From contig OZ017760.1 of assembly GCA_963969365.1 (NCBI GenBank), forward strand, positions 2,232,001-2,296,000: a stretch of DNA of 64,000 bases. Reading direction: 5' to 3'. Made by a program: the position numbers and the translations under genes. Positions 1-64,000 of the stretch are shown piece after piece (position 1 is the stretch's first letter; every line of letters starts with the position of its first letter). The notes under the pieces are model-generated. The model was not told where the DNA came from. It ran no database searches and was given only the letters and a program-made list of their open reading frames with translations. The DNA is from Asterochloris sp. CNOR1 (taxonomy: Eukaryota; Chlorophyta; Trebouxiophyceae; Trebouxiales; Trebouxiaceae).

Positions 1-1250
1 GTTTGAGGAAAAGGCCAACCCAGCAGCATACGCCTTTGGGGACGGGGAAGTGGAGGACAACTTTGAGATCAGCAAGTTGACTGAGGAGGAGCTGGCGGAG
101 ACGGAGCAGGCTGAGGCAGCGCAGGTGCGCTGCTGGCTCTTGCGCATTGGTCATTGGGTCAGGGTCAGTGTCATTGTCAGAGCTAAAGCACCCATGTTGA
201 AGCCAGCAGGGTGTGCACAGCGTCTTTTGGTTTGGCCAATGGGTCCATCCTCCGCTTCAGCAATTGCTCCAGTGCCCGCTTTGGCAGAGGAGGCCTCGCC
301 AGTCCCAGTGCCGAGCCTGTTGGCCAGCCTGCAATGCACTGCATGTGCTTGTCACACTTGCATGAGTCATGCAGGCGGAGGCAAAACCTGAGGTTGCCGT
401 TGCAGGTGAGGCCCCCAATGCAGTGCATGTGCCCGAAAGTCTGGCATGTGTCCTGCAGGCCAAGGCAGAAGCTGAGGCGGAAGATGCCAAGACTGCAGTG
501 GATGGAGGCGATGAGGCCACTGCAGGCAGCACGGGAGCCATGGAGCAGCAGCGGGATGGCACCGGCAAAGGTGCAGGGCAGGTAGCACAGGGTGAGCTGC
601 CTGCCGACACTGTTTCAGCTGCCCACTGTGGTTGATGCATGTGCTGTGAAGGCTGACTGCTGAGCAGTGATGGGATGGCTGCCAAAGCTGCAGGGCTTGC
701 CGATCATGTAGACATGACGCTGCTGACACAGATGTTGCATGCACTTGCTCAGCATTGTTGTAGTGGAGCTGCAAATGTAGCAAGCCTGTCATGCAGTCAC
801 TAACCGGTCGCGGACAGCTCTCTGAGCAGCAGGCCACCCTGCACACACAGTCACAGCCAGTACACAATGCCTTTTGTTGCTGCAGATCTGGAGGCTGCCA
901 CTCAGGAGGCGGACGCCTCAGAGTCAGCTGGTGCCCAACAAGCGGAGGCCCAGACTGAGCAGCCGACCTTGCCCAAGCGGCGGACACGGAGAAAACCCAC
1001 AGCAGCTGCTGCCTCTAGCCAGCAAGCAGAGGCAGACGAGGGACAGACTCCAGCGGCACCAGCGCCCAAGCGACAGACACGTAGGAAGGCTGCATCAGCT
1101 GAAACAGCGCCTGGCGGCCAGGCAGATGCTCCAACGCCTTCTAGACGACAAACACGTAGAAAGGCGACTTCACAAAAGGCTGATGCTGGGGAAGCCCCAG
1201 AGCGGTCACGCAGGAAGGCCGCAACAGACAGAAGCCCCACAGAGACATAG
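1..1250 (+). CDS. 3' end of a gene for a protein with basic TRRKA repeats
   Basis: Three exons can be joined: 2-124, 459-570 and 886-1250, with matching phases (0, then 1), stop at 1248-1250. They give the last 199 residues; the start lies left of the window. The first part is acidic (ISKLTEEELAETEQ). The last exon is rich in Ala, Glu, Gln and Thr and holds a repeated basic motif: KRRTRRKP, KRQTRRKA, RRQTRRKA and RSRRKA, spaced roughly 25-30 residues apart. Short basic clusters of this kind can bind nucleic acid or serve in nuclear targeting, but no catalytic domain is visible. A short intronic stretch at 367-430 (AEAKPEVAVA) looks like an echo of the second exon start and is skipped because its phase does not fit. 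I do not recognise the family. Confidence 0.7.
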
Positions 1251-1974
1251 TAGTTGAATGTATGCAGACATGATACAAACCTCATGTTATAACAGGCAAA
1301 TGGTGCTTTTACATGTTGCCTGGCTGACTTGACTGAACGGCAAGTCACAACTCTCGAAAAAGATCAGTGTCCCACTGAGAAGTGTGCCTGGCATGTGGAA
1401 TTCAGATGGCCCTTCGCATGCACCAGTCCTGCAAGTGCTTGCACTCACATCCCTCTGTTATGTCTGGTCACTGCCTTGCAGCTGTGCTTGTGCAGGTCCA
1501 CAGGGCAAGCTGGCCCTCTCAGACTGTCCTTGCTGAGCTGAGGGGTCATGCATGCCTGCCTGCAACATTGCAGCTCCCACTCCGGGGTATGTTGATGCCA
1601 CAGCCTCTGACTGAGGATGAGCTGGCCAGCAGGACACCAAGAGTTTCTGGCAGCACAGTGCTGGACACCTCTGATGCGGCTTCCTGGATGAAACAGGTTC
1701 TTGCAAACATGCCCACTCTCAGTCTTTTACAACATGCTCATCACCTCCGGTGTCACTTGCAGTTGCCCGGATCTGGCAATCTGCATGGAAGTCAACCTAC
1801 ACAGCCTGGAAGCAAAGCACATCTCTTCACGTCAACCTCTTCTGTGGATTATAATGCCCTTGAAACGCACAGCAATGCACCGTTCATGGGGCCCCAGTTG
1901 GAAAGCTTCCAGCGGGCGACAGCAGGCTTCATGGTTGGAGCTTGCCTTCTTTCAGCTGTGACCACTGGAAGAGC
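1251..1974. other. Intergenic region upstream of the M28 peptidase gene
   Basis: This holds the 3' flank of the first gene and the promoter side of the next. I see no clear TATA box. An open frame at 1382-1978 (+, 198 codons) crosses it, but its composition is uneven and no domain is visible, so it is not called a gene. Confidence 0.5.
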
Positions 1975-4900
1975 ATGAGGCCGGCTGATAACATGCGTCA
2001 GAGGAAAGTCATAGCGAATGGCCAAGCAGTGGAGAGCACAGCATTTGCTTCAGCCCACAATGGGCACACCCAAGCATCGAGATGCAGGAGCCTGACTCCC
2101 AGTGGCAAATTTCTGTCTGCCATCCTGGTCACTCTGTTTTACACTGCAGCAGTGAGTTTAGCATGCCTGACAGACTCACATCACCTGCTGCCTTGCCCTA
2201 TCTGCCTGATCGAAGGTGCAGCCCTTTATGAGGCAAGCCACCAGCAGCGTTCGTGACAAAAGCCAGCCTGATGCACCTGGCTGTGCCATCTTTGTGGTGC
2301 CTCCAGGTTAGGGCACTCCTGGCTCTCACCTTAGTCACCTGGCCCCGCAGAGTCCTGGAGGCTCTCACAGAGGCTCTCACATGGCGCCTCTGCAGCCAGT
2401 CAGGCCCCCTGCTGCAGGTACTGATCAGCGTCAGATCATTCTACAGGACACCTCACCCGCTGGGCAAAGATGCAGCCCCGGAGCTGTTCTCTGAGGGCAG
2501 GGCCAGGGAGCATGTCAACATGCTCTCAGAGGTCATTGGGCACCGCACGGTGGGTGACTTCCACAGGCTGCAGCATGCAGCTGTTGCCTGGCGCCCTCCT
2601 TCCTGGGTTATGCAGCACCAGACACGATCGGCTTTCTTGCAAAGGTCAGGCTGCAGCATGCCGACGCTGCCTGCCTGGTGATGTGCAGGGGTTGGCCACT
2701 GGTTTTCGTGCCCCTGCTGCCGTGGCACGATTGCACTGGATGCAAATGTGCTTTGGCCAGGCTGCAGCATGTAGGCGGCTGTCTGCCTGGCAGGGCACTT
2801 GTTCAGGTGCTTGGCAAGTCGCCCCCAGCTACAGAGGCAGAGAATGCAGGTGCTAGCAGCAATAGTGTGGGGCATAGGCAAGAGCCACGCCTGATACATC
2901 TAGTGACTGGTAACAGTGCTTCTGTAATTGTGCAGCAACACAGTCAATCTGGGCATTTCTGGTGGCACACCAGACTGCTGCAACGGGCTTTTCATGCAGC
3001 ACATAGTGTCTGAAGCTGCAGAGCAGAAGGTAGATAGGAACCCACTTGGGTCCCTGCCCTGAGCCTGGCGCCGTAGAGGGGCATGTCAAACAAGTGGGTT
3101 CAATGCGGGCCTCAGTGGATGACCTGCTGCTGCGTTTATCTGGACAGATGTGCTGCTGCAGGTTGGGTCACCTGGCGTCATTCAAGCCCGTGATTACCTT
3201 CTGGAGCAGGTCACCCATGTGCAGAAGCTGGCTCAGGAAAGGGAGGACCTGGAGACAGAGGTAAGAAGGCAGGGCAAAGGCCTTGCATGTGCTGTTACCA
3301 ACAGCTCCTCAGGCTCGATGCTGAGCAGTGAAAGCTGGCTCAGGATGGCTGAGACATAGGCAAATGTGCCACTTAGGCGGTTCAGCTGCTCATTGCTGAG
3401 CACCACCAGCTGTCCCAGGAAGGGCCGCAAGCAGGCGGGAGATGAGAATCATGGGTGCAATGCATGGCTGAGAGCATGATGGGCTTTGCTAGGCACTGCC
3501 ATGCAGCCAGTTGGCAGAGGCGAGGCAGCCTTCTTCCTCCCAGGCAGTTGGCTGTGTTACTGCCTGTCTGGATGCTGTCTTTGCTGGCCAAGCTGCAGTA
3601 GCTAGCTGCCTCTGCCTCCCCAGACACACCTCCTGACCGTGCACAGCAGCTGACCTCAGCCCCGCATTCCTGTGGCGGCAGTATCCCACCACATCGCTCT
3701 GGACACCATAGCTGTGGCGACAGGTGCTGGCTGATGTTGCCCACCTTTGGCCCATGTCTTGTTTTGTGCCTGCAGTATCTGCCTGCGGAGGCTCATTGAG
3801 CAGGTCACATGGGCAGTGAGCCAAATGCTACCCCCCTCTGACTCAAAGCCTACAAGAACCGGCTCATCCCGCTTGCCTAGTGTGTGCCTGCAGGTTCTGG
3901 TTGAGCAGGTCACAGGGGCAGTGGACATGACATTCTTCCACGCCCCCCTCATCAACGCCTATCAGAACCTCAGCAACGTCATGCTGCGCGTGCAGCCCCG
4001 GGGGTGGCAGTCAGCTGTAAACGATACGCTGCTGCTGAACGCCCACTACGACAGCCCCATTGGGTCCACAGGTGGGCAGCCACAGTTGTGGGGGTCCTGC
4101 AGTTGGACAAACAAACCACAATTCCACATCAGCACCTGATAGACTGGTTGGAGCACGGCAACTATCCACACACATCAGCGCCTGCTAGAGTGGGCTGGGG
4201 CCGTCACGCATGTGGTCCCATAGGTTTCGGTCAACCTGCAGGCGGCTGGATGTGGCCAACCCAACCTCCGCTCAAACCCCCGCACCAGGATCAGCAGGTT
4301 TGCATATCAGCTGCACTGGGCGCCTCTCAAGCTTGTACAGCGAACAAACTAAAAAAGAAGAGAAAAAAACCCTTCCGCACAGGGGACTGCATCTCTGTTG
4401 CACCCACCGGCTCTGTGGCCGCCTGCGGATTTTCCAGACTGAGAGTGAAGCGGCCTACCTGCACAGGCTGAGCTGATTGTGGGTGTCCAGTGCATGTGGC
4501 AGGTGTGCAGAGTGCATGTGACACGTGTCCAGTGCATGTGGCTGCTTGCAGGTGTCCAGTGCATGTGGCAGATGTCCAGTGCATGTGGCAGATGTCCAGT
4601 TCACGAGGCAGGTGTCCAGTGCACGAGGCAGGTGTCCAGTGCATGTGGCTGTTTGCAGGTGTCCAGTGCATGTGGCAGGTGTCAGTGCACGAGGCGGATT
4701 GCAGGTGTCCAGTGCATGTGGCAGGTGTCCAGTGCATGTGACACATGTCCAGTGCATGTGGCAGGTGTCCAGTGCATGTGACACTTGTCCAGTGCATGTG
4801 GCGGTTTGCAGGTGTCCAGTGCATGTAGCAGGTGTCCAGTGCGTGTGGCTGATTGCCTGCAGTACATGTGGCATCTCTCTGCTGAGGCCCACTGTTGCCT

Positions 4901-7900
4901 GCCGGCATGGCAGACTGTTGTTTCTGACCAGGTTGCCCCTCTGCTGCCTTCAGGGGCTTGAAGGACTGCATCTGTCAACTGCACATGCCAAATCTCTGAC
5001 TCACTCTGCTGCTTCGCCTGCAGGTGCGTCAGATTGCGCCTCCTGCGTGGCGACGCTGCTTGAGCTGGCGAGGGTAGTCGTCCAGAACCCCAGCGTGCAG
5101 CTGTCTGGGCCCGTCATCTTTTTGCTGAATGGCGGGGAGGAGACCGCTATGCAGGCCTCACATGGGTTCATCAGCCAGGTGGGTTTGATTTGTTATGCAG
5201 TGCGTTCGGCCCTGCGGCATGGAGCGCAGCTGATCTAGATTGATGCTCCTAATGTTTGACTGCCGCTGGAACAAGCGTGGTCATCTAGCAGCCTGCCTGA
5301 CAACTGTTTGCTGGGCCCCCCAACTATGCGCAAACACAGGCGATCCTTTTTCCCAGAGCAGCCCCTAATGTCCTGTTGCATGCTGCTCTGCAGAGCGCCT
5401 GGGCTGGCAACGTAGGGGCCTTCATAAACCTGGAGGCCACAGGCTCAAGCGGCCCTGACCTCCTGTTCCAGCATGCCGGCAGCTGGACGACCAAGGAGTA
5501 CGCGCGAGTGGTCCCCATCCCCCACGGCTCCGTCTTTCTGCAGGTAGGTCCCTGCAGAGCTGATGGCGGCTGCGGTCTGCTGTATTCCCAGCTGTGGTGA
5601 GGGTTAGGTTGCAAGCTTGCTGGGCAACGTGAGTTGTGAAGCCGCCACGTGGCATGCAGCGGCTGGCACCTCTGTGGAACGTGAGTGAGCTGGAGTCAAG
5701 CTTGCTGGGCGGCCTGTCTTGTGAAGCCTGCCACAAGTTCCCGTGGCATGCAGCAGCTACTGCCTTTATGGAGCGTGAGTGAGCTGGGCCAGTCCAATGT
5801 GGCACTCATGACCACCATGCAAGAGTGAGTGCAGTTGCCATGTGGGATCTGTGTGGGGCAGGCGCAGTGCAGCTGGCAGCTCTCTATGGTCATCATCATC
5901 ATCACTGCCCTGCAGGATCTGTTTGAGATGGGCCTGGTGCCCTCTGACACAGACTACAGGATGTTCAGCTACGCCACGCTGGGCAAGTGGCCAGGCATCG
6001 ATGTCGCATTCATCCTGGACAGCGCAACCTATCACACCAGCCGCGACAAGCTGCACCGGCTGCAGCAGGGGGCTTGCCAGGTGCGACACAGGCAGGCAGT
6101 CGAGGTGCAGTGCGCCCACGCACCACGGCAGAGGCTCTGGGCAGCACTGCTCAGCTGCTCTGAGAAGCACCCTCCTGCAGTTTACATGCACGCATGCCAC
6201 ATTGCATTACATGCTGAAGGGGGCTTGCCGAAGGGTGCAATGCACAGGCGGATGCTCAGGTGCTTGCATGCAAGTTCCACAGCCGGTGGGTCCATATCCA
6301 GCACAGGCTACGTGCATCATGCTCATCTGCCTGAAACAGTACCTTCAGACGGCGCCAGTACACAGCCAGCCAGCCGTTTGGACAGCGTGCTCAGCAACAG
6401 GAGAGATGGCGCTGGCCAGTCTGGCTGCAGCGCCTGCAGAAGGGGGCTGTGCCGGCCCGGCAGGAGGCATAGGCAGCATGTTTAGCTGCAGTGGGACAAT
6501 CTGCGCAATGTGCCAGCACCACAGATGCCTGCACAGCAACCCCTGCACAGAATTGCCTGCTAGACTCAGCGCAGCTCTCAGACAGTCTTGGAGCACAGGT
6601 ATTGCACCCAAGGCTGATCCTGGTGCTCTTGTTGTCATTCTAGATGCCCACTTCATTGCTGTAGCTGATGGAAGAGGACCTGCAGCGCACCACGGTATCT
6701 GTCTCTGGCCCTGGCTTTGGTGCCTTGTTGCCCTGTGTCACTACAGCCAATGGCAGACAAAGTGGCGGCATGCCATGTTGGCCTGCCAATCCTGCAGAAT
6801 GTCAGCAACACTGCTACCAGTGCATCTTGCATGTGGTTACTGTAGCTTCCTGGAAGAGGGCTTGCAGTGCACAAGGATGCCACCCAACCTGCTTGGTCTT
6901 CCTCCATGTGGCCTTCATAAGATCAAAACCCTTTAGCTGCTGCAGCTGACGTGAGGGATTTTTACTATTGTTCTCCCCTGCCAGCTAGCTCTCTCAGAGC
7001 CACAACACCTGCTGCTCACCAGGCAGTGCCTGTGGATGCTGTGGCTGATGGGGTAGAACATGCAGTGCATCATGGTGGCCGGCTGTCTTCCGTCAAACCC
7101 GCTTCCATCTGAGTAAATGCTGGTTGCTGCTGCAGCTCATGGGCGAGAACACGCAGCGTGCCATGGTGGCTTTCAGTGCTCATCTGGCCGAAGAGCAGGC
7201 CAAGACTGATGCCCAGCGCGCTGCAGCGTACGCGAAAATCAAGGCCGTTTACTTTGATGTTTTGGGGATCTTCATGGTGGGTCAGGGCCATATCACTTGC
7301 CCAAAGTTTCGTCCCTTTTTGCACATCTCGGAGCTCCCCATGCTGAGACTGTGACGTACAATTGCTGACCTGAGGGTGAGCAGGGAGTCGGCAAGGTCAG
7401 TGCTGTGGAGCTTTGAACAGGACTGCAAGCTGGTCATAGCTTACTATCTTTTGCTTGGGCATCTGCCAGTCTGTCCCTCCTTGGCAGATGTCAGAGCAGA
7501 AGAACGTGAGCTAGGAAGCCGCTGCCTGTCATGGCAGACAGTCAGGCACCAACAGCAAAGCAAGTCAACAGGTGTGCTTGATGTCTCCTTGACCAGTGTC
7601 TCTGCAGGTGACCTACCCTTTGTGGGTCGGCAGCCTGCTGCACTGCGTGCCCCTCCTGCTCATCTTGGCCAGCCTGGCCGCTAAGGCACGCCAGCAGAGC
7701 CGCGCGCCAGGGCCCCTATACTTCAGTAGCGCTCTGCTGGACGGCAAGGGACCACCTGCTGGTGGGCAGCCGCCGCTGCCAGCAGCCCTGCCCCTGCTCC
7801 GGGAGGTGAGGCGCCAGCAGCGCCTTCTGTGCATGCAAGCAGGGGCTACAGGAAGCCTCCACAGGTGCGCCTGTGCTGATCATCTGGATGCAGCACCTTC

Positions 7901-10900
7901 TGTGTCATGCATGCAGGGGATAAAGGAAGCCTTCAGAGGCGCCGGCCTGGCAGTTCTGGCGTTTCTGTCTGGTTGCGGGCTGCCTGCCCTGCTGGGCATC
8001 TTGCGGACGCTCATCTCAGGTGGGCAGTCCTCACACTGCAGCCTGCCCGGCAATTTGCAATGCACCATCATCTCCTGCGCCGTGGCTGCGCCCAAATGCC
8101 CATAATGTGCTGCCAGTGCTGCACAAGCGACTGAAGCACAAACACTTTCAAGCTGTGCCCTGCAAATGCCTTCCCCAGACGTTTGCCCTTGCTGTAAGAT
8201 CTGCCTGTGGCAGTCATAGGCGGTGCCCACGATGGGGCGCCAAGACTGACACGCTGAAGGCACAGGGGCGCAGAAACTGACACAAAGGGGCGCAGAGACT
8301 GACACGCTGCCCTACATCTGAACCTAAACCCCTGTGCCATGCTGCAGGCAAGCCCATGATCTGGTTTGGCCACCCCGCACTGGCCTACACCATTTATGTT
8401 CCACCGGCCCTCATCGGGCTCAGTCTGCCCTACGTTGTGACAGCGAGAGCAGCTGGCGAGCTGGGCGCGGGAGGCAGCCCCCGGTCCCCCGCCACCCGCC
8501 TTGCGCGGCGGCAGACCTCCCGCCTCCGTGTCAGCACTCAGGTAACCCAGCTGCCTGGGCGAGGCCGCCTGTGCTGGCTGGTGTTGCGCATTTGTTGCAC
8601 AAGCCTGTGGTCACCCGCCACCTGCCTTGCACAGTGACTCACCTCCCGCTTTGAGTCAGATTTCAGGTGGGGAGGCCAGCGCACATGTGGGCAATTCCAG
8701 CATCCAGTGCATGGCTGCGTCACTCAGCCTCGCTGCTTCAGCACTGGCTGCTGGGCGGGGTGACTTTGCTAGTCTGTCTGTCTTCTGCTGCAGCCTGCTG
8801 GGCCCCTTGAGGCTTTGTGCAGGCACATTTTGCACAGTGTCAGTGGAATGTAGCATGTCTGGTCATCCAAAATGTCAAAATCCAAATGTTGTCTGTTGTA
8901 CAAGTTGGGCTGGGGGCTTCAACAGCACTGCCAGCACTTCATGCAGCTGGAAGGCACTTTGTTTGCACCTACAGTCATGTGCTGCCTGCGGCTCCCTGAT
9001 CCTTTCAGGTCTGGCAGAGCTTCCTGCCCTTTTGACATATCAGGCAAGAACGACCACACGAGCCCTGCACAACTGATGGCCACCATGTCCACTTCAGGTC
9101 TTGGGGCACGCTCTTGTGATGGCGCTGCTGTCAGCGGCAATGGCTGCGATCAACGCTGGGGGCGCATACATGTTTGCTGCGTGGTCAGTCAGCAGCCTCG
9201 TGGCCTCCCACCTTGTGGACAAGGTAAGCTGGCTTGCAGCGTGTAACGACACATTCAGCAGGCTCTTGCAACATGACTGCGGCGCCATACTTAAGGGCCT
9301 CCATGCTTAAGGGCCCTGACAGGGGCTGCAATAGTGAGCTGGGAGCCCTGATCGGGGCTGCAGTTGCGGCATGGAACCCCTGACAGTTGTGCCCTGACAA
9401 CTTCTGCTGGGCACCACCTGCTGGCCATGGTTCCCCTTGTGCTGTCAAGCCCTAGCCAATTTGCTTAGACTGCCACATAGAGTCATGCGGTTCGTGACAA
9501 GTTGCTTTGCCAGGCAGGTAGCCTGCTGTGGCGCCGTCCCTGCAGAGGGCCTCCCTCTGCAGTCCCGACTGTCACCCTGCCATGTGCTGCAGACGGAAAG
9601 CTCTGGGCACCTGCTCTGGAGCTGCTTGGGGGCCACGGTGCCTGCTCTGCTGCTGAGCTTGCCCCTGTCCATTATGCTGACCATCCACTGCCTGGGCAAG
9701 TCCAGCATGTCGGGCCACGCTCCCTACTTCTTTGCCCCCCTGGTGAGCTGCAGTACTTTGTACAGAACGAGACTGCACATACCTGCAATGTCTGTGGGGC
9801 AGCAGGTCGGGCAATGCACCTGACTTCTTTGCCCCACTGGTGAGCTGCATTTGTTGCGTCACCAGCTCGTCTACTCTGTGGAGTGTTGCAGCAGACACTT
9901 TGACCTTTTGCATGAGGCAACTGCTGGCCTCCTGTTCCTGCCATGGTAACAGACAGTCGGCATCCAGAACCAGTGCAATTGTTGACCAGGGTCGGGCCAA
10001 CTGTTCCTAAATCTGCTGCTCTTGACTGCTGTCCAAAGGCTGTTGGCAAGCATCATCAGGCCAATGAGGCCCTGACTCTACTGCTGTGACAGGTGCCTCT
10101 AAAGCAACCAAGCGTGCCCGCCCCACACAACACCTGTGCTGCAGATGCTGGGCACTGTGTTTGGGTGTTGTCACCGGCTGCCATAAAGCTCCCTGGAAAT
10201 TGTACTAGACGTGATTGTGGCTCCTGGAAACAGCCTTGCCCCTCTGAATTGTGCCGCAGATGCTGGACACAGTGTTTGGGTGTGATCACCTGCTGCCATG
10301 AGCCTTGCAGTCATCCTGAACCTCAAAGCTCTACTGCAGGTGCTGGACACGGTGTCCGGCGTCATCATCGGCGCATTCATGTTCCTCAACCTAGCCTCAG
10401 CCGCCCCAGTCATCAGCCACTGCTTCCGACGACAGGCCCCTGTCGCACTGGTGGCTCTGGCGCTGGTGGCAATTGGGGCAGCTGCCGGCGGGTCCCTCAT
10501 GCCGCGAGGGTACACTGAGGAGATGCCCAAGCGCCTGGTGATCCAGCACCACCATCAGCAGCAGGGCAATGGGCCAGTGTCCACCTCCAAGTGGGTTCAG
10601 GCTGCATGCCTGGTCAAGGGGTTGCAGTCTGTGCAGTGGTGCCAGCATTAACAGGGATGCAACTGTGTCTACACCTGGAAGTGGGTGCTGGCTACATGCA
10701 AAGTGGGCTGTGTGGGGCCACCAGCAGCAACAGGACTGGGCCTGTGTCCACCTTCAAGAGGGTTATGGTTGCATGAGCCCTGTGCATGTGCCTTGTGTTT
10801 GCCCATTGATCATGTGAGGCCACCAGGCAGCAGCAGGGAGTTGTCCATTTGAGTTGACTGGGTGCCTGCGGAGTGACCAGTGTCAATGTCAGTAATGCAG

Positions 10901-12473
10901 TTACAACAATATGTGATCGTCCAGCAATACCATCAGCAGCAGGGTACCGGCCTGCGGCTGAGGTCAAGGAATGTCGCCGCGCTGTCCTTGCAAATGTGGT
11001 TGAGGCCCACATCAGCACTTCATCTGGGCACACATCACTGTGATGTTGCTGCTTATGGGTGACAAGTCTTTTCTCCTCATGTGTGCTGCCTGCTTGCTGA
11101 GCATAGGTAGCACGTAGCAAGTAGGCAGGACCAAGTGCTCAATGCAGCCATAATGTTGTCAGCATGCTTTAGATACATCTGCTTCAGGCTACTGGACCCA
11201 CTTGCACTACAAAACAGAACACTGTGGCCTGTGCTTGCAGGTGGGTGGTGGCCGCCATTGATGCTGTCACAGTGGAGCAAGCCTTTGACTTCAGCAGCTA
11301 CAACAAGACAAAGCCAGAGGGGACTGAGTGGCAGGTGAGGTGCTTGTGTGAGCTGACCACTCTGTGCCTATCTGACAATATACATGAGTGGCAGGCCAGC
11401 CTGCACAGGTTGGCATCCGCAGGGTGCTTACACAGCAGTGCTGATTCTGTGCAGCAGTGCATGCTGCACAGGTCGGCTTGTGGCCCACTTCTGCCGCTCC
11501 GATACATTCTGTGTTGCCGCTCCACCACATGACATTCTCTCAGGAGCACGGCAGCACGTCTCTGCTGCCCAGCTCTTCTGTATAAGGGTTGACTCAGCTG
11601 TCAGCGCCTCCACAAGGGAGTTCCTCTGCTCCTGTGCAGTTCTCCTACCCAATCAGCAACATCTTACAGTCTGCTGTTCTGGAAGGCCCCCCTCCAGATC
11701 TGGGTCTGACCGAAGGCCAGTTGCTCAATCTTGAAGTCACACAGAAAGGAGACTCTCCAGGTCAGTTGCCTTTTTCGTCTTTCGGCTGTCTTGCACTTTC
11801 TGTGTTCATCTTTCCGGAGTGTGCTGACCTTCGGGTACTCAGTCTCTGACATCGCTTGCTGTTGCATGCTGCGTTATTGCTGCCTCCATGTATGAGGGGC
11901 CTATGTGCATGCGACTGCAGTGTCTTCTGAGCTGACACGGCTTCATGTTCAGCTACAACTGCCCTATGCCGGGTGGGGCCTCATGAACCTCACAGCATCT
12001 GGCCTGGAGGCTTGGTCGCTCACAGAGCAGCCGCTAGGGCACCCAGTACATCAGGTGTGTAGTCCAAGGCACTGCTTGTCTGCCATCAAAGCTTTGCTTT
12101 GGCCAGAGCGGCTTCAGTAAAGCTTGCCAGGGCAGCAAAGTCTGTCTATCCGAGGGATGGATAATTTGACACTGCAACATGCTCGATGCAACAATTTGGC
12201 AATGCCAGACTGTCCCGCTTGTCACAGGTGCTTCCCTTGCTGCAGGCCAAGCCTGGCCCTTTGCTGCAATATGTCGTACGCCTCGGCTGCAATCCTGGTC
12301 ATGAGACATGGAGGTTCTGGTTGGATGTACAGAAACGAAGTCCAGACATCAGGATCGAAGTGTCGACCTCAATCGTTGTGATCTCGCCCACCCTCCAATT
12401 ATTTGTGGATGCTCTGCCCAGCTGGTCTGCAGGAATGCCTGCCACCACTTATCAGAGTTCCTGGGATTTCTGA
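1975..12473 (+). CDS. ERMP1-like M28-family metallopeptidase, multi-pass membrane protein
   Basis: Homologue of endoplasmic reticulum metallopeptidase 1 (MEROPS M28), a zinc exopeptidase domain facing the lumen followed by many membrane helices. Well supported exons: about 2418-2549, 3162-3260, 3894-4071, 5024-5178, 5394-5543, 5916-6080, 7136-7276, 7608-7805, 7917-8019, 8348-8541, 9098-9223, 9593-9742, 10340-10590, 11241-11334, 11640-11760, 11921-12054 and 12246-12473; all phases from 3162 onward agree. A first exon near 1975-2215 supplies the N-terminal membrane anchor (KFLSAILVTLFYTAAVSL); the start (1942, 1975 or 1993) is unsettled. Zinc and catalytic residues are present: NAHYDSP, GASD, NGGEET, INLEATG and TYHTSRD. 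Exons from 7608 to 10590 encode about eight hydrophobic helices; the last exons form a soluble C-terminal domain, as in the family. About 930 residues. Confidence 0.92.
3771..3835 (+). repeat. Echo of an M28-gene exon start inside the preceding intron
   Basis: The stretch around 3771-3835 repeats the acceptor and first bases of the exon at 3894: it would read LIEQVTWAVSQM against the true LVEQVTGAVDMT. It then diverges into stops and frameshifts, so it is a decayed copy rather than an exon. Confidence 0.75.
4482..4852 (+). repeat. Intronic minisatellite, about 20-bp unit
   Basis: About 17-18 copies of ggtgtccagtgcatgtggca and variants (gcacgaggca, gcatgtgaca), interrupted by short tgcttgca or gattgca insertions. 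It lies in the M28-gene intron 4072-5023. It opens long frames on both strands (for example 4327-4971 on the minus strand) that are repeat artefacts. Confidence 0.95.
5622..5790 (+). repeat. Two-copy tandem repeat in an M28-gene intron
   Basis: A unit of about 75-80 bp, starting gcaagcttgctgggc and ending in gaacgtgagtgagctgg or gagcgtgagtgagctgg, occurs twice. Each copy carries a gtgagt donor-like core. Noncoding in the chosen model. Confidence 0.75.
10133..10339 (+). repeat. Two decayed copies of an exon start ahead of the real exon
   Basis: Acceptor-plus-exon-start copies lie at about 10136 (cagatgctgggcactgtgtt) and 10257 (cagatgctggacacagtgtt). The true exon begins at 10340 (gtgctggacacggtgtccgg). 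Only the third copy continues into the long membrane-helix reading frame; the first two run into stops. Confidence 0.85.
10640..10970 (+). repeat. Decayed copies of the 3' edge of the exon ending at 10590
   Basis: The exon end (caccatcagcagcagggcaa, then tgtccacctccaagtgggtt) recurs downstream in its intron: near 10663-10700 (gtctacacctggaagtgggt), 10721-10775 (accagcagcaacaggactgg, then tgtccaccttcaagagggtt) and 10925-10970 (caataccatcagcagcaggg). None keeps an open frame equivalent to the exon. Confidence 0.75.
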
Positions 12474-13330
12474 GTCTGCCGTGCGCGGAGCAATCGCCTG
12501 ATTGCCCGATTTCATGATATCTGTGTCAAGTTGCTTTCAGTTCGCTCCCCAGTAAAGGATTGTCCAGTGAATTACAGAAGGGAAGAGGTGGAAAGAAAAC
12601 TACACATGCAGAAGCTTCATGCCACACGCTAAAGTGTGCTGCTTGAGAGCGCTCATGGCCTGGCAGCACATTCATGGCACCATGCAGAGTGAAAGGGTAT
12701 GCAGAGAATGCTTGTTGTGCTGATGCTGTCACAAGGCCTGTCCACTCATTGTGGACAACTCATATCTGAGAATGGTGGGCACAAAACAAAATCCAACCTG
12801 GGACGCCAGCGCGAGGGGGGTTGTCACAGCGGATTCGCTTGATCAGTGATGACACTATGCTGGGGCTGAACTGGGGCATCAAATGATTGAGAGCAAGAAG
12901 GGCTGCAGCGGGCCTGCGCTCCACCAGGGGCAGGTAGGTGACTCTTGCAGTGTGTTGTTTCATTGCACATGCTGCTGCGCGGCCAGCGCCGCGTTCCTTC
13001 TTAGATGAGCTGCTGGGGCGGGATGCAGGCCAGAGGCATTTAGCTATTGTCTGGTGCCATGTATGTGGAGTTCAGCCCCTAGAGTGCTCGGGCCTTTCAG
13101 GGTGTGCCCGCGATGTCAAGCCAGAGGAGGAGCCACTTGCAGAGAAGGTTGAGACAGAGGAGCCAGCGTTGGGCGTGACGGGGCTGCTGGGTGACCTGGC
13201 CGGCGGCCTGCAGTGCGGTCAGCTCTTTGTGAGTTTTGGTGCAGCAGAAAGACTGGCCAAGGGCCTTGCAGTGCAGGCAACAGAGTATGCACGTTGCAGC
13301 AGAAAGTGTGGCGCTGAGCAGCCAGACCCC
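12474..13330. other. Region between the M28 and endosulfine-type genes; no gene called
   Basis: After the M28 stop codon I find no recognisable coding exon. A plus-strand frame at 12938-13459 has a short stretch that could pass as protein (DVKPEEEPLAEKVETEEPAL near 13112-13171). Its 3' part overlaps the inverted echo at 13331-13452, which argues against it being a gene as a whole. The 3' flank of the minus-strand endosulfine gene probably lies here as well. Confidence 0.4.
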
Positions 13331-13452
13331 GAGTTCAGCACCTGCAGCATGCATTTGAGGTTCAGAATGACTGCAAGCTGCATGCAGCTTGCAGCCAGTG
13401 GTCACACCCAGACACTGTGTCCAGCACCTGCAGCACAGTTTGAAGTGGCATG
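13331..13452 (-). repeat. Inverted dispersed copy of an M28-gene exon junction
   Basis: Read on the minus strand, this contains gtgctggacacagtgtctgg, then ttgcagtcattctgaacctc, then gcaggtgctgaactcggggt. The M28 gene at about 10253-10372 has the same elements in the same order. By eye the match is around 80 percent over about 115 bases. It lies about 3 kb away and is inverted, so it is not simple tandem slippage. Confidence 0.8.
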
Positions 13453-13972
13453 GCTGTGAGCAAGGGCCACCGTCACGCTTAGCACAATTTTCCAGGCAGC
13501 CTCATGGCAGAGATCTGCTGAGCAGCCCCTGGTGAAGGAAGCAACAGCCTGCAGAGCCGAGTGTGCGGAAATGCTGCCCAATGCTGCTTTGGTGGCAGGG
13601 AGGTTCTGCACCCGGTAATGCAGGCAGCCAGCCAACTCGCTGAGAGACATCTACAGGGTGCAAACGCCGGTACTGTGGCAAACTCACACCGTGTCACCAC
13701 ATGGTCCAGGGCAAACCTGCAACAATCACCAAGATCAGGAGCCCTGAGTTTCCAAGGCGTGGCGTGGCCCACTCAGGGTCATACCTGAGAAACAGGCTGT
13801 GCAGCAAACAAGCTGCAGCAGCTGCCTGCTGCCACCCCCAACAGTATGGCCAGGCAGGAGTGAGCGGACCAGCTCAGCACTCAGGCGCTGGATACAGGAC
13901 GTGACAAGTGGAGACTTGGGGCGGCACCAGCACATCCTTTGGGCGGCGGCCCCCATGACGATGGCCACTTGC

Positions 13973-14172
13973 CTAGGCGTGGTCACGCTGGGGCTGTCCC
14001 GGCCGCCCAGATTTGATGGGGCCTGCGCAGTGCTGTCTGCGGGCTTGTGCAGCATGGGCCCATGGCTCTCGGAGGGAGGGGAGCCATACAGGATGTGTGC
14101 ATCGTCTGTGGGCTGCGCCCCCTGCTGTGCCAGAGCCCAGTCGCCGGAGTCGAACAGCTTGCGCTGGGGATT
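13973..14172 (-). CDS. Endosulfine/ARPP-19-family protein, core exon (gene partly resolved)
   Basis: The exon starts after a gtgcag acceptor and encodes NPQRKLFDSGDWALAQQG, then a Ser/Pro-rich tail (GSPPSESHGPML). Plant endosulfine-type proteins carry FDSADWALGKQG at this place and animal ENSA/ARPP-19 carry FDSGDY. In animals the serine is the Greatwall-kinase site that turns the protein into a PP2A-B55 inhibitor in mitosis and nutrient signalling. The exon could end at a GC donor (gcaagt, 13972 downward) or read on to a stop near 13735. A likely upstream exon at 14482-14537 encodes KLPQHSPFDSSKS, matching the LPKKPPLISK region of plant members, but it lies in one arm of an inverted repeat and its donor is uncertain. 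Start codon not found. Confidence 0.7.
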
Positions 14173-14210
14173 CTGCACACAGACAGTGAGTGTGTCGCTG
14201 GCGTGCCAGG

Positions 14211-14290
14211 GCGGCCTGCTGACGTCAAACACCCTGGCGCTGCAAATACTGCAGGCACGAAGCCAGTCACTGGGTGACCAGATGTGCTTC
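14211..14290 (+). repeat. Direct repeat of the loop and arm start of the adjacent hairpin
   Basis: This stretch (gcctgctgacgtcaaacacc, then cagtcactgggtgaccagat) recurs at about 14414-14491 as tgcctgctgacgtcaacacc, then aagtcactgggtgaccaaat. It sits directly left of the inverted repeat. Confidence 0.8.
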
Positions 14291-14574
14291 CTGCAGTGGC
14301 CACTTGTATGAGTCTTTGTGCCTGCAGAAAATGCCCCAGCACAGTCCATTTGACCCCAGCAAATCGATCCTCACACACATTTGGTCACCCAGTGACTTGC
14401 TTCGTGCCTGCAGGGCTGCCTGCTGACGTCAACACCCTGGCGCTGCAGACACTGCAGGCACACAGCAAGTCACTGGGTGACCAAATGTGTGCGAGGATCG
14501 ATTTGCTGGAGTCAAACGGACTGTGCTGGGGCAGTTTCTGCAGGCACAAAGACTCATACATGTGGCCACTGCAG
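14291..14574. repeat. Long inverted repeat, 123-bp arms with 38-bp loop
   Basis: Left arm 14291-14413 and right arm 14452-14574 are reverse complements with seven mismatches by eye. Both arms begin and end with ctgcag. The minus strand of the right arm encodes KLPQHSPFDSSKS, apparently an endosulfine-gene exon, so the left arm is an inverted copy of that exon with its flanking intron. Confidence 0.9.
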
Positions 14575-15452
14575 GTAGGTCTAACCACCAAGCGGACAAT
14601 CCCAATTGGAGCCGACAGGCAGGCAGAGAATGAAGCATTGGGCAAGGTGACTGATGGTGCAGCCACGGGGTGCTCTGGCATGAGGCAAGCTCTGCAATTC
14701 CTACAGGACGACTGCCCTTTCATGCTCAACGGCCGGAACTGCTGAGGCGCTCATGTGCCAGCAATGGCAGCGAGGCAAAGCGTTTTGCATCAAACACAGC
14801 ACTTTCCAAATCTGTACCCCAGATCAGCAGGCAGGCTCCAGCCCCCATGTGGTCTGGGCCCTCAGTGTCTGCTTTGCCAAGGGCAACCCATGCTAGGCAG
14901 GCTGGACGCAGGCATATGAGAGCTTATTCCCCCCTCACAACCTGATGACCATAGCATGTTTGAGGTTCAGTGATGACCCATGTCAGACGAAAACTGCCTG
15001 CTGGAACATCAGCAAAGTCCTCAGGCAATCTCAAGCCACAGAGAGGCCCTACCGCCCTCATGACGCACACCCAGCTGACCTTGCCCAGGAGCCACCTCTG
15101 GCCTGCAGAGGATCCTGGTGACTGAGCTGTCCTGACTCCCTGGTCCTCAGCATGCTTGGGGGCCTGCTGGAAGCAGTGGTCACCTTCAAGAGATTCATGT
15201 TATGCCTGGACATGCAGCTGACAGCAGCATGCAGCATAATCACCTGTTCAGGGCCCTGATCCTGCATCGGACCAGGCTGGTTTTGTTCCTGTGGTCTGCG
15301 GCGACTCCCCTTCTTATGGAGCTTCGGGACCAGCTGCGGCAGGCCTTTGTTCACCTAAGCAATCCACCTAAATTAGGCCGCATCAACTGTTCCTCTCAAA
15401 CGTCTCCAGCGCAGCCAAGCTGGTGTGTCTGCGTTGACAGGACCACATCAGC
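14575..15452. other. Divergent intergenic region, endosulfine (-) / large unknown gene (+)
   Basis: This probably holds the unresolved 5' exons and promoter of the minus-strand endosulfine gene and the promoter of the plus-strand gene starting at 15453. No exon or promoter motif stands out. Confidence 0.4.
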
Positions 15453-18400
15453 ATGCCGGCAGAACCGGCGGTGGGCTCTGTCTGGGAGCTTTTGGAAGAA
15501 ACAGACGCCACGGATGCTGAGAGACTGGAGGTCTGACAGGCTGGCAGCGATTTTTGTCCTGGCATCGGCGTGCATGCCGCTCTCAGTAGTATTCGATCCG
15601 TGGCTGGCACATATGGATGAGAGGATAGCCCCATCAGAAGAGGAGGCCTGAGGGTTGACAACTGGCATGCATTGCGCCTGCAGGCAGCTCTAAGGGCCAT
15701 GTGCAACTGTGTTCCCCCAAAACTGGCCAAACACCTGTTGGCCACGCAATCCCTGGAGGATCTCTTGCTGGTCAGGTGAGGGGTTCAGCAGATGGGGGGC
15801 TGCCCTCAAAACATGGTGCACTGGGATGAATCACCACGTCCAGAGCCTGACACAGCAAAACATTCTGTACGCTCAGCCTGGCCCCTGTTGAAAATGAGAC
15901 CACGAAATCCATGTGCCGGCTCGCATGGTGCCCCTCACTGCTCTCAGTCTTTACTGTCAAGCTGTCACAAGTGTGAGCTGTCACAAGTGTGAGCTGGCGG
16001 TGTGCTCCGCAGCGTGTTGTCGCTCTGCCCATTTCGGTGCCCTAGTTGACATGCCATTACATACACATGGATTGCCACTACATACACATGAGCTCACTGC
16101 AGCAGCTGATCATCGTGTGCGCTCTGCTGCTTGCCGGTCTTCAAACAGGGCGCGGCTTGCCGCTGAGCTACAGCTGATGCGGCATGCTGCTAGTCATGGG
16201 GGGAATGTGGTGACTGCTGCTGCTGCAGGCAGTACTTGGGCCCACCTGCTGTGGCCACAGCCATGCTGCAGTTTGAGCTCAATCATGTGCGCAAGCGTCA
16301 CAACCTGCGAGCTCAGTACTCACGGGAGGGGATTTTGACAGCAGGCAAGCAGCCGCCAGGCTCAGCAGCGCACTCATGCAGCTGCACACATGAGGGGCAG
16401 CTGCTGACAGTTAGCCAGCCTGGCTGGTCTGCAGTGCACTGCGTCATCTGAGCACCTGCCTCTGGTCTCTCTTGTGGGTTCACAGTCTGGGTGCAGATGC
16501 CCTCACTTGGCACAGCCTCCATCTTGCAGGCTCCCCCTGCAGCAGCCACCAGTCCTCCCGCCGGGAGAGCCAGGACAGTAGTCTTGTCCAGGGCAGCCAG
16601 GGGAGTCAGCATGCAGCCTCGGATGGGGGGGAGGCCAGCCTGCGCCAGCTCCTGGGGGAGCGACTGGCAGGGACATCGCTGCCAGGCAAGGCAGTCTGGT
16701 GACCCCTGTGGGCGCCAGTGGACGGTCAGGCTGTCAGTGCTGGCACCAGCCCTCCTGCCCGAATCGCGCATGCGTGGCCTGATCTGCTGGGGGCGCAACA
16801 GGCTGGGACGTCGCTGCCGGGCAAGGCAGTCGCTGCTGGAGAATAGTCAAGCTGGCAGTGCCAGCCTTTCTGCCAACAGCAGGCATGTGTGATCCTCTGT
16901 CAGGGCATCAACTTGCTGTGACAGCCACCACAAGTAAATGGAAAGCCAGGTAAGACGGTGCCTGCCAGCGTACAGCTGTGCTACAGGAGTATGAACGCTA
17001 CCCGGCCACGCATGTCCCTGCATGAGAGGCAGTACAGCAGCTGCTGAGTATTAGCTCCCTCGGCCCCATATCTGCAGGCGCTGTGGTGGCAGAGGTCTCC
17101 CTGGCTAGGTCATGCATACATGTCCACTGCTGCTCCCAACAGCCTGTGCCCACTAGATGCTTTTGCAGCTGAGCAAGCGCTTGTGGCCCTTGTCTGTGGA
17201 CTGGTCTGCCCCCAAGTAGAGGCAGCCATGTCGCACACCTCACAAGAGGCTCTCCCAGAACCCCTGCGCTATCCCTGCAGGTAGCAGGGGCTCCCGGCGC
17301 GTGGTCACAGCTGACGCTGTGCCCACATCGGGCCGCAAGGGGGGCTGGGCAGTGGCTCAGTACAGCTCTGCTGGGCACCTGCTGAGCGCCCCCCGCAGCG
17401 TGATGCTCATGCAGCGCTTTGAGGGGATGCGGGGCCAGCGCTCCAGCGAGCAGAGCTTGCTGCAGCAGCAGCAGGCGGAGGAAGCTGGGGGAGTGGGCGG
17501 AGCAGCGGGGCCCGAGGCGAGCATGATGTCAGCTGACGGCATCCTACTGCCAGAGCAGGCAAGAGCTGTGCAGGTGCACATTGCTGCACTGCACTGCCGA
17601 CCAAGCACAATCATCCACAGCACATGATGTGGTGGGGGGTCCTGGCATCAGCAGCGCTGACAGCCACCACACAAGAGACTCAATGCAGCACATGCTTCCA
17701 GGTCCAGGCACAGCACTGCGCACACCGCCTGTCGACGTGCACAGTGTCGGCTACATTGAGCTGCGGGAGAGGTGTGTCCCTGGTGCAACCTTGTGCAGCA
17801 GAGTCCGGCTGCACACCGGCAGCTCTCTGCCTGAGTTCCTGTGCCGTTGGCCTGCTGAGTCTGAGAGGAGGTGCACCGGATGTATGTGCCCCTTGTGCAT
17901 CCTTGTGTGGCTGAGTACGGCTGCACATGCACATGCAACATCATTTCATTACGTGCTGCTGGACTGCCAAGGCTGGCATCATTCGCACTGGCATCTGTGG
18001 CCACCACTCCCATGACACGTCAGGGCTAGCGCCTCTTTTGAGGTGCAGCCTATCTGAGGCCTGCGGCGTCTTCTGACTGTGCATGCTGCATCAAACTCAC
18101 CCTGGATGCCTCACACACACTGTGCCAGCAAGGCTACCTGCAGTTTGGCAGAAATGAGGTGATCAGCCTGCATTCGGGGCCTGTTCCCTGTCCAGCAGAG
18201 GCCATCACAGGCCCGCCAACCTGTCACCTGCAGGGCGCTCCCATCAGTCATGGCGCTATGTCAAAGCTCCCTCGCCTGCTGCAGGAGGAAGGGCTGCTGG
18301 AGGGCAAGGGCATCCCCCACGTGTACTCTGCGCCAGAGCTACAGGACGCCAGCGCCCCTGCTGTGTTGGAGGAGGGGTTGGCTGTGGAGCACAGGTCTGA

Positions 18401-21400
18401 CTCGGGTCCGCCGCAGGGCGCCTCACAATTGCGCAATGCGTGGCTGGTGCCCCCGGAGGCGCCCTTCCAAGGCAGCTCCCATGAGGGCGAGAGGAGGGGC
18501 GGGCATAGGAACCCCTTGATGGTAGGTTTTGTGCTGCTTCGTGCCCTTTGCAGGGGCGCTTTGCCACGCCCTGGTAACTGCTGCACAGCATATGCCATCC
18601 CATGCTCATTGCACAGCCGCCCAGATGCCTGGGCTCGGCTTGCACAGCATTCCCATCATTCTGAGCAAGCTCACCAAAAAGTTTAACGTCATGTGATCAA
18701 GACTCAGCTGGCTACATGTGTCAGTGTACAGCAGCCCCTCAAGTTGCCCTTATGTCAAAGTGTGAAGGGCTAGATGATCCTGGGGGATGCACTCACTGAT
18801 CTCGTTGAGTCAGCCTGATCACCTGCCCCCTGGTGGCGAGCCATCCATTTGTGGTTGGCACAGGCAGCAGTGCACAACTCTGATAAGCGGCACCAGGATT
18901 GGATGCTGGCAGTGTTTGTTACTCATGATAAGGTGCTGTCCAGCGCCAGCAGACCGGACCAGCCACCTGGCACACCATGGTTTCCTGCTGGATGTTGGCT
19001 GGCAGCTCACCTTGTCCTACTCCCATGCAGGACTCGCAGAACGGCATGGAGAGCTCCGCTGCTGTGCTGAGCAGCATTGCTGGCATGCTGGCACCAGCTC
19101 ACCAGGTGGGTCTGAAACCATGAGCGCAGAGCGTGCCACCCTGGAGCAGTCACAGCATGTGGGTTGACCGCGGCGGATGCTGTGTAAGGAAGTCTTCCTT
19201 GTCTTCTACTGTAATTGCAATTGTGCTCATCTCTGCATTTGTGATGCCTGGCAACAGCTTGAGGTCGATCACTCTGCAGAGAGCAGGGCCCCCAGTCTGT
19301 GCAACTGCTGTACTGCACTCATTGATCAACATCGACTGCCAGTCAAGGGGTGGATTGTTGCATGCACTTGCAGCTGTCAGTATATTCACATTGCTGCAGG
19401 GCTCTCGACAGTTCATGCAGCGCTATCAGCCAGATGCACCCCAGGTGAGGACAGCAGCTGCTGCGCATCTGCGCCTAGGCCTCGGTGGGCTTCATGGCCT
19501 TGACAGTGAGCGGCCGCCTGACCTCTGACACTCGGCCTAACTACCATCCGTCCCTGGTGTTTGTGCTCACGCTTAGGACTGCAAGCTGTCTGCATGCATT
19601 TATTGGCATCCAGACCACTTCACAGCGATTCCCAGTGAGACTGCATGCCTAACAGACTTGCTGGCACACACTGCACCCTGCTACCAAGAATCAAGCCGTC
19701 CCTTACACTCATTGTTGATGCAGGCTCCCCTTTACAATCGTGGGTTGACGCGAGTGGCCGAGGCTGAGCGCTCAGATGGCAGCCCCAGCAGCAGCCGCCT
19801 GCCCACCGGCAGCCCCATCTCCAGCCCCAGCACCAGCCTGCAGCCGTTCCTGCGGGCTCAGACCATTCTGGCCTCAGCGGGCTCCCGCAGGCAGGGCCCT
19901 GAGGTGGGGATGGCAGCAGGCGTCCCGCAAGGGAGCCCTCTGTCATCCCCCAGCTCCAGCATGCCATGCGTCAGCCGTTCGCAGCTGGCCGGGGGCCAGC
20001 AGCAGCGCATCTCCTGGAGCGACGGGCAAAATGACAGCGGAAGCTACGCAAGCAGCTATGTGTCCAGCCTGCCCTTTGTCAGCAGGGCCCAGCGACACCA
20101 CCTGCCTGCCTCTGTTGGGGGCAGCAACAGGCCCCAGATCGTTGGCCGGGAGGCTTTTCTGGCAGCTGAGGCTCGCGCCCTGCTCATGCCCGGCAGCCCT
20201 ATGACTCATCTCAACCCCGGCATGGACACAGAGAGGCCCCACCCTGGTGCAGCCACCATGCTCGATCAGACCGCCAGCCACCAGCTGTCGGATCCGGCCG
20301 ATGCAGAACCTCTGCGGAGCGGCCGCCCTGCAGCAACAGCTGCAGCCACACCCACAGCCAGTGCCGAAGGGTGGCCAAATCCCTTTGCAGTTGGCATCTG
20401 GGGGCAGGATGTGGGGGCAGAGGTACCTGCAGATGCACAGGGCCCGGCCAGCCAGCATGGGGTTCCTGCAGAGGCAGAGCAGTTGCCCCGCCCCCGGAAC
20501 TCGTCCAGCATCCCCATCCCAGCTCTGCCAGAGGTGGGCTGCTCCCCCCATGGTCCTGCTGGCTGCGAGGCTTGGGTGAAGATCCTCTGCAACAATGATG
20601 ACAGATTGAAATTGCACACATGTAGGCCTAGGGTGAAAGACCTACCTTGCAGCCAGTGCAGCTATGCTTACTTTCATGCTGCTTTGAGGAGTGCTGCAAG
20701 GGGCCTGCTCGCTGAAGCCTGTCGCTTTTCCTCTGCAATGCTGCATATGGGCATGTTCCTATTGACTGGGGGCTGACAAAATTCTATCTGGGCTGCTGCA
20801 GGCTGAAGCTCTGAGGACACCTAGCAACAGCATTGGCACCCTTGGAGCGGCTTCACTAACCTCCCAGTGGGTGCAGCAGAGCATGCAGCCCAGCGCCGTC
20901 CTCTCAATGGACAAGGATGCGCCGTCGCCCAGGTTGGTGAAGGCTGACCCCCGAGCCAGCCTCGACACCGGGCGTCAGGCTCTCTCGCTGCTGGGCCGCA
21001 TGCGCACTGCACCCACGCAGACCACCAGCCCTGCAGGCTTGGCAACAGTGTCAGAGCTGCTCACCCAACTCAGCAGTGTCAGGTGAGGAGCTGTACCTGG
21101 GGTCCGACTAGGGAACTCCTGCACCACAGGGCGCATGAAGGAGCCGCCTTGGTGGTACAGTCAGAGCGCTGAAAAGCCAGCCCAGCGCTGCCAGGTTGGG
21201 GCCTGCAGCGGGTGCCACGCAAAGAAAGACATCGCGCAATTGTTTGCATGGAGCAGCAGCCTCGGCCGCAGCATCATAGAGCCGTTGAGCCAGCTCAGTA
21301 GGGCCAGACGCGGCCGGCACCTTGAGCACTATTGCCTGGTGCCACGCGAGGAGTTATCTGACACCATTGGTGCATGAAACCAGCAGCCACTTGAGCCGGC

Positions 21401-24400
21401 TCAGCAGTGCCCAATTGGGCGCAGTCAAGTCATCTCTACCTGCTTGTGCTGTGCAAGGGACCCAACTAATGCCTGAACACCAGCCGGGTTCTATGCCTCA
21501 TCCTGGCATGTGCTGGCCCTGTAGTGGTGTGGGGTTTGGGCCAATCACGGATGACACGTTCTGCATCAGCCTGCCTAGTGGCTCTCTATCAGGAAGACAG
21601 CAATCTGATCTCGGGGCAACCCACTTGCCGCTGCCGTCCCTGGTATCAAGCCTCTGCTCTGCAGGCTGCAAGGCCTGCCGGTGGGCTCGCCCCTGGGCAG
21701 CACCTGCCTGCCGCTGATGTCCCCTCGGAGTGATGCAGCTGCCCCCCTGGTGGAGCAGTCACTGGCCAGCAGCGGGAGCCTCCCGCTGACAGCGGGGTCG
21801 CCCCTTGGCAGCGATCGGCTGCCTGACGCTCTCAGGTGGGCCACCTGTGCCTCAGCATGCAACAGTGCCCCTTGACAGCGAGACCTTGTCAGCACCACGA
21901 GGCACACAGTCCCTTGCAAGCTGTCATCAGGCGCACTTTAGTAGTAATGCCGGACATAGATTGCAACAGTCAGAGTGCACCTGTGGTGTAATGATGAGGA
22001 CAAGTGCCTCACAAGCGGTATCGGCACTGCAGACAGCCAGGTGTGCAGACAAGTCCTCTGGACAGCTGCGGGCCCTCTGAGTAGATCTGGAGGGCTTGGC
22101 AGGGTGTTGATGACCCTGCGCTTGGGAGGCTTGCTTTCACCTGGCCGTCTTAGGCTCCACAGCACGAGTGGCTGCTCAGAGCTCCCTGCATGCTGCTGCA
22201 GGTACTCTGCAGCCACTGCCCGACTGGAAAGGTACAGCCTTGAACTGACTCCGGCCAACAGCATCATGCTGCTCCCGGGAGGGTTTCGGTCGCCCACACC
22301 CTCTACCAACAGCGGGAGCCTCCCGCTGACAGCGGGGTCGCCCCTGGGCAGCGATCGGCTGCCTGAAGCTCTCAGGTGGGCCACCTGTGCCTGAGCATGT
22401 GACAGGCCATTGGCAGCAAGACTTGTCAGCACCGCCAGGCGTACGGTCTATTGCAAATGGTCACCGAGCGCACCTTATCTGTAGAGTCAGGCATGGATTG
22501 AAGCAGTCGGATTGTAGGTGCAGTGTCATGATGTCAGGTGCCTCAGAATCAGATACTGGCACTTCAAGTCAGACAGCCAGAAGTGCAGGCAAGCCCTCTG
22601 GAGTGGAGCTGCAGGCCCCTGGAGATCTGCAGTCCTCTGAGTAGACATGGAAGGCTTGACAGGGTGTTGACGACAGCCTGCCCCTGGGAGCTGCCTGCTT
22701 TCACCTCCCCGTCTGAGCTCCACAGCGCGAGTGGGTGCTCAGAGCTGGCCACATGCTGCTGCAGGTACTCTGCAGCCGCTGCCCGGCTGGAGAGGTGCAG
22801 CCCGGATATGAGTCCAGCCGGCAGCATCTTGCTCCTGCCAGGAGGTGGTCGATTGCCAGCGCTGCGCGAGACTGGTGACTCCACAGCGGCCTTTGTGGCG
22901 GGTGATGGCTTGGATAGTGTGGCTGAGGAACAAGCGACGGGCGATGGCTTGGACAGTGTGGCTGAGGAGCAGGCTCTTCAGAGCAGGCAGCAGAGTGGCC
23001 GGCTTGAGGCAGCAGGTGGGTGCCAGTAGCCAACTGCTCTGAGTTGGGCCATCAGGTACACAAGGGCTGGACACACCGCTTCTGATGTTTTGCATGTCTC
23101 AGCTGCACAGAGCACACAGATGCTGGGTGGCAACGTGCGAGTCTCAGGCTGCTGGGTTGTGCGGCTGCTGCCTTAGCACAGCACTTGCAAGGCTATCACA
23201 CGTAAGCATTTCAAATGCTGACCCTATAATGTTTGCTTGCTATTTTGCTACACCACGTGCATCTCATTGCTTGGTGGCCCTATCATAGTGCCTGCTGCAG
23301 AGGCTGTCTCGATGAGGAGCCGTAGCCGCCGCCCGTCCCTTGCGCTGGGCGCACGCAGCTCCAGCTGTGCATCCTCGGCTCTGACAGGCAGCGCTGCCGT
23401 TCTGCCAACAGATGTATGCAGCAGCCTGCCTGAGGCAGAGGCAGCCAGCAGCGTTCCACCGGTGGGTGCAGCCTTTTTCGCATTCCCAAAGCTTGCCGGT
23501 GGCCTCCCACCTGCCAGTGCAGCCACACATGTATTGCATGTGCAGGCTGTGTCTGCAGCTGGGGCCCGGTATATCCAACAGCTGCCACTGTGGTGGGCAG
23601 TCTCTGTCAGCCTGCTGCATGCTGCAGAGGTACTGCTGCCCAGTGCAGGGACAGGGTGCATTCAGCTTGCCTGCAAGCCTGCTGTGTGTTGGGAGGCCAC
23701 TCAACTGCCTGCTGCATGCTTAGAGAGGCCACATGGCCTGCCTGCTGCAGGGCCTTGAGGCAGTGGTGGAGCGCGAACAGCTGCTCCTGCCACTGCCACT
23801 GCCGCAGCCATGGCAGGCAACTGAGGAAACCCTTGGAGCAGTCGGCCAGTCCTCGTCACGCACCCATCCCTACAAGCAGAGCATGGAGGCAGCCAGGCCT
23901 GTGGTGAGCTCTTGTGCAGGTGTCCCCATTGATTACTGTGCCCAGGTGCACTGCAGCCAGACCGTCAGGGCTCATGGTGAGGGCTGCCGCTTGCAGTCGC
24001 TTGCATGGTCCACTGCCCCCAGGTGCCTGGCAGCCAGACCGCTAGGGCTCATGGTGAGGGCTGTCGCTTGCAGTTGCTTGCACAATCCACTGTACCCAGG
24101 TGCATGGCAGCCAGACCGCCAGGGCTCATGGTGAGGGCTGCCGCTTGCAGACGCTTGCATGGTCCACTGTCATCAGGTGCCTGGCGGCCAAACCGCCAGG
24201 GCTCATGGTGAGGGCTGCCGCTTGCAGACGCTTGCATGGTCCACTGTCATCAGGTGCCTGGCGGCCAGACCGCCAGGGCTCATGGTGAGGGCTGCCGCTT
24301 GCAGTCGCTTGCATGGTCCACTGTACCCCAGTGCATGGCAGCCAGACCGCCAGGGCGCATGGTGAGGGCTGCCGCTTGCAGACGCTTGCATGGTCCACCG

Positions 24401-27400
24401 TCATCAGGTGCCTGGCAGCCAGACCGCCAGGGCTCATGGTGAGGGCTGCCGCTTGCATTCGCTTGCATAGTCCACTGTGCCCAGGTGCATGGCGGCCAGA
24501 CCACTAGGGCTCATGGTGAGGGCTGTCGCTTGCAGACGCTTGCATGGTCCACTCCCCCCAGGTGCCTGGCAGCCAGACCGCTAGGGCTCATGGTGAGGGC
24601 TGTCGCTTGCAGTCGCTTGCACAGTCCACTGTCATCAGGTGCATGGCAGCCAGACCGCCAGAACTCATACTGTAGGCTCCTGCATGCATGATCCACTCAG
24701 GCTAGGGCTTGGGAGCAGGCTGCTGCCTGCATGATCCACTCAGGCCAGGGCTCATGAGAAGGGCTGCTGCTTGCATGATCCACTCAGGCTAGGGCTTGGG
24801 AGGCAGGCTGCTGCTTGCATGATCCCTCAGGCTAGGGCTTATGAGGAGGGCTGCTTGCATGGTCCACTCAGGCTCCATGACTGGGGGTCTGACCCCTCAC
24901 AACTTCAACTTCTAGTGAGCTCGTCAGCGAGCACTGTCGTCACCTGGTCCACATAATGGTTACTGATTGGGTTTGTTCTTATATATGCTTATGATACTGC
25001 TGCTCAAAGCTGCTTGTGCTTCTCGCGTGCTTCTTGCCTGTGGCACAGCACCAGCATCACACAAGCCAGCCAGCAGGATTACACGGCTTGTGGTGGGTGC
25101 ACACAGTACAGGCCTGTGTCAACAGCGCTATATCCCCCATGGGTAGGATGTTTCTTGAGAAAGCAAAACAGCATCGCTCGCACTGCAAAGCTTGTGGTGG
25201 TTGCAGGCAGTGCAGACCTGTGTCAACAGCAATAGATCCCCCATGGGTACGATATACTTGAGAGAGCAGAGCAGCGCCGCCCGCACCGCACAGCTCCTGT
25301 GCACCGCCACTGCTCAGCCGGATCTGCCTCTGCTGCTGTAGGCGCCACTGTACAGCCCCTTCCTCTACCTGCCCAAGCCTGCCTTCAGCAGCGATGAGGC
25401 GGCGGCCATGCCTCGCTCAATGTCAGGGGACCAGGACGGCGGCCTTTCGCGCTCAGGGTCTCAGATAGGGTCTGTGCAGGGAGGGCCCACGCAGCCCAAC
25501 TTGCTGGGCCGCAGCTTCAGCGAGTTCTGCAGCAGCATTGCCCTCAGCGTGCGCGAGGTGAGGCATCAGCAGCAAGGCTGCACTTACAGTCGTGTCGGTA
25601 CGTGCAAGGCAGGCACCAGCATGATGGTGCAGCACCCACAAGGGGCTGCTGTGCCTGCAACCACCTGATGCTCCAACCCTCCTAAACACAACTCCAATCA
25701 GCAGCAAGCACCAGTGGACCCTGACTCACACAATCTTGCTACCCTCTTGGCTGTGCTGGGATCTGGGGCAAGTCAAACAGGCAATGGATACTCACTGACC
25801 CCAAACCAACACACACCTTCAACCAGTCTCTGCTGTGCTGGAATCTGGGGCATTCGCATGTCGCACTGGCAGCAGGCACCAGCAAACCCCCTACCCCACA
25901 CACATCCCTCAACCAGTCTCTGCTGCAGGGGTCTGGGGCATCACTTAGTGACCTGGCCTCCCCCTCCAGCTCCGGGCAGCTGCCGCAGAGTCCGCGCCAG
26001 TCTTCTGAAGTCATTGGAGGCAGCCAAGGATCCCCGTCGGTGCGCCTGCATGCTGCTGATGGGCCATACTGTGTGATGACTGGTTACCCATTGAAGCTGT
26101 TCATGCTCTTCTTCTAAGCCTTTTGCAGACGCAGCTTCCCAGCACTGCACAGCCAGCTTTGTGTGCTTCTGCCCCTCCATTGCAGGTTTGGAGTGTTGAT
26201 GGGACTCCTCGGTGGCACCTGTAAAGGAAGGAGGCCGCTGGTGCATGCCAGCTCAGCAGAGCAGCACCTTTTGCCCAGCATCGCCTGTGCATGGTGTCAC
26301 AGTGAATTGTCCCAGCTCTCCTTGTGTCAACGTAGCTCCGATGAAGCGCCACCAGCATGCATCATGCATGCATCTTTTCCGCAGCCAAACAAGGGGATGC
26401 TCAAACTGGTGCCTGCAATCCATCACTTTTGCACGCTGTCAGGAGTCAATCAGCAGTCGCTGACCCTTGTCATACCCCACAGGAACACGGGCTGGGCCAA
26501 GGCAGCAGGGCCCAGTCGGGCAGCCGTCGCGCCCGCACCGAGCGCCAGCGCAGTCGCCAGCAACTGGACACCAAGTTCCGCTCCCATTTCAAGCAGGTGA
26601 GGGCCGTTGTCTCTGTCACAGCCGGTGCATGCCACTGGAGTCCACCAGGAGGAACACGCATGAATGCCTGATGCCTCTCGCACCCAAGCCTGGTGGGTTT
26701 ATACGTCCCTGACACGGCTGGTGCATGCCACCAAACTGCACTCAGAGAGCCTGATGGCTTTCCATTTTCACATTGGTGAAGCCCGGTTTTGCGGACGCAG
26801 GAACCGGTAAAGTTGCCCTTTGCAGCGATACTGCATATGTTGTATGCACCTCTGCTTTGGTGGGCTTCAAGGCTGCTGGCACAGAGTGCTGCATCAGTCA
26901 ACTCTCCTGCTTCAGAGCTGCATGGTGCAAGGCTCTCTGTCTTGGTGGACTTGGCATGTTGTCCTGTCTCCTCAGCACGCTGCGTCCAGTCAACCCCCGT
27001 TCACCAAGCCCAAGCCTGAACGGTGCAGGGCCCCCTGCTGCGCTTTGGGTGGCCGCAGCTGGAGGCCAACTTTGGGCAGTGGACGGCTCGTTGCTGCCAG
27101 CAGAGCCTCCTCGAAGCAGCCTACTTTGCGGGGCACCTGGCTCTGCTGGCAGCCCTGCTCTGTGCGGCCGCAGCGGCGCCTCTGCTATGGCCTCAGCCCA
27201 TGCTGCCCAGCAGCAAGGGGCAGGCCGAGGCAGCAGCGTGGCTGAGTGTGCACAATGACGTGGCAGCCGGCAGGTCCGCCGGGGTGGAGGCGCAGCAGGG
27301 CTCCAGCCAGCTGCACCCGCCTGGCAGCAGCTGGGACGACTACAGAACGGTCAAACACCTCGAGCTTGATTTAGACGGACAGGCGGCACTTCGCCGCCAA

Positions 27401-29186
27401 CCAGACAAAGCACATACGGCGGGCAGCAGCTCAGAGCGTCCTGTGCTGCTGTTCTTTCTGGCAGCTGCTGCTGAGGCTCTCAGGGGGCAGCCTGCTCTCG
27501 GTGCTGCTGCTGCGCTGGGTGGGGGGGTGTGGGGAGCAGCGCTGGCGCTGAGGCGGTGGTCCCCCCACGGGTACCGTCGATGCAGGGGCAGCCTGTTGGT
27601 GGCAAACAGCTTGATCAGGTGAGATGGGGACGGGCTGCCATCTACTGCTGTCCGGCTGCTCAGTGTTCAGGACTTGGGCCCTGAGGCTACAATAAGTCGT
27701 CAACCGGGATTGTCTGTGTGCGGGGTTCCTGTGTCACAGCGCAGTCGGCACTGTGCACCTGTGCGTATGCAGTCTTCAGGACTTGGGCCTTCAGGCTGCA
27801 GTGAGTCCTGCCAAACACAGCTTCTGTACTGCAGTCCTGCATCAAGCCTCACCCGACAACCTGAAGCTGCATGCTTGCAGCAAGCACCGCGGCATCCACT
27901 TCACCCATCCCTCCCGCCAGTTTCCTTACCGCTTACAGGCACACAGCTCAGCCAAGCAGTCCTGCCTAGATGGGGTTGCTGGTCGACCACCCCAGCTCCC
28001 ATCTTGCTCTGCAGAGCGTGGCTGATCCCTCTGATTAGCGTTTACCCAGGCTGGGCTACCTGCAGGTGGTCATACTGTCTGGCTCATCTTAACCAGGCCC
28101 ACCCCTCGCCAGAACCTTCATCCTGCACTGTGCAGGGCGTGCCTGATTCGCTGCACCCTGGGTGACACCTCCCATCTTGCACTGTGCAGGGCGTGGCTGG
28201 TTCGCTGCACCCTGGCTGACACCTCCCATCTTGCACTGTGCAGGGCATGGCTGATCCGCTACACCCTGGTCAGCGCTCATCCCGGCTGGGCCCACCTCCA
28301 GGTGGTGCTGCTGGCTGCAGACGCCCTGGCTGTGGCGCCGCCCTTCCACCTGCAGGCAGCCATGGACGGGGCTGCTGTGGCCATCGTAGGCAGCGCGCTG
28401 CTGCAGCCAGGCTGCCAACCCATCCCAGCTGTGAGCACCCTACACCCTAAACCCTAAGCACCCCAAACACCGGCCCTCGTGCTGCGAGTGGGCCAGGTGT
28501 CTGGGCAAGCGCCTCGACCCTTGCTGAACACCCAGTGCAGCTTACTCTAGTGGGCCCTAGGCACGCCCCACACCTGGGGCATGACCTGTGTACTCTCTGC
28601 GGAGCAGACAGCACTACAGCAGCCTCCAGTGTGTGCAAAGCAAGCAAGCAGTGCATGGGTCACTGCTGACCTAGCGGTCACAGTCCTGCGCCTCAGGGCC
28701 CTCATGGCCCCCGCTAGCTGATCCACATGCTGGTGTACACTGCTAACTGTTTTGACATACCATGCGCCCACACAGACATGGTTTCCCAGGCAGGACCCAG
28801 CGAGAAGGGCAGCTACCAGGCCTGTGCAGCTGCTGTGGCCAGCGCTCTGCTGCTGCTGGCTTTCTGCTGGCAGCGAGGGAGGTGTCAATGCTGCACAGGC
28901 GCTGTCTCAGCTGCTGCTGTGTGCGTCACTGCCGCGTACAGGGCATCCCTGTCGCGCTGGGCTGCATCTATGTCTGGCTGCCCTGCAGGCGCTGGCCCTG
29001 TTGCTGCTGTGCACGGCTCTGCTGCTGTCCACATCACGGCTGCGCCGCCGAGAGCAGCGTCTCCGCGCAGCCTTTGCCCGGAGGGTGCAGGCGCGGCACG
29101 CCGACAAGCATCGGGCCCCCAGAGCCAGCTACAGCATGGCTCGCCTCATGACCGCCGGCAGGACCAACTCCTCTCGCTCAGCCTGA
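15453..29186 (+). CDS. Very large Ser/Pro-rich protein with C-terminal membrane helices, unidentified
   Basis: N-terminal exons 15453-15530 (MPAEPAVGSVWELLEETDAT), 15684-15775 and 16229-16344 join in phase. A second phase-consistent chain is 18233-18522, 19031-19105, 19400-19444, 19724-20532, 20802-21082, 21665-21835, 22202-22375, about 22766-23015, about 23293-23461, about 23751-23903, 25342-25557, about 25928-26040, 26482-26596, 27026-27618, 28244-28430 and a last exon pair ending at 29186. A further exon near 17290-17570 (LSAPRSVMLMQRFEGM) lies between. The middle is low-complexity Ser/Pro/Gly/Ala. The C-terminus has RFGWPQLEANFGQW, then hydrophobic helices (AYFAGHLALLAALLCAAAAA; VVLLAADALAVAPP; ALALLLLCTALLL) and a basic tail. 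I do not recognise the family. Exons between 16344 and 18233 are the least certain, so two genes are not excluded. Confidence 0.6.
16660..16890 (+). repeat. Imperfect two-copy tandem repeat
   Basis: The stretch near 16665-16770 (gggacatcgctgccaggcaa) recurs at 16804-16885 (gggacgtcgctgccgggcaa), both followed by related gctgtcagtgctgg or agctggcagtgcc text. Both copies can encode GTSLPGKAV before a stop, so at most one is used as exon. Confidence 0.65.
21769..22865 (+). repeat. Tandem duplication of about 545 bp giving a duplicated in-frame exon
   Basis: Copy 1 is about 21769-22310 and copy 2 about 22311-22865. Each runs from the exon text agcgggagcctcccgctgac through an intron into the next exon start gtactctgcagcc. 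As a result exon 22202-22375 encodes RYSAATARLERYS followed by SGSLPLTAGSPLGSDRLPEA. The exon before it ends in SGSLPLTAGSPLGSDRLPDA and the exon after it starts RYSAAAARLERCS. Splice phases match, so the duplication added a whole exon to the protein. Confidence 0.88.
23944..24670 (+). repeat. 77-bp minisatellite, about 9.4 copies
   Basis: Units start with aggtgc at 23944, 24021, 24098, 24175, 24252, 24329, 24406, 24483, 24560 and 24637, exactly 77 bp apart. Each unit contains agggctcatggtgagggctg (donor-like gtgagg), then cgcttgcag and a distal caggtg (acceptor-like). It lies in the intron 23904-25341 of the large gene. Open frames here (62-110 codons, both strands) are repeat artefacts. Confidence 0.97.
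24685..24880 (+). repeat. Second minisatellite, about 44-bp unit, five copies
   Basis: Units begin tgcatgatccactcaggc or a close variant at 24685, 24728, 24772, 24816 and 24856, each followed by agggcttgggag or similar and ggctgctgc. It directly follows the 77-bp array and is unrelated to it except for the shared tgcatg(g/a)tccact core. Confidence 0.9.
25078..25300 (+). repeat. Two-copy tandem repeat of about 113 bp in an intron
   Basis: The stretch from 25083 (ggcttgtggtgggtgcacac), then caggcctgtgtcaacagc, recurs from about 25190 (agcttgtggtggttgcaggc), then cagacctgtgtcaacagc. Both include atcccccatgggta. It ends just upstream of the exon acceptor at 25341. Confidence 0.85.
25744..25927 (+). 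repeat. Two decayed copies of the exon start at about 25928
   Basis: The true acceptor and exon start is ctctgctgcaggggtctggg. Upstream stand ggctgtgctgggatctgggg (about 25749) and ctctgctgtgctggaatctg (about 25829). Both have lost the ag acceptor. The intervening caccttcaaccagtctctgc and catccctcaaccagtctctg also match. Confidence 0.85.
28008..28243 (+). repeat. Three decayed copies of the exon start at 28244, two spaced exactly 54 bp
   Basis: tgcagg acceptors at 28131 and 28185 precede the true one at 28239. Each is followed by gcgtg(c/g)ctg(a/g)ttcgctgcaccctgg, against gcatggctgatccgctacac in the exon. A longer, older copy at about 28010-28085 (gagcgtggctgatccctctg, then ggtcatactgtctgg) parallels the first 70 bases of the exon but has a stop. 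Confidence 0.88.
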
Positions 29187-29797
29187 GGCGTCCTGTGGAA
29201 GCAAAGGCAGGACGGAGCCCCCTCCATCAGCACACAAGCAGCTGCAATGCAAAGTTGTACAACCTGTTCAAGTCACAGCATTGAAATTTGCCTTGCCTGG
29301 GCCGGTGTGTTCACTGCCAAAGAAACCCTCCCCGTTACTGTGGTGAATTTGATGGCTCAGCTGCCCTGTGTCTAGGTGCACACCCATCTCCCTGTTTACC
29401 CTTAGCCAGCTGCCATTAGCTACACCTTATTAGCTACGCAACCACGTGCCTTATTGATATTCATCCCCCCTTTATTTCCTGCTTTCAAACGTGGGGACTT
29501 TGAAAGGACTGCCCCAAGCCCCCAGCCAGCTCTTGTGCTGCAAAGCACATGGTTGCCTGTCTGGCAATGCCCATGTGAAGCCGTGAGGTCTGCTGCCGAT
29601 TGCACTGGCACAGCAGGCACCCCTCCCTCAACCCCCTTTCTTGTCACACCAGTGAAATGAGGCGACAATAGTGAAACAACATTTGTGGGAGTGGCATACA
29701 TGTATAGGAGAATACAGAGGGGACAGGATTCGTTGTGAAGCGCATGCGTTTCAAGTTTTGCTTCTTGCAGCACACAAAGTAAGAGGGGCAGCGTCCA
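29187..29797. other. Convergent intergenic region
   Basis: 3' flanks of the large plus-strand gene and the minus-strand Yippee-like gene. AT-richer than its surroundings near 29400-29480. No gene seen. Confidence 0.55.
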
Positions 29798-30962
29798 CTA
29801 GCAGGCAAGTACTTGAGTCTGGGGCGGCTGCCGTTGCCGTGCAATTGCAGGTGGGGGCTGAGCGTCATCTTCCACCAAATCAGCCTGGGACTGGCGCACC
29901 AGGCTGCAGCCAACCTTGTACTGCTGGTCCTGCATGAATGACAACAGGGAAGATCTTGAACATAAGCCTGTGCAGGTTGTGGAGCCATCCAGACTATGAG
30001 CCAGCCAGCCAAGTGACATGCGCTGTGAACATGAGACCATCCATCAATTGGGTCAGCAGTGGAAGGGCAGCACCTCCTGACTGGACTGCCGGGTGCCCTG
30101 CAGCACCACAGCAGCATCGGCCCTGCACTTGGCTTGAATGAGGCCAGCGACCAGGCAACTCACTGGGTTGCTGATGCAATGGGGGAGAGTATTGCACCCC
30201 GAGGGCAGCAGGGGACCAGAAAAGCAGAGCGCCAACTGCCAAGGCAGCATCTGCCCTGCATGTCCTGGGGCAGCCAAGCTGAGCCAGCCATGGCAGTGCA
30301 AGCTTGTGCTGGACGCCTTCAAGAAGTACTGCGTACCCCTCAACATGCGCAGCCAGCTCTGACGGTGTCTTGTCAGCACGTCATGCCACCACAATGGTGT
30401 GACACTGCACCTGTTAGGGCAGCCACCAGGCAGCTCACCAGGTTGCTGATGCAAGGGGGAAATGTGTTGCAGCCCGATGGCAGAGGTAACGGCAGTTGCA
30501 GCAGGGCAGCTCACCGGGTTGCTGGCGCGGAGGTACTGCCACCCGATGGCTGCATGGCAGCACTTGCAGCGTATGTCGATTAGGGAGTAGTGCCCACTGC
30601 TTAGGGTCTCCTCACGCACCTGGCCCCGCTGCTCCAGATTGACGGTCTGGCGCAGCAGGTAGGCAGGCTCCTGCAGGCATGCCATGCGTATGCAGGGGGC
30701 AAAGCCACTGCCTCTGGACAGGCCAGCTAGCTCCTGCCATGGTACCCAAACAGGCTTCGTCTCCCACAGCTGCGCTTCGGCCTGGGCCCAGCCTGATGGC
30801 ATCATGCAGGTCGCAACCCACAAGGACAGGTCGTCTTGCCCGAAACATCGTCTGCAACAGCAAGCTCACGCATCACAGCTCCCAGCTGGCGGAGAGTTGT
30901 GCCTCACCTGTGCGCCCATGTACCCCTCCCACACAAGCGAAGCGAATGGCGCAATGTCACAC
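29798..30962 (-). CDS. Yippee-like zinc-binding protein (5' end not resolved)
   Basis: Three exons on the minus strand join in phase: 30908-30962 (CDIAPFASLVWEGYMGAQ), 30515-30670 (EPAYLLRQTVNLEQRG, then HYSLIDIRCKCCHAAIGW) and 29798-29929 (DQQYKVGCSLVRQSQADL, then a Gln/Pro-rich tail and stop at 29798-29800). The order AYL-x-VNL, DI-x-C-x-x-C, IGW-x-Y, then QxYKxGxxL is the Yippee fold, in which two CxxC pairs bind one zinc; the second pair is CKCC. The first CxxC pair must lie in an upstream exon, between 30963 and about 31400, that I could not place. Family members are small proteins with roles in cell cycle, development or ubiquitin-linked recognition; the job here is unknown. The gene lies in the same direction as trpB. 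Confidence 0.85.
30150..30514 (-). repeat. Two decayed copies of a Yippee-gene exon end inside its intron
   Basis: The true exon edge on the plus strand reads gcagctcaccgggttgctgg and then acccgatggctgcatgg. Copies stand at about 30429-30488 (gcagctcaccaggttgctga, then gcccgatggcagag) and 30155-30212 (gcaactcactgggttgctga, then ccccgagggcagcag). Both still hold a gtgag-type donor on the minus strand. Confidence 0.85.
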
Positions 30963-31428
30963 CTGCACATATCAGAAGTGCTCGGTGTGCAGAGGAGCCC
31001 ATGCACAGGCAACTCCATGCCAACACCACTTTTGGCCCAAGGGCGAGTTTGTGACATCAGGTTCACGGCGAAACATGAAGTTTGTATGCCTACCCACAGC
31101 AGGAGCACGTGAATCTAGGCTCATCAGCAGTATTGACAAAGTGCAGGAATGGTCGCCCCATGTAAATGAACTATGCTTGCGTGCCCTGCCCTCGGCTGGA
31201 ATCCAATTTCTTGGTTGTTGCAGGTCATGCAGATCAGAGGAGAGAGCGCCGGAAATTATAGCTATGGGATACTGAATACATGAAGCTGGAGGGAAATCTT
31301 TGGTAGGTTGTTTTGGGACTGCACAGGACGTCCCATCTTAGGAGCTCCTCAAGATATGAGACTCAACGAGATGTTAATGAATTGATGGAGACAGAATGCA
31401 GGTCCCAAGAACAGGGTCGAGGCACAAA
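30963..31428. other. Region holding the unresolved 5' end of the Yippee-like gene
   Basis: The first exon and promoter of the minus-strand Yippee-like gene must lie here, just downstream of the trpB stop codon. No exon could be placed with confidence. Confidence 0.4.
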
Positions 31429-34400
31429 TCACTCAATAGTGAGCTCCTTCAGGTACTCGGCGGCAGTATTGACGTCCTTGTCACCTGCACAGCATGCCAG
31501 CACCAGCTTGGCCATCTCAGCATGAATGAAGCCCACTTTCACGCAGCAAAGCCATGTGCCTGCACTCCCCACCTCTGCCTGACAGGTTGATCACAATTGT
31601 CGTCCCATTCTTCAGCTGGGGGCAGAGCTCCTGCAGCAAGCCATGTGGTCAGGCAGAGGCCTCCACAGACCATTCAGAGATGGCCCAGATCGCAAGTCAC
31701 CCCAGCACAGTCACACCGACCACACCAGGACCAGGACTGGCAGGAAAAGGTGGAACGACTCCCCTCACATGTAAAAACATTCAGGTCACCGGCAGACATC
31801 GGCGCCCATCCGCAGATGTTTGTAGTCGTGTGAGGCCGTTGCAATATGTTCCAGCTGCCCTATGCACACTCAACGTCCCTCCAGCCCAACAACTGCTGCC
31901 AGCTCCAGGCGACCAGGGCATGCCCAACTCCTGCTTAAGATGCGCTCAGGCACGGACCTCCAGGTACATGACAGCTGGTGGGGTCTCCAGCGTGGCATTG
32001 ATGCCTTCCGGCAGCAGGATGCACTAGCTACACCCTGTCTTTACCACACAACTGCTGAGCCAAGCAAATCCTTCTGTGCATGTGCAACGCGCCATGTCTG
32101 TAGGTGATGCAACTTGACTGCTCTTGGTACACTCTGCCCCATGGAGGCTGCCTGGCAGGCAGCAGTGCCCACCTCCAGGTAAGCAAAAGCGTGCGAGGTC
32201 TCCAGCGCGGGGATGATGCCCTCCAGCCGCGACACGCGCACAAAGGCGTCCAACGCCTGCTTGTCAGTCACGGCAAAGTATTCAGCGCGCCCAATCTCGC
32301 TGAGGTAGCTGTGCTCGGGGCCGATGCCGGGATAGTCCAGCCTGCAGGTCATGACAGGTGGTCAGCATATTTGTATCATCCAAATGAAGGCGCTGGCTGA
32401 CATTGCCAAACAATGCAGGCGGTGGCATGCCAGCCTGTGCTGGAGACACAGCTCCTTACAAGCAACGCTGGCACAGCAGCCTGGACGCTCACACCGCGGT
32501 GGTGCTGTGGAGTTTGATTGGTTGCCCATTGGCACGGACCAGCAGAGGTCCAGGAGGAACCTGAGCCTGCAACCTGCTGCGCCCCTCAGCATGCAGGCCC
32601 TGTCTTGCCATGAGGCTCCGTGAAATGCAGTCTTGTCCTTGAGCCTCCTGCAGCTCCCCAATCAGCCCGAGCAGGCATCTGAGAGACCCAGCCAAGCCAA
32701 TCTCACACCTCGCGCCCCAAGTAGCAACATCTGCTCACCCTGCACTGATGGAGTGGGGGTCAATGACCTGCCCCTCAGCGTCTTGGAGGAGGAGGCTGAA
32801 GCTGCCGTGCAGGACGCCTGGGGAGCCCTTGGTGATGGTGGCTGCATGCTTCTGAGTGTCCACCCCCTCGCCTGCAGCCTCCACCCCTGGAGCAGCCAGC
32901 AGAGTGGCAGTCAATTGAGCCACAGCGCATGTGATGGTACATGACATGGGCATGGGCATTCCCCTGCCCACAGTGTACATTCCAGCAGCAGGCACCAGAA
33001 GGGAAATGATATGGAACAGTGTGGATGGCGATGCCTTGCCTTCGTCCTCACCCCTGCAGATCAATACCTCAAGCTGTTGCGGCATTAGGTACATAATCAA
33101 ACACAGCACGATCTTGCCCTCACATAATCCCCTACAGCAGCTTCCTACAGTGCTTGTGTAACAGGCCTAAGGGCGACAAAGCCCAGCACAGCAGGTGGCA
33201 TGCCCACCAAGACCAGGGAGCTGCCCAACACCGTCTGTCAGCACAGCAGCTATTGCCATTGTGAGATGCAAAGCTCTAACAGGGCGCCGTGCTTGCGCAA
33301 GCAAGATTGGCCGGCTGGAAGCCTCAGCTTACCTATGAGGCGCACATGGGCATCGTCTACGAACTCATGGAAGAGGCCAATGGCATTGGAACCCCCGCCA
33401 ACACAGGCCAGCAGAACGTCAGGGTCCCGTCCCAGCTTCTCCAGGCACTGCTGCCGCGTCTCGCGCCCGATGACCGCCTGGAAGTCGCGCACCTGCAGCA
33501 CTTTGGAGATGATATGAGTGAGCTGTTTCTGTGCCAGATGAGCCGCTTGCCAGCAGTCCTCAAGCACAGATGATTGCATCACTCCTGAGTTGTTGCATGC
33601 CTGCAGGGAACGCCATGAGTGAGCTGTTCACAGTGACAAGGAATGCCCAAAGGAGAGATTTATGCTTGCTCCTGCCAGTCTTTCCAGCTGATCACCCCTG
33701 CTCACCATCATGGGGTAGGGGTGGGGCCCAGCAGCCGACCCCAGAATGTAGTGGGTGTCCTCGCAGTTGGTCACCCAGTCGCGGATGGCCTCTGATGTGG
33801 CGTCCTTCAGGGTGGCGGTCCCGCTGTTCACAGGGCGCACTTCTGCGCCCAGCAGGCGCATGCGGAACACATTGAGCTTCTGACGCTCCATGTCCTGTGG
33901 CAGGCACAGTCAGACTTCAGTGAGTGACAGGGAATGATAGGATAAAGGCTGATGATGGGGTAAGTCAGCAAATGATGGATTAGCTGGCTGCCCTGCAGGC
34001 ATGTGCTGAAGCTGGCCGAAGCTGTCTGTCGCCCCACCCGGGCACCCTCAGCTGGTGGTGCAAGCCGCACCGCAGGCATGGAGAAGCGCAGCGTTGGTGC
34101 TGTAAGGTCTGGGCTTTGCAGCAACAACTCAGTCCCAGAATGCAGAGACATCGACTTGAGCTTCTGGCGCTTCATGCCCTGTGGTGGGCACAACATTTAC
34201 TGCCTCTGGCTTGCTGCTGACCGACAAACCCCCTCTATCCAGGGTCTGTGTCATTTGCATGCAAGGAGGGGGTTTGGGCCGGTGGGTGGCATGAAGGCGG
34301 CGATGATCTGGAGGCCAGCTCAGGCTGCACTGGTTGCACAAGGCCTGCACCCTGCTGCCGGTGCGCTGCAAGGACAGCCTGAGACATGGCAACTTCATGA

Positions 34401-36264
34401 AATGGACACAGGGTGGCGGTCAGGACATCTGCTGTGGCCATGTCCTCCCATTGCAGCTCAGGTAGGCTCACCTTGGCTCCCATGTACACGATGCACTCCA
34501 AGCCAAAGTTGGCGCACACAGTGGCCTGCATCGCAGCAGACCGACGATCAGGTGTTGAGGATGGCGCAGCTGGTTGAACTTGACAAACGCAACAATTGTG
34601 GGGAGGCTGCTAGCCCTCCCTCACCTGCAATGCTGCTCTTAGTGCACTGATGACCAGCCAGGCTTGAGCAAGAGTGGCAGTCACCCTCCGAGAATGCGCT
34701 GGAAGGCTGCGGCCGGCCAAGCAGTTCAGCAGCTGTGCTCAAATGATTGCTGAGTGCCCAGATGCTGGGGGCGCCATGCTGGCTAGACAGGGTGCCGTCA
34801 AAGAAACGGCCAGCAAATGCCCCCAGGCTGGAAGTTGTACAGATGCACAAAACGTTGCTGTGAGCACTCAGGGTGGCCGAGTCGTGTGCCTGATCTCTAA
34901 TTCTGCCGCATTGCGCATCTTGCACAGCCCGGTGCATGGCCAAAGCTCCCCCAAGCACTCACTGTGGCCACGCCGTGCTGCCCGGCACCGGTCTCTGCGA
35001 CAATGCGCTTCTTGCCCAGGCGCCTGCACAGCAGGGCCTGCCCAAGGGAGTTGTTGATTTTGTGGGCCCCCGTGTGGTTGAGGTCCTCGCGCTTCAGGTA
35101 GATCTCAGGCCGGCTGCCATCTTCCCTGTCAGCAAGCGGGGCATACACGTCAGTGCAGTGCAGAAACCCCAGACATGGCACTGCTGTACGTGCAGTGCAG
35201 ACGCAAGAGGCATGACACTGCCTGCATTGTGGTGCATTTGCCCGCCAGATGCCGGGGTGAAACTCAGCAACTGTGTGGCGAGCACGCTGAGGCTGCAGGC
35301 AGCCAGCATGTGAGCAGACATACAGGGCACCAGCGGACCATTCCACAAAGTAGGCTGACAAGCAGGGCCCCTGTGGCCCCTGCCTTCCCAGCATCACCAG
35401 TGCAAGTCAACACTGCATCATATGCAGCCTCCAGCTGACATGACTGCAGCAGGTGGATCAAGCCCCACATGCTGGGGTGTGTGGGCAGCATACACTGGCT
35501 GGGGCCAGACTGTGGCAGTCTCCTGTGCAGGCAGCACATAAGCCACAGCTAAGCAGTGGGCTGAGGGAAGGTGTGGGGCAAGCCCAGAGTGGAGCCAGCA
35601 GGCAGCTGGAGACTCCAGGGACGCCCAGCACTGCTAACCTCCTGTAGTGCTCTGAAAGCCTATCTGCGTGGTACAGGGGCGACTCCCGGCCCACATAGTC
35701 CTTCAACATGGCTGCAAACTCTGCCTGCACAACACATCGGGACAGGTGAAGCCCGCACACAGAATGAAGGCAGCCGACAGGTGGTCAGTCACTTGCTCGC
35801 TGAGCAAAGTGAAAGCAGGCTGCACCCTCCTCAGTTCGATGGCAGGCAACACCATGCTGGCAGGTTAAGCAGAGGAGAGATCAGATGTCCGAGCTGCACA
35901 TGCATGCATGGAGCAGCAGTCTGGCCCAAGCTCTTTGTCACGCCAAAATAAATGTGCTTACCTTGAACTGGGGGTCATTCTTGACCTCTGCATAGGCTGC
36001 CTCCAGCTCTGCCAATGCAGTGATGAGCGTTTCAGGGACATACTTTCCCCCAAACCTGCCAAAGCGGCCAGATGCATCTGGCCTCTGCATGCCAGTCGGC
36101 CTCTCAGATGCCACAGAAGCTGCCCCCATGACGGGCAGCCTCCCAGCCTTAGCAGCAGGGGAACGGACAGAGCGTGGACAGATCTGCTGCAGGGTGTCTG
36201 TGCGCCCACTGAAACTGGTGCCTTGATGTGATAGTGCCCTTTGTTGCAGTGTTGCATTCAGCAT
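31429..36264 (-). CDS. trpB: Tryptophan synthase beta chain, plastid-targeted, complete
   Basis: Catalyses indole plus L-serine to L-tryptophan with pyridoxal phosphate, last step of tryptophan synthesis, normally in the chloroplast. Ten exons, all phases consistent: 35962-36264, 35639-35724, 34963-35125, 34472-34525, 33706-33894, 33333-33492, 32739-32886, 32173-32341, 31573-31630, 31429-31484. This gives 461 residues from ATG 36264; an ATG at 36306 is in frame and would add 14. The first about 60 residues are Ser/Thr/Arg-rich, like a transit peptide. Motifs seen: [15 protein letters not shown], the PLP lysine in [23 protein letters not shown], phosphate-binding [24 protein letters not shown] and the C-terminal NLSGRGDKDV. 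Divergent from the DUF1989 gene. Confidence 0.97.
31953..32025 (-). repeat. Decayed copy of the trpB exon 8 3' edge
   Basis: On the minus strand this reads ggaaggcatcaatgccacgc, then tggagacccc, then tacctggaggtccg. Exon 8 ends ggagggcatcatccccgcgc, then tggagacctc, then tacctggaggtggg. It sits in the next intron, about 200 bp downstream. Confidence 0.85.
34138..34185 (-). repeat. Decayed copy of the trpB exon 5 start
   Basis: On the minus strand it reads ccacagggcatgaagcgcca, then gaagctcaag, encoding MKRQKLK. The true exon 5 start reads ccacaggacatggagcgtca, then gaagctcaat, encoding DMERQKLN. It lies about 250 bp upstream of the real exon, in the intron between exons 4 and 5. Confidence 0.85.
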
Positions 36265-37857
36265 GCTGGCAAGTCTGAATATTTTCTTAAACCAAGCAGG
36301 GAGCAACTTGACCTAGTTCTACGCATGCCATAGGTTGCAGCTAAGCAGAGACGTTAGGCAGAGCACAATCCAACTATTGAAAGCAGAGCAAGGAAAGTCA
36401 GGGGACGGGGCCTGAGCCACATGATTATGGGGAATCAAACGCTGCATGTGCGAGGTGTGTTCATTTTAATAAAGCTTTCTGCGGTGCCCTGAGCACATTA
36501 CAAATGCCGGTCACTGGAACAATGGTGCAGCAGAGCGCCCTATGGCCCATAGCTCAGCAACCCATGGTGCAGTGAGCAAGAGCAGATTCAGCAGCAGACC
36601 TGACAGCAAAGGGGCAGCGCATGATTGCAGGACACAGCAGCACTGCTGCCCATGGTGTTGCAGTGGCCACATGTGCAGCTTTCTGAAGTCAAGTGTTTCA
36701 TCAGGATGATGCCTGAATCAGGGTGGTGCCTGAATCAGGGACCATGTGGCTTGTTAAGCTTGGGCTTGTGCTGACTCCTGGAGCACAGAGCTGAGCAGTA
36801 GTCAGACCCTGCCGTCAGCTGGGCAGCAGCCTCTGTCAGCAGGTGGTACCGAGGGTCTGGCGTGAAATTGCCACAATTCGGAATCAGCGTGCCAATGCAT
36901 TGCTGCAGAGTCAAGTGTGTCTTGAAGGCCCAGCCAGGCCCCGTGGCAGGAGCCTGCTGCCCTATGTTGCCTCAGCCCACCTGATGATTCAACAATTCAA
37001 GTCCCTGTCAAATCACGTAAATCTGCAAATCAGCTGCTTCAGTCAATCTGCACACCTGCCACACTTTGAAGGGCACGATGTTGACCTGCGAAACTCTGAG
37101 AGCACCCTGTATGCCTGCATCCGCTGGATGTGCTCAGCTGAATCGGCGCTTGGGCTCATGGCGACTGCCAGCAAGGGGTGAGAGGATTCTCTTGGACTTG
37201 ACCTGCCTGCCACTGAAAGCAATTTCGCTGCAGATCTGCTGTCTGCAACTCAGCAGTGACAATCAGTGTGGTGTGGCCCTTCAGGGGCATCAGCACGGCC
37301 CCTCTCAGCCAGGCGACACACCTCAACGATCTTCATGAGAGCAACCCTGCAGTCCCCACCCGCCTTGGGTGGGCCCAGGATCCAGAAAAAGGTGAGGCAG
37401 GCACAGATCATAAAGGTCCGCTTCTGCAAGTGGCTGCACGCAACTGCCGGCCTCTGCGGCTGCAGTATGTGCAATGCAGCGTGTGCAATGCACTAGCTGC
37501 GACCCTCACGCACACCAGAGCTGCGACCCTCACCCACTCCAGATGGCTGACAGCTGGCCTGCAGCTTCTAAACTGTGCAGCAAGCAAGGCTTGCTGGGGC
37601 TGCTGCTCATGTTCCTGACTATGTGCCATTGGAGGTGCCCCGCCTCCTGGCTTCAAAGCACTCTTGTCTGCAAAGCAGTGGCTGCATCCTTGATGCCATC
37701 CAGACAGGCCAACTGTTGCGGTATTGGCCCCTGAAATCCTGCTCAGGCGCTCTGCAGGCACAGATCTGCCAGCTGCAGGGTGTGCCGTTAGCGGCCTGCG
37801 TCCCTCTATGCTGTGCAGCTCACAGTTATTGCTGCTCATGTATCTGGTTTGCTGTAG
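36265..37857. other. Divergent region between trpB and the DUF1989 gene
   Basis: Holds the promoter side of trpB (minus) and the unplaced first exon(s) and promoter of the DUF1989 gene (plus). An A/T-rich patch with ttttaataaagc lies at about 36464. Several short frames (36843-37181 plus, 37250-37474 minus) cannot be assigned. The stretch at about 37601-37645 is an echo of the DUF1989 exon start at 37858. Confidence 0.5.
37601..37650 (+). repeat. Echo of the DUF1989 exon start
   Basis: gctgctcatgttcctgacta followed by ccattggaggtgcccc parallels gctgctcatgtatctggttt followed by ctgtaggtggaggtgccc at 37830-37872. Confidence 0.7.
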
Positions 37858-40827
37858 GTGGAGGTGCCCAGCAATCTGCAGCTTGCTGGAGAGGTCGAGA
37901 GGGTGCCTGGCGGCAAGGGCCGCGCCGTCAAGCTGCAGGAGGGACAGTACCTGAAGGTCACCAACACTCATGGCGAGCAGGTGCGCGCTGACACAGGTGC
38001 CCAGTCTTTGAAATACACCATTTGGTAGCAGGAAAAGGGTCTTGCATGGCAGGTGCGCGCTGCACACCGCTGCCTAGTCTGGGTTTTGCATCATTTGGCA
38101 GCATGAAAGGGGCTTGGGGTGGTCAGAAGGCAGAAAGGGTCTTGCACAGCTTGATAGCAGGAAGGGGTCCTGTATTGTCTGGTAGCAGGAAAGGGGTTGT
38201 CAGTGAGGAATGGTGCTGAACTGGTGGTTGGCGAGAGCCGGATTTCTGCGGTGGTGAGACACTGCTAATAGAGGGCGTCCAAGGGGGTTTAGAGGTGAAA
38301 TGGTGCAGGGATGAATGGTCCACCAGACGCTCCAAATTTAGACGCTGTGTCTGAAAGGAGGGCCACCTGCCTGCAGGTGGTTGATTTCTTTGGCTTTGGC
38401 CTGCCCGACATCCGGAAAGAGATGATGAGCATGCACCACACGCATGATGCCTGGGGCAGTCTCGTCCCAAAGGTGATGTTTGGCTCAGTGGTGGCAGCAT
38501 TGTGGATTGATGCTGAAGGCGCAGGTGGGCTGCAATGCCCAGCCCAAGCTGAGTGTCCCTGAGCCGAGCGCTCCATCTGGGGACACTCAGCTCTACCTTG
38601 AGCAGTGGAGTAGGGGCCGTCATGCACTGCAACCCACCAAAGGCTGCCCTGCACCGCTGCCTCACCGTGCTGGGCGGCTCAGCGCATCTGATAAAGAAAG
38701 TCTGGTGATGTGTTGCAGTCCCTGCAGAGCTGTGCCACACTGATGGATTGTCTTGGGGGTCATTGCTGTGCAGCTCTGAGGCCGGCAGGTGGCCCCTACT
38801 TCATATGTGTCTGATATGCCTGCAGGTGGGCGATACAGCTGTGACCAACTTGCGCCGGCCCATCTTCACACTGGTAGAAGACACTGGCCCTGGCGTGCAT
38901 GACACCACAGTCGCTGCCTGTGACCAGTACTTGTGAGTCTCTGCTGTGCCTGTAGTTTAGGCAGGATGTTGGAATGGGGTTTTTTTGCTGTGCTCAGGCT
39001 GTTGACAAATACAGCGGTTCGGAGTTGTGTGCTGCTGACACAAAACTTTTGTGGGTCAGGGGGCCCCCACAGTACTGATCAGGTCATCTGGCAGTGCTGC
39101 ATGTTGGCTGCAGAGGAGGTGACAGCTTCTTCGTTGGTGTGCCTCTGTGACTGGGGGCCAGGGAGCAGCCGCAACTTGTACTGTTGCTAGCTGCATCTCA
39201 GCCAGATCAGCTACATCTGCTATGCTGACAACAATCTCCTGCCCTGCAGGTACATTCAGCAGATAGGCCCGGTGAGCACTGGGCTGTTGATGTTTACTTG
39301 GTGCCCCTTTGAGCTCTACTGCACTCTTGACTCCCTTGCACACTTTCACTGCCACAGGCCTCCCTTGTGGCGTGCCTCACCCTGCTGCACATCCCTGCAG
39401 GAGGCTGCTAAGGAGCACGACAGCTGCATCAACAACCTGCACACCAGTCTCAAACGGGACGTCGACCTCACGCTGACAGATGACCCGGTGAGCATGAGGC
39501 CTGCTTGCCGTGGTCACGATTGTGCTGCAGCACACATAATTCACTGTACCTGGCAAGCCCAGCTGCAGATGCGCCTCGCTGCACTCCTCGTGCATCTGGC
39601 AGCCGCGCTGGCGCCAGGCGCAGCACGCTCCCACCGGCAGTGGTGCCTGCACGACGTCTGCCTCCCCTGTTGCCAGAAGTGCACAGCCAATCTGTTTGTA
39701 GCAGGGCACCCTGCTTGCAGCATGGCCATCCTCCCCCGGCACCCTTCTGGCGTGTGACAGGCGGTGTCCCTCAGCAGCAGTCAGTCCTCAAAGCATCCAC
39801 GCCCGCCAGCCTTGGCTGGTCCATGCCATCGCCTGTAGGACTCAAAGTGTCGCCGCACCCTCACAAACCCAATCAGTCTTTGCCTCCTCACAGGTCCTAA
39901 CCCTTTACAGGTCTCAACTCTTTACAAGCCCCAACCCTGCCTGCAGGATAACTACCCTCCACCTGCCCCCTTCAACCTGTGGATGGCGGTGTCCCTGAAC
40001 AACAACGGCACAGAGCTCAGCTGGGACCCCCCTGCCAAGGTGCGCCCCACAGCTGCCAGTGACATCAAGGCCTGGCTGCACTCAGCGTTGGGCCCCTGTG
40101 TATACACATTTGACCCTAGGTGGCCCTTAATTGTTGCTTTGGTGGGCCTGGCTACAACTGGTGATGTCATGGTGTGCCAAAGCTGCAGCCCGGCAGGCTG
40201 GCCTCCTCCGCTGCAGGTCAGCTGCTGTTGTGCTGTTGGAGCCCCTTTGGCCTCTGGAGATTGTGCCAGCACGCAGGCAGTGCTTACCAGCAACATAGAC
40301 CTCCATACCCCCAACCTCACTCGTCTTTGTGTTTGCTGAGCAACTGTCTGCCCTCCTCTGTATCAACTTTATGCTCATGTCAACAAAGCAGAGGCTGGCC
40401 TGCTGCGCTGATCTGTCAGCAGACTCTGTGCGATGCTCTTTGGGTGCTTTGGCATTGAGCAGCATCCATCAAGTGTTGGCAGCACAGCAAAGCGCGTAAG
40501 GATGCTGCTGCCCTCCTTCCACACCTCCACGTGTCTGGCCTCTGTCTGCATTGATGTGGCAGCTGGCTCCTGGACGCGGGGTGGCATGCTATCCCTGCAA
40601 GCAGAGTATGCTGGTGGTGCAATAGACTCTGCAGCAGAGCACCACCTGTCTCTGTCCCTCATTGGCACCTGCTTCCCATGCAGGGCCAGAAAGCTGGGGA
40701 TCATGTACTTTTTAAAGTAGAGATGGACTGTGTGGCAGTGATGAGCGCCTGCCCCCATGACCTCAGTCCCATCAATGGCAAGACTGGGCCCAATGATGTC
40801 CACTTCCAAGTTTTCAATGCGGCATGA
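37858..40827 (+). CDS. DUF1989 / urea-carboxylase-associated family protein (N-terminus incomplete)
   Basis: Seven phase-consistent exons: 37858-37980, 38377-38472, 38826-38932, 39250-39271, 39401-39487, 39947-40039, 40684-40827, giving 223 residues to the stop. Signatures in order: VPGGKGRAVKLQEGQYLKV, VVDFFGFGLPD with SMHHTH, PIFTLVEDTGPGVHDTT, EHDSCINNL, PFNLWMAVSLNNNG, EMDCVAVMSACPHDLSPING and a final DVHFQVFN. Bacterial DUF1989 proteins sit beside urea/guanidine carboxylases, and a pair of them (CgdA/CgdB) acts as carboxyguanidine deiminase; whether the algal protein does this is unknown. The 22-bp fourth exon is a microexon. A first coding exon upstream of 37858 is required because no ATG opens this exon in frame; I could not place it. 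Single-copy here, divergent from trpB. Confidence 0.9.
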
Positions 40828-41207
40828 AGTCATCATGGCAGTCGAGCATAATCTTGCCAGGTCAACATAACATTTTGTCCTCTCAATGAATACCACTCAG
40901 CCTGCAGAACCACATGCCTGCACAGGGTAAAGCACCTGGTGTCTCCCCGGTATAAAAGGACAGTTTTCCGTTCGTGTTTAGTACTCTCGTGGATTGTTAC
41001 ACCGACTCAGCTGACTAGCCAGCTGATTTTAACTTGCCCAGTCCTCACATAAAATTTGAGGCAATAACAAATGGTATCGAAGGTGCCAGGATCAAAAATT
41101 CATAGGTATGTTGTAAGCTGCTCTGCACCTGGGCTGCTAGTCAACCTTGCTGAGGCTTGTACTGTGGGCTAGAATTTGTGGGCTAGCCTTAGGGACCATA
41201 ATTACAT
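40828..41207. other. Convergent 3' flanks of the DUF1989 and LEA-like genes
   Basis: No coding exon. The tract at about 40980-41100 is AT-richer than its surroundings. Contains the isolated TATA box at 40951. Confidence 0.55.
40951..40957 (+). promoter_or_regulatory. Isolated TATA box
   Basis: tataaaa in a GC-rich frame (ccccggtataaaaggac), a strong consensus on the plus strand. It lies between the DUF1989 stop codon and the 3' end of the minus-strand LEA-like gene, so it does not face any called gene. It could start a noncoding or antisense transcript, or be chance. Confidence 0.4.
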
Positions 41208-43431
41208 TTACTGGGTGCTTGTGGCGCTCTTAGCCTTCTCTGTGGCATCAGACGCAGTCTTCTTTGTCTTGTCTGCTGCGTCAGAAGCTGCCCCCTTTGC
41301 CTTGTCAGTGGTCTCTGATGCCTGCAAACATTCAGCAGGTCTGTTAAGATGATCCTCTGACAAGCGCAGGGGGCACCAGTGACCCGCAATTCCAGGCACC
41401 ACAGGTCTGTGCACTATCTTGTATGCCAAATGAATCGCGTGCAAGCTAGCTGGGCATTCAACAACACCAACCTCTTCTCAGCATGTCACAGAGCCAGTTC
41501 AAAGGGCAGCAAGCGCCCATAGGGCCCTACTTGCTCTGGCAAGACACACCATGGCAACGCTGCGCACTAAACAGAGCTTGAAGGCAGGTTCAGTGACCTC
41601 ACAGACAGCGTGCTCTCTGAAATGTGCAGCAGTCTTATACCAACCAGCGATCTGTTCACTGCACCAAACTGGAGCGGCGCCCCCTGGGCGAGCAAGTGAA
41701 GACTAGAGGCGACTTTGAAAGGAATGTATCTCCCGCTGAAGGGCAGAAAGCTTCTCTCACAAGTAAGCAAACAGGCTCACTGCCTTTCAGTACCACCTGT
41801 CACCCTCACAGCAGAGTATGCCTCCCGCAGCAGGGCAGGAGGCTTCACCTTAGGTGTCCACAACCGGCAAAGATGATGCAATGGACTGTGCAAGACGGCC
41901 CACCTTCTTGGAGGCGTCAGTGTTCTGAGCCTCATCGGCCTTCTTGGAGGCTGTGCCCTGGGCATCCTTGGCAGTGCCCTTAGCTGAGTCTGCCACCTCG
42001 CCGGCCTTCTTGCTGGCGGTGTTGGTGGCATCCTTCGTCTTGTCGCTGGCAGCGTTTGCCGTCTCTGAAACCTGCAGGATGCAGGACAGTTACGTCAGGG
42101 CCTAATGTGCAGTCCCGAGCTGAGGTGGAACCTGCAGGCCTGGCAAGGCTGCGGCAGGCTCCAGGCCATGGTGGGCCTGAGTGTTGAATTACATGGCTTA
42201 AAAGCTGCGTTTGTGTCTGTGGATTCCTCAGCGTGGCCCCCCGCCAATTTTGCCTGCATTGAGAGGCCAGCAATGTGTGACAAGCTGCTTGCAAGTGATC
42301 TGAAAAACGGCACGGAAGCTTCCAAAGACACCTGCAAGCCATCTCAGGTTGAACCGGCAGAACCAGGGCAACTGGGACATGTACAGGGCGCAGGGCAGCT
42401 GCTGAGCCAATCAGCATCGGGCAGCCCAGCCAGGCAAGGCAGAGCAACTTGCCCCTCGAGTCCTGCCAGGTGCCGGGTCGCTGCATAAGTACACTGCATA
42501 AGTACACGAAGCCAGCAGTTCCAGCCGTGGCTGTGGGTGAACAGTTCATGACAAGGCACACCCTGACTGGCTAGAAGAGGCAGAGTAGGGAGCTCAGGCT
42601 GTAGCAGGCCACAAGCAAGGATGGTTCCCGGCCAGCCACTTTCAAGTGATCCACCACGCCGACCTGGACCAAAACAGATGCTGGTGGTCAGCAAGGTGTG
42701 CACCTGCAGCTCACGCCACCCAGGCAGAGGCAACAGCAAGACATCACACCGCTGCGCAGAGTGTACATCTGGCAGATCTGCACTGCTGTGCGTACTGCCA
42801 CTGAGGCGCGCTGCTGCAACCTTCAACCACACACAGTGCAAATCTCAATGGACTGTTCCGAGGTTGTTTGGCATGTAAGTGTGAGCTGGTCCTAGCCTCA
42901 GAGCTCCATGCCATGAGCAGCGCACTCATGCGCAACCAGCGGGTGGACAACCTTTGTCATCACTGCACAGGACAGCCCAGCAGGCGGCTCGACCTGTCTA
43001 GAAGCCTCACCTTCTTGCTGACGTCGGTATTCTTGGCGTCCTCTACTGTTTTGCCAGCAGAGTCCTTGACCTCATCAGTCTTCTTTGAAGCGGTGTCTGC
43101 TGCAGATGATGCTGACTTCTTCACATTCTCGACAGCCTCCCCTGGCTTCTGGCCTAGCACTGTCTCACTGGCTGCCTCAGCAGCATTGGCCAGCTTCTCC
43201 CCTGCAGAAGACAGCACATGTTTTGACAGAATGCCTTCGTACAGACAAGAGCCACATCTGGCTGCCAAAATGCCTGATCCAGGGGATCTGGGCACCAGGA
43301 ATGCCAGCAAGGGTGGAGCAAACGCTAGGCAAGTGGGCAGAAGCTGCCTAAAGGTGCAGATGACTGAACGCCACACCTGCTGCTGAGATGGTGTCCTTGG
43401 CAGTGTCGATGTATGACTTGTCCTGAGACAT
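41208..43431 (-). CDS. LEA group-3-like protein, complete
   Basis: Four exons with matching phases: 43377-43431 (MSQDKSYIDTAKDTISAA), 43011-43201, 41904-42071 and 41208-41321, giving 175 residues and stop at 41208-41210. The protein is almost entirely Ala, Lys, Asp, Glu, Ser and Thr with no Cys and no Trp, in heptad-like or 11-mer-like amphipathic runs such as TASKKADEAQNTDASKK and DKAKGAASDAADKTKKTASD. Such late-embryogenesis-abundant proteins are disordered in solution and protect proteins and membranes during drying, freezing or salt stress. Exons 2 and 3 end in near-identical text (AKNTDVSKK and AQNTDASKK), so the gene grew by internal exon duplication. There is no clear targeting peptide; a cytosolic location is an inference. 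Divergent from the CFEM gene. Confidence 0.93.
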
Positions 43432-44140
43432 GATTGGTTTTCGGTGGTGGTGGGTAGCTGCAAAGCTGGAGGCCTAGAATGTACTTACCTTCTTGTGTAA
43501 TTTCTTCTTCTTGGTACATACATCTGGCTTTATGACTGTCATATTGCAGGCATCGAGGGGAGCTTCTGTAGAGCCTGCAAGGTTCCCTGAAGACCTCACC
43601 CTCATGCTGGCCACCCTGACCCTACGAGAAGGTCCCAGCAGCAAGTGCCCAAGGCTCCATGTGCAGAAGCTGTGTTTTGCTCTTGTGAGGCACCGCTTCA
43701 ATTCCACCTTACCCACCTGATTGCCATGGCAGGCTTCTCCACCTGAATGCCATGGCAGTCTCAATTCCCTCCTGATCTGAGGGCAGCATGGTGTAGGTGA
43801 CTGATGCTATCATGTTGATGCCAGTCTGCACAGATCACATGCGGGGACGCCATCCCTAGGGAACAAACCAGGAGGTTGCACCCTTCACCGCACTGGCTTC
43901 AGCACTCATGCCCGGCAGCATCTGCGCAGCGGCTAAGCTTGGAGACCCGCGGTCCATTCCAGCTGCGCAGCTGGAGCGTCTCACACAGCTGGAGCTGTGC
44001 AGTGCAGTGCAGTGCAGTGCTGCAGCTGCTTCTACACAATGCGACTTTGCCGTCTGGCAGGGCTCTGTAGGGCCCTTTGTGAGTCCTCCAAGAAGGCCAT
44101 TTCCACAGCTGCACTGACAACACAGGTTACCACAAGCACC
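43432..44140. other. Divergent promoter region, LEA-like (-) / CFEM (+)
   Basis: No exon recognised. It contains a short cagtg run (five cagtg-type repeats at about 43999-44021). No clear TATA box on either strand. Confidence 0.55.
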
Positions 44141-45066
44141 ATGCAGGCTTTTCAGCTCTGTGCTCTGCTGCTGCTGGGGCTGGTCTTGCTGGCAGCAGGG
44201 ACTGTCCACAGCGCGTCACTCTCAGATGTACCTTCAGTGAGGCGCTGATGTTGGCTTGAAGCTGTCTACATGCGAAGCTGGGCTGCCCAGGCAGCTCCTC
44301 TCTGATGGGCTGCAGTTGATCACACTGTTGCCAGCACCTGTCATGCGTTGCATTCTCATAGGTCTTGCTGACTGACCATGATGCTCTGCAGTGTGCGGTG
44401 GCCTGTGGGGAGTCAGCAGCCACTCACTCAGGCTGTAGTCTTGGCTTCTTTGACTTGAACCCAGATGTGAAGTGAGCAAAGTAGACATTGCTGGGGCATG
44501 CCATCTGGGCTTTCGCAGATGCTGGTCTGCTTCTTGTTGCAGAGGCAGCAGAATTGCACTCAGTAACTGAGTAGCTTCACTGCTGTCGCTTGACAGCTGG
44601 CCATGCTGACTGTGCCTGCTCAGCACATCATACGTGTATGTAGTGGTTTGCTCTGCTTGCACAGAGCTGCTGGCCAATACCAGCCTGATGTTGCTGCCGG
44701 CAGCAGCTTCCCAAATGCACATTTGCATGCACTGCTGCAAATAGAGTGTCTAGCATAGGGTTGCCTGTCAGTCAGAGATTGAGAGGAACAGCACGCAATT
44801 TTCTGTTACAACCGGGCATTGATCTGTTGCAAAAGCTGCTCAGCTGCTTCTGAACAGTCTGCTGAAGCCTGCCTGTCTGCCTTGCAAGGTGCCTGTGCTC
44901 AAACAAGCAGTTTGCATCCGATGTCATAACATGCGCACAGAAGTCCTGCAGCCCCGGGGACCAGGTGAAAACAGCTCAGGTCGCAGAGCAGACGTGCCAG
45001 CAGAATCGAGTCAACATCACGAGCCAAATCCCCTCGAACATCTCCTCAGCTGCCACCTCTGGCTGA
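44141..45066 (+). CDS. Small secreted CFEM-domain protein, complete
   Basis: Three phase-consistent exons: 44141-44236, 44392-44471 and 44889-45066, giving 117 residues. Residues 1-25 are a clear signal peptide (MQAFQLCALLLLGLVLLAAG). The mature part has exactly eight cysteines, spaced C-x3-C-x9-C-x12-C-x-C-x11-C-x4-C-x15-C, with motifs CAVACGES, CLCSNKQF, CAQKSCSPGD and AEQTC. This is the CFEM pattern (Common in Fungal Extracellular Membrane) apart from a long third gap, and an Asp stands between Cys3 and Cys4 as in family members that bind haem iron. Two possible N-glycosylation sites (NIT, NIS) follow. There is no hydrophobic GPI-type tail, so it may be secreted. Fungal members act in haem uptake, adhesion or host signalling; here the role is unknown. 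Confidence 0.88.
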
Positions 45067-46140
45067 TAGAGTCTGTCAAGCTAAGCATTAGGGTGTGCCA
45101 CCAACCTTGTCAGGTCATGCTGTCAAGGCTCTGCCTGTTGAAGTGCATAGCCCCCAGTCTTGTTGCTTGTCAAAACAGAGCTGTACCTTTCTGCCAGCTG
45201 GGTCAATATGTTGCCTCCATCATCAGCCTGGGGCTGCAGAGTACAGAGACTCTGTGTCAGGTACCTGCAGGCCCCTCAGTTTGCTGCCTTACAGTCTGTC
45301 TTGCATAATGGCAGGAGCGTTTGATATATGCCGCTGACTGCTTGTCGACTTGCTCTGCCTGCTTTTGTGCTGTGTACAGGCAGTGGTAGTATGTTGACCA
45401 GGCATGGCATATGTCTTATCTACTCTTCTGTGTCCTGATCACCCTAGAGCCTCATGAAGGTTGTGGTAATCAACATAATCTTCTCCCATGTCAGGCCTCG
45501 TGGAGAATTGTCCACTGCGGTTGGCCAATATGGGTCTGCGTGCTCTGATGACAGAAGCAGTTAAGAGCACTGCCCAGGGCAAATACGCGGCACCACCCTT
45601 GGGCTTGCCCCAGCTTACTGGGAGCAAGGGAAAAGCCATTTAAAGCCAGGGCGCCTTGCTCTCAAAGCTGCCATGCAATGTTTGCCTCGCCCTCATGAGC
45701 AGCACTGCTTGTGCGTGGCTGATACACCTGCCGCTCAGTGCGCAGTCAGCTGTGGCTTGCTCGCAGAGCAGGCCGCAGACAGCTGTGTGGCTACATCCAA
45801 CTTGTTATCATGCAAATTACAGGAGAAGCTGGCAAGCGTCACCGCCTGTCACTGCTGACTGTGACCATTGTCAAGCAGTTGAGCGCGGAGGCTCACAAGC
45901 TCAGCTGAGCATGCTGCCTGCAGGGAGGAGAGGCACAAGGTGCCCGAATGAATTTCTAGCAACACGGTGCGCGTGGCAACCACCTAGCAGGGAAGGAACC
46001 CAGTATGATTGGCGTGGGATCAGCTCTGGTGGTGTGGGTGGAGGAGTCTTGACATTTAGGTGACACTTTGTTCACAAGAATTGTAAACAACTAGCAGATT
46101 CTCAGAAAGCATTCAAGAAGTGCCAGGGAGGCGATAAAGG
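45067..46140. other. Region between the CFEM and F-box genes
   Basis: 3' flanks of both neighbours. The one candidate gene is the small minus-strand frame at 45439-45639, listed separately. Nothing else is seen. Confidence 0.5.
45439..45639 (-). CDS. Possible small single-pass membrane protein, intronless
   Basis: A 66-codon frame reads MAFPLLPVSWGKPKGGAAYL, then a hydrophobic helix (LPWAVLLTASVI), then a basic stop-transfer patch (RARRP) and an acidic polar end (DMGEDYVDYHNLHEALG). The layout resembles small single-helix subunits of respiratory complexes, but I do not recognise a family. Unlike other short frames nearby, its residue composition looks like real protein. It could also be one exon of a larger gene. 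Confidence 0.4.
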   Translation of the reverse strand: MAFPLLPVSWGKPKGGAAYLPWAVLLTASVIRARRPILANRSGQFSTRPDMGEDYVDYHNLHEALG

Positions 46141-47235
46141 TCAAGCTCGAGTGTTGGGCCCAGCAAGCCTGCAGCCCCAGCCCGGGGCAGGCTGGTGGAA
46201 CACATGAGCTGGTGGGTGTGCTGAGTTCCAGCAAAGCATGATCAGGCTGAGGCTGGGAGGCAAACTATGCATGCCACACAGGGTAAGCTTGTTACCTTGC
46301 ACAACGATGATAAGCGTCTGCAACCTGGAGCAGGCCCTGAGGGGGGCAAGGTCTGTTTTGTGCCATGCATGCTCTTGTGTATGGCCTCTCATAGCGAGTA
46401 TGTGGGGCAAAACCTCACGCGAAGGGAGGGACACTAAGAGGTCTCCAGAGACGAATCTTGTCTGCAGATTTGCGAACCAGGCAAGCTGGGGGAAGGAAGG
46501 AAGGAAGCTGATTAGGATTCTGCAAGGCCCTTGCATCCATTGCAATCAACGTCAGGGTGGGGTGGTGCTGCAGTGACTGCAGGTCAGAAAGCATGTCCTG
46601 GCTGAGTACCAGAAAGAGTCTCTTTAGTGTAGGTGCGATGAGGCGAAGTCGAGGCAGGCAGCCATTGTACAGCGCTGCATCGTACAGCCACAGCGTGAGA
46701 GTCTTGAGCTGAGGCAAGCACCCTAGCTCCTTGAACAAATTCCCCGGGTTTGCCCACGCCCTTGGGTGACCCATGGGCTTGTGGCGCAGCACCAGCCAGC
46801 GCAGGCCTGACGGGAGCCAGCCAAGACTGGTCCTGCCTGTGGGAAGAAAGCAACCTGCTGAGTGCCAGGGCCAGGATGGATGCGCATGGCAGGCTGGCAC
46901 GAATTGAGGGCTGGGATGAGTTGAGGAAGTGGCACATTGAGCAGCGTCAGCAGCAGCAGTGGCAGCAGCAGCAGGAGCAGCAGGAGCAGCAGGAAAAGAA
47001 GCTCACCCCATTTGAGAGGTCACCTCCAGGGAAGGGATGGCAGCGAGGACATCAGCCTGCAACTTGGGTGCTGCAGGCCCCATGCTGAGCAGGCTGCTGT
47101 CTGCTTGATCATACACATGCACCTGCGGATCGGCCATGGCTGCAAGCCAGGCTCTTCCAAGCGACAGCAGAGCCAGTTTGCCTTTGCTGAGGGGCACTTG
47201 TGACAGAACTCGTACAATCAGGTCCCTTGGCAGGC
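46141..47235 (-). CDS. F-box / leucine-rich-repeat protein (partial model)
   Basis: Exon 47024-47235 encodes an F-box-like helix set: LPRDLIVRVLSQVPLSKGKL, then ALLSLGRAWLAAMADP. Exon 46419-46836 encodes leucine-rich repeats (LRWLVLRH; LPQLKTLTLWLYDA; LIAPTLKRLFLVLSQ). It joins in phase to exon 46141-46336 (CSRLQTLIIVVQGNKLTL), which runs to the stop at 46141. F-box proteins are substrate receptors of SCF ubiquitin ligases, with LRRs binding the target. The join between the F-box exon and the LRR exon is out of phase, so one short exon between 46836 and 47024 is missing. The first exon(s) upstream of 47235 are also missing. LRR assignment is by pattern only. Confidence 0.6.
46944..46996 (+). 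repeat. CAG-type microsatellite
   Basis: Imperfect cag/gag run (cagcagcagtggcagcagca, then ggagcagcaggagcagc) between the F-box and LRR exons. Confidence 0.85.
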
Positions 47236-47486
47236 CTGCATGGGCACAAGAGAGCTAAGTGAGGTCAGATGCTGCGAGCTGGCATCATTTCTTGCACCTG
47301 TTAAGTGCTCAGACCCCGATACTACAGGGACACACACTTTGACCCAATCACAGGTGCAGTATGTGTGCCTCACGGTCCCCCAGTGGAGCACAACTTGGCC
47401 AACGAGGACCAACCTGTCTCAGATGTCTTTCCCTGTTTGCCATATTGGGCCAACATGCTTGTAGCCTGTTGTCAGCCTTAAGCCTT

Positions 47487-47546
47487 AGCTTGCCGGGCAG
47501 GGTGCTTCACGAATTGATTGTCGTCTTGCACCCTGCCCGGCAAGCT
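47487..47546. repeat. Perfect 19-bp inverted repeat with 22-bp loop
   Basis: agcttgccgggcagggtgc (47487-47505) and gcaccctgcccggcaagct (47528-47546) are exact reverse complements around a 22-base AT-richer loop. It can form a strong hairpin in DNA or RNA. It sits 5' of the F-box gene exons, with no known family. Confidence 0.95.
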
Positions 47547-47947
47547 TTGTTTTCGTCTTTGAATAGGTCAGGCCCTTTCTTAGTGTTTCTTTTTCCAGCC
47601 TACGGCACCAATACTGTCTCAGCGCAGACCAGCCCTGGGTCAGCCCAGTACGCCCCTGTTCTACAGAAGCATTGATGCAGGAGCAGGGGTTGACCCTGCT
47701 GCTGTCCAGGAGGGCGCTGCCTAATGCCTCTGCTTCTGTCTCCTAGATCTAGAAGGATCAAGTCTTGTATGGCTGGCTACCAATATGATCAGGATGTGGG
47801 TGACCCCGAGCTGTGCAGCAAAGCAGTAGCAGAGCATGCCAACTTGCACTGCCAAAAAAGGCTACCCTGCTGTGTGCACGCTGCGACACATAGAAGAACA
47901 CAGCACACAGTGAGAGCACCACATGCAGCCGGCATGTGAGAACCTAC

Positions 47948-48066
47948 CCGCAGGTCCCTCTGTGAGTCTGTGGAAATAATGTAGACTTTGATGCCTTCCC
48001 ATTCTTCTGAAGAAGATACACGCTTCACCTGAATGTGGTACAGGTGCGCCAGCTGCTGGACGATGT
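47948..48066 (-). CDS. Probable isolated exon, unassigned minus-strand gene
   Basis: The minus strand reads IVQQLAHLYHIQVKRVSSSE, continues EWEGIKVYIISTDSQRDLR, and ends at a good donor (gtaggt). Its composition is convincing protein. The LAHLY-then-VKR layout is faintly like an R3H single-strand nucleic-acid-binding motif, but that is only a suggestion. It may be an upstream exon of the F-box gene or a separate short gene. Confidence 0.4.
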
Positions 48067-48378
48067 TCACTTGTCGAGGGGACCTTGTGCTGTGAGCTGG
48101 TCAATGGGCTGCAGAATGAGGAAGCTACTGCCACAGAAAGGCCACTGTGCCTGGCTGGCAGCTGCCTAATGCAGCTACAGCAGTTCATAGTGAAATAATA
48201 ACCTGCAGCAGGGGCAGCTGCTGGTGCAGCCAAGAATTTTGCAGCTGAGCCTATCAATTTGTCATTCTGTGTCATATTGCAAGCAATGGGTACTGGGAAG
48301 TTACAGCTGTTGCAGCAGCTGATGCAACTGTATGATAGGGAGTGTTTGCAGCATAACGAGCCAAAGAGTCCCAGCGCC

Positions 48379-51300
48379 ATGTTCCCTCCAAGCTGCAAAC
48401 GCTTTTGCGCAGTGCTCTGCCTGGCAACACTGTCAGTCTGCACCACAGCACACAACTTCTCTGCACCCAGTGCTCAGCATGCCAGTGGCACAGCCTTCAG
48501 CTTGGCACCTCAGCCGCCAGCATTGCCAGGCAAGGGAATGCAAAGGTTTCTGGCTGTCCCCATGCCAGGCTCCAAGAGCCACTACCTTCAGCTGGCAGCC
48601 GTCGTCAAGGAGCTTGCATCTCGCGGCCACCATGTGAAGGTGCAAAACTGTTGGGATTGACCCCATTGCCTGCACCTGTACCCAACTCTTGCTGACTGAC
48701 AGTGCAGGCCTTGCTGTGTGCCTGAGGGTTGCGCAGTGCGACCGTCTGCGTGCAGCTGCTGACTGCCTTGCATCATGAACCTCAGCTGCTGGCTGAGGGA
48801 GGTGCAGTCGTTGCGGCAGCATGCAGCTGTTTGCCTGTGTGCAGTGCCAATGCCAGAACGCAACTGCTTGCTGCCTGACAGCTCTGGAGCCCTGGAACCC
48901 CAGGGCCTGGCAGGCACTGCATGGCAACCAATGAGCTCTTGCAGATACTATCTGTGCTGGCTGTTCACTGAGCCATGGTGACTCATTGCTGTGCTGATCA
49001 AGCCCCCCACGGTACAGCCCGAAGCGTCTGGAGGGCCCTGCTACCTTGCTGCGGACATTGGTTCTCACAGCAGTGCAGGCCGCCACCAGAGCCTGTCTGT
49101 ACCGCAGTCTGTCTGCAGAGCCAATCTCCTTCTGCAGCGGCGTCGCGTGCTGCCCTGCCATGCAGGTGGCCTGCGCATGGGTTTGTGGTGCTCCGGAGCT
49201 CCACAGGGGCTACAACCGCCTATCTATACATCCTTGCACAGATCTAGTGCTGCCCTGCCTGCCACGCAGCCTTTTCAGCCGGTCATCTGTGTGCCAGCTG
49301 CATGCAGCCCTGCACTGACCACACGCTGGCCTGCCCACGCAGGTGGTCTGCACCACGACAGATGCAGCTGTCATGCTGCCCTTTGTGGGCCTGGACCACA
49401 ACCCCAACGTCTCAACTGCCTGCTTCAACCCCAAGGTGGATATTGAGGCCATACGCGGGCAAGCTCGCCATGCCAGAAGCATGCCCAACCCCTCCATTGA
49501 GATCCTGAAGATGGTTGGGTGGGTTGCTGCCTGGCTCAAGTGCTGCCTTTCAAAAAAAGCAGATGTCAGGCTCTGCCCTGCCTGAGTCTGTTGACCTGAC
49601 CCCACACACGCCTTGCTTTGTGCCTGCACCTGCCGCACTGCAGCCGCTCCTGTCACGCAACATGCCTCCCCTTTGGCCTGCATCTGCTGCAGTGCAGCAT
49701 CTCCTGTGTCCACAGACCCTGCATTGGCCAGTGACTTTCCTTCATCGCAAGTCCTACCCACTGGCTCTCATGTCCCTGCCAGCAGCCCTTTACTACTGCC
49801 TGAGGTGGTGCTGCCATTGTACAGTTTTGTGTCCCTGGCGGGAGACCTGCTGTCCAACATGCCGCTGCTGCAAGAAATCAAGGTCAGTTGCTTTTGATGG
49901 CCTTGCCTCAGGACGCCACTGTTGACTGCTTTTTACCTCACCTCACACAACAGGATGTGGTGCTGTTCTTGCCGCTGCTGCCACAGCTGCTACTGCAGCT
50001 GCTTCATGCTTCATGTAGCTGCATAGTTGCCCCACCAGGAGCAGCAATCCAGACCAGCATTATCTTGAGCAGATAAGTGCCGATGGCCTCGTGGCCTTGC
50101 AGGACTTTCAGGCTGACCTGGTGATGACTGACTACCCCTTTGCTGCCGGGGAAGCGCTGGCTGACCTCCTGAACCTCCCACGTGCCGCCATGACCATCAT
50201 CGTTCCTGTGAGTGCACGCACTGCCTCAGCCCTTGCTCTGACAACCCTGCTGGGCTGTGCAGTCGATGTCATGGGACGCAGCCATGGCGGACCGCAAAGC
50301 GCCTTTCTAGCTGCACTGTGCATGTCCTTGCCCTCAGGCTCAGTGACCCATTTGCTGGACATGGGGTGCCCCATGTGGCCGCACAGTACACCAGATATTA
50401 CCCAAGCGCATGCGCATGAGGCACATGCCTGTCATCAGATGACGCCAGTCAGGTGCTGTATGCAGAACTCTGAACAACTGGGCAGCATACACCAGTGAAA
50501 CCTGCGCCTCTTGCCTGCCTCTTCGTGTGCACAGGTGTCCCCTTGACCATGACATGCTTGACCCTGCCGGGCTGCCTGATGACGCCCAACCTGCTAGCCC
50601 TGCAGCTAAGCTTTTGGTGCTTGCTCGTTGCAGGCGTACCCCCTCCAGCATGCCAGCTTCGATCTGTCAAGGCTGCCTGCCGGCTCCATACCGACCTTTG
50701 GCTCTGCACTGCCTTTTGATATGGTGAGCTCGTCGCTGTTGGTCTGTGGGACTACTGTAGTCGTGGAGGTCCACTAGCTCTGGAGCGCCTTGCCATGCAG
50801 AAGCACTCTCATGTTGTAACGCCAGATTCCGGGCCTCCCACCAGCGCAGGTTCAGGGCTCAGCTGCAGGCAGCCAAGCCAGTGCCAGGTTGAGACTCTGT
50901 CTGCACCCAGCTAGTCCAGCGGCTCAGAGTGAAGGAAGCAGCTCCACTGCAGTGCTCAGCTTCACTCATGACTTTCTACCTGTCATGCATGGTCTGGAAA
51001 TGCAGTCCACCACCAGGAGCTCATCCTGTCCTGCATTGCAGACACTGAAGCAGCGTGTGAAGAATTGGCTGCTGGGTCTGGTGCAGACGATCGTCTTCAA
51101 ACACTCAGTGCTTCCACGAATGAAGTCCCAGAACTGGTGAGTCTCCACAGCTCGTGTGGTGCATGTGATTTCTGCGTTCTCGGTGTTTCTGTGCAGTCAG
51201 TATTAGTACGCTTTCACCCGGCACCTCTCATTTGAGGTTCAGAACTGAATGTGTGCCCCACAGCGTAATCGTGTGCCGTGTGCAGTACTACCTGGCAAGT

Positions 51301-54044
51301 TGAGCGGCCCGCTGGTCCTGCCTCTTGTCAGGTCCTGCCTACAGAAGAGCTGCTGCAAGCAAACACCTGTATGCTGTGTGTTGCTGCTGCTGACTCGCTG
51401 TGTGTGGGGTCCATGCAGGGACGCCTTTGGCATTGAGAAATCCTACCGCATGCCCTGCCCAGTGCTGATCCACGACGACTGGGCTGTGGCAGCAACGCCT
51501 TACCATCTTCACCCCAAGTGAGCACTGCTGCCGAGCTGCATTGCAGCCTGCGCTGGGCATCGCCATGTATAGTTGAATAACATCAATGCCGCATCCCTTG
51601 TGTCTGTTGACAGCCGTGTTGCTGAAGTTTTGTGGTCCTTAGCTGGGTCATCTCTGCTCCTGCAAGTGCGTCTTCTGCTGCAGGGCTGTTGTGACGGGCC
51701 CCCTGACAGCAGAGGCACCCAGGCCGCTGCCAGCAGACATGGAGGCGTTTGTGCACTCTGCAGGGGAGGCTGGCTTTGTGTTTGCCAGCCTGGGGACCAC
51801 AGGCCTTGCAGGTGAGCAGTGCCTGCGCCTCGCCACGTTCTGAGCAGCTCATGTCTGTCTTGCATGCTGGTGGCACACGCGGCAGAAGGTTGCCGCATTG
51901 CATTGCGTTCACACCGCTCCCCGCATGAGAGCGTTTTGATGCACAGCAGCTTCCGAGGCTTCTGCTGGGGCCACCTGCTCCCAGACATCTTCCCCAGTAG
52001 CTGGCTGCTCCGATGCAACAGTGCAGCAATGGACTGCACCTTCACCAGTGCCTGGCCTTTGCCGCAGAGGTCAAAGGCTGCATCTCCCCAGTGCCTGGCC
52101 TGCTTACTGCAGAGGTCCACAATCGGTGCATTTTCCCAGTGCCTGACTTGTGTGCTGGAACAGGTGCATGGGCTGCATCTCACAGTGTGTCTGGCCTGTC
52201 TGCTGCAGAGGTGCATGAGCTGAAGGCCATCCGTGATGCCCTGGCAGCCATTGCGCCCATCAAAGCCATCTGGAAGCTGCACCCCACCGACCTCATATCG
52301 CTGGAGGAGCGCAACGTCAGCCTGGACATCCCCGCCAACGTCATGGTCACGCACTTTGCACCCCAGAACAGCCTGCTGGGGCACCCCAAGATGCGGGCGT
52401 TCCTTACCCAGGGCGGCACCAACAGCTTCCTGGAGGCAAGCTGCAGCCTGCATGTCGCCTCAGCCACTGCGTTTGCGATTTCTACGGCTCTGGCTGCTAC
52501 CTGGCGACCTCTGTAGTTGCTGTTGCTCTGGCGCTGCTGTTCAAGTAGCCACCTCTGTGCTAGCTGCCCCTCTCGCGCTGCTTTGCTCTTGTGGATTCTT
52601 CCACAAAGGGTGTTGGCCTGAACGCTCTGGTTCCTTCAGCAGAAAAATTAGCCAGGCGCTCTTCAAAGCCCAGCCCCTCCTGCCATGTCTACAGGCTGCC
52701 TGGCATGGCAAGCCCATTGTGGGAATGCCACTCATGATTGAGCAGCCAGACAACCTGGCACGAGCAGAGGAGCAGGTGTGCTGGCTGGACTGCAGCTCCC
52801 TCCCATATCAGCTGCATGGCCAATCAGACTTTTGATGTTCCCAATGCGACAATCTGCTCTGCATTCAGATGTGCGCCTCTGCTCGGCAACCAGGTGCACA
52901 TAGCTGCCCAGCCGCTCCAGATCTGCTGCACTGCTGGCCAGGCAGCTGCACGTAATCCCCACTCCTCAGACACAAAGCTGCACAGCTGCCCAGTCGCTCC
53001 AGAATGGGGCCACATCTGCTTGGCAAGCAGCTTCATGGACAAAGCTGCATGCCTGAAGCTGTTTGGCTACTTCAGAGCTGTGCATGTGGCCACCTCTCCT
53101 TGCTAGGCAGCTGCACTGATAAAGCTGCACACCTTGAGCTGCACTGCTGCTCAGCAGCGTCATGGCTGCCGCGCATCATCATTTTCATATGTCTGCGCAG
53201 GGCTGGGGTCTGCGGGTGGACTTTAGGCAGCTTGCCAAGGAGCCTCATCTGGTGCGCGAGGCCCTAGCCAGGGTACTGAGCGAGCCCAGCTTTGCCAGCG
53301 CCGCCCAGCAAAAGTCGGTGCTGATGCAGGCGCACAGCAGGTCCCCCCGCCAACGAACCGCAGGTGGGCGCAGCTCTGCTTCTGTCTGGGTGGTGGGTTG
53401 TGTGGGCGGCTACAACAGATCAGTTTCAGCATGTCGAGGTCGTTCCTTGCTTTCCAGTACCTGAGTCTGCTTGCTTGCTGAGCACGCCTTCCAGCAACCC
53501 TGGCTTTCGAGGTTGAAGCGTGGCTGTCTTTGTGCAGATGCACTGGAGCACGCTACATGGACTGGATGCCCACATCTACAGAGCTCCCCTAGGTCAGTCT
53601 GTCCTGGTGAAGCGGTGTGCACACTGCGAGGAGCGCCTTGTCTGCCCAAGCTCTCAAGCTGCATGACTGGGGCAGCCACCATCATGTCACCGGTACACAG
53701 TCGCAGCACTGTCTCACCACCAGATGGTGCCGCAGTTCCTGTTTATCCCTGCACCACCCCACCTTGGCCCAACCAGCACATGGCCCTGACAACAGAGTAC
53801 CCTTTCAGCAATGATGATTCCAGCCACAATCTGCTCAACCTGCAACACCAGTGTACCATCTGGGTGCAGGGACCAGCACTGGTTTACACGTGGCATGTGG
53901 GACCTGCACTTGACACTTGCTGGCATGGCATCTGTGGCAGCAGCAGCTATAAGTGTGATGAGCTATCAGAGTGCCCGCCTGCTGGCGATGTATCTACCTG
54001 CTTTATACCAGAAAGTGGTTGGTGTCCACATGAAGACAGCTTGA
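48379..54044 (+). CDS. UDP-glycosyltransferase, animal-type membrane form, copy 1
   Basis: Thirteen phase-consistent exons: 48379-48639, 49343-49518, 49825-49882, 50103-50207, 50634-50723, 51042-51136, 51419-51517, 51684-51811, 52209-52435, 52695-52775, 53201-53363, 53538-53592, 53870-54044; 570 residues. It transfers sugar from a UDP-sugar to small lipophilic acceptors. N-terminal signal peptide (FCAVLCLATLSVCTTAH), catalytic-His region ELASRGHHVK, acceptor half with DFQADLVMTDYPF and LIHDDWAVA, then the nucleotide-sugar signature FAPQNSLLGHP, FLTQGGTNSF, HGKPIVGMPLMIEQPDN. The usual THGG is TQGG here. A C-terminal helix (LAGMASVAAAAISVM) would anchor it in the ER with a short tail. Intron 9 (52436-52694) has a GC donor. 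The start at 48379 is chosen because it opens the signal peptide. Confidence 0.94.
52045..52208 (+). repeat. Three decayed copies of the UGT1 exon 9 acceptor ahead of the real one
   Basis: cagtgcctgg-type starts at 52045, 52089 and 52137 precede the true copy at about 52183 (spacing 44, 48 and 46 bp). Each has a pyrimidine-rich stretch, cag or its remnant, then aggt(c/g)ca and a gctgcat-type or ggtgcat-type end, as in the real ctgctgcag / aggtgcatgagctg. Confidence 0.9.
52900..53150 (+). repeat. Degenerate tandem repeats in UGT1 intron 10
   Basis: Repeated gcagctgca(c), aaagctgcac/aaagctgcatgcc and gctgcccag(c/t)cgctccaga modules at 52894-53145. Noncoding. Confidence 0.65.
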
Positions 54045-54918
54045 GAGCAGGCTTGCTTACTCAGCAAAGCTGTAAGGCAGCATTACACCAGATAGATCTT
54101 GACGACTGTTCTGACGGCAACAGGGGGCCCGCCAAAATATTCCCTTTCTAACCAGGAGCTGATCATGCAGCTGACAAGTGTGGTCTTGCACATGGAGCTG
54201 TTTTTCCCAGCCTGATCTGGAAGCTGTGCGGTCCAATCATCTCTACTGGCTAATCACTAGGCAGCTCACAAGGACTCTGACAAGCAGGAGACTAGATTGT
54301 GCTGGCAAGCATGGTGAGACACGCACCAGCCTAGAGATCAGGGATGGAAAGGCACACAGACAAAGGTGCGCTGTTGGGCCCAGCATGCTGATGGTGGTCT
54401 GACATCAGCAGGCAATGGTGGTGCGCCACCCAGCCAGAGCTTTGCAGCCAAGGGCGCCAATCAGATGGCACTAGCCAAGACCTGCTGGCTGCAGCTTGTG
54501 CAGCTGGCAGTGTTGTGTTGAATGGCCGCCAAGGCCCCCAACAGCAGCCTTGCCTGGGGCCCCCACAACATCACAAATGGCAGGAGCGCCACAAAGCAGC
54601 CAGATTGCTGGGATGGAGGCCAAGACCCCATGCAGGGCTGCCCGCTGACTTCGCTGCCACCCCTGCTCCCTAGATCGTGAGATCTGTTCTCTTGCTCTCA
54701 GCTAGTCTGCCAACGGACCGGGGCAGTGAATGATTTGTCATATTCACGGCAGTTGGCATGATGCAGCCAACATGGAGATGGTTGGTCAACTTCCATCACA
54801 GCTTGCCGGCAGCTGCTTCCGCTGAAGAAGGTGCTGCTGCAAGAATGGCAGTCAAGTCACATCCATCCCCGAGCACAAGCTTGTTCTGCCCTCAGCCACC
54901 AACACCCCTCTCCGCACC
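54045..54918. other. Intergenic region between the two UGT genes
   Basis: 3' flank of UGT1 and promoter of UGT2. No exon and no obvious TATA box. No sign of a third UGT fragment. Confidence 0.6.
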
Positions 54919-57900
54919 ATGGCAAGCCTCATACGCTGTCCAGTTGGCACTCTGCTTTGCCTGGCATCCCTGCTCCTCAGCTGCAGCAGCGGCCTGCCCC
55001 TGTACAGTGGCGCCAGGCCCCGCCCCCACCCCGCAGGCTCCAACGCCAGCTTCAGCTCTGCAGCTGCCCTGCGCAGCAATGCAGGCAGGGGTCCCCAGAG
55101 GTTCCTGGCAGTCCCCCTTCCTGGCTCCAAGTATGTCTGGGCTGCCCTGCTGGTGTTGCAGTGCTCTGAAATCATGCGGGCACGTGCAAGTGTAAGACTG
55201 ACAGACTGACCCTGAGGTGTGTCTCTCCTTGGGCAGCAATGCGCTGCATGCTGCTGCCCAAGTGGTGGTTGTGACACAGGAGATCCAATCTGTGCAGGAG
55301 CCACTACATCCAGTTTGCAGTTGTGATCAAGGAGCTGGTGCAGCGCGGCCACCATGTGAAGGTGGGCAAATTCTGCTGAAGTCTGTGGGCTGGAGCTCTG
55401 CGCTTGTGTTAGGGCTTGCGCATCCCTTCCCGGGTGCGGTGGGAGCATGACCAGCTCCCAGCTCGCTGAGCATCTGGCAATGCAGGTTGCTTCACGGTTG
55501 AAAATCTGCCAGTTGGCTGTCTGGCGACCAAGAAACCTTGCTGCCCTCCAGCAGCCTTCCACATCTCTTCTTTGCAATGCACATGCCCTGACAGCTGCCA
55601 ACATGCGGCAGAGTCAACTGCTTGGGGCACTGCAGAACTCCAGTGGAAGCTTGATGGAAGCCATCCCCTTGTGTCCTGACCTGTTGCCTCTGCCTTCAGG
55701 TGGTCTGCACACAGGGTGACGCTGACAACATGCTGCCCTCAATGGGCCTGGCTGCCCACCCCAACATCTCAACAGCCCGCTTCAACCTCCAGATGGACTT
55801 TTCAGTGCATCGGCAGGCCTTGCGCAAGACCAGGAGCATGCCTCCGATTGCAGTATTCAGCGTCTTTGGGTAAGTGCCTGTAGCTCCACTTCCAGAGACC
55901 TTACTGCATGCCTCCTGAATCACCTGCTTGCCCTTTGCACCAGACTGCTGTCAAACCTGAGCAGCTGGCACTCGAGCCATCTGCAACCATGTGGGTTTGC
56001 TCTACACCTAGCCATCTCAGATTGCAAGGGCTTCTGTAGTGCCTGCAGCACTGCATGTCTCTGAACACACGATGCAGGCAGGCACACTTGACAGGCCCCC
56101 TGCCAGTTGAACAATTCCAGTGCCACTGAGGTCATTCGGTCATGTGCATGCAGCTTTGCCTCCTACACTGGCGACATGTTGACTAACACAGAGCTTATGA
56201 AGGAGCTCAAGGTGTGCCATCAAGGGTGTCATTGATGACTGCTGCTTTGCTGTGGTGGTGAGACCCTGCCCACGATGTGATGTCCCAGCAACGGCAGTTC
56301 CCAGATTGGCCGGTGCCCTCACGTGGGGCTTTCTGGGATGTTGCAGGACTTCCAGGCCAACCTGGTGCTGACTGACTACCCTTTCCTGGCTGGAGAGGCG
56401 TTGGCTGATGCCTTGGACGTTCCTCATGGTACAATGAGCATCATCGTCCCCGTGAGTCCTAGGAAAAGAAACTGTCACCATGTAACACATGCATCCAAGA
56501 TACTTACAGTATAGTATATCAAAGCACGTGAGCAATGCTGTGCAGCTCTGCTAGACCAACGTACCGTGCCGCACATGCAGTGATCACCACAGCTTTTGCA
56601 TGAGGCAGCAAGCAATCCCCAATATGTGACCTTTCCCTACAGGCGTTCCCCGTGTGTCATGAGCGCTCCAACTTGGCCCGGCTGCCAGTCGGCTCCCTGC
56701 CCACTTTTGGGACAGCCTACCCTGTGGCCATGGTAAGTCCCCTCAAGATGCACTGGTGACACCTCAGTCTTTGCTGCACGCGCTTGGTCTTAGTCCTGGA
56801 GCTTGCCGAGAAGGACTCCATGCTTCAGGCCCTCAGGATGACGGCCAAGCTGATGCAATTGCCTTGATTTTGGAGCTATGCCTACATCTGTTGACTTCTG
56901 AGGGGTGTTATGTGGCCCTGCCAGGGAGTGCATTGCCTTCAATGCAGGCCAACATCAGCTGGTCAGCTGCAGACACTGTTGCAGCGTGTGTCTCCAGGAG
57001 GAGCGCCTTGCCGTGGAACTCAGCCACCACAAGTGCTGTCGCAGATATTGAGGCAGCCTGTGCATGCCTCCAGGATCGCCCTGCCCTCACACAAGGCCAA
57101 CACCAGTTACCCGTTGTGTTGCAGACGCTGCGGCAGCGCGTCTGGAATTGGGTGCAAGGGCAGAGGCAGGTCTGGCGGTACCGCCTCTCGATGGTGCCCC
57201 GAGTCAAGGCTCAGAACTGGTGCGGCACCAGCTTGGTTACCTGCATTGCATGCTGTTTGTCCCAGGCCTGCTGCTTGCACACTGTGGCAGGAGAGCCTTC
57301 GACCACATTTCAAGTGCGTGCACACTGTGTGCTACAGGGATGCATTCAACATCTCACAGCGTTTTAGAGAGGCCTGTCCCGTCCTGATCCATGACGATTG
57401 GGCTGTTGCAGCGATGCCCTACCATCTGCACCCCAGGTCAGACACTTCCCAGCACATGCTGGCCACTGACCTTCAGCAGGACAGTGCCAAGTTGCTAGCC
57501 TGTGCTTGCCACCGACCCTCCGCAGGGGCCTGTCAATTTTGACAGTGGTGGCACAGGCTTGCGACCTGTTAATTTACTGCTGAAGGTCCTCATCGTCAAC
57601 ATGCAGTGTACCAACAGTTCGCCAGCCTGTGCCTGAAAGCCTATCTCTCCTGGAGGCTTCCCTGCCAGTTCGTGCTTGTTGCAGACCCCCAAGAGGGAAC
57701 CATCATTTTGCCGGCTTGGAGACACAAATTGCAAGCTACATACGCTGGCCCGATGCTGCCAGCCCCCCCCTCCCCGTGCCATTGTTCTGATCAAGCTGCA
57801 CAGCATCTGCATGCAGGCTGCCTGGCATCACCTGCGCAGACCCAGCAGTAAGACACTTGATGTCCTCTCCTGCAGGGCCACTGTGACTGGGGCCATCACT

Positions 57901-59682
57901 GCTGAGGCCCCTCAGCCCCTGCCAGCAGACCTGGAGGCATTCGTGCAGTCTGCAGGGGAGGCTGGCGTTGTGTTTGCAAGCCTGGGGTGCTCAGGCCTTG
58001 CAGGTGAGCAGCGGCCCAGGCTCCTGCTGCTGACCCTGGCTGCAAGGCGCTGCATTTACTGCTCACTTACACGGCCTGGTTGCACCCTCAGGCCTGGAAC
58101 CAGATGTAGCACAACCAAGTCTTGGGCCCTGCTCACATGTTCAGGTCTGTGCTGCTTGACCACACACACCCATACTTCTTTGCTCTGTCTGCTGCAGAGG
58201 TGCATGAGCTGAAGGCCATCCGGGACGCCCTGGCAGCCATCGCGCCCACCAAGGCCATCTGGAAGCTGCACCCCACCGACCTCATATCGCTGAAGGAGCG
58301 GAACGTCAGCCTGGACATCCCCGCCAACGTCCTTGTCACGCCCTTTGCCCCCCAGAACAGCCTGCTGGGGCACCCCCAGATGCGCGCGTTCCTCACACAG
58401 GGCGGCACCAACAGCTTCCTGGAGGTGGGCATGCGCCCTCTGCTGGGCTGTGCACAGTGCTGCTCCGCCTCACAGCAGCATGGGTGCACCACAGTGAGTC
58501 TGCTTGCTGCTTCCTGCTCTGTTTGCTGCCTGAGCTGTGCTAGGTGCTCTTGCTGGCAACATCAAGAGCTGCACCATAGGCTGTACAGCAGGGCAAGGCA
58601 GTTTATATTGCTGTGCCAGACTCACGGGCTTGTCCTCAAGCTCAGTCTGGGACCTGGCTCCCCTGCAGGCTGCCTGGCATGGCCAGCCCATCGTGGGCCT
58701 CCCACTCATGCTGGAGCAGCCAGACAACGTTGCCCGTGCAGAAGAGCAGGTGCGCCAAACATGTGTGCAGGCCTGAGATTCCTCAGCTCGCCCACACTGC
58801 CAAGCATCCCTTGCAGAGCTCGCAAATCTTGTCTGCAGTTCCAGCATTTCTGCCGCTTCACATGGAAATCCCCTGCTAGGATGAGGTCTGCCCAGCATGC
58901 TCACACTGTCGAGCACACTCTGCAGGGCTGGGGCCTGCGAGTCGATTACAAACGCTTGGAGCAGGAGCCACACCTGTTGCGCGAGGCGCTAACATGGGTG
59001 TTGGGGGACCCTGCTTACAGCAGGGTCGCCCAGCAGAAGTCCCAGCTGCTGCAAGCACACAGCCGCCATCCCAGGCAGCGGGCTGCAGGTGATATGTCTG
59101 TGCTCAGGGTGGTTGCGAGCACTCACTATAACCAAGTTTTCCCTTGAATTTCACAAGAGGAGCATGGCTGACCCTGCGTCCCATCTGCATGAAACAGCGA
59201 CCCTCCTCCAGGTGTGAACGCACCTTAATTGAGTGTGAGAGCATAGTAAGTTGGCAGATGTTGCTTGCTGGCATGGAGTTGCTGCCCTACTATATATCAC
59301 TGATCTGTTGCGCCGCTTGTGCAGATGCCCTGGAGCATGCAGCTTGGACTGGCTGCCAGCATCTGCAGTCCCCAGCAAGGTCAGCAACTGGGTCAGTGTG
59401 CTGTTCTGATGTCCAACATGCTGCAACTTGCAGCAACGATCCAGATTTGTGAGTCCTGTCACCTTCTGCTTGACGTTCAAGTCGCCTATGGAATGAAGCC
59501 CGCTTTGTTGCTGCAGGGACCAGCACTGGTTCACACGCAACTTGTGGGACCTGCGCTTGACAATTGCCAGTATTACATCTGTGGCAGCAGCAGCCACAGG
59601 TGTGATGAGCTACAAATGTGCTTGCATGCTAGCAACAAATCTTCCTGCTGTTTACCAGTGGCGGTGGTCTATGTACACCTGA
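54919..59682 (+). CDS. UDP-glycosyltransferase, animal-type membrane form, copy 2
   Basis: Fourteen phase-consistent exons: 54919-55130, 55298-55361, 55700-55869, 56154-56211, 56347-56451, 56643-56732, 57125-57219, 57338-57436, 57876-58003, 58198-58424, 58669-58749, 58926-59088, 59325-59379, 59517-59682; 570 residues, the same total as copy 1. Signal peptide (LLCLASLLLSCSSG), QRGHHVK, DFQANLVLTDYPF, LIHDDWAVA, FAPQNSLLGHP, FLTQGGTNSF, HGQPIVGLPLMLEQPDN and C-terminal anchor (LTIASITSVAAAATGVMSY). Exon 10 differs from its UGT1 counterpart at only a few residues; exon 3 is two codons shorter. It has one extra intron (55131-55297, after GSK) where copy 1 is continuous. Tandem head-to-tail duplicate of UGT1; substrate unknown. 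Confidence 0.94.
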
Positions 59683-60463
59683 AGAAAGAGATCCTCGGGC
59701 ACTGATGACTGCAAGCTTCGCCAGCCAATAACTCTAGAGTGACCCACGCAGAGCAAGAGCCCTTCGGAAAGTACTGGCAAAGAAAGCTTCACCATCAGCT
59801 GGTCAATGTCTGTGACCACGCTCCGTGCTTGCTGCTTAAGCTTTCACACAGCCTGGTACCACCGCTTTGCTTGTCAACTGTCAAGCGGGGGCCTGCTTCA
59901 AGCTGAGGTTCACTAGGAAGCTTGAAACCGAGGAGACACTAGCTTGCTTCGGGCTGGGGCGCGCTCTGCAGCCAGCCGCAAGACGCGAGCAGATCGTACA
60001 CCCTGCACAGCAGCGTCCACTGTCAGGCACGTCAAGGGAAGCAGCACACAGTCTAGCACATCAGAGTCCTGCAAGACCTCAACTGCACGCCAGCAGCGGC
60101 GCCCACTCCTTCCATGCACGTATGGCTGCACTGAAGGCACACCACACGAATTGAGAAAAGGACAGGACCCCGCCAGCTGCAGGAGCTGCATCATGCTGAG
60201 CCATACATGAATCGTGCCAGGCAAAGCAGCATTTGCCTGCCACGCGCCAACTAGTGCGCTGCGGACGCATTTGTCGGCCCATACATTGTCCAGGCAAACG
60301 AAGCCCTATGCTATCATTCCAATGACAAGACAGGCACTCAATTTCCCCTGCTGCGTTTGCAGAGCGCCATGTACTGTTCCTCACATTGTGTCCAAGACCA
60401 GGGCTGAGCTGCCTTCTGCAGACCATGCTGGCTGCACATCAAACTGCTGGGCCCCAGACTCAC
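59683..60463. other. Convergent region, UGT2 (+) and ADA2 (-) 3' ends
   Basis: The last ADA2 exon (end of the SWIRM domain) should lie here because exon 60464-60612 ends inside a codon. I could not find it with confidence. No other gene seen. Confidence 0.5.
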
Positions 60464-63456
60464 TTGACAGCTCTGGCAGCGTCGAGGCGGAAGAACCCCT
60501 TGGCCTCTGCCCGCGGCAGGCATCCCCGGCGCTGGGCGTCCCGCAGCATGAGCGCCTTGAGCTCCAGGTAGTGAGCAGGCAGCAGGCGGGCACTCGCGCA
60601 CAGCTCGCGCTCCTGCAGCAAAGCACTACAGAGATTCCAGGATCCCACACAGGCGTGCAGGGTGACATGACACTGTCTATGGCACCGGCGCATTCTCTTG
60701 CAGCAACATCTCAGTGATGCAGGCGTGAGGATTTTCAGGTGATCGCTTGTGACCTCCAGATACTGGGCAGGCAGCAGACGGGCAGTCGTGCACAGCTCGA
60801 GCTCATGCACCAGAACACCCCTAGAGGGGCACTGCTGTGTACATGTAGTCCAAGCAGGCAGGAGCACACGCCTGCAAACCCTCTGCCTTACCCTGCCGGT
60901 CAGCAGCGCTGCCCCTGGAAGGGTGCTGCTGTCCAACAAGAAAGAGAAAAGGGGTGTTGCGCATGCCTGACACGCTCCGCCTCACCCTGCCAATCAGTAG
61001 CTCCACCCCCGGAAGGGCGCTGATGTCCAGAGCGACCCCCCGGCGTGCCCGCCAGGCAGCCAGGGCAGGGGCCGTGCTCCGGTGCTCCGCAGGCCTGGCG
61101 GCCGGCCCACCTGCAGCTGCCGTGGCCCGGGAGAAGCTGCCGCTGGTGCGCAGCAGGTCGCGGGACCCCAGGCTTGGGGTGCCTGCCAGGGTGGCGGCCT
61201 GCAGGGTTTAAGACGGGGGACACCTCAAGTCAAGTGCCAGGCTATGCCAGATGCTTGTGCAAAGCAACGGGAGCCCAGCAAGAGGGCCAGCCTGCTCAGA
61301 AACACAGGCCTGAGGGTGTTGAGTTAAGTGCATGTCACATGTGCCAGGTTATACCACATATCTGCGCAGAACTGCCTGACCTCAGCAAGAGGGTCAGCCT
61401 GCTCGGCAACGCTAAACATCCTGGGGGTGTTTAATTTGTTGGCCCTCAAACATACCATGGCAGCACCACATACCTTCACAGAGCAGCCTGACCTTGGGTA
61501 GAGGGTCAGCCTGCTCAAAAACACCAGCTTGAGGGTACCAACATGATTGCACCGCTCACCTGTGCGAAGGCGCCGGAGCCCAGCGAGAGGCCTGTCTCCA
61601 GCGGTGCCCCTAGCCGCCGACGCTCCCCCTCGTGGTGCACCTCCGCCTCTGCCAATGTGCGCACGCCCGCACGGCGCACATGGCACAGCTCCTGCAAGAC
61701 AAGGAGAAGCCACCTTTCAGCCTGTGCACTTCACTGGACTGCACTGCGCCCAGCAAGCCCTCAGTCCAGAGTGGAGGCCAGCTGAAAGGCAGCCCACCTG
61801 TACGAACATGCATTTAGAGCTGTTGCGCAGCCCTCTCAACCTCTCAAGCCTGCACACTGCTGGGTTCACAAACTGAATCTGTCAAGTGCAGCTAAGGCCC
61901 TCATCGGTGCCCTGCACCTCTGGATTTTGCGTATCGCCAACCTCATACACTGGAGTCAGTCAGGCACAGCAGGGGCTGTGACCCTTGCTCTGCACTTTGC
62001 ATCCTCATCCATGCTGCTCAACATGTACCACGTGCAGCAGGTGCCCTTACTTGGATGCGCACCCTCATCCTGTGTTTGCACATTTGTCACAGCTCAGCTG
62101 CACACAAATCCAGTGCCAGCAAGAAGCTGGTTCACAAGGCACGCCTTCACCTGGCCAGGCCACATGCATGCACACACCCAGCCCTAAACCTCGTGCCTAC
62201 CTGAATGCATGCCCTCCAAGCCACATGCAGGCACATACCCAGCTTTGGACCTCATGCACACCTGAATGCGTGCCCTCAGCCTGTGCTCTGCCAGCAGCCC
62301 CTCCTCCAAGCGCTCCTGCTCTTCCTTCCCCTGATACTGAGCCAGAGCACGCAGGCGAGCCACCAGGAGCCTCTCTGCAGGGGTGCGCCTGCAACAGTGC
62401 GCGAAGAGCTGAGCCACAAAGGCGGCAACTGTTCAATTGGAGCCAGAAAGAGGTTATATACTCTTGAGTATGGGCCAGCAGGTTCTCCTCCAGGCCCTCT
62501 TGCTCGCAACCCCTTCCTGTTGGGCCAGCCTGCGCATGCAAGCCACCAGAATGCAGGTCTGGCAGACAGCTTGAGCAGCTGAGCCCCACCTTCTGTCCAG
62601 CAGCTGCTGCTGCTTGATGTTGGTCAGCCCGCGCTGGATGCAGAAGTCCCGCCGCCGCTCCCGCTCTGTCAGACGTGCGTTGTAGATGTCCATCAGCTTC
62701 ATTTTCTCTTCCATCTCCTCCTGCAGCAGGATCATATGACCATATATGCTGTGGTCGTGACACGATTGATGTCTCAACGTAGCCTTCATGATGGTGTGTT
62801 CAGGGTGGAGGTGACACTGCAGGATAGCTGCACTGTTGGAACGGCGGCTCTTGTAGTACTAGCATCTTACTGGCCCAGTGGAAACCATAAGCTAGGGCAC
62901 AATGACCGACCTTGGAGTCGTCCTCCTTGAACTCCATCTCTGCCACCAGCAGCTCAGCCTCGTTGTCATACTCTGGGTCAAACTCAGCCCGCTTGATGTG
63001 GAACCCGGTCAGCTGCTGAAGCTCTGAGGCAGCCTGCAGGGAGTGAACCTGGACTCAAACAACTTTCTGAGGCCAGTGTGGGAGCTGTGAGCGTGTGGCA
63101 AATTTAGCTGGTGAAGCAATCAAGGAAATCTGCCCGCCTGATATGAATCTCTTTGGGCCTGCAGCTCCGAGCGGCCTTCAGGGGAGCACTGCCTACCCCG
63201 TCCTGCCTCCTGTTACCCAGCCGTGCCTGTCTCAAGCAGAACATCAAAGCCCTCACCTTGACCTCAGGATCTTTACTCTGCTTGCCCTGCACCAGTTTGC
63301 CGCGACCGCTGGCGGCGGTAGTGGCATCTGCAGCCGTCGGCGCCAAGGGCGTGGCTGCAGAGGCCTCTGCCATGGTGTGTATGCGGAGAGCCCCCGCGGC
63401 CTCGTGGGGCAGCCCATTGTCAAGTGGCCCGGCTGGTGCCTTGCTAGAGACCTGAC
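60464..63456 (-). CDS. ADA2: Transcriptional adaptor ADA2, central and SWIRM part (partial)
   Basis: Subunit of the SAGA-type Gcn5 histone acetyltransferase complex in the nucleus. Seven phase-consistent exons: 63257-63456, 62911-63033, 62590-62720, 62262-62388, 61560-61691, 60986-61198, 60464-60612. Diagnostic text: EFDPEYDNEAELLVAEMEFK; LMDIYNARLTERERRRDF, then CIQRGL; RRTPAERLLVARLRALAQY; ELCHVRRAGVRTLAEAE; and the SWIRM start GVELLIGRERELCASARLLP, then AHYLELK. These match the ADA2 order after the SANT domain. The N-terminal ZZ zinc finger and SANT domain are not in the window, so the gene continues past the right edge. A long Ala/Gly/Ser insert (AGTPSLGSRDLL to WRARRG) precedes SWIRM. 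The terminal exon is not found. Confidence 0.93.
60740..60950 (-). repeat. Echoes of two ADA2 exon edges
   Basis: On the minus strand, about 60950-60880 reads STLPGAALLTGRVRQ against SALPGVELLIGRVRR at the end of exon 60986-61198. About 60815-60740 reads ELELCTTARLLPAQYLEV against ERELCASARLLPAHYLEL at the start of exon 60464-60612. Both copies lie in the intron between these exons. Confidence 0.88.
61273..61545 (+). repeat. Three-copy tandem repeat in an ADA2 intron
   Basis: agcaagagggccagcctgct (about 61276), agcaagagggtcagcctgct (61385) and gtagagggtcagcctgctca (61498), each followed by aacac- or aacgc- text and ctgagggtg or a similar end; spacing about 110-115 bp. Confidence 0.85.
62045..62262 (+). 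repeat. Echoes of an ADA2 exon end
   Basis: The true exon edge at 62260 reads acctgaatgcgtgccctcag. Copies: cttggatgcgcaccctcatc (about 62050) and acctgaatgcatgccctcca (62201), the latter followed by ccacatgcaggcacataccc. Confidence 0.75.
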
Positions 63457-63720
63457 CTGCAGCAGTTGTGAGAAATGTCACAGACAGCTGCTTGGGTGCT
63501 GGCGTGCTGTGAAGTTCACAAAGCCCTGCTGCCTCTTGTGGCAGGCACTGGTCATCCAGCAGCCCCGCATGTGGCTTAGAAGACGCTTGTTCAGCAGCAA
63601 CAGAGGATGGCAGGCGTAGACAGATGCAGGGGTGCTGGCTGAAAAGAATTCTGCAGTGCTGTGGCATCATAGAGCCCCTGCTGCCTCATAGGGCAGGCCA
63701 TTGTCTATGAATTGCCTAGA
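63380..63720 (-). repeat. Three related copies around an ADA2 exon
   Basis: On the minus strand three stretches read (L)DNGLPHEAAGALR (63381-63425, inside the called exon), LDDQCLPQEAAGLCE (about 63509-63560) and IDNGLPYEAAGAL followed by a stop (about 63660-63710). Only the first is kept as exon; the other two lie upstream of its acceptor. Confidence 0.8.
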
Positions 63721-64000
63721 TTGAGAATCTTGATTCCTCTTCCATATAGGCCATGGGGCAGCCCTGAGACATTGCCGCCTGGCAGCGCAAGGACAGTGTA
63801 GCTGCATCGGAGCTTGTGGGTGTGGAGCTGCAAGAGGTCAGCGGAGCAGCTGGCGGCACAGTGTCTGGGCACAGATATGGCAACTGCAGGGCCCCCCTCA
63901 AGCTTGAAGGCCACTCCAGGGAGGTCACAGTCACAAAAGGCAGGCTGGACACTTGCGGTGGGAGCCTCGCTGCGGCAATCACCAACCCCTGCAACAGCTT
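63457..64000. other. ADA2 intron and unresolved upstream sequence to the window edge
   Basis: Besides the two echoes at 63509-63710, a minus-strand frame (63705-63914, FKLEGGPAVAISV) is open, but it matches no part of ADA2 I can recognise. SANT and ZZ exons must lie further right. Confidence 0.4.

Follow-up and report, generated by a model that had tools for sequence, protein, structure and literature searches.

Do the introns of this alga carry worn copies of the exon edges beside them and, if so, what process placed them there? The question was raised by a stretch of 64,000 nt (the window; Asterochloris sp. CNOR1, OZ017760.1, positions 2,232,001-2,296,000, forward strand), for which a preliminary description had claimed that introns contain copies of adjoining exon edges, produced by recurrent local duplication across splice junctions. 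We analyzed 264 kb, consisting of the window and two further stretches of 100 kb, one on contig C1 and one on contig C5. Exon edges were taken from our own gene models, built without RNA, in which 155 of 610 predicted exons are weak. The ADA2 gene is absent from the final model, and its edges were therefore set by reading.

Exon-edge copies in adjoining introns

The 20 named copies, referred to here as echoes, were examined in search stretches that we set around the reported coordinates, using 400 swapped introns (from C1 and C5) and 400 dinucleotide shuffles per echo as controls. This analysis confirmed that the introns hold copies of their adjoining exon edges, with 17 of the 20 echoes scoring above all 400 swapped and all 400 shuffled controls (Table 1). 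Echoes 25749 (2/400 and 3/400 in the two controls), 37601 (2/400 and 1/400) and 52045 (2/400 and 0/400) were borderline. Across the 264 kb, an own-intron match (local-alignment score of at least 40) was identified at 36 of 693 exon edges, compared with about 0.5 of 693 in swapped introns, so that the excess over chance also held beyond the named cases; reverse complements gave 0 of 693. A recount yielded 36 of 692 edges; when edges were compared with introns of their gene that do not adjoin them, the count was 0 of 5306. Thus, about one splice junction in 20 in this alga-like genome keeps a worn exon-edge copy in its adjoining intron. The window was richer in echoes (13/148) than C1 (6/267) and C5 (17/278).

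Table 1. Echoes and other duplicated segments in the window (identities are matching/aligned positions; the last column gives counts for the swapped and shuffled controls)
Feature	Positions	Strand	Match	Controls
Echo of M28 exon start at 3894	3767..3850	+	63/89 identical to 3874-3959	0/400 (both)
Echo of acceptor edge at 7917, offset 73	7819..7873	+	score 67; counted full length	
Echo of donor edge at 8541	8602..8668	+	score 57	
Echo of donor edge at 9742	9800..9849	+	50 bp, 86% to 9703-9752	
First echo of M28 exon start at 10340	10134..10178	+	33/45	0/400
Second echo of M28 exon start at 10340	10241..10293	+	37/53	0/400
Echo of donor edge at 10590	10718..10775	+	score 71	
Inverted copy, 3 kb off, of block 10210-10375	13307..13477	-	128/172	
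Echo of donor edge at 16698	16784..16831	+	48 bp, 85%	
Duplicated exon end, intron and exon start, unit ~540 bp	21766..22857	+	427/559	
Echo of acceptor edge at 25928	25816..25853	+	32/38	0/400
Echo of acceptor edge at 28243	27993..28081	+	72/98	0/400
Two more echoes of edge at 28243, head to tail	28119..28215	+	38/43 and 47/51; 54-bp array	0/400
Echo of donor edge at 30515 (putative Yippee)	30154..30218	-	46/65	0/400
Second echo of donor edge at 30515 (putative Yippee)	30413..30481	-	50/72	0/400
Echo of donor edge at 32173, PALP family, TrpB-like gene	31956..32015	-	44/60	0/400
Echo of exon edge near 33894, PALP family, TrpB-like gene	34156..34192	-	32/37	0/400
Two echoes of UGT1 acceptor edge at 52208	52091..52175	+	24/29 and 29/37	0/400
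Echo of ADA2 exon edge 60549-60626 (by reading)	60740..60818	-	64/79	0/400
Echo of ADA2 exon edge 60959-61029 (by reading)	60864..60935	-	56/72	0/400
Echo of ADA2 sequence 63367-63442 (by reading)	63499..63577	-	53/80	0/400
Echo of ADA2 sequence 63352-63421 (by reading)	63636..63705	-	51/70	0/400

The Yippee label comes from the preliminary description only. The edge near 33894 is an acceptor by sequence reading, and the gene model places a start codon at 33891. The second echo of the M28 exon start at 10340 is 88% identical to the first over 50 bp. In the matching UGT2 intron no echo of the UGT1 type was seen (score 15.8), and most UGT1 and UGT2 exons are too diverged for intron turnover to be timed.

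That the matches arise from chance or composition, or from one dispersed repeat family, is very improbable. All that speaks for it is the three borderline cases and the finding that 3 of the 36 echoes have weak non-local matches of 20-22 bp in the 264 kb; the empty counts from non-adjacent introns and reverse complements speak against it. A single dispersed family, which the preliminary description had named as a result that would overturn its claim, left no sign in the 264 kb (0/5306 non-adjacent introns), and an introner or other dispersed intron family was rejected on the same 3 of 36 non-local matches and the swapped-intron rate of 0.5/693. A whole-genome search with three echo regions recovered only the query itself; this is weak evidence because the search was coarse and missed an adjacent exon copy that is 81% identical.

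We also examined local duplicate pairs in general; the pair, placement and coverage statistics exclude low-complexity stretches and two large arrays (4460-4900, 23900-24900). Direct local matches outnumbered inverted ones by 108 to 4 (two large arrays left out), and 179 local direct pairs were found at offsets of 15-699, compared with 10 at offsets of 6000-6684 (T at least 16, arrays left out), six of which are UGT1/UGT2 paralogues. The copies thus have the direct orientation and locality of tandem duplication. Echo-bearing introns were longer than others (median 324 bp, n = 35, versus 219.5 bp, n = 418; P = 0.0012), in keeping with the suggestion that the copies lengthen introns, but longer introns also give more room for echoes.

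Placement of duplicates around splice junctions

We consider it likely that the echoes are what remains, in decayed form, of general short-range direct duplication that affects introns as well as exon edges. Short direct duplications would arise at offsets of mostly 70-220 bp through break-repair or replication template-switch events, part of them perhaps head-to-tail and part spaced. When a duplication crosses a boundary, the cell would go on using a single splice site with its exon copy, and splicing would remove the surplus copy together with the intron, so that the event would be tolerated. Selection would nearly freeze the used exon copy while the surplus copy drifts; edge-crossing duplicates would therefore remain recognizable for longer than intron-only duplicates and stand out to a reader.

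Pairs without exon sequence occurred at the frequency expected from random placement (53 observed, 50.2 expected), and similar local direct duplications also lie wholly inside non-coding intron. Pairs with exon in one copy were somewhat in excess (60 versus 44.8), exon-exon pairs were depleted (12 versus 21.5), and intergenic pairs were fewer than expected (10 versus 18.5), so the duplication process may favor genes. Duplicate coverage was approximately 4.7% just inside the junction and dropped to 0 at exon depths greater than about 90 bp, and coverage at the junction was 1.58-fold that of the intron interior (95% CI 1.05-2.39). In simulations, a frozen exon copy raised detection 1.2-3.1 fold at a drift of 0.15-0.2 per copy, or about 1.3-fold when all simulated ages were summed with equal weight (ratios derived by us). 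The 1.58-fold edge excess lies within this effect, and thus no junction-targeted process is needed.

A copying process with a preference for splice junctions or for transcribed genes, such as R-loop- or splicing-linked repair, that plants exon edges into introns would account for the surplus of one-copy-exon pairs, the shortage of intergenic pairs and the coverage peak at the junction. We regard it as improbable, as the edge excess falls inside the frozen-copy range, non-exon pairs match random placement, and the few intergenic pairs may include some from unannotated genes. Of the duplication across junctions originally proposed, the recurrent, direct and gene-local character, often at exon edges, was upheld (36/692 versus 0/5306); a process specific to splice junctions was not, given the random level of non-exon pairs and the size of the edge excess.

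Spacing and age of the copies

Young full-length duplicates are nearly absent, which is odd. Among better-preserved pairs of all classes (at least 82% identical), only 4 of 36 reached at least 0.8 of full length, compared with 78-89% full length among simulated non-coding tandem pairs of at least 82% identity. Plain tandem duplication at a constant rate, our first explanation, is therefore rejected, and it was also weakened by the flanks of the copies. Flank similarity in 18 blocks at least 84% identical had a z of 0.52 ± 0.14, compared with 1.24 ± 0.17 for simulated old tandem copies and 0.12 ± 0.10 for simulated spaced copies. Seventeen of these 18 blocks cover only part of their offset; one of the 17, at window position 28119, lies in the 54-bp array, and in 4 of the 17 the z of one flank exceeds 2. 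By class, flank z was 0.70 ± 0.19 for one-copy-exon pairs, 0.33 ± 0.55 for intergenic pairs and 1.22 ± 0.21 for intron-only pairs. For the edge echoes themselves, the spacer test gave a weak result, with a mean z of 0.59 over the 31 of 36 echoes that could be scored; the flanks of echo 16784..16831 were unlike (z 0.36 and 0.62). It is also odd that many of the copies resemble short blocks placed at a distance of 70-220 bp more than head-to-tail repeats.

Short templated insertions, in which polymerase slip-back or template switching sets direct copies of 30-60 bp at a distance of 70-220 bp, are a possible origin, to which we give somewhat less than an even chance. Consistent with such insertions are the 17 partial blocks with little flank similarity on average, a C1 block at 95882 with 31 of 33 positions identical at an offset of 91 and mostly unlike flanks, and the flank z of one-copy-exon and intergenic pairs, which resembles the spaced simulations. 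In contrast, intron-only pairs keep a flank z above that of spaced copies and some pairs are full length (28165-28215; C5 minus-strand intron 73792-73939). Break-end template insertions use both orientations, unlike the 108 direct and 4 inverted matches found here.

Slightly less probable is that all the copies are plain tandem duplications dating from a burst long ago, with young ones missing because duplication then slackened and with the units broken up by large later indels. Among 46 non-coding pairs at offsets of 40-350, four were at least 90% identical, and none of these was full length: three measured 20-27 bp, and the fourth, at offset 203, measured 80 bp. Under even ages, simulated detection rates would make about a quarter to a third of the pairs young, so the shortfall favors a burst, as does the drift of silent exon sites; however, the best-preserved blocks have less flank similarity than simulated old tandem copies, and an old-only population would require far more duplications, since 5102 had to be simulated to obtain 80 accepted ones. 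It is rather unlikely that a gene-biased process set direct copies of 30-60 bp, some of them spanning splice junctions, about 70-220 bp off with the spacer unduplicated, that its activity fell recently in this lineage, and that introns consist to a good extent of fossil copies of their own sequence and of their exon edges. If the spaced form is true, the standard models of intron growth by tandem duplication lack a copying step. The shortage of young copies also raised the possibility of repeat-induced point mutation, which was rejected on the mutation spectrum (C>T and G>A at 68/633 sites versus A>G and T>C at 38/411).

Fate of the copies and relation to known duplications

The splice dinucleotide was kept in 12 of 18 donor and 8 of 13 acceptor echoes, approximately as drift would leave it. 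Mismatches fell on all three codon positions (96/522, 106/522 and 142/528, or 0.184, 0.203 and 0.269), and the echoes therefore show no conservation of coding sequence; as a class they lack the conservation that alternative or mutually exclusive exons would have. The third-position excess is as expected from a drifting echo together with silent change in the exon. The similarity is local, direct and confined to adjacent introns, with neutral-looking decay. Edge echoes are paired fossils, with one copy constrained by selection and the other drifting. Within single genes they can serve as a clock and reveal the neutral mutation spectrum, and they give a direct count of the local duplications that have made introns longer and added decoy splice sites.

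In the human genome, short direct local copies are described as the commonest class of insertion below 100 bp (PMC8355091). Small tandem duplications formed from double-strand breaks with 3' overhangs by Pol alpha-primase fill-in are likewise short, direct and local (PMC8355091), whereas the echoes are diverged copies of some age, in many cases with a length below their spacing. Human-chimpanzee insertions are also local duplications that later drift, and coding sequence and splice sites carry fewer indels than expected; those events are recent and between species, whereas the echoes are an old record in one genome (PMC2654908). In the potato RdRp gene, a tandem duplication crosses an intron-exon boundary and, like the echoes, brings a second splice site; that single case made a new intron, whereas here dozens of decayed copies lie within existing introns (Ma et al. 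2016, PMC4974935). Introner elements of Micromonas are likewise repeats within algal introns but form a dispersed family, unlike the gene-local echoes with 0/5306 non-adjacent-intron matches (PMC3488318, PMC9860276). Among the literature matches listed, from a search that subscription papers mostly fell outside, no description of the edge-echo pattern was found. Tandem duplication of intron-exon boundaries is known from single genes; what is new is the density and fossil character.

In line with general local duplication, a larger event, at 21766-22857, adds an exon (22202-22375, 174 bp) to the gene model, and the predicted protein shows the repeat. Identity was 67/70 and 72/93 in the exon parts and 288/359 in the intron. 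This 540-bp exon-intron-exon repeat fits a known system (cited in PMC4974935, PMC3488318 and PMC3443670), in contrast to the echoes, which are partial and non-coding. The suggested use of the copies as new exons or shifted splice sites found no support in the drift-like dinucleotides or the codon-position mismatches of the echoes; the new model exon comes from the larger duplication. Part of echo 9800..9849 was also taken as an exon (9806-9839) by the gene model. The block copied in inverted orientation at 13307..13477 comprises the second echo of the M28 exon start at 10340, the intron end and the exon edge.

Frequency and decay of exon-edge echoes

The genome comprises 56.4 Mb in 21 contigs with a GC content of 55-61%; the organism is, on our assumption and that of the preliminary description, a green alga. 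Introns were numerous, with CAG/GTGAG-like donors and CTGCAG/G-like acceptors. A simple, self-written gene finder of the semi-Markov type was seeded with 54 coding stretches chosen by hand, all from the window (positions 2232001-2296000 of contig C15), and was applied to the window and to 100 kb each of two other contigs, C1 and C5 (264 kb in total). From sequence alone, it predicted 74 genes with 536 introns; of the 610 exons, 155 weak ones were handled as non-coding. Window genes included an M28 peptidase, a PALP-family (TrpB-like) enzyme, DUF1989, UDPGT and ADA2. ADA2 was absent from the gene-finder predictions, the model placed a start codon at 33891 whereas the sequence reads as an acceptor, and in at least one place (9708/9806) the gene finder was itself deceived by an echo, a decayed copy of an exon edge inside the adjoining intron. 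No Pfam family was identified for the model of the gene previously named Yippee.

The observation made in the preliminary description is confirmed: of the 20 echoes named there, 17 scored above all controls and 3 were borderline. Independently of these, 36 of 693 well-supported exon edges in the 264 kb matched their own intron at a score of at least 40, compared with 0/693 for reverse complements and 0.5/693 for swapped introns. A second count gave 36/692 for own introns and 0/5306 for non-adjacent introns of the same genes. Echo-bearing edges were found in all three samples (window, 13/148; C1, 6/267; C5, 17/278) and at both edge types (donor, 22/353; acceptor, 14/340), and 35 of 453 introns carried at least one echo.

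The echoes seem to decay neutrally. At codon positions 1, 2 and 3, mismatches numbered 96/522, 106/522 and 142/528; silent exon changes would account for the excess at position 3. The splice dinucleotide was retained at 12/18 donors and 8/13 acceptors, near the prediction from approximately 80% identity. The substitution spectrum of the copies revealed no sign of repeat-induced mutation, and the offsets followed no multiple-of-three rule (remainders 0, 1 and 2: 14, 7 and 15).

Local duplication and the excess at exon edges

Exon-edge echoes are part of a wider phenomenon of local duplication. With two large arrays (4460-4900 and 23900-24900) omitted, 179 direct pairs were detected at 15-699 bp compared with 10 at a 6-kb offset, 6 of which were UGT1/UGT2 paralogues. 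Matches were predominantly direct (108 versus 4 inverted), and 55 of 166 chained pairs had an offset of 70-119 bp. When 135 pairs were classed by location and set against random placement, pairs without an exon were at expectation (53 observed, 50.2 expected), pairs with an exon in one copy were somewhat higher (60, 44.8), and fewer pairs than expected were exon-exon (12, 21.5) or intergenic (10, 18.5). Duplicate coverage was approximately 1.4-4.6% along introns, reached approximately 4.7% just inside donor and acceptor junctions alike, and fell to zero past approximately 90 bp into the exon; the junction-to-interior ratio was 1.58 (bootstrap interval 1.05-2.39).

An exon copy would be unable to change at most sites, and drift would then accumulate mainly in the other copy. 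In simulations of 60-150-bp units with a drift of 0.15-0.2 per copy, exon-intron pairs were detected 1.2-3.1 times as often as intron-only pairs; when drift was small both were detected equally, and with the simulated ages summed evenly the advantage was approximately 1.3 (ratios computed by us from the simulation output). The observed edge excess agrees with this simulated advantage, and the process proposed earlier, recurrent duplication across splice junctions, is not needed.

Tandem and possible spaced copies

When evenly aged tandem duplication was simulated, 78-89% of pairs at least 82% identical were full length, compared with 4/36 observed pairs, a set that includes exon classes where the simulation did not. 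Among non-coding pairs at offsets of 40-350, 4/46 were at least 90% identical and none of these four was full length. Outside the two arrays and a 540-bp unit, only 3 perfect direct repeats of at least 25 bp within 1 kb were present in 264 kb. Either young duplications have become rare in this genome's lineage, or many events gave rise directly to short, spaced copies. The flank-similarity score (z) was 1.22 ± 0.21 for intron-only pairs, below the 1.80 of tandem copies simulated at drift 0.2 and above the 0.53 of those at drift 0.25. Simulated spaced copies scored 0.09-0.74 at drift 0.05-0.2, and similar values were obtained for pairs with an exon in one copy (0.70 ± 0.19) as well as for those located between genes (0.33 ± 0.55). 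For 17 partial blocks at least 84% identical, z was 0.52 ± 0.14, intermediate between simulated old tandem (1.24 ± 0.17) and spaced copies (0.12 ± 0.10). The simulated indels were small-step, so that large later deletions could imitate spacing. A mixture of tandem and spaced events is considered most likely.

Among insertions shorter than 100 bp in the human genome, small tandem duplications are described as the commonest type (PMC8355091). Tandem duplication across an intron-exon boundary is known for one potato gene (PMC4974935), and intron gain by tandem duplication of coding segments is proposed in Drosophila (PMC2891723) and more broadly (PMC3443670). Human-chimpanzee indels with local copies are reported, and indels are fewer than expected in coding sequence and at splice sites (PMC2654908). 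Among the matches listed, in a search with most subscription journals outside its range, none described decayed echoes at several per cent of a genome's junctions. Three features merit comparative study: the echo density, the fact that young copies of full length are nearly absent, and the possibility that copies arose in spaced form.

Individual loci

Duplicated and repeated features in the window
Position	Feature	Detail
21766-22857	Duplicated unit of ~540 bp (exon end, intron, next exon start)	427/559 identical; ~50 residues repeated in predicted protein
13307-13477	Inverted copy of 10210-10375, a block already containing an echo	128/172 identical
52209-52436, 58198-58424	UGT paralogue exon pair	93% identical (212/228); third positions 65/75
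23935-24874	Array inside large gene: 77-bp units, then 43-44-bp units	~9.5 copies of 77-bp unit, 88% matches
4482-4849	Array of ~20-bp units in M28 intron	17 copies
14207-14489	80-bp direct repeat with inverted 38-bp copy in between (fold-back structure)	90%; 95%
28135-28242	Two additional acceptor copies upstream of model acceptor	54-bp period

The inverted copy at 13307-13477 indicates that not all events were direct and near. Some units of the array in the large gene were called exons by the gene finder. If used, the additional acceptors would extend the exon by 18 or 36 codons, in frame and free of stops, making them a candidate for alternative splicing. The ten remaining UGT exon pairs were approximately 52-85% identical, and the UGT intron pairs tested scored only at chance level. 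Similarity of the 93% pair stopped at, or within approximately 13 bp of, the exon edges, a pattern that suggests exon-limited gene conversion.
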